Assembly: GCF_016745095.1 (NCBI RefSeq)
Contig: NZ_CP067087.1
Location: 1,058,501-1,122,500 of the forward strand
DNA from: Croceicoccus sp. YJ47
GTDB lineage: Bacteria; Pseudomonadota; Alphaproteobacteria; Sphingomonadales; Sphingomonadaceae
DNA length: 64,000 nt
Reading direction: 5' to 3'
Part shown: positions 1 through 64,000 of the stretch, piece by piece
How the letters are laid out: each line of letters starts with the position of its first letter
Position numbering within the stretch: the first letter of the stretch is position 1
Translations under genes and position numbers: made by a program
Notes under the pieces: model-generated
The model's database searches: none
What the model was told of the DNA's origin: nothing
The model's input: the letters and a program-made list of their open reading frames with translations, nothing else

Positions 1-76
1 GGCGGACGCGGGCGCGGGGCGGATCTCCGCCGAAAAATCGCGCCACTTCCCGCCCATCACGGAAAGCGAATCGAAC

Positions 77-610
77 ATGGCCGACGAAGGCAACATCCTC
101 ACCGATCTGGACGGCAATCAGGGCGCGGCGAACGGCGCCGACAATCAGCCCGCGATCGGCCTGATCTCGCAATATATCAAGGATCTCTCGGTCGAGAATC
201 CGAATGCGCCGAAAAGTTACCAGTTCAAGTCGCAGCCGCAGCTCGACGTGCAGCTCAACATCAATGCGCAGGGCATCGACGGCGAGGTCCACGAGGTCAC
301 GCTCAAGATCACCGTCACGGCCAAGGCGAACGAGGGCACGAGCTATATCGTCGATCTCGACTATTGCGGGCTCATCGGCATGCGCAACGTGCCCGACGAC
401 CAGGCGCACGCGTTCCTCTATGCCGAGGCGCCGCGCATCCTGTTCCCCTTTGCCCGCCGCATCATTGCCGATGCCGTGCGCGATCTCGGTTTTGCGCCGC
501 TGCTGCTCGACCCCGTCGATTTTCAGGGGCTCTACGTGCAGCAGCTGAATCAGCGGCAGGCCGAACAGGGCGGCATGGGCGCGGGCACCCCGCCCACCGG
601 CAACGCCTGA
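77..610 (+). CDS. secB: SecB protein-export chaperone
   Basis: SecB is a cytosolic homotetrameric chaperone that holds preproteins unfolded and passes them to SecA at the Sec translocon. The 177-residue product has the family core (GLISQYIKDLSVENPNAP near residues 28-45, the beta-strand region LDVQLNINAQ, and a C-terminal FPFARRIIADAVRDLGF helix followed by LLLDPVDFQGLY). It is slightly longer than typical SecB because of an acidic, Gly/Asn-rich N-terminus and a Gly-rich tail. The start is an ATG preceded by a GGAAAG-like ribosome site. murJ follows on the same strand 28 bases later, so co-transcription is likely. Confidence 0.96.
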   Translation: MADEGNILTDLDGNQGAANGADNQPAIGLISQYIKDLSVENPNAPKSYQFKSQPQLDVQLNINAQGIDGEVHEVTLKITVTAKANEGTSYIVDLDYCGLIGMRNVPDDQAHAFLYAEAPRILFPFARRIIADAVRDLGFAPLLLDPVDFQGLYVQQLNQRQAEQGGMGAGTPPTGNA

Positions 611-638
611 CCCCACCGGCCCAACAGGAACGCCGGGC

Positions 639-2237
639 GTGAGCCTTGTCCGCAATGTCGGCACGATCGGGGGGCTGACCGCGCTCAGCCGGGTCTTCGG
701 CTTCGTGCGCGACATGCTGCTCGCCCGCGTGCTGGGCGCAGGGATGGCGGCGGACGCGTTTCAGCTCGCCTTCATCCTGCCCAATACGTTCCGGCGCCTG
801 TTTGCAGAGGGCGCGTTTTCGGTCGCCTTCGTGCCGATGTACACGCGCCGCCTGCATGCCGAGGGAGACGAGGGCGGCGATCTGGCCGCCCAGAAATTCG
901 CCAATGACGTGATGGCGGTGTTCATCTGGGTGCTGCTCGGCTTTTCCGCCCTCGCGATGCTGGCCATGCCGGGCATCGTCTGGCTGCTGGCCAGCGAGTT
1001 TCAGGAGATCCCCGGCAAGTTCGAATTGTCGGTGACGCTCGCCCGGATCACCTTCCCCTATCTCGCGCTGGTGAGCATGGTGGCGATGCTGTCGGGCGTG
1101 CTGAATGCGCGGTCGCAATTCGCGCCGGGCGCGTTCGTGCCGGTTTTGCTCAACGTGGTGCTGATCGCCGGGATCGGCGTGGGTTACGCCCTGCGCGGGG
1201 ACGATGGCGACAATATGGTGGTCGCCTATGCGCTGGCGGTGGCGGTCACGCTCGCCGGGGTGGCGCAGCTTGTCTATATGGTGTGGGCGACGCGGCGTTC
1301 GGGGGTAAAGCTGATCCTGCGCCTGCCGAAATTCACGCCGGAGGTGAAGCGGCTCGCCATGCTGATCCTGCCGGCCACCTTCGGCGCGGGGATTTACCAG
1401 GTCAGCCAGTTCGTCGACACGTTCTTTGCGACTTCGCTGCCGCAGGGCTCGCTCACCCTGCTCAAACTCGCGGACAGGCTGAATCAGATGCCGCTGGGCA
1501 TTGTCGGCATCGCGCTGGGCACGGCGATCCTGCCGATGCTCGCCCGCCATATTCAGACCGACGACCGCGCCGGGGCGCAGCGGTTGCAGGCCAATGCGGT
1601 GGAGATCGCGCTCCTCCTCACCCTGCCCGCCGCGGTCGCGCTGGCGATCTGCGCGCCGGCATTCACCGCCGCGTTCTTCGTCGGCGGGCAGATGACGGAG
1701 GCGAACGGCGACACGATGGCGAATATCGTCGTCGCGCTGGTCGCCGGGCTGCCGGCCTACGTGCTGGTCAAGGTGTTTCAACCGGCATTCTTCAGCCGGG
1801 AGGACACGCGCACGCCGGTATGGATCGCGGCGGCGGCGCTCATCATCAATATCGCCATCAATTTCTACGTCGTGCCGCGCTACGGCATCGTCGGGCTCGC
1901 GGCGGCGACGGCATTTACCGCATCGCTCAACGCCGGGATGCTCTACGTCCTGTTGCACCGGCGGGACTGGTTCCGGATCGATGGCAGGCTCATCGGCAAA
2001 ATTGCGCGGCAGATCGTCGCCGTTTCCGCGATGGGCGCGGCGCTGTGGTTCATCATGCCGACGATGGCGGACCGGTACGACGGCAATGTGGTGGACCGCG
2101 TCTGGTCGCTCGGCGTGCTGGTCATCGCGGGCGCGGCGGTGTTCTTCGTCGCGGCGTGGCTGGTGGGCGCGATCGACAAATCGCTCCTCGCGCAATTGAC
2201 GCGGCGCGGCGCGAAGGCGAAGACACCCGCACCCTAA
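639..2237 (+). CDS. murJ: Lipid II flippase MurJ
   Basis: MurJ moves lipid-linked peptidoglycan precursors across the inner membrane. The 532-residue protein is hydrophobic throughout, consistent with about 14 membrane segments, and opens with the family signature GLTALSRVFGFVRDMLLA (residues about 11-28) followed by ADAFQLAFILPNTFRRLFAEGAF. Later conserved elements include LKLADRLNQMPLGIVGIALGTAILP and VLVKVFQPAFFSREDTRTP. The start chosen is a GTG directly ahead of the SLVRNVGTIGG segment, with AGGAA upstream; no in-frame ATG fits the homologous N-terminus. It sits between secB and trpS in one direction, probably one transcript. Confidence 0.96.
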   Translation: MSLVRNVGTIGGLTALSRVFGFVRDMLLARVLGAGMAADAFQLAFILPNTFRRLFAEGAFSVAFVPMYTRRLHAEGDEGGDLAAQKFANDVMAVFIWVLLGFSALAMLAMPGIVWLLASEFQEIPGKFELSVTLARITFPYLALVSMVAMLSGVLNARSQFAPGAFVPVLLNVVLIAGIGVGYALRGDDGDNMVVAYALAVAVTLAGVAQLVYMVWATRRSGVKLILRLPKFTPEVKRLAMLILPATFGAGIYQVSQFVDTFFATSLPQGSLTLLKLADRLNQMPLGIVGIALGTAILPMLARHIQTDDRAGAQRLQANAVEIALLLTLPAAVALAICAPAFTAAFFVGGQMTEANGDTMANIVVALVAGLPAYVLVKVFQPAFFSREDTRTPVWIAAAALIINIAINFYVVPRYGIVGLAAATAFTASLNAGMLYVLLHRRDWFRIDGRLIGKIARQIVAVSAMGAALWFIMPTMADRYDGNVVDRVWSLGVLVIAGAAVFFVAAWLVGAIDKSLLAQLTRRGAKAKTPAP

Positions 2238-2267
2238 AACCAAAGCAGCTCAGCGACAGGATCATCC

Positions 2268-3266
2268 ATGCGCATCGTTTCGGGCATTCAGCCCACCGGC
2301 AATCTCCACCTCGGCAATTATCTGGGGGCGATTCGCAATTGGGTAAAATTGCAGGACGAGGGCGAGTGTTTCTTCTTCCTCGCCGACCTGCACGCCATTT
2401 CGATGCCGCACGACCCGGCGCAACTGACCGCCAACACGCGCGAGATGGCCGCCGCGCTCATCGCGTGCGGGGTGGATACGGACCGGGCCGTGCTGTTCAA
2501 CCAGACGCAGGTCCCGGCCCATGCCGAGCTGCAATGGCTGCTCAACGGGACGGCGCGGATCGGCTGGCTCAACCGCATGACGCAGTTCAAGGACAAGTCG
2601 GGCAAGAACCGCGAAGGGGCGAGCGTCGCGCTGTTCACCTATCCCGTGCTGCAGGCCGCCGATGTCCTGCTGTATCAGGCGACCCACGTGCCCGTCGGCG
2701 ACGATCAGAAGCAGCATCTCGAACTCGCCCGCGACATTGCGCAGAAATTCAACAATGATTTCGGCGGCGGCACCGAGGTGTTCACCCTGCCCGATCCGTA
2801 TATCCCGCCCGAGGCAGCCCGGATCATGAGCCTGCGCGACGGCACGGCGAAGATGAGCAAGTCCGATCCGTCCGACATGAGCCGCATCAATCTCGCCGAC
2901 GATCCCGACACGGTGATGAAAAAGGTGAAGAAGGCCAAGAGCGATCCCGAACCGCTCCCGTCCGACATTGGCGGGCTCGACGGGCGGGCCGAGGCGAAGA
3001 ACCTCGTCTCCATCTATGCCGCGATTGCCGAGGTGCCGGTGGCCGACGTGCTGCGCGATTTCGGCGGCGAGGGTTTCGGCAAGTTCAAGCCCGCGCTGGG
3101 CGAGCTGCTGGTCGAACATCTGCGCCCGATCACCGAACGTTTTACCGCGCTCAAGGATGATGCGGCGACGCTGGATTCGATCCTGCGCGCCGGGGCGGAA
3201 CGGGCGCGGGCGGCATCGGCGGATACGCTCGATGCGGCCTATCGCGCGCTCGGTCTGCTGCGATAG
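2268..3266 (+). CDS. trpS: Tryptophanyl-tRNA synthetase
   Basis: This is a class Ic aminoacyl-tRNA synthetase that charges tRNA-Trp in the cytosol. The 332-residue product begins RIVSGIQPTGNLHLGNYLGA, which carries the HIGH-like motif as HLGN. The second nucleotide-binding motif AKMSKSDP lies near residue 193. Length and domain order (Rossmann catalytic core, then a helical anticodon-binding C-terminus) match bacterial TrpS. It starts 30 bases after murJ. Confidence 0.97.
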   Translation: MRIVSGIQPTGNLHLGNYLGAIRNWVKLQDEGECFFFLADLHAISMPHDPAQLTANTREMAAALIACGVDTDRAVLFNQTQVPAHAELQWLLNGTARIGWLNRMTQFKDKSGKNREGASVALFTYPVLQAADVLLYQATHVPVGDDQKQHLELARDIAQKFNNDFGGGTEVFTLPDPYIPPEAARIMSLRDGTAKMSKSDPSDMSRINLADDPDTVMKKVKKAKSDPEPLPSDIGGLDGRAEAKNLVSIYAAIAEVPVADVLRDFGGEGFGKFKPALGELLVEHLRPITERFTALKDDAATLDSILRAGAERARAASADTLDAAYRALGLLR

Positions 3267-3429
3267 AGGGTTGGCTTAAGTCCCTGCGCAGACACGAAAA
3301 ATCACAATTGTTAGGATTTTCGTTAAATCGTGGTTCATTGGCATTGTTCTATAAAGCGTGCATCATATGCGATATAACGGCGTTCGAGCAGGCGCCGCAT
3401 CGCCACAAGCACGTTCGGAGAAACACGCC

Positions 3430-4110
3430 ATGACATCCCTCGCCAAGCGCGCGGCACGTTCGATCGCAGCATCGTTGCTGCTGGTTGGCGTTGCGGCATG
3501 CACCACCCCGTTCCAGGCCGACGTGTCGCGATTCGCGACGCAGCTTCCCGCGCCGCAGGGCAAGACCTTTGCCGTGGTCGCCGACGATCCCGACCTGGTC
3601 GGCGGGCTCGAATTTGCGCAATATGCCCGCTATGTCGGCGCCGAGATGGCCGACCTCGGCTATACCGAAGCGACGCCCGAAACGGCGGACCTGCTGGTCA
3701 AGTTCGATTACGGCGTGAATGACGGGCGCGAAAAGATCCGCTCGTTCGGGGCGCGCGATCCGTTCTTCGATCCCTGGTACGGCTATGGCGGCTTCGGCGG
3801 GCGCAGCGCCTATTATCGCGGCGGTCCGTGGGGCTTTGGCTGGCAGGATCCGTTCTTCAATTCCGGGCCGAACATCACGAGCTACACCGTCTATACCAGC
3901 GGCATCGATCTGAAGATCGAACGCCGCGCCGATGGACAGCGGCTCTTCGAAGGCAAGGCGGAGGCGGTGTCCCGTTCGGATCGCCTGCCCTATCTCGTCC
4001 CCAATCTGGTCGAGGCGATGTTCGTCGATTTCCCCGGAAATTCGGGCGAGACTTTGCGCATTTCCATCGCGCCGGAGGACCGCAACACGAAGGTGCGCCG
4101 CATCGATTGA
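3430..4110 (+). CDS. DUF4136-type lipoprotein
   Basis: The 226-residue product is a predicted outer-membrane or periplasmic lipoprotein. It has a basic N-terminus, a hydrophobic stretch and a lipobox (GVAAC) with the modified cysteine at residue 24. The mature part fits the DUF4136 family, with a FEFAQYARYVGAEMADLGY-like region early and a Gly/Tyr/Phe-rich low-complexity loop near residues 115-140. The start at 3430 follows GGAGAAA and gives a proper signal peptide; an upstream in-frame ATG at 3358 would bury it. Function of the family is not established. It stands alone with a terminator directly behind it. Confidence 0.8.
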   Translation: MTSLAKRAARSIAASLLLVGVAACTTPFQADVSRFATQLPAPQGKTFAVVADDPDLVGGLEFAQYARYVGAEMADLGYTEATPETADLLVKFDYGVNDGREKIRSFGARDPFFDPWYGYGGFGGRSAYYRGGPWGFGWQDPFFNSGPNITSYTVYTSGIDLKIERRADGQRLFEGKAEAVSRSDRLPYLVPNLVEAMFVDFPGNSGETLRISIAPEDRNTKVRRID

Positions 4111-4138
4111 CCGGCGCCGACACGCAACAATGTGCAAG

Positions 4139-4168
4139 AGGCGGGTGCAGCGATGCGCCCGCCTTTTT
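4139..4168 (+). terminator. Rho-independent terminator after the DUF4136 gene
   Basis: A GC-rich hairpin with arms AGGCGGG and CCCGCCT around a 12-base loop is followed by a run of T. It lies 28 bases past the stop of the lipoprotein gene and fits a simple intrinsic terminator for that transcript. Confidence 0.75.
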
Positions 4169-4224
4169 CATGGCCGCCATGCTGCCGGCTTGCCCACGCC
4201 GCCGCCCGCGCTAGGGTCGTCGCC

Positions 4225-4479
4225 ATGGCGCCCGATTATCACCCGCCGGTCAAACGCTCGGTCGAAATCGCCGGGCACAAGACCTCGATCAGCCTGGAGC
4301 CTGTCTTCTGGTCCATGCTGCGCGACGCGGCGATGCGGCGCGGCTTGCCGATCAACGCGCTCGTCGGGGCGATCGACGCGGAACGGATCGCGGCCGAAAC
4401 CCCGCCGGGCCTGGCCAGCGCGATCCGGGTCTGGCTCGTGTGCGAGCGCGAGGCTCGGGACGGCGCTATCGCGGAATGA
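4225..4479 (+). CDS. Ribbon-helix-helix domain protein
   Basis: The 84-residue protein has the layout of short alphaproteobacterial ribbon-helix-helix proteins. A basic strand (VKRSVEIAGHKTSISLEPVFWSML) is followed by two helices (LRDAAMRRGLPINALVGAIDAERI and ASAIRVWLVCEREA). This resembles the RHH_4 group, whose members are presumed DNA-binding or partner-binding regulators; the target is unknown. The start at 4225 is placed just ahead of the conserved strand; the reading frame is open further upstream to 4132, but that part overlaps the terminator of the preceding gene. A hairpin terminator lies just downstream. Confidence 0.7.
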   Translation: MAPDYHPPVKRSVEIAGHKTSISLEPVFWSMLRDAAMRRGLPINALVGAIDAERIAAETPPGLASAIRVWLVCEREARDGAIAE

Positions 4480-4493
4480 GGGCCAGGCGCACG

Positions 4494-4530
4494 AAAAAAG
4501 CGCGCCACCCTTGCGGACGGCGCGCCTTTT
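4494..4530. terminator. Bidirectional hairpin terminator between convergent genes
   Basis: Arms GCGCGCC and GGCGCGC are flanked by an A run on the left and CTTTT on the right, so the structure can end transcription from both sides. It sits between the ribbon-helix-helix gene and the convergent small membrane-protein gene. Confidence 0.7.
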
Positions 4531-4554
4531 CATGCGTAACGCGAATAGCTCGCG

Positions 4555-4797
4555 TCAGTAATTGGCGGGCGGATCGCTCGCCGGGAAGCTTTCGTCCATT
4601 TCCTCGTCCGTCTTGGTCCAGGTCGAAGGCTTGTCGCGCATCGAACCCGCGCCCGCGTCGCGGACGACGGTGCCGCCGCCCTGCGTGGCGTGCGGCTGAC
4701 CATCGGCGAATGCGGCCGGTTCGTCATGCTGCTTGGTGAAATGCTTGTATCCGGCATAGCCGAGCGCGCCGAGCACGCCCATTCTGATAAGTCCCAT
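4555..4797 (-). CDS. Small membrane-anchored protein with DESFPASDPP tail
   Basis: The 80-residue product has one short hydrophobic N-terminal segment (IRMGVLGALGYAGY), a polar Gly-rich middle and the C-terminal motif MDESFPASDPPANY. That tail motif recurs at the end of many short uncharacterised alphaproteobacterial proteins; no function is established. The start at 4797 follows a clear AGGAGA site; a longer in-frame start exists at 4857 but lacks one. The gene is single and converges on the ribbon-helix-helix gene. Confidence 0.65.
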   Translation of the reverse strand: MGLIRMGVLGALGYAGYKHFTKQHDEPAAFADGQPHATQGGGTVVRDAGAGSMRDKPSTWTKTDEEMDESFPASDPPANY

Positions 4798-4883
4798 TGC
4801 GATTCTCCTGTAAGACAAGTGGCAATGAAACGCGTCAACGCGTGCAAGGTTTCGCAATTCGCCCGATACCGGTCGAGGCGGGC

Positions 4884-6167
4884 TTAATCCGAGCCGACGC
4901 GTTCGATATCCGCGCCCACCAGCGCCAGCTTCTCCTCCAGCCGCTCATACCCGCGGTCGAGGTGGTAGAGCCGGTGCACCACCGTCTCGCCTTCTGCCGC
5001 GAGCCCGGCGATCACGAGGCTCATCGAGGCGCGCAGATCGGTGGCCATCACCTCCGCCCCCGTCAGCTGTTCGACACCGTGCACCACGGCGGTGCGGCAG
5101 TTGGTCTCGATATGGGCGCCCATCCGGTTCAGTTCGGGCACGTGCATGTAGCGATTTTCGAAGATCGTCTCGTTGAGAACGCTCGTCCCGTCGGCGCGGC
5201 ACAGGAGCGCCATCAATTGCGCCTGCATGTCGGTGGCAAAACCGGGATAGGGCGCGGTGGACAAGTTGACCGCGCGCAGCGGGCCGTCGCAATAGACGCG
5301 CAGGCCGGCCTCGCTTTCCTCCACATTGACGCCCGCATTGCGCAATGCATGCGTCGTCGCGCGCATTTCGGCGGGGTTCGCCCCCTTCAGCATGACGTCG
5401 CCGCCGGTGATCGCCGCGGCACAGGCGTAGCTGCCGGCCTCGATCCGGTCGGCCATCACGCGATAGGTCGCCCCGTGGAGGCGCGGCACGCCATGAATGG
5501 TGAGATCCGATTCGCCGATATTCTCGATTCGCGCGCCCATTGCGACGAGCAGATTGCACAGATCGACGATCTCCGGCTCGCGCGCCGCATTGTCGAGCCG
5601 CGTCGTGCCATTGGCGAGCACCGCGGCCATCAGCGCATTCTCCGTCGCGCCCACCGACACCACCGGAAAGGCGAAATCGCCGCCCGGCAGACCGCCATCG
5701 GGCGCCGCGGCCCGGACATAGCCCGCGGCCAGCTCGATCTCGGCGCCCATCGCCTCCAATGCTTTCAAGTGCAGGTCGATCGGTAGGTTGCCGATGGCGC
5801 AGCCGCCCGGAAGCGACACCTTCGCCTCCCCCGCCCGGCCCAGCAGCGGGCCGAGCACGAGGATCGAGGCGCGCATCTTGCGCACCAGCTCGTAAGGCGC
5901 GGTGGTATTGGTGAGGCGCGGCGTCTGCAGCGTCATTACCCGGCCGAAATCCTCGGGCCGCGACCCGGCGATGGTCGTCGACACGCCGAACTGGTTCAAC
6001 AGATGCTGAAACCCGTCAATGTCCGCCAGCCGCGGCAAATTGCGCAGCGTCAGCGGCTCTTCGGTCAGCAATGCGCAGGGCAACAGGGTCAGTGCCGCGT
6101 TCTTCGCGCCCGAAATGGGCAACGTGCCGGTCAGGCGGTTTCCGCCCTTGATGATGATCTTGTCCAT
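4884..6167 (-). CDS. murA: UDP-N-acetylglucosamine 1-carboxyvinyltransferase
   Basis: MurA transfers enolpyruvate from PEP to UDP-GlcNAc, the first committed step of peptidoglycan synthesis. The 427-residue product begins [20 protein letters not shown], the usual MurA N-terminus, and keeps the active-site cysteine in [15 protein letters not shown], the residue targeted by fosfomycin in this family. Two repeats of the EPT alpha-beta fold are recognisable. The ATG at 6167 gives the canonical N-terminus, while an in-frame ATG at 6263 would add 32 atypical residues. It is divergent from galU. Confidence 0.97.
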
Positions 6168-6323
6168 GCGCGGCTGTTTAGCCGGAATCGCGGCGGTTAC
6201 AAGGCGATGACGCCCAAACCGCGCGATGTCCGGACCGCCCGATCCATCGACGCTCTTGTGCATCCGCGTGCGGCTTGGCTATGGCTCATGTTCCATTTCG
6301 CAGTTGCAACAGGAATCGCTTCC

Positions 6324-7202
6324 ATGACCGACAATTCGCGCAAGCCCATCCGCAAGGCCGTATTCCCCGTCGCCGGCATGGGAACAAGGTTCCTGCCCGC
6401 CACAAAGGCCGTCCCCAAGGAAATGCTGCCCATCGTCGATCGTCCGCTGATTCAATATGCGGTGGACGAGGCGCGTGCCGCCGGGATCGAGCAGATGATC
6501 TTCGTCACCGGGCGGGGCAAGGGCGCGATCGAGGATCATTTCGACATCGGTTTCGAACTGGAAACGACGATGAAGGAACGCGGCAAGGACGTGTCCATCC
6601 TCGACGGGACGCGGCTTGCGCCCGGCAATTGCGCCTATGTCCGGCAGCAGGAGCCGCTCGGCCTCGGTCACGCGGTGTGGTGCGCGCGCGACATCGTGGG
6701 CGACGAACCGTTCGCCGTGATGCTTCCCGACGAATTGATGTGGGGGGAGCCGGGCTGCCTCAAGCAGATGGTCGATGCCTATGAAAAGGTCGGTGGCAAT
6801 CTGATCTCCGTGCTCGAAGTGCCCCGCGAATCGGTGTCGAGCTATGGCGTGATCGCGCCGGGCAAGGTCGATGGCGCCCTGACCGAGGTGACCGGCCTCG
6901 TCGAGAAGCCGAAGGTCGCCGACGCGCCGTCGAACAAGATCGTATCGGGCCGCTACATCCTCCAGCCGCAGGTGATGCGCACGCTTCAGGATCAGGAAAA
7001 GGGCGCCGGCGGCGAGATTCAGCTCACCGATGCAATGGCGAAGATGATCGGCAGCCAGCCCTTTCACGCGGTCACTTTCGAGGGACGGCGCTTCGACTGC
7101 GGCTCGAAGACCGGCTTTGTGGAGGCCACGCTCGCCATCGCGCTCGAACGCGAGGACATGGGCGAGGAGGTGCGCGCCATCGCCACGCGGCTCTTGGGCT
7201 GA
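6324..7202 (+). CDS. galU: UTP-glucose-1-phosphate uridylyltransferase
   Basis: GalU makes UDP-glucose from UTP and glucose-1-phosphate, feeding polysaccharide and glycolipid synthesis. The 292-residue protein has the nucleotidyltransferase signature VFPVAGMGTRFLPATKAVPK at the N-terminus, then EMLPIVDRPLIQYAVDEA and the later VTGLVEKP and GGEIQLTDA elements. The start at 6324 gives the normal N-terminus; the frame is open much further upstream but that part overlaps murA on the other strand. Confidence 0.97.
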   Translation: MTDNSRKPIRKAVFPVAGMGTRFLPATKAVPKEMLPIVDRPLIQYAVDEARAAGIEQMIFVTGRGKGAIEDHFDIGFELETTMKERGKDVSILDGTRLAPGNCAYVRQQEPLGLGHAVWCARDIVGDEPFAVMLPDELMWGEPGCLKQMVDAYEKVGGNLISVLEVPRESVSSYGVIAPGKVDGALTEVTGLVEKPKVADAPSNKIVSGRYILQPQVMRTLQDQEKGAGGEIQLTDAMAKMIGSQPFHAVTFEGRRFDCGSKTGFVEATLAIALEREDMGEEVRAIATRLLG

Positions 7203-7254
7203 GAGCGGCTAGGGCGGCTGGCCGGGCGCCCCTGCTGGCATGAAAAGACGCGAG

Positions 7255-7269
7255 TTAACCGATCCTTAG
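7255..7269. promoter_or_regulatory. CtrA-type box (TTAA-N7-TTAG) ahead of the hybrid kinase
   Basis: TTAA, seven bases, TTAG matches the alphaproteobacterial CtrA consensus TTAA-N7-TTAA with one mismatch. It lies about 115 bases before the hybrid kinase start, in a gene-free gap of about 180 bases. ctrA itself is in this window at 59076. Binding is inferred from the motif only. Confidence 0.45.
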
Positions 7270-7381
7270 CAGCGGTAGGGTAAAAGGCCCCATACCGCGC
7301 AAGAGCAAACCTTGACCCTATTCGTGGAAGGATCGCGCCGATGCGGTTGTTCTGAAATCGGGCTCGGAGTCTTTTGCGAAA

Positions 7382-10300
7382 ATGATCAGTAAGGCAAAAC
7401 AGAAGGCGGCGGCGCGGCTGACGCTGCTGATGATGACGGTTGCCGTTCTGACCCTGCTCTCCTGGGCCATTCCGGATGACAGCATCTTTGCGCCCGTATG
7501 GCTCCCCAATGCGGCGGCGGTCGCCTATATCATCGGACACAGCCGTTATTTCGACCGGTTCGGCCTCACCGGATTCACCCTCGCCATGGCCGGAACGCTT
7601 CTCGCGATCGGGCTGGATATCGACACGGTCGTGCGCACGACCGCCATCATGGCCATTGAAACGGGCCTTGTCGTCTCTCTCATCCGCCGTTTCTGCGACG
7701 GGCAGCCCGACGTCCGCAAACTCGATTGCTACCCGCCGATGCTCGGCGCGTTCGCGATGGGTGCGCTGGTGTCGTCCGCGCTCGCCAACGTCCTCTTGGG
7801 CCTGGAGCGGAGCGCGAATCTCCTTTTCCTGACCGGCCATTTCGGCATGCTGCTCGCGCTCGTCCCGCCGCTGCTCTGCTTTCGCAAGCAAACGACGAAG
7901 CTGGCGCCGGTGTCCGTTTCGGTCATCGTGGGAAGCATCGCCTTTGTCGTGTGCGGAACCGCCGCGGTCTTCGCGCAGACGACGATGCCGTTCCTTTTCC
8001 TCGTCACGCCGACGCTCATCACCGCCGGCGTGCTCATCGGACTGCGGCGCACCGCCCTCGCCGTCCTGCTCAGCCATGTCGTCGCGATCGTCGCCACGGC
8101 GATGGGAAGCGGGCCGATCCTGCTCGTTCGCGGTGGACAGGGGATGCAGTTCATCGCCCTCGTCACCTTCATGGCGGCCAATACGATGATCGCGCTGCCG
8201 GTGGGTGCGCTGTCCCGCCGGAACCGCATGATCCGCGAAATGCTCCGCACGAGCCGCAATGAAAACCGCTATGTCCTCGACAATCTGGACGACGTGCTGT
8301 TCCGGATCGATCCCGACGGACGGTGGATGTCGCTCAACACCGCGTGGGAACGCATCACCGGGCGGGCGATCACCGAATCGATCGGCACGAAATTCACCGA
8401 TTTCCTGAAGCCCGAAGACCGCGCGGATGCCTGGCACAATTTTTCCAGCATGCTCTCCGGAGAGTTCGACACGATGAATGTCGAGCGGTCTATCATCGGC
8501 AGGGACGGCAAGGAATTGCGCATCAAGATCCGCGCCCGCCCCGCAAGGAGCGAAGACGGACAGTCGCTCGGCCTGGTTGGGCACATGGTCGACGTCACCG
8601 AACGCTACCAGGAGCGCGAGGCGCTGGAGCATAGCGAACAGCAATTCGCGACGCTTGCACACCATGCGCCGGCGGGCATCTGGTGTTCCGATGTCGACGG
8701 CAACGCCACCTATGTCAGTCCGGGCTGGCTCGAACTGGCCGGGCTGACGAATGAAGAGGCCATGGGCCCCGGCTGGTACGATGCGATCCATTACGAGGAT
8801 CGCGAACGCGTGGCGGAGGCATGGCTGCGCGCGGTGAACGCACAGGAACGCTTCTCGTCCGAATGGCGCTGGCTGCACAGGAACGGGACCGAAATCTGGG
8901 TGACGACCGCCGGCGCACCGCAGTTCGACAGCGACGGGCGGCTCACCGGGTATATCGGCACCAATATCGACGTCACCGAACGCAAGCTGGCGGAGGAGCG
9001 GCTCGCCGAGCGCGAAAGCCAGTTGCAGATCGTCGCCGACAATATTGACGATGCGCTGTTCATGATCGGCGCCAAGGGCGAATGCATCTACGCCTCGCTG
9101 TTTGCGGGCGAGATCCTGGAAATGCCGCCCGAACAGCTCATCGGCCGGCAATTCGCCGACATGTTCGGCATGGCGCAATCGGAATATGTAAAGAGCCGAC
9201 TCGCGCTGCTGCGTTCGGGAGCAGCCGAAGGGTGCGAGCTTGAAATGGAGATTGCGGGCGTCGGCGAAGCGGAGGGCACGCGCTGGCTTTCGGGGCAGAT
9301 CGCGGTCGCGCGCGATGCCGAAACGCACGAACAGGGCGCCATCATCGCCTCGATCCGCGACGTGACCGAGGACAAGCGACTTCAGGCCGAACTCACCGCG
9401 CAGCGTGAGCGCGCGGAGCTTGCGGTGCAGGCCAAATCGGGATTTCTCGCCAATATGAGCCACGAAATCCGCACTCCGATGAACGGCGTCATCGGGTTCA
9501 CGCAATTGCTGATGGAAACCGACCTCGACGAGGCGCAGCAGCGGCAGGTGCGCATGATCGCCGATTCGGGACAGGCGATGATGCGTCTCCTGAACGATAT
9601 TCTCGACATGTCGAAGATCGAATCGGGCAAGCTGCAATTGCAGCCTGTGCCGATGGACATCCGGCACAAGGTGGAATCCTGTGTGCGCCTGCTCGAACCG
9701 GTGGCGCGGGAAAAAGGGGTGGAGCTGTCCTTCGGCATCGATCCTCGCCTGCCCAAATCGATCATCGGCGATCCCCTGCGTCTGCGCCAGATTCTGCTCA
9801 ATCTCGTCGGCAACGGGGTCAAGTTCACCGAACATGGCGACGTACGCATCGACGCCCGCGCGGACTTCGAAGATGACGAGGAAATTCTTGTGCTCGAGGT
9901 TGCGGACACCGGGATCGGCATCGCGCCGGACAAGCTGCGCACGATTTTCAACCAGTTCGATCAGGCCGACGGGTCGATCGCGCGGCGCTTTGGCGGCACC
10001 GGCCTCGGCCTTTCGATCAGCAGCCAGCTCACCGAAATGATGGGCGGAACGCTGACCGTGAAATCGAAGGAAGGGCGCGGCACATCCTTTACCGTGCGCA
10101 TACCGCTGATCGCCGCGGACGACGATGCCGAGCTCAACGATCCGCCCGCACTGACGCTCGCGATGGTCGACACCGGATCGAAGCCGACCCAGATGCCGGA
10201 ACCCGAATTCGCGAACCGTCCGCGCGTGCTCGTCGCCGAGGATCACGACATCAATCAGGAACTGGTGATGAGCATGATGAGCAAGCTCAATCTCACTGCC

Positions 10301-11104
10301 GATCTTGCCGTGAACGGGCGCGATGCGATCGAACGCGTGAAACAGGCCGATGCGGAAGGCCGACCGTACAAGCTCATACTGATGGACATGCAGATGCCCG
10401 AAATCGACGGGCTGGAGGCGACGCGCCGCCTGCGCATGGAGGGATACACGCGCCGCGACCTGCCGATCCTGGCGCTCACCGCGAATTGCTATCAGGACGA
10501 TATAAAGGCCTGCCGGAATGCAGGAATGCAGGGGCATCTTGGCAAACCGTTGCGGATGGAGGCGCTGCGCAACGCGATCGATCTCTATCTTTTCGACGGC
10601 GAGGATAACGGCGAAAACGCCAATTTCGGCGAAGAAGGCCAGACCCAGGCCGCCAATGACGACATGCCCGGCGCGCATCCGGATGCCGACGACACCACGC
10701 CCACTTCGCCGCCGGTTCCGGCCCATGAAGACACCGCGCCCGGCGCTGTCAGCCGTATCGATGTGCGTGCGAGCGCGACCGAGGACACGCCCGCGGCAAA
10801 GCCGGATTCGCTTGGCCCGCCGGTGGTGCAGACGGGCGGCCATTCGCTATCGGCGAAATATGCCGCCCGCAAACAGGCGCTGTTCGACGTGATGGCGAAG
10901 ATCGCGCAGACCGATTCCGAGGGCGATTGGGACGATCTGTCGGCGCAATTGCACAAGCTCGCCGGGTCGGCCGGATATTTTGGCGATGAAAAGCTGGGTG
11001 AGATGGCCCGCGACCTCGAAGAGCGCATCCGCCGTATCGACGATGCGCAAACGCGCCGGTCGCTCGTGAAATCGGAATATGCGTCCATGCGCGAGGCAAG
11101 CTGA
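7382..11104 (+). CDS. Hybrid sensor histidine kinase (MASE1-PAS-HisKA-HATPase-REC-HPt)
   Basis: This is a 1240-residue membrane sensor with a complete internal phosphorelay. Residues about 10-290 are a hydrophobic MASE1-like membrane module. Three PAS-type domains follow (about 300-410, 420-545 and 550-670). The dimerisation/phosphoacceptor segment ANMSHEIRTPMNGVIGF has its His near 694, and the HATPase shows the DTGIGI and GGTGLGL boxes. The receiver domain (VLVAEDHDINQELV, phosphoacceptor Asp in LILMDMQMP near 1003) precedes a disordered Pro/Asp-rich linker and a C-terminal HPt domain (HKLAGSAGYF, His near 1191). No response regulator gene adjoins it, so the output partner must be encoded elsewhere. 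The signal is unknown. Confidence 0.9.
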   Translation: MISKAKQKAAARLTLLMMTVAVLTLLSWAIPDDSIFAPVWLPNAAAVAYIIGHSRYFDRFGLTGFTLAMAGTLLAIGLDIDTVVRTTAIMAIETGLVVSLIRRFCDGQPDVRKLDCYPPMLGAFAMGALVSSALANVLLGLERSANLLFLTGHFGMLLALVPPLLCFRKQTTKLAPVSVSVIVGSIAFVVCGTAAVFAQTTMPFLFLVTPTLITAGVLIGLRRTALAVLLSHVVAIVATAMGSGPILLVRGGQGMQFIALVTFMAANTMIALPVGALSRRNRMIREMLRTSRNENRYVLDNLDDVLFRIDPDGRWMSLNTAWERITGRAITESIGTKFTDFLKPEDRADAWHNFSSMLSGEFDTMNVERSIIGRDGKELRIKIRARPARSEDGQSLGLVGHMVDVTERYQEREALEHSEQQFATLAHHAPAGIWCSDVDGNATYVSPGWLELAGLTNEEAMGPGWYDAIHYEDRERVAEAWLRAVNAQERFSSEWRWLHRNGTEIWVTTAGAPQFDSDGRLTGYIGTNIDVTERKLAEERLAERESQLQIVADNIDDALFMIGAKGECIYASLFAGEILEMPPEQLIGRQFADMFGMAQSEYVKSRLALLRSGAAEGCELEMEIAGVGEAEGTRWLSGQIAVARDAETHEQGAIIASIRDVTEDKRLQAELTAQRERAELAVQAKSGFLANMSHEIRTPMNGVIGFTQLLMETDLDEAQQRQVRMIADSGQAMMRLLNDILDMSKIESGKLQLQPVPMDIRHKVESCVRLLEPVAREKGVELSFGIDPRLPKSIIGDPLRLRQILLNLVGNGVKFTEHGDVRIDARADFEDDEEILVLEVADTGIGIAPDKLRTIFNQFDQADGSIARRFGGTGLGLSISSQLTEMMGGTLTVKSKEGRGTSFTVRIPLIAADDDAELNDPPALTLAMVDTGSKPTQMPEPEFANRPRVLVAEDHDINQELVMSMMSKLNLTADLAVNGRDAIERVKQADAEGRPYKLILMDMQMPEIDGLEATRRLRMEGYTRRDLPILALTANCYQDDIKACRNAGMQGHLGKPLRMEALRNAIDLYLFDGEDNGENANFGEEGQTQAANDDMPGAHPDADDTTPTSPPVPAHEDTAPGAVSRIDVRASATEDTPAAKPDSLGPPVVQTGGHSLSAKYAARKQALFDVMAKIAQTDSEGDWDDLSAQLHKLAGSAGYFGDEKLGEMARDLEERIRRIDDAQTRRSLVKSEYASMREAS

Positions 11105-11160
11105 CGCGTCCTAGCGCCGCATAACACGGCGGGACGCGGGCGAAGCGTCGGTCCAACCAT

Positions 11161-11190
11161 GCGAAGGACGGAAACGTCGCCGTCCTTCGC
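11161..11190. repeat. Perfect 10-bp inverted repeat after the hybrid kinase
   Basis: GCGAAGGACG and CGTCCTTCGC flank a 10-base spacer, 57 bases past the kinase stop. There is no T run behind it, so it is not a textbook terminator; it may stabilise the 3-prime end of the transcript or act with the strong hairpin that follows. Confidence 0.6.
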
Positions 11191-11207
11191 CCCGCCGAAG
11201 CCGCATA

Positions 11208-11245
11208 CGAAAAAGCCCGGTGCCTTGCGGCGCCGGGCTTTTTCG
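11208..11245. terminator. Strong bidirectional terminator
   Basis: Arms CGAAAAAGCCCGG and CCGGGCTTTTTCG are a perfect 13-bp inverted repeat with A and T tracts at the base. It separates the hybrid kinase from the convergent M23 peptidase gene and can stop transcription from both sides. Confidence 0.85.
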
Positions 11246-11280
11246 AAGGACCGCCAATGACCGTCCCTTAGGGATTATGA

Positions 11281-11985
11281 TCAACGTGCGCTGGCGAAGG
11301 CCTGCTCGAACGTGTCGGCATGCAGATAGGGCTCGGGATCGACCGGCTCACCGCCGACGCGCACTTCGTAATGCAGGTGCGGCCCGGTCGAACGACCCGT
11401 GCTGCCGACATAGCCGATGAGATCGCCCTTCTTCACCGCCTGCCCGGCGGACACCGCCATGCGGGACATGTGGCCATAGCGCGTTTCCATTTCGCCGCCA
11501 TGCTCGATCCGGATGTAATTGCCATATCCGCCGTTCCAGCGCGCATCGGCGATCTGCCCATCGGCGGTCGCGTAGATCGGCGTGCCAGTGGGCGCCGCCA
11601 TGTCGAGGCCGTGATGGCCGGTGCGGCGACCCGTTACCGGATGGACGCGCATGCCGAAGCTGCTCGAAAAGCGGGAGTTCTCAACCGGCAGGCGGCTGGG
11701 AATGGACATCACCGGCTTGGTCGGGACGACGGGCTTGTTCGAATTGTCGAGCGTCTTCCAGCTGGCGAAAAGCGTGCGGAACGTGCCGTCGCTTTCGACG
11801 CCTTCTCCGATGCCCTGCGTCGCAGGAGTGCGGACCGAGGCGGCCATGTCGGCGCTGGCCGCTGCCGTCGCACTGGCATTCGCCAGGGCCGGGGCAGGGG
11901 CCATCGCCATCGACGCAACCGCGACCGCGCTCAATACCGCGCCGCGTTTCGTCCAGAAATTCGAGATCTGTCCAAGTGCCGTCAT
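11281..11985 (-). CDS. M23 family metallopeptidase (LytM-type)
   Basis: The 234-residue secreted protein has an N-terminal hydrophobic stretch (VLSAVAVASMAMAPAPALA) that looks like a signal peptide, a spacer, and a C-terminal M23 zinc peptidase domain. The zinc ligands are visible as the His/Asp pair in HHGLDMAAP and the H-x-H motif in GPHLHYEV. Such enzymes cut peptidoglycan cross-links or activate amidases. The start at 11985 is chosen because it leads straight into the signal sequence; the frame is open to 12096. The gene is single. Confidence 0.88.
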   Translation of the reverse strand: MTALGQISNFWTKRGAVLSAVAVASMAMAPAPALANASATAAASADMAASVRTPATQGIGEGVESDGTFRTLFASWKTLDNSNKPVVPTKPVMSIPSRLPVENSRFSSSFGMRVHPVTGRRTGHHGLDMAAPTGTPIYATADGQIADARWNGGYGNYIRIEHGGEMETRYGHMSRMAVSAGQAVKKGDLIGYVGSTGRSTGPHLHYEVRVGGEPVDPEPYLHADTFEQAFASAR

Positions 11986-12161
11986 TACGATACCCTTTTT
12001 TCCGAGACGCCTCGACCCCCCTAAAGGCCGGAAAAACGTCTGATTACACCTGCAAGCGATGGCTTCGAACAAAGGGAAGCGCATCCGCAGGTTCAAAATT
12101 TTCGAGATTGTCGGAACCCCCCGCCGCTCTCGTGAGTATTGGGTAAAGGGAAAACAGTTAA

Positions 12162-12962
12162 CTAGGCAATACCATCGAGGAAGCTGCGCGACAGACCGGC
12201 TGACTCCCGCGCCGAGTCGTTGAACGGTGGCTTCAACCGACCCCGAAAATGTTCCCGAACCAGAGTTTGCCAGTAGGATTCGGGCGTTTTTCCGCGCTTT
12301 TTCACCTCATCGACGAAATGCTTGGTGCCAAAGCGCACATGGCGGATTTCGTCGTCAAGTATCCGCGACAGAATGCGCGCGCCATTCGCATCCCCCTGCG
12401 CGCGCACCCGTTCCAGTGTCATCGGCGTGATGTCGAGCCCCCGCGCCTCCAGCACCATGGGCACGATCGCCAGCCGCGCCGCGACGTCGTGGCGCGTATC
12501 CTGCGCCGCCTCCCACAATCCAGCATGGGCCGGCAGCGCGCCGTAATGGCTCCCCATCGTCCTCAGCTTGCGGTCGAGAAGCGCGTAATGCATCGCCTCG
12601 TCCGCCGCGACCGACAGGAAATCGTCGGTGAAGCCGCGCGCCATGCCGCCGCCGAACCGCCCGACCATGTCGAGCGCGAGGTCGATGGCGGTAAACTCGA
12701 TATGCGCGAGGCTGTGCCACAACGCGATGCGGCCACGCTCGGACCCGCCCTTCCCGCGTCTCGGCATGTCGCGCGCGGGATGCAGTTCGGGCCGGTCGGG
12801 ACGCGCCGGTTCGTGCGGCATGGCGCAGTCGAACCGGAAATCGAGCCGCCCGGCCCGCCAGTCCCGCACCAAAGCGCGGGTCGCCATGACCTTCGCCTGC
12901 GCGTCGCCCGTCAACAGGACGGCGCGCACCGCCTCTCCCACCGAACGCTGCGACCAGGTCAA
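12162..12962 (-). CDS. DUF455 ferritin-like protein
   Basis: The product of about 266 residues is a helical protein with repeated Glu and E-x-x-H motifs (HIEFTAIDLALD, DEAMHYALL, DDEIRHVRFG). These fit the DUF455 ferritin-like fold with a presumed di-iron site; substrate and reaction are not established. The best-fitting start is a TTG whose last two bases overlap the stop of bcp (TTGA), implying translational coupling; an in-frame ATG at 13022 lies inside bcp and adds residues unlike the family. It is the last gene of the glnE-bcp-DUF455 operon. Confidence 0.75.
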   Translation of the reverse strand: MTWSQRSVGEAVRAVLLTGDAQAKVMATRALVRDWRAGRLDFRFDCAMPHEPARPDRPELHPARDMPRRGKGGSERGRIALWHSLAHIEFTAIDLALDMVGRFGGGMARGFTDDFLSVAADEAMHYALLDRKLRTMGSHYGALPAHAGLWEAAQDTRHDVAARLAIVPMVLEARGLDITPMTLERVRAQGDANGARILSRILDDEIRHVRFGTKHFVDEVKKRGKTPESYWQTLVREHFRGRLKPPFNDSARESAGLSRSFLDGIA

Positions 12963-13453
12963 AGCGTGCGCGCCGCCTCCAGCACGGCATCGGCGTGGCC
13001 CTTCACCTTCACCTTGCGCCATACGCGCGCGATGCGCCCGTCCGCGCCGATCAAGTACGTCGTGCGCTCCATGCCCATATATATTCGGCCGTACATGTTT
13101 TTCTCGACCCAGATACCCAGCGCCTCGGCAAGACCATCGCCCGCATCTGCCGGCGTATCGCTATAAAGCGGGACGGTGAGCGCCTGTTTCTCGATGAATT
13201 TGGCGTGGCTCTTGGGCGGATCCTTGCTGATGCCGAGGATGGCGACGCCCGCGTCGGCGAATGCGGGGGCAAGGGCGGTGAAATCCTTCGCCTCGGTCGT
13301 GCAGCCGGGGGTGTTGTTCTTGGGATAGAAGAACACCGCCGCCGGTTTCCCGGCCAGCGACGCGGTCGAAAATTCGTCCCCGTCGGGCGTGGTCAGGGTC
13401 ATGTGCGGAAATTGATCGCCCACGTCCGGGCGCGTATCCTTGGCATCGGTCAT
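12959..13453 (-). CDS. bcp: Thioredoxin-dependent peroxiredoxin (BCP type)
   Basis: This cytosolic peroxidase reduces H2O2 and alkyl hydroperoxides. The 164-residue protein has the AhpC-TSA fold with FFYPKNNTPGCTTEA, peroxidatic Cys at residue 51; there is no cysteine five residues further on, so the classical atypical 2-Cys pair is missing. Its ATG overlaps the glnE stop (ATGA) and its stop overlaps the start of the DUF455 gene, giving a tightly coupled operon. Confidence 0.93.
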   Translation of the reverse strand: MTDAKDTRPDVGDQFPHMTLTTPDGDEFSTASLAGKPAAVFFYPKNNTPGCTTEAKDFTALAPAFADAGVAILGISKDPPKSHAKFIEKQALTVPLYSDTPADAGDGLAEALGIWVEKNMYGRIYMGMERTTYLIGADGRIARVWRKVKVKGHADAVLEAARTL

Positions 13454-16242
13454 GTCAGCTCCAGCGTCTCATCGAATATCGCGGCCCAGGCTCTTGCCAC
13501 GGTTTGGCGTGCTGTGTCGAACGCGGTCAAGAGCGCGTCCCAATCCTCGCACCGGCACCCCTTCGCCATGATCGTGCGCGCGGCGGGCGGAGGAACCGCC
13601 GCATCGGGCGCGACCAGCCGCATCACCACCAGCATGCGGGTGAGCAGGTCGTGCGCGGACAGCAGCGCCCCGTCGACCAGCCCCGCCTGCGCCAGCATGC
13701 GCACCGCACCGCCGAGATCCGGCGTCACGAACGCGCCCTCCCGCAGTTGCAGGAAATGGACGAGAAATTCCAGATCGACCAGCCCGCCGCGCGAAAGCTT
13801 TACGTCGAGCGGCCCGGTCGGCGGTTTGTGCGCCAGAATCTCGGCCCGCATGGCCAGCACCGCGGTGCGCAGTTCGTCCGGCGCCCGTTCGCGGCACAGA
13901 ATGTCGCGAATGGCACCATTCAGCGTTTCCGCCACGCCCGGCGGCGCGTGCAGGACCCGCGCACGGGTGAGCGCCATATGCTCCCACGTCCAGGCATCCT
14001 CGCGCTGATACCGGGCGAAGCTGTCGGTGCTCACCGCCAGCAGCCCCTGCATGCCCGAAGGGCGCAGGCGGGTGTCGACCTCGAACAGCTTGCCCTCCGC
14101 CGTGGGCACGGACAGCGCGGCGGTCACACGTTGGGCGAGGCGGTTGTAATATTGCGTCGCGCCAAGCGGACGGCGACCGTCCGATTCCGCCTCGTGGCTG
14201 CCGGTGAAGAGATAGACGAGGTCGAGATCGCTCGCATGGGTCATCACCCCGCCGCCCATCCGGCCCAGCCCCAGCACGACCAGCCCGCTGCCCTCGATCC
14301 GCCCGTGCGCGCCGGCAAATTCGGCGGCGGCGGCATCGCACAATACGCGGATCGCCGCCTCCGCCATGCGCGAAAGCCCGGCCGCGATGGCCAGCGGATC
14401 ATGCGCATCGTCGAGCAATTGCACGCCCAGTTCGAACCGCAGGTCGCCGACCTTGCGCCGCACCCGGTCGAGCACGGCCTCGTAATCGTCGCGCAGCATG
14501 GCCGCATTGGCGCGCCCTGCAAAATCATGCGTCAGCGCATCGGCATCGGGCGGCAGGTCATAGGCGCTCCGGTCGATCAGCGTATCGAGCAGATCGCCGC
14601 GCCGGCCCAGCATGTCGGCCAGCCCCGGCGCCAGCGCCAATATCCGCGCCAGCGTTTCGAGCAGGGCGGGCCGCGCCTCAAGCAGGCGGAAGATATTGAT
14701 CGCCGACGGCAGGCGCGTCAGCACCTGCTCCCACCGGTTGAACGCGCGGTCGGGTTCGGGCGCGGCGGCCAGCGCCTCCAGCAATTGCGGCTGTATCGCG
14801 GCAAAGGCGGCGCGGGCGGCATCGGAGCGCAGCGCCTTGACCTTGCCGTCCTTCCACCCCTCGATCCGCGCGGCCAGCGTCTCGGCATCGGCAAAGCCCA
14901 GCGACCGAAGGCTCGCGGCGGCAGGCGGCGGGGCGGGATCGGAAAACGGCTCTCCCGCCTTGGGCATGGCGGGCGCATCGCCGCCGCCATGCGCGGCCAC
15001 CAGCCGGTCGAAGCGCCGCCGCACCGTGGCGGCAATCGTGGCGATCTCGGCAATGAGCGCCGCGCCGCCCGCCATCCCGTCGAGGCGCGCGACATTGTCG
15101 ATCGCCTCCTCGCTATCGGGAAGCGCGTGGGTCTGCCGGTCGTTCACCATCTGCAACCGGTGTTCGATCACGCGCAGCCGGTCATAGGCCTCGCCCATTT
15201 CACGCGCGTCGTCCGCCGCGATGATCCCCGCCGCCGCCAGCGCGTCGAGCGCGCCCCGCGTCCCGCGCAGGCGCAGCGAGGGATTGCGCCCGCCGTGGAT
15301 CAGCTGATGCGTCTGCGCATAGAACTCGATCTCGCGGATGCCGCCGCGCCCGCGTTTCAGGTCATAGCCCGGCCCCGGGCGTTCGGCGCCTTCGTGGCTG
15401 TCGCGGATCCGGCGCACCAGCCGGCCGATTTCGTCGATCGCCCCGAAATCGAGCGATTTGCGCCAGACGAACGACCGGATCGCGTCGAGAAAATCCTCCC
15501 CCGCCGCGACGTCGCCCGCGACCGAGCGCGCCCGGATGAACGCGGCACGCTCCCATGCCAGCGCACTGCTTTCATAATGGGTCAGCGCGGCGGCAAACGG
15601 AATGGCGAGCGGACTGACCTCGGACGCAGGGCGCAGGCGCAGGTCGATGCGAAGGACATAGCCCTCCGCCGTCATCGCCGACATGGTCTGCACGATGCGG
15701 CGCGCGGCGATCTGTGCCGCCTCGCCCGGCTCGTCGCGCGGGCGGCGGGGCAGGGTATCGGGATCGTAGAGCAGGATCGGGTCGATGTCGGAGGAATAGT
15801 TGAGCTCCCCCGCCCCATGCTTGCCCAGCGCCAGCGCGGTCATGCCGACCGGGTCCGTGTCCGCCGCGTGGTCGGGCACGCGATGCGCCACCGCATCGCG
15901 GATCGCGGCGTCGAGCGCGCGGCTTGCAAAGGCGGACAATTCCGCCATCACCATGGCAAGCGGGAACGCGCCAGCCAGATCGCCAATGCCGAGTACGAGT
16001 GCCAGCGCCCGGCGTTGCCGCCGCAGCGCCACGCCCACGTCGCCCGCATCCGCGCCCGCATCCCGCGCCGCGGCCAGCGCATCGGCCCCGCGTCCCTCGT
16101 CGAGCATGTCGGCAAGCGCCGGTTCCCGCCCGAGCAGGTCGGACAGGAACGGCGCATGCGCCCTCGCCCGGTTGAGCGCGTCCTGCCAGTCGGCCGGGTC
16201 TGCGCCGCGGGCGGGCGCCGGTTCGTCGTCATTTCGCTCCAT
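13450..16242 (-). CDS. glnE: Bifunctional glutamine synthetase adenylyltransferase/deadenylase
   Basis: GlnE adds and removes AMP on glutamine synthetase in response to PII and glutamine. The 930-residue product is close to full length for the family and shows both nucleotidyltransferase halves. The N-terminal deadenylase site is in LGKHGAGELNYSSDIDPI, and the C-terminal adenylylase site is in GLGRMGGGVMTHASDLDLVY. The ATG at 16242 has a good GGAGGGG site; the frame stays open far upstream, but that part is antisense to scoA. It is the first gene of a three-gene operon. Confidence 0.95.
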   Translation of the reverse strand: MERNDDEPAPARGADPADWQDALNRARAHAPFLSDLLGREPALADMLDEGRGADALAAARDAGADAGDVGVALRRQRRALALVLGIGDLAGAFPLAMVMAELSAFASRALDAAIRDAVAHRVPDHAADTDPVGMTALALGKHGAGELNYSSDIDPILLYDPDTLPRRPRDEPGEAAQIAARRIVQTMSAMTAEGYVLRIDLRLRPASEVSPLAIPFAAALTHYESSALAWERAAFIRARSVAGDVAAGEDFLDAIRSFVWRKSLDFGAIDEIGRLVRRIRDSHEGAERPGPGYDLKRGRGGIREIEFYAQTHQLIHGGRNPSLRLRGTRGALDALAAAGIIAADDAREMGEAYDRLRVIEHRLQMVNDRQTHALPDSEEAIDNVARLDGMAGGAALIAEIATIAATVRRRFDRLVAAHGGGDAPAMPKAGEPFSDPAPPPAAASLRSLGFADAETLAARIEGWKDGKVKALRSDAARAAFAAIQPQLLEALAAAPEPDRAFNRWEQVLTRLPSAINIFRLLEARPALLETLARILALAPGLADMLGRRGDLLDTLIDRSAYDLPPDADALTHDFAGRANAAMLRDDYEAVLDRVRRKVGDLRFELGVQLLDDAHDPLAIAAGLSRMAEAAIRVLCDAAAAEFAGAHGRIEGSGLVVLGLGRMGGGVMTHASDLDLVYLFTGSHEAESDGRRPLGATQYYNRLAQRVTAALSVPTAEGKLFEVDTRLRPSGMQGLLAVSTDSFARYQREDAWTWEHMALTRARVLHAPPGVAETLNGAIRDILCRERAPDELRTAVLAMRAEILAHKPPTGPLDVKLSRGGLVDLEFLVHFLQLREGAFVTPDLGGAVRMLAQAGLVDGALLSAHDLLTRMLVVMRLVAPDAAVPPPAARTIMAKGCRCEDWDALLTAFDTARQTVARAWAAIFDETLELT

Positions 16243-16374
16243 CCCCTCCCCATGGTCCCCGCAAATTGCAGGTGCAAGAGGGGCGGGCGTGACACGCGCC
16301 GATTTGCCGACTATTGCCGGGGCCGAACGCCTTTTCGGCACTCCCGACGCTTTCACGATGAAAGGCCGCAGCCC

Positions 16375-17094
16375 ATGAAGAAGCTTTTCCCAGACGCCAC
16401 ATCCGCCCTCGACGGGCTCCTGCACGACGGCATGATGATCGCGGCGGGGGGGTTCGGCCTGTGCGGAATTCCCGAGCGGCTGATCGATGCCGTGGTCGAA
16501 AGCGGGGTGAGCGGGCTCACCGTGGCGTCGAACAATGCCGGCATCGACAACGAAGGGCTGGGCAAGCTGCTGCGCACGAAGCAGGTCGCGAAGATGATCT
16601 CGTCCTATGTCGGCGAGAACAAGGAGTTCGAGCGGCAGTTCCTCGCCGGCGAGCTGGAGGTGGAATTCTGTCCGCAGGGCACGCTGGCCGAGCGTATGCG
16701 CGCGGGCGGCGCGGGCATTCCGGGCTTCTACACCCGCACCGGTTTCGGCACGGAGGTCGCAGAAGGCAAGGAAACCAAGCGCTTCGACGGGCCGAACGGC
16801 GAACTGGACTATGTTCTGGAACACGGGATCTTCGCCGATCTCGCCATCGTGAAGGCGTGGAAGGCGGATGAGACGGGCAATCTGGTATTCCGCAAGACCG
16901 CGCGCAATTTCAACCTGCCCGCCGCGACCTGCGGCAAGGTCTGCGTCGTGGAGGTGGAGGAGATCGTGCCGACCGGCAGCCTCGATCCCGATCACATCCA
17001 CCTGCCCGGCGTCTATGTGCAGCGCATGATCGTCGGCGCCCCCTATGACAAGAAGATCGAGTTCGTCACCACCCGGACCCGCGAAACCGCCTGA
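16375..17094 (+). CDS. scoA: Succinyl-CoA:3-ketoacid CoA-transferase subunit A
   Basis: This subunit with ScoB moves CoA from succinyl-CoA to acetoacetate, opening ketone bodies to the TCA cycle. The 239-residue protein carries the family start [17 protein letters not shown] and [12 protein letters not shown], and the [18 protein letters not shown] segment typical of CoA-transferase family I alpha subunits. The ATG at 16375 gives the expected N-terminus. scoB follows after 59 bases. Confidence 0.95.
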
Positions 17095-17153
17095 GCGGCG
17101 CAGCACGACCATCATCGCTGGCCGCGCCAGCCACCCATCTTGAGGAGACACGC

Positions 17154-17789
17154 ATGCCCTGGACCCGCGACGAAATGGCCGCCCGTGCCGCGAAGGAGCT
17201 CGAAGACGGTTTCTACGTCAATCTCGGCATCGGCATTCCCACGCTGGTTGCCAACCACGTCCCCGCCGGGATCGAGGTCACGCTGCAATCCGAAAACGGC
17301 ATGCTGGGCATCGGCCCCTTCCCCTATGAGGGGGAGGAGGACGCCGACCTCATCAATGCCGGCAAGCAGACGATCAGCGAACTTGACCGCTCCGCCTATT
17401 TCGACAGCGCGCAAAGCTTCGCAATGATCCGCGGCGGTCACATCGACCTCACCGTGCTGGGCGCAATGGAAGTGGCCCAGAACGGGGACATCGCCAACTG
17501 GATGATTCCGGGCAAGATGATCAAGGGCATGGGCGGCGCGATGGATCTTGTCGCCGGGGTGAAGAAGATCATCGTCGTCATGGAACACACGTCGAAGAAC
17601 GGCACGCCCAAGTTCATTCCCGAATGCACCCTGCCGCTGACGGGGAAGAATGTCGTCGACATGATCGTCACCGACCTGTGCGTGTTTCAACGCCCCGATC
17701 ACGACAGCCCGTTCCGCCTCGTCGAACTGGCCCCGGGCGTCACGGCGGAAGAGATCGCCGAAAAGACCACTGCCCACTACGTTTCCTGA
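17154..17789 (+). CDS. scoB: Succinyl-CoA:3-ketoacid CoA-transferase subunit B
   Basis: This is the beta subunit of the SCOT heteromer. The 211-residue product contains [16 protein letters not shown] and the catalytic glutamate in the [10 protein letters not shown] motif, which forms the glutamyl-CoA intermediate in this family. AGAC/GGAG-like bases precede the ATG. scoA lies upstream and a glutathione peroxidase gene follows after 19 bases, so all three are probably one transcript. Confidence 0.95.
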
Positions 17790-17808
17790 ACCGCCGAGGA
17801 GCAAAACC

Positions 17809-18357
17809 ATGGCCACGACGCTTTCCGATATTTCGCTCACCCGCAACGACGGCAGCGCCGACAGCATCGGCGCGCACCGGGGGAAGGTTCTGCTCATCGT
17901 GAACACCGCCTCGCAATGCGGGCTGACCCCGCAATATGCCGGGCTGAAAGCGCTTCAGGAGCGGTATGGCGACAAGGGGTTCGAGGTGCTGGCGTTTCCC
18001 GCCAATGATTTCGGGGCGCAGGAACCCGGCACCGATGGCGAAATCGCGCAGTTCTGCGAAACCGAATACGGGGTGAATTTCCCGGTCTTCGCAAAGGCCA
18101 GCGTCGCCGGGCCGGAGAAGCAGGCGCTGTACAAGGAACTCGTCGCTGCCGTTCCGAACAAGCGCGGCGATGCCGACGCGTTTCGCGCGCGGCTCGAACA
18201 GGCGGGCATGATCCCCAACAACGACCCCGAAGTGCTCTGGAATTTCGAGAAATTCCTGGTCGGACGCGATGGTGCGGTCTTGGCGCGATTCGCCCCGTCC
18301 ACCGCGCCCGACGATGCCGAACTCACCGGGCTGATCGAAAGCGCGCTCGGCGCCTGA
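17809..18357 (+). CDS. Glutathione peroxidase (cysteine type)
   Basis: The 182-residue thioredoxin-fold peroxidase has VNTASQCGLTPQYAGL, with a cysteine (residue 37) at the position used by selenocysteine in animal enzymes, and the later FPANDFGAQEPGT and WNFEKFLVGRDG motifs. Bacterial members usually use thioredoxin rather than glutathione. GAGG stands ahead of the ATG. It sits directly behind scoB. Confidence 0.93.
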   Translation: MATTLSDISLTRNDGSADSIGAHRGKVLLIVNTASQCGLTPQYAGLKALQERYGDKGFEVLAFPANDFGAQEPGTDGEIAQFCETEYGVNFPVFAKASVAGPEKQALYKELVAAVPNKRGDADAFRARLEQAGMIPNNDPEVLWNFEKFLVGRDGAVLARFAPSTAPDDAELTGLIESALGA

Positions 18358-18387
18358 TCCCGGCGGGGCGGAAAACGGGGGCGGCGA

Positions 18388-20292
18388 TCAGGCCGGGTTG
18401 TGGGTGTCGAGAAACAGCTCCGCAGCCTTCAGGAATTCGACCAGATCCTCATCGCGGGAGAAGTGGTGGTCGCCCTCTGCCTGTTCGATATAGGTCACGT
18501 CCTTGCCCGCCGCGCGCAGCTTCTTTGCCATGTCGCGCGACTGATCCACCGGCACGCGCAGGTCATCCTTGCCATGCACGAGCAGCACCGGGATGCCGAA
18601 CCCCTGCGCGTTGTTGATCGGCGATACGCCCGCAAGGTCCGATACCTGCCCTTTCCAGTATGCCCGCAGGCCGCGCCCGACATAGGATGCGCTGTCATGG
18701 CTCATCATCTTGCTGAGATCGGCGACGCCGGCAAAGCTGATGGCGCAGCGGTAAAGCTCGGGATTGCGCTCTGCGGCCCGCATCGCGACATATCCGCCAT
18801 ACGATCCGCCCACGATACAGGCGCGGGCGGGATCGACCATTCCCTTGCCCGCGGCCCACGCCAGCGCATCGTCGACATCGTCCTGCATCCGGAGCCCCCA
18901 TTGCCCGAGGCCGGCCCGCTCGAACGCGACGCCATAGCCGGTCGATCCGCGGAAATTGGGCTGAATCACGGCATAGCCGCGGTCGGCGAAGAATTGCGCC
19001 CAGCTATCCCACCCCTCGTAATCGCGGGCGCGCGGACCGCCATGCGGCATGACGATCACCGGCAGGTTCTTCGCCTCCCGGTCCTGCGGCACGGTGACGA
19101 TCGCCTCCATCTCCAGCCCGTCCCGCGCGGTGTAGCGATAGGTGCGCGCGGCCTACCAGCTCGCTTCGTTGCGCGTGCGCGACAGCACGGTCATCTTCTT
19201 CGCCGCCGAATCGAAGATCAGATACCCCGTCACCGGCCCGGTCCCGCCCGCATAGACGACATGTTTCGTGCCATCGAGATTGCTGGACAGGATCACCGGG
19301 TTCTGCCCGGGCAGGGTGGCGTTGAGCAGCGCCTGAATCTCGCGATATTGCGGGTCGAGCCATTGCACCTGCCGGCGCTGCCCCTCCCAGGTGACGCCGC
19401 GCAATTCCTGATTTTTCGAATCGCTGATGACGCCCGACACGTCGGCGCCCGCGATGCCGAACACTTTCGCGCCGCGGCGCATCGTGCCGAGATCGAGTTC
19501 GTAGAGCGCATCGAAACCATCGACATTGCTGATGGTGAGCGCCTTGCCATCCTGCATGAACAGGACCGGCGCGATCAGTTCCTCGTCACCGGTCGCGCTG
19601 GCAACCTCTTTGAACAGGCCGCTGCCCCCCTCGCGATAGACGAGGCGGCGTTTCAAGCCCTGCTGCTCGTCGCCCACGCCGAGCCGGACATCGCCATTGC
19701 CATCCGCATACCAGTTCCATACCCCCTCCATTTCGGAGGTCACGCGCGTGAACTTGTTCTGCGCGACATCGACCATCGCGACCTTGGGAAAGAAGCCCGG
19801 CTCGCCGATGAAGATCGTTTCGCGATAGGACAGCAGGATGCGCGGCGTGCCGTCCCGCGCGATCCAGACCACATCGCCGCCCGAATCGGCGAGATTGCCA
19901 TTGCGCGGCTCCAGCATGTGCATTGCGGTGCCGTCGGCCCGGAATGCCATGGTGCGCGAGACGTAAACCTCGTGAAGCTCGTAATTGCCCTTGCGCCCGA
20001 CGGTCGCGATCAACCAGTCGTCGTTGACCCATCTGACATCCCCGACATCGGTATTCGCGGGCTTGCCGATGACGACGGGCTCGCGCTGACCATCGAGCGA
20101 GAAGATCACGATCTGCCGTTCGCCGCCGCGGTCCATTTCGGCGGCGAGCCTGTTGCCGGTGGGGGACATCCGCACCCAGCCGACCGGGTCGCCCTCCGTA
20201 AAATCGGCAATGGGTCGTTCGGCCATCGCGGTCCCCGGTACCGCGCAAATGGCCATGGCCGCCGTGGCGACCCAGCTTTTCCAAGTATTCAT
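18388..20292 (-). pseudogene. S9 family prolyl oligopeptidase-type peptidase interrupted by an in-frame TAG
   Basis: The frame encodes a secreted alpha/beta-hydrolase peptidase. There is a signal peptide at the N-terminus (VATAAMAICAVPGTAMA), a beta-propeller-like region, then a catalytic domain with nucleophile GGSYGGY, Asp in GKDDLRVP and His in EGDHHF. An amber codon at 19153-19155 splits it at the join of the propeller and the hydrolase domain; the frame is unchanged on both sides. The upstream piece is about 379 residues from 20292. The downstream piece could restart only at an internal ATG (19110). Whether the stop is real or an assembly error cannot be told from the sequence; if real, the secreted peptidase is lost. 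Confidence 0.8.
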
Positions 20293-20384
20293 CCCGTGTC
20301 CTGAACAATCCCGCCGCGAAACCGGCATCCGGATTGATGACCGGTTCCGCGATTTTGGCAAGAATATTCAGCGCACCCATGGAG

Positions 20385-21005
20385 TCAGAGGCTAAGTCGC
20401 TCCAGCCGCGACAGAATTTCCACCCGGCGGCCCGCGGTCGGGCGATAGGACGGCTTCGCCACGTCATACACGGTGGCATGGCCGTCGTTCGTCCATATCC
20501 CGTCGAAGAACAACGCCTGTTCGCAGCGCCGCCGCTTCGTCAGCACCGCGGGCCGGCACCAGTTCATGATGGCATCGCGCGCGCCCGCGACGTCGCCATC
20601 ACGAAACCGGCGCATCCATTCGGCACGGCGGATCGCCCCGGTGTTCCAGTGAAACGAAAGCGCGCCGCCAAGCTCGTGCTCCGCCGGCGCATGGTCGCCG
20701 AACGCGTCGAGCACGGCAGGCAGATAGCGTTCGCGCAGCGCCCAGGCATAGATCGCCATGCAATGGTCGAGATCCTGCGGATTGTCGCGATAGCGCCGGA
20801 CACCGTGGCCGCACGCATCCGTAAGCCCCACGCTCCACGTCCACACGCCGACCGAATCGCGATACGCCTCCGTCACGATGCCTTCGTGCGCGATCAGCTC
20901 GGCCGCGATGCGCGGGGTGATATGCGGCGCGGACGGGTCATAACGGGCGCCGCCGCTCGGCGGGGCGGCGATGACATTGCCGCAGCTTTTGCAAATTTCG
21001 GACAT
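20385..21005 (-). CDS. GH24-type lysozyme
   Basis: The 206-residue product resembles phage-type lysozymes of glycoside hydrolase family 24, with a catalytic-glutamate segment IAHEGIVTEAYRDSVGVWTW and the following GLTDACGHGV. The N-terminus carries a CKSCG pair and no signal peptide. No holin, tail or other phage gene is nearby, so it looks like a lone resident gene. The start at 21005 is preceded by AAGGGAG at long spacing; an in-frame ATG at 21053 is the alternative. Confidence 0.75.
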   Translation of the reverse strand: MSEICKSCGNVIAAPPSGGARYDPSAPHITPRIAAELIAHEGIVTEAYRDSVGVWTWSVGLTDACGHGVRRYRDNPQDLDHCMAIYAWALRERYLPAVLDAFGDHAPAEHELGGALSFHWNTGAIRRAEWMRRFRDGDVAGARDAIMNWCRPAVLTKRRRCEQALFFDGIWTNDGHATVYDVAKPSYRPTAGRRVEILSRLERLSL

Positions 21006-21086
21006 GGCGGGGCAGGCTCCCTTGCGATGAAGAAAGCCCGCCATGCCCGGCACCGCCGATGTAGGAAAATAAAAGCTGCGCAGCCC

Positions 21087-22328
21087 TCAGCGGCCTAGCG
21101 CGACCTTCAACTCATCGATCAGGTCGGTCTTTTCCCATGGGAAGGTGTCGCCTTCCGGCTGCCGCCCGAAATGGCCATAGGCCGCACTGGTACGATAGAT
21201 CGGGCGGTTCAGTTGCAGCCGCGTGCGAATGCCGCGCGGCGTCAGCCGGCGCAGCGATTCGATGCTGCGGATCGCATCCTCGAGCGCCTCGTCGGTAATA
21301 CCGTCCGTCGCCGTGCCATGCGTGTCGACATAGATCGACAGCGGATCGGCAATGCCGATGGCATAGGACAGCTGTATCGTGCAGCGAGTCGCGAAACCGC
21401 CCGCCACGATATTCTTGGCCAGATAGCGCGCGATATAGGCCGCGGAACGGTCGACCTTGGTCGGATCCTTGCCCGAAAACGCGCCGCCGCCATGGGGTGC
21501 CGCACCGCCATAGGTATCGACGATGATCTTCCGCCCGGTCAACCCGGCGTCCCCGTCCGGCCCGCCGATCTCGAACTTGCCGGTGGGGTTGATGTGATAG
21601 ACCGTTTCATCCGAAAGCAGGTGGCCGGGCAGGATGTCGGCGACCACGCCCCTGACATAGGATTTTAGCTCGGCCTCGCGCTCGCCCTGATCGTAGCCGG
21701 GCCTGTGCTGCGTCGACACGACGATCGCGGTGCACGCCGACGGCACGCCGTTTTCGAAGCGCAGCGTGACCTGGCTCTTCGTGTCCGGCTCCAGGAACGG
21801 GGCCGCGCCGGTTTTGCGATCATGCGCCATGCGGTGCAGGATCTTGTGACTGTAATCCAGTGTGGCCGGCATCAGGTCCGGCGTTTCGTCGCAGGCGAAA
21901 CCGAACATGATGCCCTGATCGCCGGCGCCTTCGTCCTTGTCCTCGCGCGAATCGACGCCCTGCGCGATTTCGGTAGATTGCCCGTGCAGAAAGTTTTCGA
22001 AGCGCAGCTTTTCCCAGTGGAAGCCGTCCTGCTCATACCCGATGTCGCGCACGACATTGCGGACGGTCTGCTCGATCTCCTCGAGCGCGCCGGGCGCCCA
22101 ATAGCCGTTCGCGGCCCAGTCCTTCTGGCTTTCGTCGTACATCGGCTTGCACCGGATTTCACCCGACAGCACGACGAGCTGCGTCGTGGTCATGGTCTCG
22201 CACGCGACGCGCGCCTCCGCGTCCTTCGCCAGCATGAGGTCCACGATGGCGTCGGAAATCTGGTCCGCGACCTTGTCGGGATGGCCCTCGGATACGCTTT
22301 CGGACGTGAAGAGATAATTGTTGCGCAT
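21087..22328 (-). CDS. metK: S-adenosylmethionine synthase
   Basis: MetK makes SAM from methionine and ATP. The 413-residue protein begins with [20 protein letters not shown] and contains the P-loop-like [19 protein letters not shown], both diagnostic. GAAGGATCGCC precedes the ATG. It follows lnt on the same strand with a 58-base spacer that carries an inverted repeat, listed separately. Confidence 0.97.
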
Positions 22329-22364
22329 GGCGATCCTTCAAATAGTCTAAAGGCCTTCAAAACA

Positions 22365-22392
22365 GTATAAAGGTTTCTTTATATCTTTATAC
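22365..22392. promoter_or_regulatory. Inverted repeat GTATAAAG-N12-CTTTATAC ahead of metK
   Basis: A perfect 8-bp inverted repeat in an unusually AT-rich stretch ends at the lnt stop codon and lies 37 bases before the metK start. It has no T run fitting a terminator. Position and symmetry suggest an operator or a leader structure for metK. SAM- or SAH-responsive repressors control metK in many proteobacteria, but the factor here is unknown. Confidence 0.45.
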
Positions 22393-24030
22393 GCGAGGGC
22401 GGCGGGTGGCAACCATTCCCGCCAAAAGGAATAGTAAGGCCCAGCCAAGCGAAAGACCGTTGCCCGCACGCGCAAACCATGTGGGCGCCCGGGCGGGGGG
22501 CACGAGTGCGTCGATCCGCCCGTCGCGAAACTGCGGGATATGCGCGCGCACCGTGCCGCCCGCGTCGATCACCGCGCTGATCCCCGTGGTCGTCGGGCGC
22601 AGCACGGGCAGCCCTTCCTCGATCGCGCGCATCCGCGCCTGCGCCAGATGTTGCGGCGGACCCCACGCCCCGAACCAGCCGTCATTGGTCGGATTGACGA
22701 TGTAGTCGGGCCGGTCGGACCGGTCCGCGACCGCACCGGGAAAGATGATTTCATAGCAGATCTGAATACCCGCCCGGCCATATGCGCCGAGGTCCAGCGT
22801 ACGCGGTCCCGGCCCCTCCTCGAAATCGAGCGCCCCTTCGACGAGGCGGGACAGGCCGATGGGTTCCAGCACGTTGCGCATGGGCAGATATTCGCCGTAG
22901 GGCACGAGATGCGCCTTGGCATAGCTTCCCCGGATGCGCGCATCGGGGCCGATGGCGGTGACGACATTGCGCACGGCGCTCGCCCTCTCGTCCGGCCCGA
23001 TGACCAGATCGACCGCCCCTGTCAAAAGCATGCTGTCCGGCCCGATGACATCCGCGATGCGCGCACGGGCAAGCCGCGGATCGGCGGCGTAGGTCGTCAT
23101 CCGGTAATAGCGGTCCGGATACCCCTCGCGCAGATAATCGGGCACTCCCGATTCCGGCCAGAGCACGAGCCGCGGTCCATCGCCTGCGTCCACGCGCGCC
23201 GTCAACGCCGCAGTCTTGCGAAAATTACGCTCGAACCAGGCGGAATCGTTGAGCACGTCCTGGCGAATATCGGGCTGCACCAGCGTAAAGCGCAGATCGC
23301 CCTCCCCGCCGTGCCACGCGGGCCACGGCACCGCGAACAAAAGGACCGGCACGAGCACCATCGCCGCGCGCGCGGCCATGCCCGGCCCCGCTCTGCCGCG
23401 CTCCGCTCCGCCACGCCCCATGCCGCCGCGCCCCACGCCTCCGCGTACGGCGAGCCAGCACAGCCCGGCCAATATCACCACAAGCCCGGACAGCGCATAG
23501 GTCCCCATCCACGGCGCAATCCCGGCAAGCCCCGGCGCATCGTACCCACCGAGCGTGACCATGCCGACAGGGTTCCACGCAAAGCCCGTAAAGACCCACC
23601 CGCGCAGCCATTCGGCGAAGACCCAGCACCCGCCTAAGATCGCGACGAGGCCGAAACCGGCGCCCGGCGTATGTTCTCGCGAACCGCCCGCCAGCCGCCA
23701 TGCCGCAACCCCGGCAAGCATCGGATACACCGCGAGATAAAACGCAAGCAGCACCACCGCGACCCAGCCGAGCCACGCCGGCATCGCCGCCTGATAGGTG
23801 AAGGCGGTCGCGATCCAGTTGTTGCCGACGCTGAACAGCCCGACCCCGAAGAGCCACCCGATCAACGCCGCCCGGCGCGACCGTTCGGCCCGGTGAAGCA
23901 GGTGAAACAGCACCGCAAAGCCCGCCAGCGTGCACGGCCACCAGCCGAGCGGCTGAAACCCGAGCGGGGCGATCCCGCCCGCGACGAGCGCGAGCAGGGG
24001 TGCCGGAATCCTATGAAAAGCGCGAAACAT
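22387..24030 (-). CDS. lnt: Apolipoprotein N-acyltransferase
   Basis: Lnt adds the third acyl chain to lipoproteins in the inner membrane. The 547-residue protein has an N-terminal multi-span membrane part and a C-terminal nitrilase domain. The catalytic triad is visible as Glu in LWPESGVP, Lys in YAKAHLVPYGEYLP and Cys in GIQICYEIIFP. A Gly/Arg-rich low-complexity insert lies between the membrane part and the nitrilase domain. metK follows. Confidence 0.95.
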   Translation of the reverse strand: MFRAFHRIPAPLLALVAGGIAPLGFQPLGWWPCTLAGFAVLFHLLHRAERSRRAALIGWLFGVGLFSVGNNWIATAFTYQAAMPAWLGWVAVVLLAFYLAVYPMLAGVAAWRLAGGSREHTPGAGFGLVAILGGCWVFAEWLRGWVFTGFAWNPVGMVTLGGYDAPGLAGIAPWMGTYALSGLVVILAGLCWLAVRGGVGRGGMGRGGAERGRAGPGMAARAAMVLVPVLLFAVPWPAWHGGEGDLRFTLVQPDIRQDVLNDSAWFERNFRKTAALTARVDAGDGPRLVLWPESGVPDYLREGYPDRYYRMTTYAADPRLARARIADVIGPDSMLLTGAVDLVIGPDERASAVRNVVTAIGPDARIRGSYAKAHLVPYGEYLPMRNVLEPIGLSRLVEGALDFEEGPGPRTLDLGAYGRAGIQICYEIIFPGAVADRSDRPDYIVNPTNDGWFGAWGPPQHLAQARMRAIEEGLPVLRPTTTGISAVIDAGGTVRAHIPQFRDGRIDALVPPARAPTWFARAGNGLSLGWALLFLLAGMVATRRPRV

Positions 24031-24078
24031 GTCGAGGTGCGGTCGTGCTGGTGCGCCTGCTCCGCAAAGGACCGGGGA

Positions 24079-24777
24079 TCAGCCGACCGCCTGCTTCATC
24101 TCGTCGCTGTCGCCGTCCTCGGCCTTCGGCTTGCGGGGGCGGCGGGCGCGTTTCGGCTTTTCCTCGCCATCGGCGGCGCCGATCGCGGGGGGCAATGCCT
24201 GCGGGTCGAGGGCACCGCCGTTTTCCACGGCATCCTCGGTCTCGGCCTTGCGCCGGCGGGGGGCACGCTTGCGCGGTTCGGCGGGGGCGCCGTCCTCCTG
24301 CCCGTCGCTGTCGCTGCGCGCCTTGCGCGGCTTGCGCCTGGGCTTCGTGTCGGTGTCGGCATCGTCGTCGTCGGACCCGCCGGACTCGAAATCGTCATTG
24401 TCGGTGTCGCGCGACCCATGGCCATCGTCGTCATAATCGCGATCATTGTTGCCGCGACCGCGCGCATTGCGCGGCGCGTTGCCGTCGCTGTCGTCCTGAT
24501 CGCCGCGATTGTCGTCGCGCTTGGCACGCTGCTCTTCCTGGCGGGCCTTGCCGTCGGCGATCACGCGGAAATAATGGTCCGCGAATTGCAGGTAATATTC
24601 CGATTGCACCCGGTCGCCATTGCGGGCGGCATCCTCCGCGAGTTTCTTGTACTTGTCGAGAAGCTGCGGCGCATTGCCCCGCGCCCTGCTGTCGACACGG
24701 TTCTGGAACTGGCCGCCACCTTGCTGACGGTTGTTGTTCCGGCCACGCTTACGATTGTTTCCGCGATTATTGTTCAA
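24079..24777 (-). CDS. DUF4167 domain protein
   Basis: The product of about 232 residues has an Asn/Arg-rich N-terminus (NNNRGNNRKRGRNNN), then the conserved DUF4167 core (GNAPQLLDKYKKLAEDAARN, YYLQFADHYFRVI), then a long Asp/Arg/Lys-rich tail. The family is alphaproteobacterial and of unknown function; the composition suggests RNA or ribosome association. The best start is TTG at 24777, preceded by AGAGGA, giving the usual N-terminus; an in-frame ATG at 24927 would add about 50 atypical residues. In related genomes this gene is often found behind prmC; here the two are about 22 kb apart. Confidence 0.8.
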   Translation of the reverse strand: MNNNRGNNRKRGRNNNRQQGGGQFQNRVDSRARGNAPQLLDKYKKLAEDAARNGDRVQSEYYLQFADHYFRVIADGKARQEEQRAKRDDNRGDQDDSDGNAPRNARGRGNNDRDYDDDGHGSRDTDNDDFESGGSDDDDADTDTKPRRKPRKARSDSDGQEDGAPAEPRKRAPRRRKAETEDAVENGGALDPQALPPAIGAADGEEKPKRARRPRKPKAEDGDSDEMKQAVG

Positions 24778-25110
24778 TTGAAGCCGTTCCTCTGTCCGGC
24801 GCGGTTCGGTTCTTTCACCGCCGCGCGAAACCATTCCGGAAGCACCCCGGACCGTGTCCGGGTTCGCCAAACCGTCCGCCGCGACGCTCTTGTCTCGAAT
24901 TACGAAGCGACCGGGCCAACCTCGCATCCTGTCCGCAAGCCGTTTCGGGCCCGCGACATGCTGCGATGATCAGGATTGCCGGGGCAGCGGGAAGCGATCT
25001 CGTCCGATGCCCTGACACGCAGCAGGACTATCGACAAATGACGCCCCTGCCAAGCCTTTTTGCCGGAGAGGCCGTGTTTTACCCCTCATTATCGCAAGGG
25101 AAGGGAGATT
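24778..25110. other. Intergenic region at the left edge of the catabolic island
   Basis: No convincing gene, hairpin terminator, tRNA or direct repeat was seen here. It separates the DUF4167 gene from the last codons of the acyl-CoA ligase, both on the minus strand, and marks the left boundary of the island. Confidence 0.5.
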
Positions 25111-26762
25111 TCAGCCCTGCCCCTCCTCCATTTCCGCGATAAGCTGCGTCTGCAAGCGGAACTTCTGAATCTTGGAGGTCGACATGGGCCATTCCGACAC
25201 GAAACGCACCATGCGCGGCACTTTAAAGCTCGCCAGCTTGCCGCGGCAATGCGCGATCAGCTCCTCCTCGCTGCTCTGTTGTCCGCGGGCCAGTTCGATG
25301 AACGCCGCCGGCACCTCGGAATAGCGGGGGTCGGGAACGGCCACGACCTGCGCCAGCTTCACCGCCGGATGCGTTTGCAACATGGTCTCGATCTCGGTCG
25401 CGGCGACGTTCTCGCCGCCGACTTTCAACATGTCCTTCATCCGGCCATGGAACATCACATTCCCGTCCGCATCGACGGACCCGATGTCGCCTGTATGGAA
25501 CCAGCCGTCCCGGATCGCCTCCGCCGTCTTGTCCGGCGCGTTGTAATAGCCCTTGAGCATGTTCGGCCCGCGCAGAACGATCTCGCCGCGCGTACCCGGT
25601 TCGCAATCCGTGCCGCTGTCGGCATCGACGATGCGCATCTCCCAATCGCGAAGCACCTTGCCGCAACGCCCGGTCCGCACTTCGTAGCTGTCGTCAAGAC
25701 GGCTGGTGGAAACGGTGCCCGCCGCCTCTGTCATGCCGTAGGTGCCGACCTGGATCGTATCGGGCATGGCCTTGGCGACGGCCTTGCGGATCCAGTCGGG
25801 CTGCACCGCGAAATTGGAATTCATCACGCGCAGGCTCGACAGGTCCGTCGTTTCGAAATCCTCGTGATTGATGAGATCCTGCATGATCGTCACGAAGCTG
25901 GGATAGGCGATCGTCCCCCTTCGCGGCCGAGCATTTCGAGCGCCACGCCGGGATCGAAATGCGGCACCGTCATATAGGCGCCGCCCGCATCGAGGATCAT
26001 CGTCATCGGCAAGATACCCGCGATGTGATAGATCGGGAGCGGCGACCACATCTTGTCCGCGCGCGTCACCTCGTACCGCCGGCCGAGGTTGCGGCTGTTG
26101 CCGACCTGCGCCCCGTGGCCGATCATCGCGCCCTTGGGATTGGCGGTGGTGCCGGAGGTGTAGAGGATCATGCCCAGGTCGTCGCCATCGACCGCGTCGA
26201 TCCGCGCATCGATGGTCGTATCGGACACTGTCTCCCCCTTCGCCCACAGGGTTTCAGGCGACATGAGATAGGACGGGCACGGCTGATCGAGGCATACGAT
26301 CGTGCGCAGCTTCGGCGCATCCGTCAATTGCAGGCCGCGATCCGGCGTCGCGTCCTTAAGATCGGGGAACGCACTGCACAAACGTTCGGCGAAATCCACG
26401 TTTTCGGCAACCTTGCCCGTGGTGATGAGCATCGTCAGATCGGCATCCGCCACGAGATAGCGCAATTCGTGCGCCTGGTATCGCGCATTGATCGGCACGG
26501 CGACGGCGCCTGCCATGGCGATGCCGTAGAACGCCTCGATAAAGTCGATTCGGGTGGGCAGGAGCAGGCCGATGTGGTCCCCCGGCCGCACGCCATGGCC
26601 GACCAGCCCGCGCGCCCAGCGGCGGGCCGCCGTCTCCAGTTCGGCATAGCTGCGCCGCTCGTCCGGGAAGATAAGCGCGTCGTCGTCTGCATATTGCCGT
26701 GCCGATGCACGCAGCATCGCACCCATCGTTACCACCGGCGCATCATCGGCCATATCCGTCAT
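25111..26762 (-). pseudogene. AMP-forming acyl-CoA ligase with apparent frameshift
   Basis: This is an ANL-superfamily ligase that would activate a carboxylic acid as its CoA thioester. Motifs run in order: MILYTSGTTANPKGAM (AMP-binding loop), YGMTEAAG, GWFHTGDIG, and a KIQKFRLQ C-terminal lysine region. The frame breaks at a run of five C (25915-25919 on the plus strand): one extra base would join GREGG to TIAYPS and restore a normal protein of about 550 residues. The start at 26762 has GGGGGAAAAGG just ahead. An operator-like repeat lies about 90 bases upstream. If the indel is an assembly error, this is the entry enzyme of the island pathway. Confidence 0.8.
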
Positions 26763-26853
26763 CCTTTTCCCCCGCCGGCGCAACGGATGCGTTGGTGCAT
26801 CTCTGTCGTATCGCCGCCGACGATGAAGGGAGGATAACCGCTTCGAAATAAAA

Positions 26854-26869
26854 AACAATCATTCATGTC
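26854..26869. promoter_or_regulatory. Island operator copy 1
   Basis: This is a 16-bp element of the form AACA-AT-CATT-CA-TGTC, bounded by A and T tracts. It departs from the RACA-NN-CATG-NN-TGTT palindrome at two fixed positions (CATG to CATT, final T to C). It lies in the divergent gap between the acyl-CoA ligase and the first Rieske oxygenase and is the copy nearer the ligase. Confidence 0.6.
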
Positions 26870-26900
26870 TTTTTAACGCACACGACGACTTGCGAAAAAA

Positions 26901-26916
26901 GACAATGATGTTTGTT
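26901..26916. promoter_or_regulatory. Island operator copy 2
   Basis: GACA-AT-GATG-TT-TGTT differs from the palindrome at one core base. It is preceded by six A and followed by six T. It lies 51 bases before the first Rieske oxygenase start. Confidence 0.6.
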
Positions 26917-26966
26917 TTTTTTGGCAGGCTGTGCGAAAACCGTATTCAGAGGAGCGAGAAGGCACG

Positions 26967-28187
26967 ATGGAACTCAATCACGACACGATCGAACAGGTTC
27001 GCGAAAGCATCGATTTCGAACGCGGGCGCAAGGCACCGCCCCCCGATTTTCCGGCGATGCCGGACATTCCCGGCGCACGCTATACCGACCCTGCGTTTCT
27101 CTCGCTCGAGGACGAGCGCATGTGGAAACGGTCCTGGCGCTACGTCGGCCATACGGATCAGTTGCCCGAAAACGGGAGCTGGTTCCTGACCAGGGATGCC
27201 GGCTCGCCCATCATCGTGACCCGCACGATGGAGGGCGAGATCAAGGCGTTCTACAACACGTGCCAGCACCGCGGCGCACCGCTCGTCGAGGGCGAAAGCG
27301 GGAAGGCACGCGGTTTCGTGTGCGGCTATCACGGCTGGAGCTACACGCTCGACGGGAAGCTGGTCGCGGTCCGGGACAAGCGCGATTTCGTCGATCTCGA
27401 TTTCAGTTGCCGCTCACTGGTCGAGGTGCGGTGCGAGCGGCTCGGCACGCTGATCTTCCTCAACGAAAATCCCGACGCGATGCCCCTGCGCGAAGAGATC
27501 GGACCGATGGCGCGCGAACTCGACCAGTATGATCTCGACAATTTACGGCTGGTCGATTCGAAGCGTTACGACGTCGATTGCAATGTGAAGATCCTGCTCG
27601 ACGCGTTTCTCGAGGTGTATCACATCAGCTCGATCCACGAGAAGACGGTCAATCGCTTTCTCGACCATCGCGGCATGATCGTGACGCTCTATCCCAACGG
27701 GCACAGCCGGATGATGACCCCCAACCGCCGCCCCGACTGGGTCGATCCGGGGACCATCGGCATGCCCAAGATCGAGAGCATCACGCCGGTGCCCGCCAAC
27801 AACAATGTGAGCTATCACATCTTTCCCAATTTCGTGATGCCGCCGTCCGACAGCGGCATTCCGGTCCTGCAATTCATTCCGCGCGGCCCTCGCAAGTGCG
27901 AGGTCGTGTCGAACTGGCTGGCGCCCGGTCACGATGCCGACGATCCCCATCCCTTGTGGGAAACGCGGATCAAGAACTGGACCCACATCCTCTACGAAGA
28001 CCTGCAATATGCGCCGCAGATCCAGGAATCGCTCGAAAGCGGTGGGTTTCGCGGAATGCCGCTCAATTATCAGGAGCGCCGCATCTATCACTGGCACGAG
28101 GAACTCGATCGCCGCATCGGGCTGAACGCGGTGCCCGAAAACGCCCGCGTGGCGCAGGTGTTGAGCGATCAGGTGATGCGCGACTGA
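26967..28187 (+). CDS. Rieske oxygenase alpha subunit 1
   Basis: The 406-residue aromatic-ring-hydroxylating oxygenase alpha subunit has a Rieske [2Fe-2S] site in CQHRG (Cys99, His101) and CGYHGW (Cys119, His122). The mononuclear iron site is in LLDAFLEVYHISSIH (His219, His224). No beta subunit, ferredoxin or reductase is encoded nearby. The start at 26967 follows GAGGAGCGAGAAGG. The gene opens a three-gene unit with a thioesterase and a MaoC hydratase and lies behind an operator copy. It is more distant from the other two alpha subunits of the island than those are from each other. Confidence 0.9.
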   Translation: MELNHDTIEQVRESIDFERGRKAPPPDFPAMPDIPGARYTDPAFLSLEDERMWKRSWRYVGHTDQLPENGSWFLTRDAGSPIIVTRTMEGEIKAFYNTCQHRGAPLVEGESGKARGFVCGYHGWSYTLDGKLVAVRDKRDFVDLDFSCRSLVEVRCERLGTLIFLNENPDAMPLREEIGPMARELDQYDLDNLRLVDSKRYDVDCNVKILLDAFLEVYHISSIHEKTVNRFLDHRGMIVTLYPNGHSRMMTPNRRPDWVDPGTIGMPKIESITPVPANNNVSYHIFPNFVMPPSDSGIPVLQFIPRGPRKCEVVSNWLAPGHDADDPHPLWETRIKNWTHILYEDLQYAPQIQESLESGGFRGMPLNYQERRIYHWHEELDRRIGLNAVPENARVAQVLSDQVMRD

Positions 28188-29114
28188 TGGCCCGCGGCGA
28201 TGCGGAGGCAGGCCATGTCGGCCCGGCCCGAAGGTACGAGCGCGACCGTCTCTTCGACCTCGCGCCGATGGGCCGCGACGACACCGGCGCCGATCTGTTC
28301 GAAAGCGCCCCTTTGCCGAGCGCGCTCCTCCGCCTCTACGGCGGGCAGCCGGTGGCGCAAGGGCTATGGGCCGCGCAGCAAACGATGGGCAGCGACCGGC
28401 ACCCGGCCAATTGCCATGCCTGCTTTCTCGCGCCGGGCGCGGTGGACGAACCCATCCGCTATACCGTGCGCCGCGATGCCGACGGCCGCAGCTTTTCGAT
28501 CCGCCGCATCACCGCGCAGCAGGGCGACCGCCTCATCCTCACCATGACCGCGACGTTCCATGTCGCCGAACACGGGCCTGCGGCACAGACGCCCGTGCCC
28601 GACCTTGCCGCGCCCGAAGACCTGCCCGATATGGAGATGCTGCTGCGCCAGGCGCCCCGCGAACTGCCCGAACGGCACCGCCCGTTCTGGCTTCGCGATC
28701 ACATGTTCGAATGGCGCCCGGCCGAACCGTTCCGCATGTTCGAACGACCGCGAGAACCGGGGGCACAGCATTTCTGGGTCCGGCTGAAAGAGCCGTGGAC
28801 CGGCCCTGCCGGCAGCGAGCACACTGCTCGCCTATATGTCGGACCTGCATCTGCTGCATGCGGGGCTTGCCCCGATCGGGGTCGCCTTTGCCGATGAACG
28901 GCTGCAAACCGCCAGCCTCGACCATTCGGTGTGGTTCCACGAGGCGGCCGCGCTCGACGACTGGCTCCTTTATCGCGTGGAAAGTCCGCATGCGGGCCAT
29001 GCCCTCGCGCTGGGCCGGGGCGATCTGTTCACGCGCGACGGGACCATCGTCGCCAGCACGGCGCAGCAGGGGCTGATCCGGATACTCGACACGCCGAGGA
29101 GAGACACGCTTTGA
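28187..29114 (+). pseudogene. TesB-type acyl-CoA thioesterase with apparent frameshift
   Basis: The frame encodes a double hot-dog acyl-CoA thioesterase. The N-terminal half has LRLYGGQPVAQGLWAAQQTM and ANCHACFLAPGAVDEPI, and the C-terminal half LLAYMSDLHLLHAGLAPIG through LDHSVWFHEA, typical of TesB. The two halves are in different frames. The break is at a short CACAC run (28820-28824), where one more AC unit would rejoin them as SEHTLLAYMSDL. The ATG overlaps the stop of the Rieske gene. Function in the pathway could be release of free acid from a dead-end CoA ester. Confidence 0.72.
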
Positions 29115-29587
29115 CCTTCGCCGCCGCCCGCCCGACACGATGTTTCGAAGATCTGGAGGTCGGCGAATTCCGCCGCTCTCCGCCCCGCGTGGTCCGGCAG
29201 GAGGAGATCCTCGAATTCGCGCGCGCCTACGACCCGCAATGGTTCCACACCGATCCCGAAGCGGCCCGCGATTCGGTGTTCGGCGAGGTGGTGGCAAGCG
29301 GTATTCACGTGCTCGCCATGTGGCGGCAGATGGATCACGCCATCAATTCCGACATCGACCATGTCTGCGGCGTCGGCTGGGACGAATTGCGCTTGAAAAG
29401 CGCGGTGCGCGCGGGCGATGAAATCCACGTGACGTCCGAAATCGTCGCCCTCACCCCCTCCACCACGCGCAGTGACCGCGGGACCGCGCTCACCCGCTAT
29501 GCCGTGGTCAAGGCCGACGGAACCGAGGCGGTCACCTTTACCAGCATCAACCTCGTCTACACCCGCGAAGGGCGGCGGCGTGCCTGA
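29111..29587 (+). CDS. MaoC-like (hot-dog) hydratase
   Basis: The 158-residue single hot-dog protein has FEDLEVGEFRRSPPRVV, FARAYDPQWFHTDPEAA (the hydratase-2 region, D and H of the catalytic pair) and GWDELRLKSAVRAGDE, typical of MaoC-like enoyl-CoA hydratases. It would add water to an enoyl-CoA made by the neighbouring dehydrogenase. The start is a TTG overlapping the stop of the thioesterase frame (TTGA). It converges on the acyl-CoA dehydrogenase with only six bases between. Confidence 0.8.
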   Translation: MTFAAARPTRCFEDLEVGEFRRSPPRVVRQEEILEFARAYDPQWFHTDPEAARDSVFGEVVASGIHVLAMWRQMDHAINSDIDHVCGVGWDELRLKSAVRAGDEIHVTSEIVALTPSTTRSDRGTALTRYAVVKADGTEAVTFTSINLVYTREGRRRA

Positions 29588-29593
29588 ACGCGG

Positions 29594-30754
29594 CTAGCGC
29601 CGCTGATCGAAGCGGCGGCCGAGCATGGCGCCCGCGATATTCACCTTCTGAATATCGATCGCCCCGCCCGCAATGCCCCAGCCCCAGCTGTCGCGGAGGC
29701 GCCGTTCCATCGGGAAATCCTTGGAATAGCCATAGGCGCCCATCAATTGCATCGCGTCGCCGCACACCTCGCGCGCGATCGTATTGCTGAAACATTTGCC
29801 CGACGACGATTCGAGGATGGAGGGCAGCCCCTCCTCCGCATTCGACGCCGCGCGCCAGATCATCAGCCGCGCGGCCTCGGTCTTCATGTACATTTCGGCG
29901 AGCTTGAGCTGCACCGCCTGGAACTCGGCGATGGGCTTGCCGAACTGCTTGCGCTCCTGGACATAGGCGGACACATCGTCGAGCGCGCCGGTCGCCTGGC
30001 CCAGCGCCATGGTCGCATTGCCGCAGCGTTCCAGATCGAACGCCTCCATCAGCTTCTTGAACCCGCCGGCGGGCACGATGATGTTTTCGGCCTACACCTC
30101 GCAATCGTCGAAATTGAGGTCGCTCGACGGGATGCCGCGAAAGCCCATCAATTCCTCGTTCGGCCCGAAACTCAGGCCCGGCGCGTCCTTTTCCACCAGC
30201 ACCGCGCCGATGGCCCGCGCGCCCGGATCGTCCGACATGCGGCAATATACGACATAGGCATCGGCATGGCCCCCGCCCGAACACCACCGCTTCGTCCCGT
30301 TGAGCACGACCGTATCCCCGCGCCGTTCGGCCCGCGCCTTCAGATCGGTGAGTGCGGAGCCCGCATCCGGTTCGGACATCGACACCGCGACCACCATCTC
30401 GCCGCTGCAAACCTTCGGCACGATCCGTTGTTTCAGCGGGTCTGAGCCGAAATGCTCGATCGCGCGGACCGGGCCGACGCTCGATTCGAACACCGGGAAC
30501 GCCACGGCGGAGGAGATCTTCGCAAATTCCTCAAGCACCACGAGCGCCTCGATATTGCCGAGGCCGAGACCGCCCAGATCTTCGGACACGTTGATGCCCA
30601 GGAACCCCATTTCGGCATAGCGCCGGACGAGATCGCGGCTGGGCGGCACGTTGTCGCGCTCGAGCTCGGCGGCGATCGCGGGCAGCTCGTTGCGCGCGAA
30701 CTGGCGCGCGACATCCTGCAACTCGCGCTGCTGTTCGGTCAGTCTGAAATCCAC
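29594..30754 (-). pseudogene. Acyl-CoA dehydrogenase with in-frame TAG
   Basis: This is an FAD-dependent acyl-CoA dehydrogenase of 386 codons. N-terminal helices start MDFRLTEQQRELQDVARQFA, the flavin/substrate strand motif is VAVSMSEPDAGSALTDL, and the C-terminal helices carry RKQFGKPIAEFQAVQ and MQLMGAYGYSKDFPMER. A TAG at 30092-30094 interrupts it after FDDCEV, in the same frame. The segment that usually holds the catalytic Glu (E-G-T in many members) reads IAGGAIDIQKV here, so that residue is absent. It is the last gene of the SDR-Rieske 2-dehydrogenase unit. The stop may be a real mutation or an error. Confidence 0.8.
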
Positions 30755-30796
30755 GCGTCTTCTCCCCTCGCGCCGCTCGTCTTCGCTATGGCGGCG

Positions 30797-32128
30797 TCAG
30801 ATATCGTCCGGGCCCTTGCCGCCCGGTCCGTAGATGTAATCGTCCAGCACCTTGTGGAAATGGCGGATGCGCAATTCCTGATCCCCGACCCAGAGCCCCT
30901 TGAACGCGTCGGAATGCATGCCCTTCTGAACCGAGGGCAGGTTGAACGCATCCTGGTCGAGCACCTGTCCGATCGACTTGTCGCCATGGGCGAATTGCCG
31001 GTGGCGGGGGCGTTCGGGCCATTCCTCGCCCTCGGGCACGAGTTCGAGCATCCAGATGTCGTAGAGCATCCGGTCGGGATCGGTGGGATGGGGACGTTGC
31101 CGGAACATCATCACGTCGTCGGCATGGACGTTCATCGAAACGTTGGGAAAGATCGAATAGTGATAATCGTCGGTCAGCTGATCGTCGTTGAGATCGCTGT
31201 AGTCCTTGCCCTGCTCCGGTCCGTGCTTGCGCTTGAACGCCTGCACGTCCTTGCGAATGTCGCCGACGCGCCCTTCATAGGCGGCCGGGTCCATGCCGGC
31301 GGCCTGCATGATGCCGACGATGGCGGGGGGAATGGCGCTCGGCATGGCGACGCGCGCGCTGATCGCGGCGAAGGGCACGAGATAGCGGCTGTGGCGCTCG
31401 TACACGTCGATCTGAGCATTCGTATCGTCGAGATACCATTGCAATTGCGGGTGAATGCCCTGCACGTGGTAGACTTCGCTGAACGCGTCCACGCTCGCCT
31501 TCCAGTTGCAGTCCCATTCCACCGTCACGTCGCGCACCCACGCCATGCGCTCCATGTGATAGGGGTCGAGATGCTGCGGCATCGGCGCCAGAAATTCCTC
31601 CAGCGGGCCGACATCGGGATTGAGCGAGAACCACACGAAGCTGCCCCATTCCGCGCACGGGTAGGACGGAAGCGCGGCGCCCGGCGGGCACCCCTGCGGA
31701 AAGGTATCGAGATCGGGGATCCGGGCGATCTTCCCCTCCCAGTCATAGGTCCAGTGGTGGTACATGCACTGAAACGCCTCGGCATTGCCGATCCCTTCGG
31801 GGCGCAGGCGATTGCCGCGGTGCAGGCAGACATTGGGAAAGGCACGCACCGACCCGTCCTGTTGCCGCACGATCAGCACCGATTCCCTGCCGATGTCGGT
31901 GCAGATATAATCGCCCGGCTCGCGCATGTCGCATGACCGCCCGCCCAGGAGCCACACCTTCGTCCAGACGTTCTCCCATTCCCGCTTCATGAAATCGGCG
32001 CTGGTATAGCGTTCCGCCGGGATGAGATCGTAGCCGAGGTCGGGATCCTCCGCCTTTTCGGTCGGCGTGCCGTCGGGCCAGTCGGCAGGATCGACCCGCT
32101 CTATCGTCTGTTTGCGTTTGACGTCCAT
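30797..32128 (-). CDS. Rieske oxygenase alpha subunit 2
   Basis: The 443-residue oxygenase alpha subunit has Rieske ligands CLHRG (Cys101, His103) and CMYHHW (Cys121, His124) and mononuclear iron site NWKASVDAFSEVYHVQGIHPQ. The same DAF-x-E-x-YH-x4-HPQ pattern and following region occur in the third alpha subunit of the island, so these two are likely paralogues. No partner subunit adjoins it. The ATG at 32128 lies just past the stop of the upstream SDR, in one transcript. Confidence 0.9.
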   Translation of the reverse strand: MDVKRKQTIERVDPADWPDGTPTEKAEDPDLGYDLIPAERYTSADFMKREWENVWTKVWLLGGRSCDMREPGDYICTDIGRESVLIVRQQDGSVRAFPNVCLHRGNRLRPEGIGNAEAFQCMYHHWTYDWEGKIARIPDLDTFPQGCPPGAALPSYPCAEWGSFVWFSLNPDVGPLEEFLAPMPQHLDPYHMERMAWVRDVTVEWDCNWKASVDAFSEVYHVQGIHPQLQWYLDDTNAQIDVYERHSRYLVPFAAISARVAMPSAIPPAIVGIMQAAGMDPAAYEGRVGDIRKDVQAFKRKHGPEQGKDYSDLNDDQLTDDYHYSIFPNVSMNVHADDVMMFRQRPHPTDPDRMLYDIWMLELVPEGEEWPERPRHRQFAHGDKSIGQVLDQDAFNLPSVQKGMHSDAFKGLWVGDQELRIRHFHKVLDDYIYGPGGKGPDDI

Positions 32129-32136
32129 GGCGCGGC

Positions 32137-32897
32137 TCAGAATTGCGTGCGGTTGGTGTAGCCGCCATCGACGACGAGATTGGAGCCGTTGCACCACTGC
32201 GCCGCGGGGCTCGCCATGAACACGATGCACCGTGCGACCTCCTCCGGCGTGCCGAGGCGGCCGGCGGGATGCTGACGCAATTGCGCGTTGTAGAATTTTT
32301 CCATCGTGCCCTTGATCATGTCCCAGTTGCCGCCTCGAACTCGATCGGGCCGGGCGACACCACATTGACCCGTACGCCCTTGGACCCGTGGTGCAATGCG
32401 AGCTGCTTGCCCCAGGTGATGAGCGAGGCCTTCATCGCGTTATAGGCCTGCGGTCCGCCCATCGCCTCTGCGGCCGAGGTGCTCGCGATCAGGATGATGG
32501 AGCCGCTGCCCTGCTCCTCCATGTGCGGGATGACCGTTTCGACCGCGCGCACCGGGCCGAGCACATCGACCTCGAACGCATTGTGCCAGTATTGTTCGGA
32601 ACCCAGCCCGCCGCCCGACGAGCTGATCGGAATCAGGATATCGACCCCGCCCAACGTTTCGACCGCCCATTCGAGCCATTCGCGATATTCGTCGGCGTTC
32701 TTTACATTGACGGCGCGTCCGACGATATTCGTGCCATATTTGCCGAGTTCGGCGACCGCGTCCTTCACGCTGTCCTCGGACCGGGCGGTCAGCGCGATAT
32801 CGCACCCTTCGCGGGCGAGTATCTGGGCAATGGTATAGCCGATCCCGCGCGCGCCACCGACGACAATGGCTTTCTTACCCTGGAGTCCGAGATCCAC
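32137..32897 (-). pseudogene. Short-chain dehydrogenase/reductase with apparent frameshift
   Basis: This is an SDR of about 253 residues. The NAD(P) motif VVGGARGIGYTIA is at the N-terminus, and catalytic YNAMK follows in AYNAMKASLITWGKQ. The C-terminal GTPEEVARCIVFMASP and VVDGGY are in another frame. The break is at 32331-32335, where adding one C on the plus strand (GG to GGG on the coding strand) joins GPIEFEG to GNWDMIKG. The start is GTG at 32897 with GAGGAGAG ahead. It heads the SDR-Rieske 2-dehydrogenase unit, behind operator copy 3. Confidence 0.78.
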
Positions 32898-32990
32898 GTT
32901 ACTCTCCTCAGCATTTCGTGCCACTGACGCCCCCGGCGCCGCAGCGTGTTTTCCCAAGAGTTAGATGGCACCGTGCCGGCAATCAAGCAA

Positions 32991-33006
32991 AACATGCATG
33001 ATTGTT
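32991..33006. promoter_or_regulatory. Island operator copy 3
   Basis: AACA-TG-CATG-AT-TGTT matches all fixed positions of the palindrome and is followed by a T tract. It lies about 95 bases before the SDR start, in the divergent gap between that gene and tetR. Confidence 0.7.
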
Positions 33007-33078
33007 TTTTTGATCGTGTTGCAGTGCACCGTGCGGATCGCCATGTGATATCAAGATAACGCTTGCCATCGCGTATAA

Positions 33079-33094
33079 AACATTCATGATTGTT
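33079..33094. promoter_or_regulatory. Island operator copy 4 (tetR leader)
   Basis: AACA-TT-CATG-AT-TGTT matches all fixed positions of the palindrome. It ends 21 bases before the ATG of the TetR regulator, the position expected for autorepression. Confidence 0.7.
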
Positions 33095-33114
33095 TAAATT
33101 AGTGGGGACCGACC

Positions 33115-33759
33115 ATGCCGCTGGCCATGAACAAAACCGGCGAAACGCCGCGCACGGACATTGCCGAACCGCCCGCGACGCAGCAGTCGCGCAAGAGCGC
33201 GGCAACGCGCGCGCGCCTGGTCGATGCGGTCATCCGCTGTATCGTGACGTTCGGTTATTCCAACATCACCACGCCGCGCATCGCGCAGGAAGCGGGCTTG
33301 TCGCGCGGCGCGATGCTGCATCATTTCGAGAATGGCACCGCCCTTATAAAGACCGCGATCGCCGAACTGCACGAAAAACGGATGCGGGCATTTCGCCGGG
33401 CGTCGGATCGCGGCCACGACCCCGCCGACCTCGTGCAGGCTTATTGGCGGCAGGTACAGAAGCCGGGCTTCATCGCGTTCCACGAACTCGCGCTGGCCGC
33501 CCGCACCGATGACGAGCTGGCCGGGATCCTGCACCCGCTCCAGATCGAATTTCGCGAACGCTTTCACCGCGAGGCTATGGAGATGTTCCCCGAATGGGGT
33601 TCCGATCCGGCCCGTTTCGCCGAAGCCATGGCCCTGTCGCAGACGATGATCGAGGGCATGGCGATCATGCGCCTCGCCGGATCGCTGAACGAGGACATGG
33701 TGCAGCCCATGCTGACCATGCTCGAGGACAGGATACGCCAGCTCAAACCCGCAGAATAG
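33115..33759 (+). CDS. TetR family regulator of the island
   Basis: The 214-residue protein has an N-terminal TetR-type helix-turn-helix (RARLVDAVIRCIVTFGYSN, then TPRIAQEAGLSRGAMLHHFE, about residues 35-75) and a helical C-terminal ligand-binding and dimerisation part. It is the only transcription regulator in the 22-kb island. A palindromic operator stands just ahead of it and at the island's other promoters, so it is the natural candidate for the regulon's repressor, with a pathway intermediate as inducer. This is inference. A second in-frame ATG 12 bases on is an alternative start. Confidence 0.88.
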   Translation: MPLAMNKTGETPRTDIAEPPATQQSRKSAATRARLVDAVIRCIVTFGYSNITTPRIAQEAGLSRGAMLHHFENGTALIKTAIAELHEKRMRAFRRASDRGHDPADLVQAYWRQVQKPGFIAFHELALAARTDDELAGILHPLQIEFRERFHREAMEMFPEWGSDPARFAEAMALSQTMIEGMAIMRLAGSLNEDMVQPMLTMLEDRIRQLKPAE

Positions 33760-33878
33760 CATGGTCCCGCGACCCGGCGCCAACAGCCGGGCGCGAAGAC
33801 AGGAGAGACAGCCATGATCCACCCGACCGCAGGATTTGCCGCCACGCCGCGGCCCATTGCCCCCCGGCGGAACCGCGC

Positions 33879-35087
33879 ATGAGCGGACGCGGCATCGGCC
33901 CGCTCGAAGGGGTGACGGTCCTCGACCTGACCAGCGTGCTGATGGGGCCCTACGCCACGCAGATCTTCGCGGACCTGGGCGCCGACGTGATCAAGGTGGA
34001 AAGCCCCTCGGGCGATACCACGCGCGCGCTTCCCCCCGGACGGGAGGCGGATCGCGGCGGCATGTTTCTCAACCTCAATCGCGGCAAACGTTCGATCGTG
34101 CTCGATCTCAAGCAGGACGCCGCGCGCGACGCGCTGCTTGCGCTCGCGGCGAAGGCGGATGTGTTCGTCCATTCGATGCGCGCGCAGGCCATCGGGCGGC
34201 TCGGTCTCGACTATGCCGCCGTGGCGGAGGTCAACCCACGCGTCATCTATGCGAACATGTATGGCTATGGCCGCGACGGGCCGTATCGCGATTATCCGGC
34301 GTATGACGACATCGTGCAGGCCGCATCGGGCATCGTCGATCTTCAGGCGAAGCTGTCGGGCGGAAAGCCGACCTATCTTGCCAATGTGGTGGCCGACAAG
34401 GTGACGGGCCTGACGGGCGCCTACGCCATCATCGCGGCGCTTTTCGCAAGGGAAAGAACCGGCAAGGGGCAGGAAATCGAGATTCCCATGTTCGAGACGA
34501 TGGTGTCGTTTGCCGCGCTCGAACATCTGTGCGGGTCGGTGTTTCGCCCCCCGCTCGGCCCACCCGAATATGCCCGTGCCACGTCCGAGGCGCGCCGCCC
34601 CTACGCCACGGCGGACGGGCATATCGCGGTCATGATCTACACCGACAGACACTGGCGCAGCTTCTTCGACGCGATCGGCAATCCCGACTGGTCGCGCGAC
34701 CCGATGTTCGCCTCGATCCAGAGCCGGACCGAGAATATCACCGCGGTCCTGTCGCACGTGTCCGATATCCTTGCCACGAAAACCAGCGCGGAGTGGATCG
34801 CCCTCTTCCGCAAGGTCCAGATCCCCGCCGGCCCCATCGCCAGCCTGTCGGATCTGCTGGAGGATGAGCACCTCCACCACACCGGGTTCTGGCAGGATCG
34901 CGAGACCGCGGCCGTAGCCTTGCGCCTGCCCGGCATTCCAACGCGCTTTTCGTCAACCCCGGGCGAAATCGGCGATCCCGGTCCGGTCCTGGGCGCGGAT
35001 AGCCGGAGCATATTGCAGGACGCGGGCTTCGGCGACGCAGCGATCGAGGCGCTGCTGGCGGACGGCGCCGTGCGGGAGGCCGTATGA
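33879..35087 (+). CDS. CaiB/BaiF family III CoA-transferase
   Basis: The 402-residue protein moves CoA between acids by a family III mechanism. Typical segments are GPLEGVTVLDLTSVLMGPYA, ADLGADVIKVESPSGDTTR, LNLNRGKRSIVLDLK and YGYGRDGPYRDYPAYDDIVQ, the last with the catalytic Asp region. The ATG at 33879 has a poor ribosome site. A strong one (AGGAGAGAC) stands before an ATG at 33814 that opens a 22-codon frame ending exactly at ATGA with this start. One more C in the run at 33860-33865 would fuse the two, so the true N-terminus may be longer. It is second in the tetR unit and overlaps the next gene by ATGA. Confidence 0.88.
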   Translation: MSGRGIGPLEGVTVLDLTSVLMGPYATQIFADLGADVIKVESPSGDTTRALPPGREADRGGMFLNLNRGKRSIVLDLKQDAARDALLALAAKADVFVHSMRAQAIGRLGLDYAAVAEVNPRVIYANMYGYGRDGPYRDYPAYDDIVQAASGIVDLQAKLSGGKPTYLANVVADKVTGLTGAYAIIAALFARERTGKGQEIEIPMFETMVSFAALEHLCGSVFRPPLGPPEYARATSEARRPYATADGHIAVMIYTDRHWRSFFDAIGNPDWSRDPMFASIQSRTENITAVLSHVSDILATKTSAEWIALFRKVQIPAGPIASLSDLLEDEHLHHTGFWQDRETAAVALRLPGIPTRFSSTPGEIGDPGPVLGADSRSILQDAGFGDAAIEALLADGAVREAV

Positions 35088-35467
35088 CCGCGCCGGTCGA
35101 GCCCGGACCCGAGGCGCACTGGCGCGCGGCATTGCAGGAGGGGCGCATCCTGCTTCAGCGCGCGAGAGGCAGCGGCACGGTGTTCTTTCCGCCCCGGCTG
35201 GCCGAACCGGGGACCGGCGATACCGACTGGGAATGGGTCGAGGCGCCCGCCCTTGCCACGGTCTATGCCCTTACCATCGTGCACCCGCGCCCGCCGAAGG
35301 AGCCCTACAATGTCGTCATCGTCGATTTCGATGGCGGCGGGAGGATGATGGGCAGGGTCGATAACATCGCGGCGGACGCGGTGCGCATCGGCATGCAAGT
35401 CGCCCCGCGGATCGTCACCATCGCGGACGAACCGGCAATTGCCTTCGAACCGGTGGGGCAGGCATGA
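35084..35467 (+). CDS. DUF35 OB-fold protein lacking the zinc-ribbon cysteines
   Basis: The 127-residue DUF35-type protein is usually the partner of an SCP-x-type thiolase homologue. The C-terminal OB-fold pattern is clear (GDTDWEWVEAPALATVYALTIVHPRP, then YNVVIVDFDGGGRMMGRV). The N-terminal zinc ribbon is degenerate: where the family has C-x2-C pairs, the sequence reads ILLQRARGSGTVFFPPR with no cysteine. It overlaps its neighbours on both sides by ATGA, so it is made together with the thiolase-like protein. Confidence 0.8.
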   Translation: MTAPVEPGPEAHWRAALQEGRILLQRARGSGTVFFPPRLAEPGTGDTDWEWVEAPALATVYALTIVHPRPPKEPYNVVIVDFDGGGRMMGRVDNIAADAVRIGMQVAPRIVTIADEPAIAFEPVGQA

Positions 35468-36617
35468 GCGCGGGCGATTTCCCCGCGGCCGCGCCGCCAT
35501 CGCCGGGCTCGCGACATGGGGCATGGGCGAGGCGCCGGGTCACACCACAATGGAGATCGCGGCGCAGGCGGGCCTTCGCGCCGTGGCCGATGCGGGCATG
35601 ACGATTGCCGATGTCGATGCGCTCTTCATCTGCCTGCCCGACGATATTTTCGCCGGGCTGTCCTTTGCCGAATATCTGGGCATCGATCCGCGCTTTACCG
35701 ATAACAACCGCACCGGCGGCTCGTCCTTCATGAGCCATGTCATCACGGCGAGCCTCGCGATCGCGGCGGGACATATCGAAACCGCGCTCATCGCCTATGG
35801 CTCGAACCAGCGCAGCGCGGGCGGCAAGCTGTCGACCCCGGTGACCTGGAACCAGTGGGATGCACCCTATCGCGCCCTGTTTCCGGCCTCGGCCTATGCG
35901 CTGGCGGCGTCGCGGCATTTCCATGAATATGGCACGACGCGCACCCATCTGGCCGAGGTTGCCGTGGCGGCGCGCCAATGGGCGCAGACCAACCCGGAGG
36001 CGTTTGCGAAGGATCCGCTCACCATCGAGGATTGCCTCGCAAGCCGGATGATCACCACCCCGCTTGCGAAGAGCGATTTCTGCCTCGTGACGGATGGCGG
36101 CGGGGCCATCGTGCTCACCGCGACGGACCGGGCCCGCGACTGCCCGCGCGCGCCTGTGCCCGTGCTCGGCGGGGCGGCGGCAACCTGGTACAATTCGGTG
36201 GCGCAATCGCGCGACATCACCACCACCGCCGCGGCGGAATCGGGACCGCGCGCCTATCGCATGGCCGGGCTCGGCCCGAACGATATCGACGTGGTGCAGA
36301 TCTACGATGCCTTCACCATCAACACGCTCCTGTTCCTCGAGGATCTTGGCTTCTGTGCGAAGGGCGAAGGCGGCGACTTCGTATCGGGCGGGGCGATCGC
36401 GCCGGGCGGGCGGCTGGCCGTCAATACCAACGGAGGGGGGCTGTCCTGCGGCCATCCGGGCATGTACGGACTGTTCGCCCTGATCGAGGCCGCCCGGCAG
36501 ATTCGCGGCGACGCGGCCAACGCGCTCCCCAATGTGGCGACCGCGCTCGCTCACGGCAATGGCGGCACATTGTCGAGCCAGGCGACCATCGTGCTCGGCA
36601 GCATCGACACGGTGTGA
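35464..36617 (+). pseudogene. SCP-x-type thiolase homologue (probable retro-aldol lyase) with apparent N-terminal frameshift
   Basis: The protein of about 385 residues has a thiolase fold but no nucleophilic cysteine; the usual C-x-S-G position reads NRTGGSSFMSH. The VVQIYDAFTINTLLFLEDLG and GGGLSCGHPGMYG segments match thiolase-like proteins that pair with DUF35 proteins. In Ltp2-ChsH2 (steroid side chain) such pairs are retro-aldolases, and ipfD-ipfE in ibuprofen degradation are similar. The ATG at 35464 overlaps the DUF35 stop, but the frame breaks after DFP at a run of four C (35481-35484); one more C restores DFPRGRAAIAGLATWG. A cleavage role is inferred. Confidence 0.78.
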
Positions 36618-36641
36618 TCCGGGTGGGAGACGCCAGAAAGA

Positions 36642-36657
36642 TACATGCACGATTGTT
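36642..36657. promoter_or_regulatory. Island operator copy 5
   Basis: TACA-TG-CACG-AT-TGTT is followed by a T tract. It has two departures from the palindrome (first base, and CATG to CACG). It lies in the 126-base gap between the thiolase homologue and the next SDR, so the SDR-crotonase-SDR genes likely have their own promoter. Confidence 0.55.
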
Positions 36658-36743
36658 TTTTACTTGCGAACGCGGCAAGCTTCCTGCCAATTGCGGAGAT
36701 AAAGCCGACAAAATGTGAGCAATGCGATGGCGGGAGAACGCCT

Positions 36744-37649
36744 GTGAACAAGCCGAAGATTTTCCGCCCCGACCCCAATGATACATCGCGGCCCCAGCGC
36801 GGATTGAACGAAGAGGATCTGGCGTCCAATTCCACCGTCTTTCGCGACGATCTGCTGGCGGGGCACACGATGCTGATCTCCGGCGGCGGCAGCGGCATGG
36901 GCAAGGCGATGGCCTTCCTCGCCAGCAGGCTGGGCGCGAATGTGGCGATCTGCGGCCGTACCGCGGAAAAGCTCGATGCGACGCGCGATGCGATTGCGGA
37001 GGCGACCGGGCGCGAGATCTTCACCTGCCCCACCAATATCCGCGATGGCGACGCGGTGGAGGCGCTGATCGCGTCGGTGCATGACCGGTTCGGCGCGCTC
37101 GACACGCTGGTCAACAATGCCGGCGGGCAGTTCCCGCAGGACGCCATCGACTTCACGCGCAAGGGCTGGCTCGCGGTGATCGACACCAATCTCAACGGGA
37201 CATGGTGGATGATGCAGGAGGCCGCACGGCGCTGGCGCGAGGATGGCAAGGCGGGGCATATCATCAATATCGTCGCGAATGTCGAACGCGGCATGCCGCA
37301 GGCCGCGCACACCTGTGCCGCGCGCGCGGGCGTGATCTACCTGTCGAAAACGGTGGCCACCGAATGGGCGCCCCATCGCATCCGCGTGAATTGCATCGGC
37401 CCCGGCGTGATCGAGACGGAGGGATTCCGCATGTATCCCGAAGAGGCGCTCAAGCGGTTTCACAACGCCAATCCGATGAAGGAACGCGGCGATGCGTGGG
37501 ACGTCGCCGAACAGGTTATGTATCTCGCCAGCCCGGCGGCCAATTTCATCAATGGCGACCTCATCGTCATCGACGGCGGGCAGGCGCAATGGGGCGTGGT
37601 CTGGCCGCAGGGCCGGCCCGATTATTTCAACGAGGGCGAGACGGAATAG
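36744..37649 (+). CDS. SDR resembling peroxisomal trans-2-enoyl-CoA reductase
   Basis: The 301-residue short-chain dehydrogenase has cofactor motif ISGGGSGMGKAMA and NNAGGQFPQD. The usual Y-x3-K is replaced: the aligned stretch is AHTCAARAGVIYLSK, the pattern known from PECR/2,4-dienoyl-CoA reductase-type SDRs, which act on enoyl-CoA. C-terminal INGDLIVIDGG is present. The start is GTG at 36744 after GGGAGAACG; longer starts would fall in the operator. It is the first of three genes running the same way. Confidence 0.82.
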   Translation: MNKPKIFRPDPNDTSRPQRGLNEEDLASNSTVFRDDLLAGHTMLISGGGSGMGKAMAFLASRLGANVAICGRTAEKLDATRDAIAEATGREIFTCPTNIRDGDAVEALIASVHDRFGALDTLVNNAGGQFPQDAIDFTRKGWLAVIDTNLNGTWWMMQEAARRWREDGKAGHIINIVANVERGMPQAAHTCAARAGVIYLSKTVATEWAPHRIRVNCIGPGVIETEGFRMYPEEALKRFHNANPMKERGDAWDVAEQVMYLASPAANFINGDLIVIDGGQAQWGVVWPQGRPDYFNEGETE

Positions 37650-37656
37650 CCGCATC

Positions 37657-38424
37657 GTGACCGGGCTCGTCATCGAACGCCGCGGGGGCATCGCGATCCT
37701 GACTATCGACCGGCCGCATGCCGCGAACGCACTGGACGCTGCGGCGTCGCATGCGCTGGATGCCGCCATGACGGAGGCGGAGACCGACGATGGCATCGGC
37801 GCCGTGATCGTGACCGCGACGGGGGACCGCGCCTTTTGCGCCGGCATGGACATGAAGGAGGCGGCCAAGACCGGCGCGGGTCAGGGGCTCGTCGCGGATC
37901 GCGGTTTCGGCGGCATAACGGCGCGCCGGCGGACGAAGCCCTTGATCGCGGCGGTGAACGGCGCGGCCATTGCCGGGGGCATGGAAATTGCGCTGGCCTG
38001 CGATTTCATCTTTGCCGCCGATCATGCGACCTTCGGGCTGAGCGAGGTGAAGCGCGGCCTTTTCGCCTTTGCCGGCGGGATACAGCGGCTCGCGCGCGAA
38101 TTGCCGCGCGCCACGGCGTTGCCAATGATACTGACAGGCGAACCGCTTGGCGCGGCGCGGCTCCACGCGCTGGGCCTCGTCACCGAGGTGACCGGTGCGG
38201 ACCGGCTCATGCCCCGCACGCTGGAGGTGACGGAGAGCATGTTACGCCACAGCCCGGCCGCGATCCGCCATGCGCTGGCGCTGTTCGATGCGAGCCGGGA
38301 CATGGGCCATGATCTCGCGCTTCATTTCGGCGCGCATTTCGACCGTGCGACGCTGCAATCGGCGGACAGTGCCGAGGGCGTCGCCGCATTCGCACAAGGG
38401 CGCGCGGCGAATTTCAATTCATGA
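37657..38424 (+). CDS. Enoyl-CoA hydratase/isomerase (crotonase) family protein
   Basis: The 255-residue crotonase has the oxyanion-hole segments DRAFCAGMDMKEA and NGAAIAGGMEIALACDF, and LSEVKRGLFAFAGGIQRLAR. The residues that give hydratase activity in rat mitochondrial crotonase are not clearly conserved, so hydratase, isomerase or hydrolase activity is open. The start is GTG at 37657, seven bases after the SDR stop. The stop overlaps an ATG of the next frame. Confidence 0.85.
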   Translation: MTGLVIERRGGIAILTIDRPHAANALDAAASHALDAAMTEAETDDGIGAVIVTATGDRAFCAGMDMKEAAKTGAGQGLVADRGFGGITARRRTKPLIAAVNGAAIAGGMEIALACDFIFAADHATFGLSEVKRGLFAFAGGIQRLARELPRATALPMILTGEPLGAARLHALGLVTEVTGADRLMPRTLEVTESMLRHSPAAIRHALALFDASRDMGHDLALHFGAHFDRATLQSADSAEGVAAFAQGRAANFNS

Positions 38425-38456
38425 CCACGGCAAAACGCCGGACAAAGGAGAGGATT

Positions 38457-39212
38457 ATGGGACGCGTAGACGGAAAGATCGCAATCGTGACGGGTGGCGG
38501 TTCCGGCCTGGGTGCCGCCGATTGCCGCATGCTGGCGAAGGAAGGCGCGACGGTCGTCGTCACCGACATCGACCGCGCAAGCGCGCAGGCGATCGCCGAC
38601 GAGATCGGCAATGATGCGATCGCGCTCGAACACGATGTCGCCAGCGAAGACGCGTGGAAGAAAGTCATGCAGGAGGTCGAGAAGACATTCGGCCTACTCG
38701 ACATTCTGGTGAACAATGCGGGCGTCGTGCTGAGTGCGGATATCGAGGATACCACCCTCGAACAATATCGCTGGGTCAATTCGGTGATGAGCGATGGCGT
38801 GTTCCTCGGGTGCAAGCACGCGATCCCCCTCATGAACAGGAACGATGGCGGGTCGATCATCAACATGTCGTCCACCGGCGCGCTTCTGGGCTATCCGATA
38901 TTCCTCGCCTATTCCGCGGCGAAGGGCGCGGTCCGCTCGCTCACCAAATCGGTCGCGGTGATGTGCCAGGAAAAGGGATATGCCATCCGCTGCAACTCCA
39001 TCCATCCCGGCGCGATCGAAACGCCGATGGTGCAAAAGGCCGAGGGACGCGAGGCCGAGGACGTGCCGGCGGAAGGCATCTTGCCGCCCGGAAAGCCCGG
39101 CCATCCCGACGACATCGCGGCGATGGTGGTGTTCCTGGCCTCGGGCGAATCGCGGTTCATCAACGGCGCCGAAATGGTGGTCGACAACGGGCTGACCGTC
39201 CGGCCGTTCTGA
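38457..39212 (+). CDS. SDR family oxidoreductase (hydroxysteroid-dehydrogenase-like)
   Basis: The 251-residue classical SDR has TGGGSGLGAADC (NAD-binding), NNAG, catalytic Ser in INMSSTGAL, YSAAK, and C-terminal INGAEMVVDNG. It resembles bacterial 3-alpha/20-beta-hydroxysteroid and cyclohexanol-type dehydrogenases in general sequence; the substrate is unknown. The ATG at 38457 follows AAAGGAGAGGA; an earlier ATG at 38421 overlaps the crotonase stop. A strong terminator follows. Confidence 0.88.
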   Translation: MGRVDGKIAIVTGGGSGLGAADCRMLAKEGATVVVTDIDRASAQAIADEIGNDAIALEHDVASEDAWKKVMQEVEKTFGLLDILVNNAGVVLSADIEDTTLEQYRWVNSVMSDGVFLGCKHAIPLMNRNDGGSIINMSSTGALLGYPIFLAYSAAKGAVRSLTKSVAVMCQEKGYAIRCNSIHPGAIETPMVQKAEGREAEDVPAEGILPPGKPGHPDDIAAMVVFLASGESRFINGAEMVVDNGLTVRPF

Positions 39213-39229
39213 TCGCCTGGGCTACCATG

Positions 39230-39270
39230 AAAAAGGGCGGGACCTGCGCCGTGCAGGTCCCGCCCTTTTT
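39230..39270. terminator. Strong bidirectional terminator inside the island
   Basis: An 18-bp perfect inverted repeat starting AAAAAGGGCGGGACCTGC with a four-base loop ends in a T run on each strand. It separates the SDR on the plus strand from the third Rieske oxygenase on the minus strand. Confidence 0.9.
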
Positions 39271-39294
39271 GCGACGGAAGCGGACGCCTCGCCC

Positions 39295-40644
39295 CTATTG
39301 CGCCATGCGTTTGTCCAGCTCTGCGTGGAAATGGCGCAGGCGCGCCTCCTGCTCGCTCCACAACGGGCCGCGAAATCCGCGTGAATGGGCGCCGGCCTGC
39401 ACCACGGGAAGCAGGTCCGAATCCTGATCCAGCACCTCGCCGAGGCCGGGCGGATCGCCAAGCTTGGTATGCACCACCTCGGGCCGCGTCCTGCCCGACA
39501 GGTCGACGTCGTCGCCAAGCCCCATCCATGCCGGTGCGGAATAGCCGGGCGCATCGACATCGCGATAGAGGATCAGCGTATCGTAGGTGAATTGATTCGG
39601 GTCGGTCGGGTGCGGCAGGAAACGGTGGAGGAACACCGCTTCGGGATGGCAGCCGATCTGCACGTTGGGAAAGACGGAATAGACCGTCGAATCGCTGAGT
39701 TGCGTATCGCTGAACCGTTCGTAGCCGAGCCCGAGATCGTCGGACCGCTTGCGTTTCGCCTTCTGAATGGCGGCGCGCGTTTCCTTTGCCGTGCCCTCGA
39801 ACGTCGCCGGGTCGATCCCCGCATCCGCCAGCATCATGGCGATGCCGGGGTTGACGCTGTCCTGATCGTCGTAACGGCGGCTGGGCTGTGCGAAGGGCAC
39901 GAATTGCCGGCTTACCAGCCCGTTGGGGTAGAGGTCGATCTGCGTGCGGTCGTCCATCAACCCCTGCGTCTGCGGGTGGACGGCGTGCAGGTGATAGGTC
40001 TCGGCAAAGGCGTCAATCCCGCCTTTCCAGTTCGCGCCCCAGTCGCTGCGGCGATGCTGCACCGGATACATGTCCGCGATCTGGTAAAGCTCGAGCTGTT
40101 CCGCCACCGGGCCGAGGAAATCGCGCAAGGGCTCGATCGTCTCATCCATCGAGATGAACACCAGCCCGGCGACGGTTTCGCACCGCACCGAGGTCAGATC
40201 GGTGTCGTGGCACAGCACTTCAGGCTGAAACGTTTCCTCGTCCGTGATATGGGTGTTGGTGCCCTCAAGATCGAATTTCCAGCTGTGGAACGGGCAGGAA
40301 AACTGATTCACCGCGCCGACGTCGGCCTGCACGAGACGCGCGCCGCGGTGCGGGCACACGTTGTAATGCGCGCGGATCTCACCATCCTCGCCCCGCACGA
40401 TGAGGAAGCTTTCGCTCCCGATGTCGAATTTCGCGAAATCGCCCGGCTCCGCCACGTCCGATACGGGACAGGCCAGAAGCCAGCTTTTCGCAAAGACCTG
40501 CTCCCATTCGCGGGCGGCGAAATCGCGGTCGTGATAGCGTTCGGGATCGGGCCGCCCGGTGCCGTTGTCGATGCGCGGGGCGCGTTCGTTGAAGGGGTGG
40601 GGATTGCCGATATGGATATCCCAGAGATTGAAATCGAATTTCAT
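39295..40644 (-). CDS. Rieske oxygenase alpha subunit 3
   Basis: The 449-residue oxygenase alpha subunit has Rieske ligands CPHRG (Cys97, His99) and CPFHSW (Cys117, His120) and iron site NWKGGIDAFAETYHLHAVHPQ. It shares the DAF-x-E-x-YH-x4-HPQ pattern and following sequence with the second alpha subunit, pointing to duplication within the island. The start at 40644 has GGAGAGAGG ahead. Single gene, divergent from the VOC gene with one operator copy between. Confidence 0.9.
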   Translation of the reverse strand: MKFDFNLWDIHIGNPHPFNERAPRIDNGTGRPDPERYHDRDFAAREWEQVFAKSWLLACPVSDVAEPGDFAKFDIGSESFLIVRGEDGEIRAHYNVCPHRGARLVQADVGAVNQFSCPFHSWKFDLEGTNTHITDEETFQPEVLCHDTDLTSVRCETVAGLVFISMDETIEPLRDFLGPVAEQLELYQIADMYPVQHRRSDWGANWKGGIDAFAETYHLHAVHPQTQGLMDDRTQIDLYPNGLVSRQFVPFAQPSRRYDDQDSVNPGIAMMLADAGIDPATFEGTAKETRAAIQKAKRKRSDDLGLGYERFSDTQLSDSTVYSVFPNVQIGCHPEAVFLHRFLPHPTDPNQFTYDTLILYRDVDAPGYSAPAWMGLGDDVDLSGRTRPEVVHTKLGDPPGLGEVLDQDSDLLPVVQAGAHSRGFRGPLWSEQEARLRHFHAELDKRMAQ

Positions 40645-40744
40645 GGGCCTCTCTCCATCCCGGCACGAACGGACGCGGCGGGATTTTTTCGTGTGCATGC
40701 CGATATCGTCGGCGGATCTCTTGACGGATCGCTTCCATAAAAAA

Positions 40745-40760
40745 GACAATCATGTATGTT
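40745..40760. promoter_or_regulatory. Island operator copy 6
   Basis: GACA-AT-CATG-TA-TGTT matches all fixed positions of the palindrome and is preceded by an A tract. It lies between the divergent third Rieske oxygenase and the VOC gene and could serve both. Confidence 0.7.
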
Positions 40761-40821
40761 TGCAAGAGGAATCCGACGAAACGAAGCGGATTTTCCATGG
40801 CCTGAGAGAGGATGCGCAAGG

Positions 40822-41370
40822 ATGAGCAAGTCGTTCGGAAATATATTTCAAATCGCCTGGGTGGTCGACGACATCGAGGCCCATATCGACCATTGGACGC
40901 GCGTGCTGGGGGTTGGACCGTTTTTCCATTTTCCCGTGCCGCTGCCCTTCGACTGGGTACGATCACTGGGGGAGGATACCGCGCCCGATGCGCCGGTCTA
41001 CGAAGCGGTCGCCGTATCCTATAGCGGGGACACGATGATCGAGCTGATCCAGCCGGGCACGCACCCTTCGACCTATCGCGAATTCCTCGACAGCGGGCGC
41101 AGCGGCGTTCACCACCTCGGTACGATGACGGACCGGCTGGACGAACAGGTCGCCGAGGCGAAGCGGCGCGGTGCGAAGGTCGTGCTCGAAGGGGAGCTGC
41201 CGTTCTCCCGCTTCGCCTATATCGACAGCGACATTGGCGCCGCAGGTGCCGCGTTCCCGGGCGCGATGATCGAGCTGATCGAGGCGCGCCCGGCCATGAT
41301 CGACACGCTCGCCAAGATCCGCGACGCCGCGCGCGACTGGGACGGAAAGACCCGGCTCGCCGCGATGTGA
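40822..41370 (+). CDS. VOC (glyoxalase-fold) protein
   Basis: The 182-residue protein has two beta-alpha-beta modules of the vicinal oxygen chelate fold. FQIAWVVDDIEAHIDHWTRVLGVGPFF is at the N-terminus, and GVHHLGTMTDRLDEQVAEAKRRGAKVV and AMIELIEARP come later. It resembles glyoxalase-like/methylmalonyl-CoA epimerase relatives; candidate ligands are His in HHLG and Glu in MIELI. In the island it might act on a CoA ester or as an isomerase; the reaction is not predictable. The start at 40822 gives the standard N-terminus. Confidence 0.8.
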   Translation: MSKSFGNIFQIAWVVDDIEAHIDHWTRVLGVGPFFHFPVPLPFDWVRSLGEDTAPDAPVYEAVAVSYSGDTMIELIQPGTHPSTYREFLDSGRSGVHHLGTMTDRLDEQVAEAKRRGAKVVLEGELPFSRFAYIDSDIGAAGAAFPGAMIELIEARPAMIDTLAKIRDAARDWDGKTRLAAM

Positions 41371-41383
41371 CGGGCAGGAACCG

Positions 41384-43480
41384 CTACGCGCCGCCGTCCT
41401 TCCTGAGGTCGGCGGCGCGGGCGCGGATATACTGGCGCAGCGCACGCAATTCGCGGTCGCTCAGCTCCTGAAACTGCGGCATGCCATTGTGCACCAGCGC
41501 CCCGCCCCGCACGATCTGATGGAAGGTGGCGGGATCGGCCACCGCGGCCGACGTGCGCAGGTCGGGCGCCGTGCCCCCTGCGATGACCGCGCCGCCATGA
41601 CACACGGCACAGCGCGCGTTGAAAATCCCCTCTCCCGCCGTTTCGAGCCGCGCATCGGCCCGATAGTCCGGATCGGCGAAAGCCACCGCGGTATAGGGCT
41701 GTTTTGCAGGCAATGTCCCCGCCGCCCCGATGCGGAAGGTCAGGACGCGGCGCGCCTGCGTGCGGTAATCGATGCCGAACTTCGCCGTCATCGGCCCGAA
41801 CAGGCCGGGCGACGTGCCGATGCCGGCAATGACGGTCACATATTGCACCCCGTCGGCGGTATAGGTGATGGGCGGCGCGATGACGGGCGCCTTGGCATCG
41901 AAGGTCCACAACACCTTGCCGCTCTTCGCGTCATAGGCGACGAAATCGTCGTTCACGCGCCCCTGGAACACCAGCCCGCCTGCGGTCGCCATGGCCCCGC
42001 CGCTGAACGGGACGTCCATCGGGATGCGCCATGCCGGTTTTTGCGCCACGGGATCATAGGCGGTGAGATAGCCGGTCGTCTCCGCGCCCTCCGGAATGGA
42101 CACGGCATAGCCGACCCCGCTCGCCAGCCCCATCCCTTCGACCCATTCGAAGTTCTCCTTCGTGATGCCGGTATCGTCATACGTCACCTCGAGATCGAGG
42201 GTCGGGATATAGGCGAGGCCGCTCTGCGGGCTATACGCCATGGGGAGCCAGCTATGCGCGCCGACCGGCGTAGGCTGAAACGTGACCGGCCCGTCTTCGT
42301 AGCGGACGTTTTCCGCCTCGATCGGGCGGCCCGTGGCCTTGTCGATGCCCTTGGCCCAGGTCACGGTGACGAAGGGTTCGGCGCTGATCAGCTCGCCATT
42401 GGTGCGATCGATGACGTAGAAGAACCCGTTCTTGGGCGCGGTCATCACGACCTTGCGTTGCCTGCCGTCGATGGTGAGATCGGCAAGCTCCATGTCCATC
42501 GACGCGTTGAAGTCCCAGCTTTCGCCGGGGTTGATCTGATAATGCCAGCGATATTCGCCGGTCTTTGCATCCACCGCGACGATCGAACACAGGAACAGAT
42601 TGTCCCCTTCGCCGTCGCTGCGGATCTTGTGATTCCACGGCGCGCCATTGCCGGTGCCGAGGAGGACCAGATCCTGCTCCGCATCATAGGTGATGGCGTT
42701 CCACACATTGCCGCCGCCGCCATATTTCCACCATTCGCCGGACCACGTCCGCGCGGCCATTTCCATCGCCTCGCTCTCGAACCCGTCGGCGGGGTTGCCG
42801 GGCACGGTGTAGAACCGCCACAGCTGCTCCCCCGTATCGGCGTCATAGGCCGTGACATAGCCGCGAATGGGCCCGGAATCCGCGCCGCCGTGGCCGATCA
42901 CGACCTTCCCGTCGAAAACGCGCGGCGGGCCGGAGATGAACCGGCTGTCGCTCTGCGGAAAGGTGCGCGAGGACCACGAAACCGCCCCGGTCTTCGCGTC
43001 GAGCGCGACGAGCCGGCCATCCTGCGTCGCGGTGATGACCTTGCCGTTCCACCACGCGATACCCCGGCTGCCCCAGCCCTGCCGCAACTTCTTGCCGGAG
43101 GCTTGCGGCGCCTTCGGGTCGAAGCTCCACAATTGCTTGCCGTTACGGGCATCGATGGCGCGCACGATGGAATAGCCCGTCGCCATGTAGATGACGCCAT
43201 CCACCGCGATCGGCCCCGTCGCCGGATTGCCCGGCGGCAGGTCCATCGACCAGGCGAGGCCGAGCTGTGCGACATTGCCCGTGTCGATCTGCGTCAGCGG
43301 GCTGTAATGCTGCTCGCCATAGGTGCGGCCGAAGGCGGGCCAGTCGTCCCCGCCGCTATCATCCGCAAGGATGGCATTGGCGCGAACCTCCCCGTCGCCG
43401 CCGGTGCCGGCCCCGTCACCCCCGCCGCATGCGGACAGGAGCAACGGAGCCAGCCACAGCCAGTACGCTCTGGCTTTCAT
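41384..43480 (-). CDS. PQQ-dependent dehydrogenase with C-terminal cytochrome c domain
   Basis: The 698-residue periplasmic quinohaemoprotein alcohol dehydrogenase begins with an apparent lipoprotein signal (LLLSACGGG). An eight-bladed propeller follows, with GTGNGAPWN, the catalytic-Asp region NPGESWDFNASMD, and GHGGADSGPIRGYVTAYDADTG. The C-terminal cytochrome domain binds haem through CAVCHGG. The vicinal Cys-Cys usual before the N-R-G-V stretch is absent; the sequence reads KLRQGWGSRGIAWWNGKV. It would oxidise an alcohol group and pass electrons to the respiratory chain. It follows the TonB receptor by six bases, in one transcript. No PQQ synthesis genes are in the window. Confidence 0.9.
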   Translation of the reverse strand: MKARAYWLWLAPLLLSACGGGDGAGTGGDGEVRANAILADDSGGDDWPAFGRTYGEQHYSPLTQIDTGNVAQLGLAWSMDLPPGNPATGPIAVDGVIYMATGYSIVRAIDARNGKQLWSFDPKAPQASGKKLRQGWGSRGIAWWNGKVITATQDGRLVALDAKTGAVSWSSRTFPQSDSRFISGPPRVFDGKVVIGHGGADSGPIRGYVTAYDADTGEQLWRFYTVPGNPADGFESEAMEMAARTWSGEWWKYGGGGNVWNAITYDAEQDLVLLGTGNGAPWNHKIRSDGEGDNLFLCSIVAVDAKTGEYRWHYQINPGESWDFNASMDMELADLTIDGRQRKVVMTAPKNGFFYVIDRTNGELISAEPFVTVTWAKGIDKATGRPIEAENVRYEDGPVTFQPTPVGAHSWLPMAYSPQSGLAYIPTLDLEVTYDDTGITKENFEWVEGMGLASGVGYAVSIPEGAETTGYLTAYDPVAQKPAWRIPMDVPFSGGAMATAGGLVFQGRVNDDFVAYDAKSGKVLWTFDAKAPVIAPPITYTADGVQYVTVIAGIGTSPGLFGPMTAKFGIDYRTQARRVLTFRIGAAGTLPAKQPYTAVAFADPDYRADARLETAGEGIFNARCAVCHGGAVIAGGTAPDLRTSAAVADPATFHQIVRGGALVHNGMPQFQELSDRELRALRQYIRARAADLRKDGGA

Positions 43481-43486
43481 CGACGC

Positions 43487-46024
43487 TTACAACCCCCGCC
43501 CGAACTTGCCGCCGACCTGCACGCCGAAGTAGCGCGGCGGACCGTATTGCGCATTCACCCAGAGACCTGCGACGTTCTGAATGCCGACGCGATACCGTTC
43601 GTCGGTGAGGTTGCGGCCGATGAGGCGGATGAAATAACGCTCATCGAATTCGGCAAAGGTGATCGACGCATTGACCAGGGTGCGCGCGTCGAGAAACGTG
43701 TTGCCGAGCGGATCGTCGATCGCCTGCGTGTTGAGATTGCGCCCGGTATAGGCCGCCGACGCGTTGAAGGTCAGGTCATGCGATGCGCCGACCGCCATGT
43801 TGTACGTCCCGTCGAGCGTCCACTGCCATTTCGGCGCGCGGTCGAGCGGGGCCGTCGACAGGTCGTAGCCGGCGTTGGGCGCGTCATATTCCTTGTACTC
43901 GCCATCCTGATAACCGGCGACGGCACGCAGGGTCAGCCCGTCGAACGGCGAGGCCGATGCCTCCATCTCCAGCCCCTTCACCTCCGCGCTCGCCGCATTG
44001 ACGAAGACGGTGACCTGATTGGGCTGCCCGTTGACGACGATCGGCACGTTCAGCTGTTTTTGAAGGTCGTCATATTTGACGTAGAACCCGGTGAGGTTGA
44101 AGCGCAGCCGGTTGTTGAGGAATTCGGATTTCACGCCGGCCTCGAAACTGTCGGCCTTTTCCGGCTCGGTCGCGCGCGCGGCGGTGCGGAAGGCGTCGAG
44201 ATCGTCCCCGAATGCCGCAAATCCGCCGATCTGGTCGTTGAAGCCGCCCCCCTTGAACCCGTGCGAATAGGTCCCGTAGAAGAACAGGTCGGGATTGGCT
44301 TCGTAGCTCAGGCTCGCCCGGTAGGTCGGCTCGCGCGCGCTGGCGTCGACGGTCACGACGCCCGCGGGATAGTCGTACACGCTCGCGTCGAGCGCCTCGT
44401 CAATGGTGATCGCGGGATCGAATCCACCGCCAAACGCGGGGATGAAGGTCTGCTGCCGCCCGCGCCAGGTCTTGTCCTCCCAGGTGTAGCGCCCGCCGAC
44501 GGTGAGCGAGAGGCGATCGGTGACCTCGAACGTCCCTTCGGCAAACAGCGCCTTCGACGTCGCGTTCTGCGCATTGCAGAGGATGTAGGGCGTGCTGTTC
44601 CAGTTGCCGAACGGCAGCGGCCCGCTCGTCAGGTCGAGAAAACCGAGCAATTGCGACACGCAGAAGTCGATCTTGTCCTTCTGATAGAACCCGCCCGCCA
44701 CGAAATCGAATGCCCCGCCAAGGTCGCTCGCGAAGCGGATTTCCTGCTGGTAGGTCTTGCGATCGTCGTCGCGCGATGCATCGAAGAACGACAGGCGCGT
44801 CCCGTCGGGCGCGACCGCGGTGGCGCCGGCATAGCTGTTGGGAATGCGCGAGCGTTGGAACCGGTAGCCCGAAACCGAGGTCAGCGTCCCGAAATCGAAA
44901 TCGTAGTCGATATTGCCATAGACGCCGTCGACCGAGATCCGCTGTCCGTTGCGCAATTCGACGGTGTTCACGAAACGGTCGGTATAGGCCGCGCGGTCGA
45001 GCGGATCGGTATCCTGCGCATTGGGATCGGTGAGGCCGAGCAGATCGGTCAGCAGCGGGGTGTCGCCTTCGTAGAGATAGTTCACATTGACCGACGGCAC
45101 GACATCGGACCGGTCGCGGATCCACTCATACTGAAACAGCGCGGACAGCCGGGTCGTGGGTTCCACCAGCAGCTTGGCGCGGGCCTGCCACACGTCCTTT
45201 CCGCCCAGCGACTCCCCATTGAGACAGCCTTCCTGCCCCTGGAACTTGTTGGGCACGAACCCCGTCACCGGGCCGTAACACGCGCCATTCTTGTAATAGC
45301 CATCCGATTGTTCGTACCCGCCGACGAGCCGCAGCGCGGCGACATCGCCGATCGGCACGTTCACCGCCCCCTGAAGACGGGTGGTTCCGAAATCGCCATA
45401 TTCGCCACGCACCTCGGCCCCGATGAAGCCAAGCTCGGGCCGCTTGGTCCGGACGGTGACGACACCGCCGGTCGTGTTCTTGCCGAAAAGCGTCCCCTGC
45501 GGCCCGCGCAGCACCTCGACCTGTTCGACATCGAAGGTGTCGAGCAATTGCGTCTGCACCGAGGGCACCACGAAATCGTCGACGAGCACGGCGACCGGAG
45601 GCTCGAAATACACGATGATCGAGGTCTGCCCAACCCCGCGCATGGCAAAGGATGCCGCATTGAAATTGGCGATGGTCGCGGCGGAAAAATTGGGAACGAA
45701 GGCGGCCAGGTCGCCGACATCGCGCGGCGCGGCCTGATCGATCAGCTGGCTGTCGACCGCGGACACGGCGACCGGCGTCGCCTGAAGATCGGTGGAGCGG
45801 CGCGTCGCGGTGACGAGAATTTCGCCCAGCCCGCCCGATGTGGTGACCGTGCCGGCAGGCGACCGCTCGTTCGAGGGTTCGGGCGCAGGGCCATCGTCGA
45901 CCGGTCCGGCGGGGGCCGTTTCGGGCCCCTCTTGCGGCGAAACCTGCGCATGGGCGGCGCTCGCCATTCCCAACATGACAAACGGAGCCAACGCGCTCCG
46001 CATCAGGAAACGTGCCTTCATCAT
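43487..46024 (-). CDS. TonB-dependent outer-membrane receptor
   Basis: The 845-residue product has a signal peptide (LAPFVMLGMASAAHA), a plug domain (ILVTATRRSTDLQATPVAVSAV, then LRGPQGTLFGKNTTGGVVTV) and a long beta-barrel ending in a terminal aromatic-rich strand. It would bring the island's substrate across the outer membrane using TonB energy, a common arrangement in sphingomonads. The start at 46024 (or the adjacent ATG at 46021) follows GGGAGAGAGGG. It is first in a unit with the PQQ dehydrogenase, behind operator copy 7. Confidence 0.92.
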   Translation of the reverse strand: MMKARFLMRSALAPFVMLGMASAAHAQVSPQEGPETAPAGPVDDGPAPEPSNERSPAGTVTTSGGLGEILVTATRRSTDLQATPVAVSAVDSQLIDQAAPRDVGDLAAFVPNFSAATIANFNAASFAMRGVGQTSIIVYFEPPVAVLVDDFVVPSVQTQLLDTFDVEQVEVLRGPQGTLFGKNTTGGVVTVRTKRPELGFIGAEVRGEYGDFGTTRLQGAVNVPIGDVAALRLVGGYEQSDGYYKNGACYGPVTGFVPNKFQGQEGCLNGESLGGKDVWQARAKLLVEPTTRLSALFQYEWIRDRSDVVPSVNVNYLYEGDTPLLTDLLGLTDPNAQDTDPLDRAAYTDRFVNTVELRNGQRISVDGVYGNIDYDFDFGTLTSVSGYRFQRSRIPNSYAGATAVAPDGTRLSFFDASRDDDRKTYQQEIRFASDLGGAFDFVAGGFYQKDKIDFCVSQLLGFLDLTSGPLPFGNWNSTPYILCNAQNATSKALFAEGTFEVTDRLSLTVGGRYTWEDKTWRGRQQTFIPAFGGGFDPAITIDEALDASVYDYPAGVVTVDASAREPTYRASLSYEANPDLFFYGTYSHGFKGGGFNDQIGGFAAFGDDLDAFRTAARATEPEKADSFEAGVKSEFLNNRLRFNLTGFYVKYDDLQKQLNVPIVVNGQPNQVTVFVNAASAEVKGLEMEASASPFDGLTLRAVAGYQDGEYKEYDAPNAGYDLSTAPLDRAPKWQWTLDGTYNMAVGASHDLTFNASAAYTGRNLNTQAIDDPLGNTFLDARTLVNASITFAEFDERYFIRLIGRNLTDERYRVGIQNVAGLWVNAQYGPPRYFGVQVGGKFGRGL

Positions 46025-46105
46025 ACCCTCTCTCCCCCATTGCAGCCGTATTGTCCGGCCGTCGGGTTTTGTGTTCGACACCCGATCTTGCGCCGGGCAT
46101 TCGCC

Positions 46106-46121
46106 AACAATCATACATGTT
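46106..46121. promoter_or_regulatory. Island operator copy 7
   Basis: AACA-AT-CATA-CA-TGTT, with a second overlapping register formed by the adjoining TTGTC and T tract. It differs from the palindrome at one core base (CATG to CATA). It lies about 80 bases before the TonB receptor start. Confidence 0.62.
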
Positions 46122-46214
46122 TGTCTTTTTTACAACCCTGCTTGCGAATAGCGTGAAATTTTCTTCTCCTCTACCGCGGCTCGAGTTGTGAACGCCGCGA
46201 AAATCGCTTTGCAA

Positions 46215-46230
46215 AAGCAAACATGTATGT
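46215..46230. promoter_or_regulatory. Island operator copy 8
   Basis: AGCA-AA-CATG-TA-TGTT is followed by a T tract. It has one departure from the palindrome (second base). It ends 49 bases before the first ABM-fold gene. Confidence 0.65.
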
Positions 46231-46279
46231 TTTTTATTACGGGAGACGGCCCGGCAAAAGGGCTGCTGACCGGAGAGAC

Positions 46280-46579
46280 ATGATGGCCTACAGCTTCCTT
46301 TCGCGCTTCCGCATAAAGGAGACCCGCGTTTCCGATTTTCTCGACGCCGCGCGCCAGATGGAGCAACAGGCGCGCGAGGAGGAAGGCGCGCTTTTCTTTC
46401 AGTTCTACCGCCTCGATCTGCCCGGAATGTTCGCCGTCCTGGAAAGCTTCGTCGATGAAAAGGCAGGCGAGGCGCATATGGAATATGAGCGGAACAAGCC
46501 GCTGATCGCGACGATGATCGACTGCATGGACGGCAGTTACGAACGCGAGATGCTGCTCGATCTGGAGTCTGCGTCGTGA
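46280..46579 (+). CDS. ABM-fold (antibiotic biosynthesis monooxygenase-like) protein 1
   Basis: The 99-residue protein has the dimeric alpha-beta-barrel pattern: a first strand YSFLSRFRIKE, a helix DFLDAARQMEQQAREEEGALFF, FYRLDLPGMFAVLESFVDEKAGEAHM and a final helix. ABM-fold proteins are small cofactor-free monooxygenases, quinone-modifying enzymes or haem degraders. The start at 46280 has GGAGAGAC ahead. It is coupled by GTGA to a second member. Confidence 0.75.
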   Translation: MMAYSFLSRFRIKETRVSDFLDAARQMEQQAREEEGALFFQFYRLDLPGMFAVLESFVDEKAGEAHMEYERNKPLIATMIDCMDGSYEREMLLDLESAS

Positions 46580-46875
46580 AGGGCGGCAAGAGCTTCATCG
46601 CGCAGCTCCGCGCGAAACCGGGCCGCGGCGCCGAGCTTATCCGCCTTCAGGTCGAGATGAAGGGGCTGGTGTTCGAACGCGAGCCGGATGCCATCGTCTA
46701 CGAACTGTTTCAGTCGGAAGACGACGAGGATCTGTTCCAGGTTGTCGCCACGTTCCGCGACGATGCCGCGTTCGACCATCACATGGCGGTCGATTTTCAC
46801 GAGGCGCTCGTCCCCCCCATCCTCGATTGCGTCGAGGGCGAGATGGAGATCGCGTTCTACCGATCGCTGGGGTGA
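46576..46875 (+). CDS. ABM-fold protein 2
   Basis: The 99-residue product has the same overall pattern as its neighbour: SFIAQLRAKPGRGAELIRLQVEMK, a YELFQSEDDEDLFQVVATF strand pair and a HH-containing segment FDHHMAVDFHEA. The GTG start overlaps the stop of the first ABM gene. Divergence between the two suggests a heteromer or division of labour rather than recent duplication. It ends 13 bases before the convergent prmC, the right edge of the island. Confidence 0.7.
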   Translation: MKGGKSFIAQLRAKPGRGAELIRLQVEMKGLVFEREPDAIVYELFQSEDDEDLFQVVATFRDDAAFDHHMAVDFHEALVPPILDCVEGEMEIAFYRSLG

Positions 46876-46888
46876 CGCGCCCTGCGCC

Positions 46889-47803
46889 TCAGTCCATCTC
46901 GTCGTCGCCGAACTGCTCCACCCAGAGCTGCAGCGCGCGCGGATGGCCGGAAAGATCGTGGTGCAGCACATGGCGCAGGCCCGACCGGGCGGCGATGTCG
47001 ATCACGGCGTCGGCCTGCGCATATCCGATCTCGACCATGGCGACGCCGCCGGGCGTCATGAGGTCGGGCAATTGCGGGATCATCGTGCGATAGGCGTCCA
47101 GCCCATCTTCGCCCGCGAAAAGCGCGCCCTCCGGCTCGAACCGGCGGACGTCGTCGGCAAGCGCCGGATCCTGCGTCGCGACGTAGGGCGGGTTGGCGAG
47201 CACCAGATCATAGGCCGGCATCACCCGGCGTTCCCACCCGATTTCGGTCCAGTCGGCCAGCCGCAATTCGGTGCGATCGGCAAGGTCCAGCTGTTCCGCG
47301 TTATGCTGCGCCATGGCGAGCGCCGCGCCCGACCGGTCGATCCCGACGCCGCGCGCCGCATCCCATGACGACAGCGCCGCGAGCAGGAGCGCGCCCGACC
47401 CCACCCCCATGTCGAGAATGCGCGCCGGCGGCCTGTCGGCGAGCACGTCGCGCGCCGCGTTGATCAGCACCTCGCTATCGGCCCGCGGGATCAGGACATG
47501 GCGCGATACCGCGAGTTCCAGCCCGTAGAATTCCTGACGCCCGGTGATATGCGCAAGCGGTTCGCCCGATGCGCGCCGCGCCACCAGATCGTCGAACCGT
47601 TCGGGCGCGGCCCGGTCCATGTGTTGCAGCAGCACCGTCGAGCGGTCGGTGCCCATCGCCTCCGCCATGAGCCATTCGGCGTCGAGCCGGGGATTGTCCG
47701 ACACTTCGGCAAGCCGCGCCGCACCGTCACGCAATGCGGCGGCGATGGTGCGGTTGGCGCCGGGGGCGGAACCGGTTGCGGGGGCGTTGTCTTCCATCGT
47801 CAT
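46889..47803 (-). CDS. prmC: Release factor glutamine methyltransferase
   Basis: PrmC methylates the Gln of the GGQ motif in release factors. The 304-residue protein has the SAM-binding motif ILDMGVGSGALLLA and the signature NPPY in DLVLANPPYVA. The start at 47803 gives the normal N-terminus. It lies downstream of prfA and hisS. In many related genomes a DUF4167 gene comes next, but here the catabolic island intervenes. Confidence 0.95.
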   Translation of the reverse strand: MTMEDNAPATGSAPGANRTIAAALRDGAARLAEVSDNPRLDAEWLMAEAMGTDRSTVLLQHMDRAAPERFDDLVARRASGEPLAHITGRQEFYGLELAVSRHVLIPRADSEVLINAARDVLADRPPARILDMGVGSGALLLAALSSWDAARGVGIDRSGAALAMAQHNAEQLDLADRTELRLADWTEIGWERRVMPAYDLVLANPPYVATQDPALADDVRRFEPEGALFAGEDGLDAYRTMIPQLPDLMTPGGVAMVEIGYAQADAVIDIAARSGLRHVLHHDLSGHPRALQLWVEQFGDDEMD

Positions 47804-47861
47804 GCGTCGAACGTTCCATTGGGGACAGGGTTTCGCACCCGCCGGGGATACAGGCGCGCCA

Positions 47862-48929
47862 TCACGAATTCTGCGCGGCCAGGCGTTTGGCCTGGTCCTC
47901 CGCAATGAGCGCATCGATCATTTCAGCAAGGCCCGGCCCTTCGAGAATTTCAGGCAGCTTGTGCAGGGTCAGCCCGATGCGGTGATCGGTCACGCGCCCC
48001 TGCGGAAAATTATAGGTGCGGATGCGTTCGGAACGGTCGCCGGACCCGACCATCGCCTTGCGCGCCTCAGCCTCTTCGCCATGGGCCTTTGCGCGCTCCA
48101 TCTCGTACACGCGGGCGCGCAGCACCTGCATCGCCTTGGCGCGGTTCTTGTGCTGGCTGCGTTCGTCCTGCTGAATGACGACGATGCCGCTGGGGATATG
48201 GGTCAGGCGGACGGCGGAATCGGTGGTGTTCACATGCTGCCCGCCGGCGCCCGATGCGCGGTAGATGTCGATCTTCACATCCGCGTCGGCAATCTCCACA
48301 TCCACCTCGTCCGGTTCGGGAAGGACGGCGACGGTGGCCGCGCTGGTATGGATGCGCCCGCCGCTTTCGGTGACGGGCACGCGCTGCACCCGGTGGACGC
48401 CGCTTTCGAACTTCATCCGCGCGAACACGCCGGTGCCGGTGACATGGGCGACGATTTCCTTGAACCCGCCGACATCGGATACGCTGGTGCTGATCGGTTC
48501 GATTCGCCAGCCGCTCTTTACCGCGAAACGTTCGTACATGCGGTAAAGGTCGCCGGCGAACAGCGCCGCCTCGTCCCCGCCGGTGCCGGCCCGGATTTCG
48601 AGCATCGCGGGCCGCGCATCGGCGCTGTCGCGGGGCAGCAGGGCCAGCGCGAGCCGATCCTCCGCCGCGGGCAATTCGCCGTCGATGCGGACGATCTCCT
48701 CTTCTGCCATCGCGCGCATCTCGGGATCCGTGAGCATCGCGCGGGCCTCGGCGAGCTCGCCGCGCATGGCGGCCACCCCGGCAGCCTCGCGCGCGACCGG
48801 TTCGAGTTCCGCATAATCGCGGCTGGCGGCGACGAAGGACTCCCCCTCCAGCGTGCCGCTGGCCAGCCGCGCCTCAAGCTCGGCAAAACGCCCGGCAATC
48901 TGGGCGAGGCGTTCGTCGGACACGCGCAA
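47862..48929 (-). CDS. prfA: Peptide chain release factor 1
   Basis: RF1 ends translation at UAA and UAG. The 355-residue protein contains the GGQ motif in [17 protein letters not shown] and the RF1 region [19 protein letters not shown]. Length and motifs are normal. It starts four bases after the hisS stop, in the hisS-prfA-prmC operon. Confidence 0.97.
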
Positions 48930-48933
48930 GGGT

Positions 48934-50187
48934 TCAACCCTTCAGCACGGGCAAAAGACCGGTAAGCGGCACACGCGCCTGCTCCCCGGTGGCGAGCGTC
49001 TTGACCGTCGCCTCGCCTGCGGCGAGTTCCTCGTCGCCGAGGATCACGGCATGACGCGCGCCGCTGTCGTTGGCGCGGCTCATCCGCTTTTTCATATTGC
49101 CCTTGAACGCCATGTCGACGGTGAGCCCTGCGCGGCGCAGATCGGCGACGATGCCCGCCGCCGCGGCCTCTGCCGCCGCGCCCATCGGCACGACCGCGAC
49201 ATCGGCGGATGGCTCGCCCCGTTCGCCGACCAGCATGGCCAGCCGCTCGATCCCCGCGGCCCAGCCGACCGCCGGGGTCGCCGGCCCGCCCAGTGCCTCG
49301 ACCAGCCCGTCATAACGCCCACCGCCCAGCACGGTCCCCTGCGCGCCCAACCGGTCGGTCACGAATTCGAACGCGGTGTGCCGGTAATAATCGAGCCCGC
49401 GCACGAGCGACGCCGCCCGTTCCCATGCGACGCCCGCGGCATCCAGCCCTTCGGTGACGGCGGCGAAGAATTCCTGCGCCTCGCCCGAAAGGAACGCGTC
49501 GATCTGCGGCGCGTCGGCGACGAAGGCACGGTCGCGGCGATCCTTGGAATCGAGGATGCGCAGCGGATTGCGCTCCAGCCGGTCCTGCGAATCCTCCGAC
49601 AGTTCGGCCCGGTGGTCGCCGAAATATTCGACGAGCGCACGGCGCCAGTTCTCCCGGCTTTCCCCATCGCCCAGCGTGTTCAATTGCAGGGTCACGCCGT
49701 CCGCAATGCCCAGCTCGCGCAGGAGCTGATCCGCCATGACGAGCAATTCAACGTCCGCCTGCGGTTCGGCGGCGCCGATGATTTCGGCGTCGATCTGGTG
49801 AAACTGGCGGTAGCGTCCCTTTTGCGGGCGTTCGTAACGGAACAGCGGGCCATGCGTGGCGAGTTTCAGCGGCGCGTGCTGCTGCCACCCGTTGGTCAGG
49901 AACGCGCGCGTCAGACCGGCGGTGAATTCGGGCCGGAGCGTGAGCGATTCGCCGCCGCGATCCTCGAAGCTGTACATTTCCTTCGACACGACATCGGTCG
50001 TCTCGCCCAGGCTGCGCGAAAACACGGCGGTCTTTTCGAAGACCGGCATCTCGACCCGGCGAAACCGGTAAAGGCGGCGAATGCGTTCGAAGGTTTCGAC
50101 CACGTGGGCGAAGGCCTCCGCCTCCGCTCCGAAGATGTCCTGCGTTCCGCGAATGGCCTGCGGTGTGTCGATGCGCTTGTCCGTCAT
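48934..50187 (-). CDS. hisS: Histidyl-tRNA synthetase
   Basis: This class II aminoacyl-tRNA synthetase has 417 residues. Motif 1/2 elements include [20 protein letters not shown] and [19 protein letters not shown]; the histidine-specific segments are [15 protein letters not shown] and [14 protein letters not shown]. The ATG at 50187 gives the canonical N-terminus; the frame remains open upstream but is antisense to the M61 gene. It is divergent from the M61 peptidase and first in its operon. Confidence 0.97.
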
Positions 50188-50283
50188 GGCGCGGCCTTTA
50201 CCCGCAAAGCCCGCTCCTGCAAAGCATCGCCGCACCGCACTGGCGTATTGCATATGCGCGGCGCTCGCGGCACACCATCGCCC

Positions 50284-52248
50284 ATGAAAAAGACCATCAC
50301 GGGCCGCGCCCTTCTCACCGCCGCATCCCTTTTCGCCATCGCCATGCCCGCCCATGCACAGACACAGGCGGAGCAGCAGCGCTCGCTCCCGCAGGCCGTG
50401 CCGATTTCGCCGTCGGTGCCCGATCCGGTCGATACGCCATGGCCGGGCGGCACCATCGACCTCGCCGTCGATGCGACCGACATCACGCGCGGCGTGTTCC
50501 GCACGACCGAGACGATCCCGCTCGCGCCGGGGACGGAGCGTCTGACCCTGCTCTATCCCGAATGGCTTCCGGGCAAGCATGCGCCGCGCGGTTTCCTGGC
50601 CGAGCTGACCGGCATTCGTTTCACCGCCAATGGGCAGGATCTGAAATGGACGCGCGACCCGGTCGAGGTCTACGCCTTTCACGTCGAGGTTCCTGCCGGC
50701 ACGGCGCAGGTCGCGGCGCAGCTCGTCTATACCTCCCCGCTGGAGCCGAACGAGGGGCGCATCGTCATGACGCCCGAGATGATGAACCTCAAGTTCGAGG
50801 ATGTCAGCCTCTATCCCGCCGGGCATTACGTGCGCCGCATCGCGATCCGCCCGACGGTGACCTTTCCCGAAGGATGGGACGTCGCGACCGCGCTCGACGG
50901 GATAAGCCGCGCGGGCGACACCGTGCAATGGGCGACCACGGATTATCAGACGCTGGTGGATTCGCCGATCTTCGCAGGCGCCTATCACCGTGCGTGGGAT
51001 CTGGGTCAGAACGTCGATCTCGAGGTGTTCGCCGATGCGCCGCGCTACCTCGAGGCGAGCGAGGAGCAGATCGACGCGCATCGCCGGCTCGTGGACGAGG
51101 CGATCGCGCTTTATGGCTCGAAACCGTTCGACCACTACGAATTCCTGCTCGGCCTCACCGACAAGCTCGGCGGGATCGGCCTTGAACATCATCGCAGTTC
51201 GGAAAACACGCTTCCGCCCGACACGTTTACCGAGTGGAAGAAGACCGAATACCGCCGCGGTCTGCTGCCCCATGAAATGACGCATAGCTGGAACGGCAAG
51301 TTCCGCCGCCCCGCGCGCCTGTGGACCCCCGATTATCGTCAACCGATGCAGGACAACCTGCTCTGGGTCTATGAAGGCATGACCAGCTACTGGGACATGG
51401 TGCTGGCCGCGCGTTCGGGATTGCAGACGACCGACCTGATCAAGGGCGACATCGCCCGCACGGTCGCCAATTACATGACGCAGCCGGGCCGGGCGTGGCG
51501 TTCGGTGGAGGACACGACGCACGATCCCATCTTCGCCGCGCGCAAGGCCAAGCCGTTTTCGAGCCAGTCCCGCGGTGAGGAATATTACAGCGAGGGCGCG
51601 CTGACCTGGCTGGAGGCGGACATGCTGATCCGGCGCGAGACGGGCGGCCGGAAATCGCTGGAGGATTTCAACAAGAGGTTCTTCGGGCTGCGCGACGGCG
51701 ACTGGGGCGAGGTGACGTACGAGTTCGAGGATGTCGTCGCCGATCTCAACGCGGTTCATCCCTACGACTGGGCGAATTTCCTTGGCCGACGCCTGCAATT
51801 GCCGAACCAGCCGGCGCCGACGCGCGGGGTGGAGCTTGCCGGCTATCGCGTGGCATTCCGGCCCGAGCCCAACCCCTATGACGAGGCGATCATGGCGAAC
51901 GCCAAATATCTCAACCTGTGGCATTCGCTTGGGCTGAACGTGGGCAATGACGGGTCCGTGTCCTCGGTCCTGTGGGACGGGCCAGCGTTCAAGGCGGGCA
52001 TCGTCGGCGGGGCGGATATCGTCGCCGTCAATGGCGAGGCCTATGACAGCGACGCGATGAAGCGCGCCATTGCGGCCGCGGCCGATGGCGGCGGGCCGAT
52101 CGAATTGCTGATCGAGCGGGGGGGCCGTTACCTCACCGTGCCGCTCGCCTATGACGGGGGGTTGCGCTATCCCTGGCTCGAACCGGTGGACGGGAAGGAC
52201 GGCGAACAATTGCTCGATCGCCTGCTCGAACCGACGGTCGCCGATTGA
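50284..52248 (+). CDS. M61 family glycyl aminopeptidase with PDZ domain
   Basis: The 654-residue protein has a signal peptide ([17 protein letters not shown]), the M61 N-terminal beta domain, a gluzincin zinc site [10 protein letters not shown] near residue 330 with downstream Glu in YEGMTSYWD, and a C-terminal PDZ region ([26 protein letters not shown]). Such secreted peptidases are common in proteobacteria that use peptides. It is transcribed apart from hisS. Confidence 0.9.
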
Positions 52249-52389
52249 AAAACGCGGCGCGGCCATGCGTGAGCCGCGCCGTGCCGGGGGCGCGAAATGC
52301 GCTCTTGGCGCAGGCGGCGCGCCGCGCTACAGCCCCGCCGGGTCACATGCTGCAACGCAGCGCCGGATAGACAGAGGACGAAAGCCCAC

Positions 52390-52935
52390 ATGCGTATCGA
52401 CTTGATCCCGACCGGGTCCAACCCGCCCGAAAGCCTGAACGTCATCATCGAGGTTCCCGTTGGCGGCGAGCCGGTGAAATACGAATTCGACAAGGATTCG
52501 GGCGCATTGTTCGTCGATCGCATCCTGCACACGCCGATGCGTTACCCCGCCAATTACGGCTTCGTTCCGCACACGCTGTCGCCCGATGGCGATCCGCTCG
52601 ACGCGCTCGTCGTGGCGCGCAGCCCGTTCGTGCCCGGCTGCGTCGTGCGTGCGCGTCCCATCGCGGTGCTCAACCTCGAAGACGAACATGGCGGCGATGA
52701 AAAGCTGGTCTGCGTGCCCGAGGATTCGACCTTTCCCTATTACACCAAGGTGTCGGAAAAGGGCGACCTGCCCGAAATCCTGTTCAAGCAGATCGAGCAT
52801 TTCTTCACCCATTACAAAGACCTGGAAAAGGAAAAATGGGTCCGCGTCGGCACCTGGGGCGGCGCCGAGGAAGCCCGCCGCATCGTGATCGAGGCGATCG
52901 AACGCGAGAAGCAGGCCCAGAACGAAAAGCGCTGA
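52390..52935 (+). CDS. ppa: Inorganic pyrophosphatase
   Basis: This family I soluble pyrophosphatase has 181 residues, with EVPVGGEPVKYEFDKDSGAL, the metal-binding signature DGDPLDALV and YPANYGFVP. The start at 52390 gives the usual N-terminus. It is followed by a strong terminator and probably forms a single-gene unit. Confidence 0.96.
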   Translation: MRIDLIPTGSNPPESLNVIIEVPVGGEPVKYEFDKDSGALFVDRILHTPMRYPANYGFVPHTLSPDGDPLDALVVARSPFVPGCVVRARPIAVLNLEDEHGGDEKLVCVPEDSTFPYYTKVSEKGDLPEILFKQIEHFFTHYKDLEKEKWVRVGTWGGAEEARRIVIEAIEREKQAQNEKR

Positions 52936-52957
52936 GGCGCGCCTCACCATCCCATGC

Positions 52958-52992
52958 AAAAGCCCGGCGGTCCCAAAACCGCCGGGCTTTTT
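52958..52992 (+). terminator. Rho-independent terminator after ppa
   Basis: A long GC-rich hairpin with arms AAAAGCCCGGCGGT and ACCGCCGGGCTTTT and a short loop ends in T. It is symmetric and would also stop read-through from the convergent MscS gene. Confidence 0.88.
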
Positions 52993-53021
52993 CGTATCGA
53001 GTGCCCCCGTTGTCGGCGCGA

Positions 53022-54416
53022 TCATTCCACCGGGCGGCTGGAATCGAGCAGGTCGGCCTCGCCCGTGACGGCACGCTCGCGGTCGACGAGTTCCGCGATG
53101 TGGTTTTCCGGCCGGGTGCTCCGCGCCTGTGCCTCGCTCTCCCCGCTCGCCCGCTTGCGCGTGGTGACGGGGGACGGCGCGGCGGGCGCGGGACGCGGCG
53201 CCTGCGAAATGCTCGCCCCTTCGCCCAGTGCGAGGGGGCTGCCGGAATCGAAACGCAGCCGGTAGATCGGCTCCGGCAGGGCAAAGCCCGCCTCCTCCAG
53301 CGCGTCTTTCGCCGCCTTGATCGCGATGGATCGTCCTTTGAGGAAATCGGTCTCTTCCTGATCGACCCAGCCGCGAAAGCTGATGACGATATTGGAATCG
53401 CCGACCTCGCGTATGACGGCGGTCGGCTCGGGTTCGTCGAGCACGAAATCCAGACCGCGCAGCGCCTCTATTCCCGTGGCCATGCCGTCCACCGGATTGT
53501 CGTCCGCATCCACGCCGAGATCGAATTCGAAACGGCGCTGCGGATTGCGGGTGTAATTGAGGATGACCGATTTGAAGACGGTCGAATTGGGAATGCGCAG
53601 ATGGTTGCCGTTCAGCGTCATCAACACGGTGGCCCGGCTGGTGAGGCGCACGACGCGGCCTTCGTTCCCCTCGATCATCACGTGGTCGTTGGCGCGGAAC
53701 GGCTGTCGCAGGGACAGCATGACGGAGGAGATGTAATTGTCGATCGTGTCGCGCACGGCAAAGCCCACCGCGATGCCGATGACGCCCCCGATGCCGAGCA
53801 CCGCGCCCAGCAATGCCGTCGCGCCGAGGATCTTCAGCGCGAGATAAAGCCCGAACAACACGCCCACGAACTTGATCGCGCTGGACAACAATTCGGTGAC
53901 GAAGGCGTTGGGCGTCACCTTGTCGAGCAGCCAGCGCATGCGCGAGATCGCGCCGAACAGCAGCGCCACCAGCACCGCGACCACCGTCGCGACGAGAATG
54001 AGCGGCAACATGCGGACAAGGCCGCGCGCCTCGTCCACGATCCCGCCGAGCGTGGGTGCAAGGTTGCTGTTGACGGCAAGGTCGCGCTCGATCCGGTTCG
54101 ACACGGTGACGACGCCCGTCACGCGTGATGCGATGTCCTCCGCCTGCTGCGCGGCTTCTGCCTGCGCGACGTTCCCGCTGAGCGTGACGACGCCCTGCTC
54201 GACCTGCACGCCGACATTGGCGAGCGGTTCGATCGCGGCGAAGATATTGCGGATGCGCGCGGCGATGCGAATGTCCTGCTCGGCACCCTGTTCGGCCTCG
54301 ATCTCCTGCGCAGGCGCCGACGGTTCGGCTGCGCCGCCGCCCGAAAGATCGGGAAGGGCGGCATGGACGGGCGCGGAGAAAAGCAGCAGCGCGGCGGCAA
54401 GCATGGCACGGCGCAT
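53022..54416 (-). CDS. MscS-type mechanosensitive channel with BON domain
   Basis: The 464-residue product has a signal peptide, then a periplasmic BON domain (IRNIFAAIEPLANVGVQVEQGVVTLSGNV, about residues 50-110). Four or five membrane helices follow, then the MscS pore helix and beta domain (GFAVRDTIDNYISSVMLSLRQPFRANDHV and IPNSTVFKSVILNYTRNPQ). The C-terminus is a long polar tail. The start is ATG at 54416 after GGGGGGTGAC; an in-frame GTG at 54425 overlapping the pmbA stop is the alternative. It is co-directional with pmbA. Confidence 0.88.
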   Translation of the reverse strand: MRRAMLAAALLLFSAPVHAALPDLSGGGAAEPSAPAQEIEAEQGAEQDIRIAARIRNIFAAIEPLANVGVQVEQGVVTLSGNVAQAEAAQQAEDIASRVTGVVTVSNRIERDLAVNSNLAPTLGGIVDEARGLVRMLPLILVATVVAVLVALLFGAISRMRWLLDKVTPNAFVTELLSSAIKFVGVLFGLYLALKILGATALLGAVLGIGGVIGIAVGFAVRDTIDNYISSVMLSLRQPFRANDHVMIEGNEGRVVRLTSRATVLMTLNGNHLRIPNSTVFKSVILNYTRNPQRRFEFDLGVDADDNPVDGMATGIEALRGLDFVLDEPEPTAVIREVGDSNIVISFRGWVDQEETDFLKGRSIAIKAAKDALEEAGFALPEPIYRLRFDSGSPLALGEGASISQAPRPAPAAPSPVTTRKRASGESEAQARSTRPENHIAELVDRERAVTGEADLLDSSRPVE

Positions 54417-54421
54417 GGTCG

Positions 54422-55765
54422 TCACCCCCCCGCCACGGTCATGCCGTCGACGCGCAGGCTCGGCACGTTGACGGCGCGAATGTCGTCGAGATCGTCGGCG
54501 GCGGTCATCTGCGCGAACATGTCCAGAAGATTGCCGGCGATGGTAAAGCCCGCTACCGGCCCGGCGATGGCGCCATTCACGATGCGAAAGCCCGATGCGC
54601 CGCGGCTGTAATCCCCGGTCACGAGATTGACCCCCTGCCCGATCAGCTCCGTCACCAGCACGCCGCCGCGGATGTCGGCGATGAGCGCGTCGCGCGATAC
54701 ATCGCCGGCGTTCAGGGTCACGTTGCTGGTCGCGACGGCGGGCGAACCGCCCCCGCTGCGCGCCGCGTGGCCCGTCGGGCGGCGGCCAAGCTTGCGCGCC
54801 GATGCGCTGTCGAGCAACCAGCCCGTCAGCCGCCCCTCCGCCACCAGATCACGCGGCGCGGTCGGCAATCCCTCCCCGTCGAAGGGCCGCGAACGCAGGC
54901 CGCGATGGCGCAGCGGATCGTCGGCCACGGTGATGGCGGCCGGGAAGATGCGCTTCCCCTCGCATTCGAGGAGAAAGCTGGCCTGGCGCGCGATGCTGTG
55001 GCCCGAAATCGCCGCGGCAAGATGGCCGAGCAGCGTTCCGCCCACCCGCGGATCGAAGACGACGGGCATCGGCCCGCTGCTCATGGTGCCGGGATGGAGC
55101 CGTTCGAGCGCGCGATCCGCAGCGAGCGTGCCGATCTTCTCCTCGTCCGGCAGATCGCCTGCATGGCGCGCGCTGCGCCCGGCATAGCCGCGCTCCATCC
55201 CCGCGCCCTTCCCCGCGACGAGCGAGATCGACCGCGCATGGCGCGCCTGCTCGTAATTCCCGGCAAAACCGTGGCTCGTAACCAGCGCGGCGATGGCGCG
55301 GCCATAGCTTGCCGCGGCGCCGTCGCTATTGGTGATGCCGGAATGGGCACGGCCCGCCGCCTCGGTCCGTTCCGCAGCTTCGCGCAGCGCGTCCGGCCCC
55401 GGCGGCGGCGACAGGAGATCGAGCGCGGGGGTTGCCCCTGTCATCAGCATGTCGGCAGGCGCCAGCCCGGCATAGGGGTCGGCAGGCGCCGCCTCCGCCA
55501 TGGCCACGGCCCGGCGCGACAATTCGTCGAGCGCGGCCTCGTCGGCGGCGCTCGACCCGATGGTGGCGCTTTTCTGCCCGATAAAGACGCGCAGGCCGAA
55601 ATGCTCGGATTCGGATCGCTCCACCTCTTCAAGCGCGCCCAGCCGGACATGCACGGTTTCGGACAAATCGCCGAGATAGACGGCATCCGCCGCATCGGCG
55701 CCCAGCCGCCGCACGCGGGCGATCAGATCGTGGCAGCGGCTCTCCGCCTGCTCGGCGTTCAGCAC
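54422..55765 (-). CDS. PmbA/TldD family metallopeptidase
   Basis: The product of about 447 residues is a TldD/PmbA-type protease subunit with SETVHVRLGALEEVERSESE, GLRVFIGQKSATIGSS and a C-terminal TSNVTLNAGDVSRDALIADI region; it lacks the metal-binding motif of TldD and fits PmbA. The start taken is GTG at 55765. A strong ribosome site (AGGAGAAA) instead precedes an ATG at 55782 that reads only seven codons out of frame. One more C in the CCC run at 55766-55768 would join them, so the true N-terminus may be MSRSNPVLNAEQ. Confidence 0.85.
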   Translation of the reverse strand: MLNAEQAESRCHDLIARVRRLGADAADAVYLGDLSETVHVRLGALEEVERSESEHFGLRVFIGQKSATIGSSAADEAALDELSRRAVAMAEAAPADPYAGLAPADMLMTGATPALDLLSPPPGPDALREAAERTEAAGRAHSGITNSDGAAASYGRAIAALVTSHGFAGNYEQARHARSISLVAGKGAGMERGYAGRSARHAGDLPDEEKIGTLAADRALERLHPGTMSSGPMPVVFDPRVGGTLLGHLAAAISGHSIARQASFLLECEGKRIFPAAITVADDPLRHRGLRSRPFDGEGLPTAPRDLVAEGRLTGWLLDSASARKLGRRPTGHAARSGGGSPAVATSNVTLNAGDVSRDALIADIRGGVLVTELIGQGVNLVTGDYSRGASGFRIVNGAIAGPVAGFTIAGNLLDMFAQMTAADDLDDIRAVNVPSLRVDGMTVAGG

Positions 55766-55871
55766 GGGTTGGATCTCGACATGCCGGTTTCTCCTGAATT
55801 CGAAACCGGCGGGATAGGCATTGCCTGCCCGCTGGGCAAGCGCCGCCGCCGCGTTCAGCCCGTTGCGCGGA

Positions 55872-56279
55872 TTACCCGTGCAGCATCCGCGCCAGCCCCG
55901 CGATCGCGAACGGCAGCCCGATCGCCCCTGCCCAGATGAGCAGCTGATCGCGGCGATAGGCCCCGCGATATTGCGGATTGTGCGCCGCTTCATCCGACAT
56001 CCCGGCCCAGCGCCGCTCCAGCTTCAGACAGAGCGGTATGATCGCCAGCACCAGAATGACCAGCGCCATATAGGGCAGCAACGTGCCGGAAAATTCCTTC
56101 AGCTGCTTTACCGTGACGAAGATCTGCAGGACCGTATACGCCAGAAGCGCATAGGCGATATTGTCGCTGATCTTCCTCGGCCAGCCGCGGGTCGCATGAA
56201 CCGGCGGCGCCGGTCGAGCCATCTCTCGCTCGCGGTGCAAGCGGGCGCTACGTTCGATTCGTGTTTGCGATCCTGCCAT
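55872..56279 (-). CDS. Small membrane protein of unknown function
   Basis: The 135-residue protein has a basic cytosolic N-terminus and about three hydrophobic segments (IAYALLAYTVLQIFVTV, LLPYMALVILVLAIIPLC, LLIWAGAIGLPFAIAGLA). No family is recognised. The start at 56279 has AAAGGATCG ahead. It lies upstream of pmbA on the same strand with about 100 bases between, and diverges from lptB. Confidence 0.6.
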   Translation of the reverse strand: MAGSQTRIERSARLHREREMARPAPPVHATRGWPRKISDNIAYALLAYTVLQIFVTVKQLKEFSGTLLPYMALVILVLAIIPLCLKLERRWAGMSDEAAHNPQYRGAYRRDQLLIWAGAIGLPFAIAGLARMLHG

Positions 56280-56464
56280 GCCGCACGATCCTTTCCCTTT
56301 CAGTCCCGGATCGAGTATCATTTGTTTCACGGCCAAGGTCAATGGCACTGCATATACGGCTGTTTCGGGGGCGCTGGGCCATCGCGCGCAGGGTGGCCAT
56401 GCACGAATCCTGCCAAACCGCCTGCCAAACCGATTGCATGACGGCGTTGAGGGGGCTTTAATGG

Positions 56465-57328
56465 TTGGCAGGCCATGATATGCGTTGCGCCACAACCGAT
56501 CGTGACCGGCACCCCGCCGCAGACCAAGGACCAGACGCCATCGCTACCGAGATCACTCTCGACCCCGCCGTAGACCCCGAAGAGACGGCCGCGCCCCCTG
56601 TGCCGCAAGGCGGGCTTGAGGTGCTGTCCATCGCCAAGAGCTACGACAAGCGGGCGGTGCTCACCGACATCTCGCTCTCCGTCGCGAAGGGCGAGGTGCT
56701 GGGCCTGCTCGGCCCCAATGGCGCGGGCAAGACGACGTGCTTCTATTCGATCATGGGGCTTGCGCGGCCCGATTCGGGGCGGGTGCTGCTCGACGGGAAC
56801 GACATCACCAACCTGCCGATGTATCGCCGCGCGATCCTCGGCCTCGGCTATCTGCCGCAGGAAACGAGCATCTTTCGCGGGATGAGCGTCGAACAGAACA
56901 TCAATTGCGTGCTCGAACTGGTGGAGCCGGACAAGCAGGTCCGCGCCGCCGAGCTGGAGCGGCTGCTCGACGAATTCGGGCTCACGCGTCTGCGCGAAAG
57001 CCCGGCGATGGCGCTTTCGGGCGGGGAACGGCGCCGCGCCGAAATCGCCCGCGCGCTTGCGGCGAAACCGTCGATCATGCTGCTCGACGAGCCTTTCGCC
57101 GGCATCGATCCCCTCTCGATCAGCGACATTCGCGATCTGGTCAAGGATCTGAAGGGGCGCGGCATCGGCGTGCTCATCACCGATCACAACGTGCGCGAAA
57201 CGCTCGAAATCGTGGACCGAGCCTGCATCATCTATGGCGGGCAGGTGCTCTTTGCCGGCAGCCCGGAGGCGCTGGTCGCCGATGAAAACGTGCGGCGGCT
57301 CTATCTCGGCGAGGGGTTCACCTTGTGA
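56465..57328 (+). CDS. lptB: Lipopolysaccharide export ABC ATPase LptB
   Basis: LptB powers LPS export with LptFG. Walker A GPNGAGKTT, Q-loop YLPQETSIFRGMS, signature LSGGERRRAEIARALA and Walker B IMLLDEPFAGIDP are in order, and ITDHNVRETLEIVDRACII completes the family pattern. The 287-residue frame carries about 45 extra acidic, Pro-rich residues at the N-terminus compared with usual LptB; no later start is available before the core. rpoN follows after 44 bases, the usual lptB-rpoN order. Confidence 0.93.
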   Translation: MAGHDMRCATTDRDRHPAADQGPDAIATEITLDPAVDPEETAAPPVPQGGLEVLSIAKSYDKRAVLTDISLSVAKGEVLGLLGPNGAGKTTCFYSIMGLARPDSGRVLLDGNDITNLPMYRRAILGLGYLPQETSIFRGMSVEQNINCVLELVEPDKQVRAAELERLLDEFGLTRLRESPAMALSGGERRRAEIARALAAKPSIMLLDEPFAGIDPLSISDIRDLVKDLKGRGIGVLITDHNVRETLEIVDRACIIYGGQVLFAGSPEALVADENVRRLYLGEGFTL

Positions 57329-57372
57329 ACTGCGTGCGCGCCCTCCTGCCGGATCCGCGCGGCTGACGTCCC

Positions 57373-58824
57373 ATGGCCATCGGCCCCCGCCTCGACATAC
57401 GGCAATCGCAATCGCTGGTGATGACACCGCAATTGCAGCAGGCGATCCGCCTGCTGACGCTGTCGAACCTGGAACTGGAAAGCCATATCGCCGACGCGGT
57501 GGCGGATAATCCGCTGCTCGAACTCGGCGATACCGGGGAGGCTGCCGCGCCGGTCCAGGCCGACGCCGAATTGCCCGATGCAGGCAGCACGAATGGCGGC
57601 GACGCACTCGACATCGCGCCCGATGCGGCGGATCGCGATTTCGACACCGGCGACGGGATCGGCGCGCGCGAGGGGGGCATGGGGCAAGGTGCCGCGTCCG
57701 ATGGCGATTTCGACTTTGCCGAACGCGCCGACGACGCCGCCACGCTGGCGCAGCATCTCCACGCGCAGATTGGCGCCGCGGACGGGACGGCGGTGCTCCG
57801 CTTCGTCGCCGGGCATCTGATCGATCATCTGGACGAGGCGGGCTACCTCGTCGGCGACCTTGGCGACATCGCCGCCACGCTCGGCATCGAGCTCGACGAG
57901 GCGGAGCGGGCGCTGGCGCTGCTGCAGACGCTCGACCCGACGGGGGTCGGTGCGCGCTCCTTGTCCGAATGTCTCGCGCTACAGGCGAAGGAGGCCGATC
58001 GCCACGACCCGTGCATGGCGGCGCTGCTCGCCAATCTGGACCTGCTTGCGCAGGGAAATCTCGCGCATCTTCGCCGGATTTGCCGCGTCGATGACGACGA
58101 CCTTGCCGACATGATCGCCGAATTGCGGCGCTACGATCCCAAACCGGGGCACCGCTTTGGCGGCGGGGCGGCGACGCCGGTGGTGCCCGACGTGCTTATC
58201 CGCCGCGAAAAAGGCGGTTGGGGCGTGGCCATCAACCGCCGCACGCTGCCCCGGCTCGTCATCAATCGCGACTATTACGTGCAGATGAAACGCCACTGCC
58301 GCGACCGCGCCGCCCAAGGCTGGCTGGGTGAAAAACTGACCGACGCGAACTGGCTCACCCGCGCCCTGGATCAGCGGCAGCGCACCATATTGAAGGTGGC
58401 GCATGAAATCGTGCGGCGGCAGGACGGGTTTTTTCGCCGCGGCGTGTCCGCGCTCGTCCCGCTCACCCTGCGCGAGGTGGCGGAAAAGGTCGAATTGCAC
58501 GAATCGACGATCAGCCGGGTGACGTCGAACAAGTTCCTGCATTGCGAGCGCGGCACGTTCGAACTGAAATATTTCTTCGGTTCGGGCGTCGCCCATGCCG
58601 ACGGCGAGGGCGGCGCCTCCGCCGAGGCGGTGAAGGCCGCCATTCGCCAGCTTTGCGATGCGGAGGACCCGAAGAAGATCCTGTCGGACGATGCGCTGGT
58701 CGAATGCCTCAAGGATCGCGGCTATACGCTCGCCCGCCGGACGGTCGCGAAATACAGGGAGGCGATCGGCATCGGCTCCTCGGTCCAGCGGCGGCGCCTC
58801 AAACGGATCGCCGCCAGCCGGTAA
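57373..58824 (+). CDS. rpoN: RNA polymerase sigma-54 factor
   Basis: The 483-residue sigma-54 protein has the Gln/Leu-rich activator region I ([20 protein letters not shown]), an acidic region II, a core-binding region ([20 protein letters not shown]), and a C-terminal helix-turn-helix ending in the RpoN box ([14 protein letters not shown]). It reads -24/-12 promoters with enhancer-binding activators; none is seen in this window. Confidence 0.96.
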
Positions 58825-59075
58825 TCCGCCCCCCGCAACGCGCGTCGCGCGGCGATAATCCTCCGTTTCGGACCTTGCCCGAAGTGGCGCAATCCGGGGG
58901 AACAGAGCGAATTTTCGGGCACACAACACCTACGCTTCAGTGCCTTGGGTCCATTTCACACCTTATTAACCTTTGTCGCCCATCATTTGTATGGTTAATT
59001 CGGGGCACTGGCTCTTCCAGATCGGGGACTACGGCGATCGCGGGTTGGGGCGATACGAAACAGGGAAGCGACATC
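58825..59075. promoter_or_regulatory. ctrA upstream region with inverted TTAACC/GGTTAA half-sites
   Basis: No gene fits here. TTAACC (58966-58971) and GGTTAA (58993-58998) face each other across 21 bases about 80-110 bases before ctrA. Each contains a CtrA half-site TTAA, but no full TTAA-N7-TTAA is present. Autoregulation is plausible from family knowledge but not shown. Confidence 0.4.
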
Positions 59076-59771
59076 ATGCGGATTTTGTTGATCGAAGACG
59101 AACCGACCACGGCAAAGGCGATCGAGCTCATGCTGGGGGGCGAAGGCTTCAACGTCTATCAGACCGATCTTGGCGAAGAGGGCCTCGATCTCGGGCGGCT
59201 CTACGATTACGACATCATCCTGCTCGATCTCAACCTGCCCGACATGCACGGGTACGACGTGCTCAAGAAACTGCGCGTCGCCAAGGTGCAGACGCCCGTT
59301 CTCATCCTTTCGGGCATCGCCGAAATGGATTCCAAGATCCGCAGCTTCGGCTTTGGCGCCGACGATTACGTGACCAAGCCGTTTCACAAGGACGAGCTGA
59401 TCGCGCGCATCCATGCCGTCGTTCGCCGGTCTAAGGGGCATTCGCAATCGGTGATCCGGACCGGCAAGCTCGCCGTCAATCTCGATACCAAGACGGTCGA
59501 GGTGGCAGGCTCGCGCGTGCATCTCACCGGCAAGGAATATGCCATGCTGGAGCTGATGTCGCTGCGCAAGGGCACGACGCTGACGAAGGAAATGTTCCTT
59601 AACCACCTGTACAACGGCATGGACGAGCCGGAGTTGAAGATCATCGACGTCTTCATCTGCAAGCTGCGCAAGAAGCTGTCGATGGCGTGCGACGGGGAAA
59701 ACTATATCGAGACCGTTTGGGGCCGCGGCTATGTCCTGCGCGACCCGGCCCAGGAGGCGGAGGCGGCCTGA
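59076..59771 (+). CDS. ctrA: Cell-cycle response regulator CtrA
   Basis: This OmpR-type regulator has 231 residues. The receiver domain begins [20 protein letters not shown], with phosphoacceptor Asp in [11 protein letters not shown] and Lys in [13 protein letters not shown]. The winged-helix domain has [19 protein letters not shown] and [14 protein letters not shown]. This N-terminus and core are distinctive of CtrA, the master cell-cycle or motility regulator of Alphaproteobacteria. The start at 59076 gives the conserved N-terminus. A single gene with its own upstream region. Confidence 0.95.
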
Positions 59772-59847
59772 CTCCCGACAAAGCGGGCGGGGGAAGCCCG
59801 GGCGATCGCATCTCGACGCGGCGCGTGCCACCCGCTATCGGCGCGGC

Positions 59848-60564
59848 ATGACGGCGAACAAGGAAGGCGATCCCCTCACGCTCAACCGGCTTTATGGCCG
59901 GTCCAAGGGGAAGAAACTGCGCAGCGGGCAGCAGCATCTGCTCGACGAACTCTATCCGCAGATCGCGGTGCCGGACGACGGGCCGATCACCGCGGCGGGC
60001 CTGTTCGGAAGCGATCGCCCTTTGCATTTCGAAATCGGCTTCGGTTCGGGTGAGCATATGGCAGGGCGTGCCGACATGCTCCCCGATCATGGGTTTATCG
60101 GGGCGGAACCCTTCGTGAACGGCGTGGTCGGCGCGCTGCTCCATGTGCGGGAGCGGACATTGCCGAACGTGCGGCTGCACATGGGCGACGCGCTGCAGGT
60201 GCTCGACCGGGTTCCCGATGGCGCGCTGTCCTTCTGCTATCTGCTGCATCCCGATCCCTGGCCGAAGGCGCGCCATGCGAAGCGCCGGATGATGAACGAC
60301 GGCCCGGTCGACCTCATCGCGCGCAAGCTGAAGCCGGGCGGCGAATTCCGGTTCGGCACCGACCATCCGATCTATCTGCGCCACGCATTGCTGGTGATGC
60401 AGCGCCATACCGGGCGCTTCGAATGGCTGTGCGACAAGCCCGCCGATTTCCAGGTGCGGCCGGGCGGCTGGCCCGAAACGCGATACGAGGCAAAGGCCCG
60501 GCGCCAGGGGCACGAAGTCTGGTACTTTCGATTCAGACGACGCCAAAGTACGAAATCGTTGTAA
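59848..60564 (+). CDS. trmB: tRNA (guanine-N7)-methyltransferase
   Basis: TrmB makes m7G46 in tRNA. The 238-residue protein has FEIGFGSGEHM (SAM site), LHPDPWPKARHAKRRM (the family signature) and FRFGTDHPIYLRHAL. The C-terminal tail RRRQSTKSL follows the conserved VWYFRFRR and may have been altered by integration next to it. It is the last core gene before the integrase. Confidence 0.94.
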   Translation: MTANKEGDPLTLNRLYGRSKGKKLRSGQQHLLDELYPQIAVPDDGPITAAGLFGSDRPLHFEIGFGSGEHMAGRADMLPDHGFIGAEPFVNGVVGALLHVRERTLPNVRLHMGDALQVLDRVPDGALSFCYLLHPDPWPKARHAKRRMMNDGPVDLIARKLKPGGEFRFGTDHPIYLRHALLVMQRHTGRFEWLCDKPADFQVRPGGWPETRYEAKARRQGHEVWYFRFRRRQSTKSL

Positions 60565-60576
60565 AACAATGTACTT
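60546..60576. repeat. Hairpin straddling the trmB stop, candidate attachment region
   Basis: AAGTAC and GTACTT form perfect arms, and TTGT-AAA-ACAA forms an inner palindrome, across the trmB stop codon. The position directly ahead of an integrase gene fits either a terminator remnant or an integration core. The far end of the element is outside the window, so the attachment repeat cannot be confirmed. Confidence 0.35.
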
Positions 60577-60673
60577 AGCAGATTCACCCTACGCCAGAAT
60601 TGCCTCCATTTCGCCCCTTTTTCCTCTTGCGTGATTGCCCGGTGATTGCCAGAAAAGGGACACGAGGTTTCGG

Positions 60674-61918
60674 ATGGCAACAGGAAAAATCACGAAAAAA
60701 TCGATAGATGCGCTCGAGCCGAGCAGCGCGAGCCAGCTCCTTTGGGATACCGACCTCAAAGGATTCGGTGCGAAAATCACTCCAGCTGGCTCGATATCCT
60801 ATGTGCTGCAGTTCCGGATGGGCGGCCGTGAAGCTCGAACAAGACGCTACACAATCGGGCCGCACGGGTCGCCGTGGACACCGACGACAGCGAGAGCGGA
60901 AGCAGAGCGCCTTCAGTTGCTAATTGCGCAAGGTATCGATCCTGTAGACGACGACAAGCGGAGGCGCCGCGAATCCATCGATCTCGCATTCGACAACTAC
61001 GCGTCGCATTTCGCTCGGTCCTGCAAGGGCGTTGGCTGGGCGAGGCTCGTTGAACGCGTCATCCGGCTTTATCTTGAACCGGTTATCGGGAAAAAGCCGC
61101 TTCCCCGAATTTCGAGGTCGGACATCGTAGCCGTTCTGGACAACATGCCCGAGGAACAGGTTGCCAATCGCCGGAATGTCTTCGCTGTCATGCGGCGGCT
61201 CTTTCGCTGGGCGGTCAGTCGCGGCGATATCGAGCGCAGCCCGATGGAGGGGATGGAAACGCCGCCCCCGGTCAAGCCGCGAGATCGTTGGCTTAAGGAT
61301 AATGAGCTGCGGCTCGTCTGGAATGCGGCTCCTCAATGTCATCCCTGCTTCGGGCCGATCGTTCACTTGCTCATTGCCACCGGACAGCGCCGCGAAGAGG
61401 TCTCGGGAATGCATTGGCAGGAACTTGATCGGAGCGAGCGGTTGTGGACGCTTCCAGGCTCACGAACCAAAAACGGTGAGCCGAACTCGATCCCGTTAAA
61501 CGATCTTGCGATCGCAGAACTGGACCGGCAGGCGCGCAGCGACATCTGGCCGCGCAAAGGCAGGATATTTGCAACATCGACCGGAGCGGGTTTCACGGGC
61601 TACGCCAAGGGCAAGAATACGCTTGATAGCGCAATCGAGGCGGAACAGGGGGATCCGTTACCTGCTTGGCGGTTACACGATCTGAGACGAACGCTTGCCA
61701 CTAACTTCCAGCGTCTGGGTGTGCGGTTTGAGGTCACCGAGGCTGTGCTCAACCACGTCGGCGGCTCGCGTGCAGGTGTTGCTGGAGTCTATCAGCGGCA
61801 TGACTGGAAGGACGAAAAGCGCGAAGCCCTGGATGACTGGAACAGCCATCTAGTGCAAATCCTCTCTGCATCAGGTTCATTGGAGAGCGAGAGCGGATCG
61901 AATTCTACAGGAGGCTGA
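60674..61918 (+). CDS. Tyrosine site-specific integrase
   Basis: The 414-residue phage/island integrase has an N-terminal DUF4102-type arm-binding domain (LWDTDLKGFGAKITPAGSIS), a core-binding helical region, and a catalytic domain with Arg in TGQRREEVSG, HDLRRT, LNHVGGS and the nucleophilic Tyr in GVYQRHDW. Start at 60674. It lies 109 bases after trmB, and composition from here on is visibly less GC-rich, the sign of a mobile segment that runs off the window. Confidence 0.93.
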   Translation: MATGKITKKSIDALEPSSASQLLWDTDLKGFGAKITPAGSISYVLQFRMGGREARTRRYTIGPHGSPWTPTTARAEAERLQLLIAQGIDPVDDDKRRRRESIDLAFDNYASHFARSCKGVGWARLVERVIRLYLEPVIGKKPLPRISRSDIVAVLDNMPEEQVANRRNVFAVMRRLFRWAVSRGDIERSPMEGMETPPPVKPRDRWLKDNELRLVWNAAPQCHPCFGPIVHLLIATGQRREEVSGMHWQELDRSERLWTLPGSRTKNGEPNSIPLNDLAIAELDRQARSDIWPRKGRIFATSTGAGFTGYAKGKNTLDSAIEAEQGDPLPAWRLHDLRRTLATNFQRLGVRFEVTEAVLNHVGGSRAGVAGVYQRHDWKDEKREALDDWNSHLVQILSASGSLESESGSNSTGG

Positions 61919-62492
61919 TGAGTTGCGACGCCGCCGAGCGGCACTGCTCGTGGTACCTGCGTATCGCTTCGAGCTGCTCACCTCGAGTTGCTGTTAGACT
62001 GGCCTCGATCCGATTGAGCATATCAATCGCTTTCGGCAAAACCTGCGGTTCGAGCTTCCTGACAGGATGAAGGCGCTCGTTTATCCTATCGACCAGATAG
62101 GCGAGATAGCCGTTGCCTGATCCGCGCGCGAGACCCAGATAAGCCGCGGCCAGGCGGTCGGGATAGGTATCAGAAGAGGGTTGATCATCTCTTTGGGCCT
62201 CCGTCGAGGTGTTTTCCGACAATGAAGTTTCGAGAAGCAGCGCATTCACATTGAGGATATCCCGCAAAGCTTGCTCGGTCAGGACATGAACCCGGAACCC
62301 TTCTCCGGGGGTCAGGTCGACTAGGCCTTCCCCAACGAGCTGGTTCAGGCTGTCCCGTACGGGCGTCATGCTCACTCCGAAGTCGTCGGCGAGCCGCATT
62401 GCCTCCAGCTTCGTTCCGCCTCGCCATGCTCCCTCCATCAGTGCCCGCTTGAGGCGGCAATAGGTGGGTTCGAGAACGTGCGCGGGGCTCAC
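61905..62492 (-). CDS. GntR family regulator
   Basis: The 195-residue protein has an N-terminal GntR winged helix (LKRALMEGAWRGGTKLEAMRLADDFGVSMTPVRDSLNQLVGEGLV, split about residues 13-60) and a helical C-terminus of FCD type, shortened relative to many. The GTG start overlaps the phyH stop (GTGA), so it is translationally coupled as third gene of the luxI-phyH-gntR operon. Its C-terminus overlaps the integrase tail by 14 bases. Confidence 0.8.
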   Translation of the reverse strand: MSPAHVLEPTYCRLKRALMEGAWRGGTKLEAMRLADDFGVSMTPVRDSLNQLVGEGLVDLTPGEGFRVHVLTEQALRDILNVNALLLETSLSENTSTEAQRDDQPSSDTYPDRLAAAYLGLARGSGNGYLAYLVDRINERLHPVRKLEPQVLPKAIDMLNRIEASLTATRGEQLEAIRRYHEQCRSAASQLISLL

Positions 62493-63355
62493 GACCGATA
62501 ACGCTGCGCTTCGGCAAATTCGCGAACGGCATCCTCCTGGTCCGGACGCAGGCCATCGGTAGCCTGCGGATAATCGGGCACATCGCCGCGAAGAAGGATC
62601 GAAGGACATTGCCCCTCAAAATTTCCGAGATTGGGGCGATGCTGGATATATCCCGCCAGCTCGGCGAGCTCAGGCGAGAAGGTTTTGGCGATCTGTGGCG
62701 GATAAGCTAGCCAGAGGTTTTCATAGGGTTTGAGCCAGCCGAGGCTGTAACCGATCACGACGCCGCGTCGGACTGTATTCGTATGATTTGGCCCGGCACC
62801 GTGCACGGTCGATCCTAGGAAGCAGATCGCGTCTCCGGGTCCGCATTCGGCCACTATCGGATCATCGAGTTGATCGAGACTTTCGATCACTTGCTTGTGC
62901 GTACCGGGATATATGCGCGTTGCGCCGTTTTCGGCGGTGAACTCGGTGAGCGGCCAGATGACGTTGAGGAGATATTCGTGATCGCCTTTGCGGCCTGCCC
63001 ACATGTCGTGATCGCAATGCGGAAATTGTTCGATCTCTCCGGGATGGATGGCGATGGCCTGCGCGACATTAAGCTGGATCTTGTCGCAGGCGTCGCCGAG
63101 TATTTCCCGAGCGATTGCCAGGACCAGAGGCTGGAGCACGAGATCGCTCGCCCACCGTGACCGGCGTAGCAATCCCCCGAAACGCTGGGTCCGGCGCCCG
63201 TAGAAGTCGCCTTTGCCCGTCGGCGTTTTCTCGAATGCATCTTCAAGGTCCGCATCGAGCCCGGCTATAGTGGCATCGGGCATCAGGCGAGGGATTATGC
63301 AGTAGCCATCGGACCGTAGTTGCTCCAGCCATGGGGTGTGCGCTTTGTCGGTCAT
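62489..63355 (-). CDS. Phytanoyl-CoA dioxygenase (PhyH) family 2-oxoglutarate oxygenase
   Basis: The 288-residue protein carries the iron facial triad His-x-Asp in FPHCDHDMW and a distal His in GSTVHGAGPNHT, and a 2-oxoglutarate-binding Arg region VRRGVVIGYS. The family hydroxylates acyl or other small molecules with Fe(II) and 2-oxoglutarate. It is coupled by ATGA to an acyl-homoserine lactone synthase gene and by GTGA to a GntR regulator, so a signal-modifying role is likely but not proved. Confidence 0.85.
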   Translation of the reverse strand: MTDKAHTPWLEQLRSDGYCIIPRLMPDATIAGLDADLEDAFEKTPTGKGDFYGRRTQRFGGLLRRSRWASDLVLQPLVLAIAREILGDACDKIQLNVAQAIAIHPGEIEQFPHCDHDMWAGRKGDHEYLLNVIWPLTEFTAENGATRIYPGTHKQVIESLDQLDDPIVAECGPGDAICFLGSTVHGAGPNHTNTVRRGVVIGYSLGWLKPYENLWLAYPPQIAKTFSPELAELAGYIQHRPNLGNFEGQCPSILLRGDVPDYPQATDGLRPDQEDAVREFAEAQRYRS

Positions 63356-63978
63356 GCGGCCAGCTCCATGCTGGCATTGGCGATGCGGTATGCCTCGCCG
63401 CCGTAGATGCCGGTGCTTTCAAGATCCTCGCGCGTATTTTGATCGATTTTAATCTGCAGTGCGACCAATTCTTGACCATCGATTACTTCGCCCGGTCCGA
63501 GCGGATGGCATTGCCAGCCGAAGTCTGCGATCTGCCGGAACCAGGGCATCGGAGCCACAGCCGTGTAGCCTGCAATCCCGTTCGCCAAGGCATGGTCGGC
63601 CAGCGCAGAGACAAGTTGGTTGCGGGCCTTGCGCCGATCGCCGCGCGGTAGCGTTGGCTCGATACAGAAGCGGGTCATCTCGCGGAAATTGCCATGCAAT
63701 GGGACAGGCCCGGCACACAGATGCGGGAACAGATCTTTGAGAATATGAGGGCCATCAGACCTCAGCAACCGCGCCGAAGCCCGGTGTCCGAAATCGTTGT
63801 CGGTCAGAACCAGATAGCTGGCTGACGGCGTGTCGAACTGATCGATTTCGTAGGCGTCCTCCAGAACGGGCACATCCCATTTGAGGAGGTCAACGAAGAC
63901 CCGCTTGCGCGCCTCGAACATTACGCGAAGTGCCGGATCGGCGAGACTGGCGCGAATTGCGCCCATTGATTGCTGCAT
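63352..63978 (-). CDS. LuxI-type acyl-homoserine lactone synthase
   Basis: The 208-residue product has the LuxI conserved elements: FEARKRVFVDLLKWDVP (Arg and Trp near the N-terminus), YEIDQFDTPSASYLV, RLLRSDGPHILKDLFPHLC and REMTRFCIEP. This enzyme makes AHL signals from SAM and an acyl donor. The ATG at 63978 has AGGTGG ahead; an in-frame TTG at 63993 is further out. No luxR gene is in the window; it may lie beyond the end. Confidence 0.88.
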   Translation of the reverse strand: MQQSMGAIRASLADPALRVMFEARKRVFVDLLKWDVPVLEDAYEIDQFDTPSASYLVLTDNDFGHRASARLLRSDGPHILKDLFPHLCAGPVPLHGNFREMTRFCIEPTLPRGDRRKARNQLVSALADHALANGIAGYTAVAPMPWFRQIADFGWQCHPLGPGEVIDGQELVALQIKIDQNTREDLESTGIYGGEAYRIANASMELAA

Positions 63979-64000
63979 TGGGTCCACCTGCAAGATTGAT

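Follow-up and report, generated by a model that had tools for sequence, protein, structure and literature searches.

TetR repressors that act on palindromic operators are a well-known mechanism. According to the available part of its description, EdcR of Caenibius tardaugens is a TetR repressor of estradiol catabolism (PMC8700777). This sphingomonad protein of the TetR family is encoded next to catabolic genes, has palindromes in several promoter regions, represses, and is proposed to regulate itself more weakly; in these respects it resembles, as far as that text goes, the system proposed for the locus described here (PMC8700777), a catabolic island in the window, i.e., the whole analyzed stretch of 64,000 nucleotides. 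Its published proposed operator, given in the available text as TnnCnnTACnAnTnGTAnnGnnA, is unlike the island's ACAnnCATGnnTGT and did not match when it was set by eye beside a profile of 205 sites; moreover, EdcR is reported there with TetR_C_11, whereas TetR_C_31 matched the island regulator P0001 only weakly, with 21.8 bits where the cut-off is 27.4, the two being compared by operator and domain only (PMC8700777). P0001 has the HTH domain and the all-helical fold in common with the generic TetR/AcrR family (TtgR and BetI models); assignment to BetI (TIGR03384), like that to EdcR, was rejected, the BetI model scoring 38.9 bits where 201.3 are required. KstR and KstR2 govern actinobacterial cholesterol regulons and their operators reportedly differ from that of the island. 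Likened by description only (in part that of PMC8700777), KstR and KstR2 share with the system proposed for our locus the TetR repressor, a large CoA-thioester catabolic regulon, many palindromic sites, autoregulation and acyl-CoA effectors.

Two other candidates were discarded on the text available for them: PheR is an IclR-family protein (PMC13273656), and the palindromes proposed for the bile-salt TetR of C. tardaugens are different ones (PMC12882949). No TetR regulator was found in the accessible part of PMC12175502. Among the matches listed in a literature search in which subscription journals were scarce, the text available held no earlier description of operator or regulon, and searches with the operator strings returned matches whose titles were unrelated to such a regulator. 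The operator and the regulon thus appear to be new, the mechanism as such being familiar.

The catabolic island and its TetR-family protein

The island (24927-46889) lies between prmC and a DUF4167 gene, which are adjacent in ten of ten further loci of the genus (L169-L178). Most gene starts were set by Pfam and by comparison with plasmid pCME4A9I of Croceicoccus marinus. The island holds the following genes:

25114-26753, minus strand: CoA ligase (AMP-binding), interrupted by a change of frame near 25.9 kb
26967-28187, plus strand: Rieske oxygenase alpha subunit 1 (Rieske1)
28190-29114, plus strand: acyl-CoA thioesterase, interrupted by a change of frame near 28.85 kb
29111-29587, plus strand: MaoC-like hydratase
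29594-30754, minus strand: acyl-CoA dehydrogenase (ACAD), one in-frame TAG near 30.09 kb
30797-32128, minus strand: Rieske oxygenase alpha subunit 2 (Rieske2)
32140-32897, minus strand: SDR1 dehydrogenase, interrupted by a change of frame near 32.34 kb
33115-33759, plus strand: TetR-family regulator P0001, 214 aa, proposed to repress both the regulon and its own gene
33879-35087, plus strand: family III CoA transferase
35084-35467, plus strand: OB-fold (ChsH2-like) thiolase partner
35464-36617, plus strand: thiolase (NF004811, 606 bits, cut-off 421)
36744-37649, plus strand: SDR2 dehydrogenase
37657-38424, plus strand: enoyl-CoA hydratase (ECH)
38421-39212, plus strand: SDR3 dehydrogenase
39295-40644, minus strand: Rieske oxygenase alpha subunit 3 (Rieske3)
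40822-41370, plus strand: VOC / glyoxalase-like protein
41384-43480, minus strand: PQQ-dependent quinohaemoprotein alcohol dehydrogenase
43487-46024, minus strand: TonB-dependent receptor, with a start taken directly from the sequence
46280-46875, plus strand: two small ABM-domain proteins

No beta subunit for the three Rieske oxygenase alpha subunits was found in the island. For the identity of the substrate, look-ups in Pfam, NCBIfam and the PDB together with a literature search yielded enzyme classes only. Judged from gene order, five gaps serve nine transcription units, in agreement with an earlier note on this DNA. The gap between CoA ligase and Rieske1 gives rise to CoA ligase on one side and Rieske1-thioesterase-MaoC on the other; the remaining units are SDR1-Rieske2-ACAD, tetR-CoA transferase-OB-thiolase, SDR2-ECH-SDR3, Rieske3, VOC, TonB-PQQ and ABM-ABM2.

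P0001 carries the TetR_N helix-turn-helix domain (PF00440, 33.9 bits, cut-off 24), and its predicted model is all-helical, with nine helices and a mean pLDDT of 89.1. The best 50 Foldseek matches listed comprised transcriptional regulators as the best ones, many of them titled TetR family, at 14-22% identity. PDB sequence matches to P0001 begin within the HTH region and extend no further than profile position 143 of 220. The stretch LSRGAM-HH, which from knowledge of the TetR family we take to be the recognition helix, is invariant in 21 aligned sequences. As judged from the DNA alone, P0001 also has palindromic operator candidates at its own gene (32991 and 33079).

Copies and shape of the palindromic element

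Eight copies of a 16-bp palindrome had been claimed for the island. All eight are present, the last one starting at 46216 and not, as claimed, at 46215. The putative operator copies are listed without strand:

26854-26869: copy in the CoA ligase / Rieske1 divergent gap, 1 mismatch
26901-26916: copy in the CoA ligase / Rieske1 gap, 1 mismatch on the better strand
32991-33006: copy in the SDR1 / tetR divergent gap, all fixed positions matched
33079-33094: copy in the SDR1 / tetR gap, all fixed positions matched
36642-36657: weakest copy, upstream of SDR2, 2 mismatches
40745-40760: copy in the Rieske3 / VOC divergent gap, all fixed positions matched
46106-46125: overlapping registers (46106-46121 and 46110-46125) on the TonB side of the TonB / ABM gap, the 46106 copy with 1 mismatch on the better strand
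46216-46231: copy on the ABM side of the TonB / ABM gap, 1 mismatch on the better strand

The copies and their positions are read directly from the DNA. Three of them match RACANNCATGNNTGTT at all fixed positions and the remaining five deviate at one (four copies) or two (36642), just as had been stated, and every copy is intergenic when starts are set from intact homologues or, for TonB and ABM, read off the sequence. The end of the 33079 copy precedes the ATG at 33115 by 21 bases, and the gene that begins there is indeed that of a TetR protein. Distances to the gene starts are consistent between the window, C. marinus and Sphingobium RAC03: copy centres lie at -117/-29, -115/-29 and -124/-28 from the tetR start, respectively, and the centre of the 26901 copy is 59 bp before the Rieske1 start, compared with 59 bp in C. 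marinus and 53 bp in RAC03.

Within the window, RACANNCATGNNTGTT at ≤1 mismatch gave 13 strand-matches (shuffles: mean 0.30, maximum 3), and a looser form, with Y at the end and ≤2 mismatches, gave 11 compared with a shuffle mean of 4.5. The bare 16-mer at two mismatches is hence merely modestly above chance, so that the flanks matter. In the complete genome, a single contig of 3,353,209 bases, we found the 16-mer at ≤1 mismatch at 13 places, i.e., eight in the island, with the overlapping 46106 and 46110 both counted and 36642 not among them, and five outside. Since the reversed-pattern control also gave 5, the outside copies are at background level. The perfect one among them (2214922) lies inside a 1142-aa ORF, those at 61396 and 541446 in long open frames, that at 498622 at the start of a response-regulator-like gene; the fifth is at 989014. 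With this background-level count and at least three of the five in long open frames, off-island copies were rejected as regulon members. The flanked motif AAANACANNCATGNNTGTNTTT at ≤2 mismatches occurs at 7 places in the 3.35-Mb genome, 7/7 in the island, which with its A/T flanks thus stands alone genome-wide at this limit. At ≤3 mismatches it occurs at 12 places, the eight claimed ones, with 46106 matched via the overlapping register at 46110, and four elsewhere (control 1). Many equally good copies outside the island would have spoken against an operator; run genome-wide, this check left the operator idea standing.

For an open ranking of palindromes we used 2.04 Mb around relatives, the window included, the loci being chosen by TetR and not by motif. 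In the shape X5-n2-YY-YY-n2-X5, AAACAnnCATGnnTGTTT led with 67 non-redundant copies, the runner-up having 8. In the X3 shape the lead was narrow (93 vs 90), and with gaps of 1 and 3 other palindromes led; it is therefore the flanks that set the element apart. The consensus element is AAA-N-ACA-NN-CATG-NN-TGT-N-TTT, and the 205-site profile has A tracts, R before ACA and a CATG centre, its fixed columns being partly so by construction, because the sites were picked by pattern at ≤2 mismatches with overlapping registers counted apart. An alternative 18-bp palindrome with the centre shifted by 2, ACANNCATNNATGNNTGT, was rejected as it had fewer copies than the 14-bp core first proposed: in 2.17 Mb there were 19 exact non-redundant copies (control 0) vs 99 of the core (control 0), and at 1 mismatch 109 (control 0) vs 278 (control 10). 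By our reasoning, part of the ACANNCATNNATGNNTGT count follows from self-overlap of the operator at 4 bp. The TonB promoters of C. marinus (L165, 33102/33106) and RAC03 (L166, 22993/22997) likewise have two registers offset by 4 bp. Such overlapping registers might seat two dimers.

Placement and co-inheritance among relatives

We collected the upstream regions of homologous genes from 110 loci, with identity floors of 40-70% by gene and duplicates merged, and counted sites at ≤3 mismatches; upstreams were dropped if the first 25 query residues were unaligned or if they had fewer than 300 bases. In these non-redundant upstreams a site was present before Rieske1 in 28/28, SDR2 in 40/40 and VOC in 13/14, before tetR in 73/91 (the other 18 have none at this limit), before SDR1 in 47/57 and before CoA ligase in 34/51. 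The SDR2 count places the weak 36642 copy at a conserved position. Sites before Rieske3 (25/53), CoA transferase (19/59), SDR3 (8/44), SDRx (4/12) and, with the window's own start, ABM (13/35) were partial; from the counts for Rieske3, CoA transferase, SDR3 and ABM we conclude that regulon content varies. TonB had a site in 10/10 upstreams with the window's own start and stricter limits. The C. marinus starts gave 0/31 for TonB and 0/1 for ABM1, but they do not fit: the C. marinus TonB protein is about 127 residues shorter at its start, and its ABM1 is annotated over three site matches. For the operon-internal genes together a site was found in 1/198 upstreams, i.e., thioesterase 0/14, MaoC 0/29, ACAD 0/19, Rieske2 0/55, OB 0/3, thiolase 1/54 and ECH 0/24. 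PQQ (0/6) and ABM2 (0/22) had none either, and the reversed control gave 0 upstream of every gene.

Co-inheritance of the element with the regulator was likewise observed directly. In a family sample of 298 genomes from 96 genera, TetR matches at E ≤1e-20 were found in 37 genomes, and close ones (E ≤1e-60, 52-100% identity) in 22. The exact 18-mer AAACANNCATGNNTGTTT was present in 22/298 genomes and 15/96 genera, its reversed pattern in 0; 21 of the 22 orthologue-bearing genomes contained it, compared with 1 of the 276 others. Regulator and exact site hence occur together in 21 genomes and 14/96 genera. The Fisher value for this co-occurrence, 6e-30, is too optimistic because the genomes are related. 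Of 41 exact sites, 39 lie ≤20 kb from a regulator gene (≥42% identity), 20 of them ≤1 kb; the two exceptions are the site of G011 and one site of G289, the latter 1.1 Mb away from its regulator. One orthologue was found without an exact site (G173), its gene beginning 213 bases into the contig. Four homologues at 41-45% identity had no site upstream of their own gene. Separately, four genomes (G036, G119, G189, G221) contain two close TetR copies about 16 kb apart with operator matches around them.

Class-wide, TetR matches (E ≤1e-40) were found in 5/337 genomes. Two of these, at >50% identity, have two exact sites each, and in the three others, at 47-48%, the exact site is absent; a single site each was seen in five further genomes. 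At the three 47-48% loci there was no flanked site at ≤4 mismatches and no core at ≤2 upstream of the gene, so that outside the family the operator has changed.

Clusters of the same enzymes in Paracoccus pantotrophus, Niveispirillum cyanobacteriorum and Terrarubrum flagellatum (Rieske2 at 59-66% identity) showed no TetR match at E ≤1e-3 and 0 sites at ≤3 mismatches in 25-29 kb each; the control pattern matched once, in the Niveispirillum stretch. The TetR-bearing C. marinus, RAC03 and PP1Y gave 10, 10 and 6 site matches, overlapping registers counted apart. The Niveispirillum stretch has an IclR gene at its edge, and the Terrarubrum stretch contains a GntR gene. Much of the enzyme core, though not this TetR, is present in three further orders of the Alphaproteobacteria (L193, L194, L195), several of these loci adjoining ThuA, VOC or 2-oxo acid dehydrogenase genes.

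These comparisons bear on what the element is. A promoter motif, a sigma-factor motif or a repeat arisen by chance could be suspected from its A/T-richness and its intergenic position near starts. This is already disfavoured, indeed extremely improbable, given the perfect two-fold symmetry of its fixed positions in 67 non-redundant copies, its near absence before operon-internal genes, its absence from the three TetR-less clusters, and reversed controls of 0 or 1. Equally, another regulator encoded elsewhere might bind the element, with TetR merely its neighbour; one genome (G011) indeed has a single exact site and no TetR match at E ≤1e-20. We regard this as very unlikely in view of the near-perfect co-occurrence of the element with this TetR clade, the sites before the TetR gene itself and the lack of sites in the three homologous clusters without TetR. 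The claim of one regulon under a TetR operator gained support from co-occurrence, from position before the same first genes across genera, from the open palindrome ranking and from the TetR-less clusters. Comparison thus strongly supports the interpretation of the element as a putative TetR operator.

Proposed regulation and state of the island

Very probably, the element is the operator of the TetR protein encoded at 33115, which would be autoregulated and would shut the nine island units. An autoregulated repressor with copies covering the core promoters would be the simplest reading. For P0001 we infer DNA binding, a dimer, an inducer, and repression rather than activation. A TetR dimer would occupy the copies adjoining each of the divergent promoters and keep the nine units shut, its own gene included. 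The substrate or an early intermediate would bind TetR, and the protein would release the DNA; the inducer is possibly an acyl-CoA, a guess by analogy with KstR-like systems and other CoA-dependent pathways. Release would jointly turn on uptake by the TonB receptor, periplasmic oxidation by the PQQ alcohol dehydrogenase, ring oxidation by the Rieske oxygenases, of which there are three, and the steps of CoA activation and thiolysis.

TetR-family activators exist, and TetR might bind the element and activate, or have a mixed role, at some promoters. Some copies are centred about 57 to 108 bp upstream of starts, a position not decisive by itself. Promoter-like matches overlap operator copies in two of five cases (33063-33090 and 40721-40750), a weak signal since five such matches compare with 3.7 expected. 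A copy 29 bp before tetR (33079) and an overlap with promoter-like -10 boxes (at 33079 and 40745) fit blocking. Activation or a mixed role is unlikely also because most studied members of the TetR family are repressors, as the available part of a published account has it (PMC3511530).

Four island genes are interrupted, namely CoA ligase, thioesterase and SDR1 by frame changes and ACAD by an in-frame TAG, and intact homologues exist in relatives. These interruptions, which the earlier note does not mention, count against the reading proposed above. The sister genome (G302), with 95-96% nucleotide identity beside the junction, retains at the island's place no more than pieces of CoA ligase and of ABM2 and has no TetR match; its piece of the CoA ligase gene is free of the window's frame change and has its own elsewhere. 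The pathway may hence be decaying, and the strain may no longer run it. In about 42 kb of flanking stretches of this genome, 72 ORFs of ≥150 aa matched the window at ≥80%, 56 of them full in one frame and 16 not. By eye, with no formal test, 15 of these 16 look antisense, other-frame or edge; the remaining one is an S9-peptidase-like gene (18388-20361, minus strand) which has an in-frame TAG in the window but an open frame in the sister genome. Interruptions thus seem to cluster in the island, and real decay is likelier than sequencing error, albeit not proven. The TAG codons of the S9-peptidase-like gene and ACAD might merit inspection with amber suppression or sequencing error in mind.

We think it rather probable that a sphingomonad TetR and its operator, a pair not described before, control a widespread catabolic module made up of three Rieske oxygenase alpha subunits, CoA transferase, OB-fold/thiolase, TonB and PQQ dehydrogenase, the enzymes of which are also found, without the regulator, in other alphaproteobacterial orders. 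A candidate operator, regulator and target list are herewith given for a catabolic regulon whose regulator and exact site co-occur in 14/96 sampled genera. If our reading is true, the operator marks this regulon in many genera and its substrate could be found by derepression or with a biosensor; a tetR deletion in an intact relative, or an operator reporter, would allow substrate screening.
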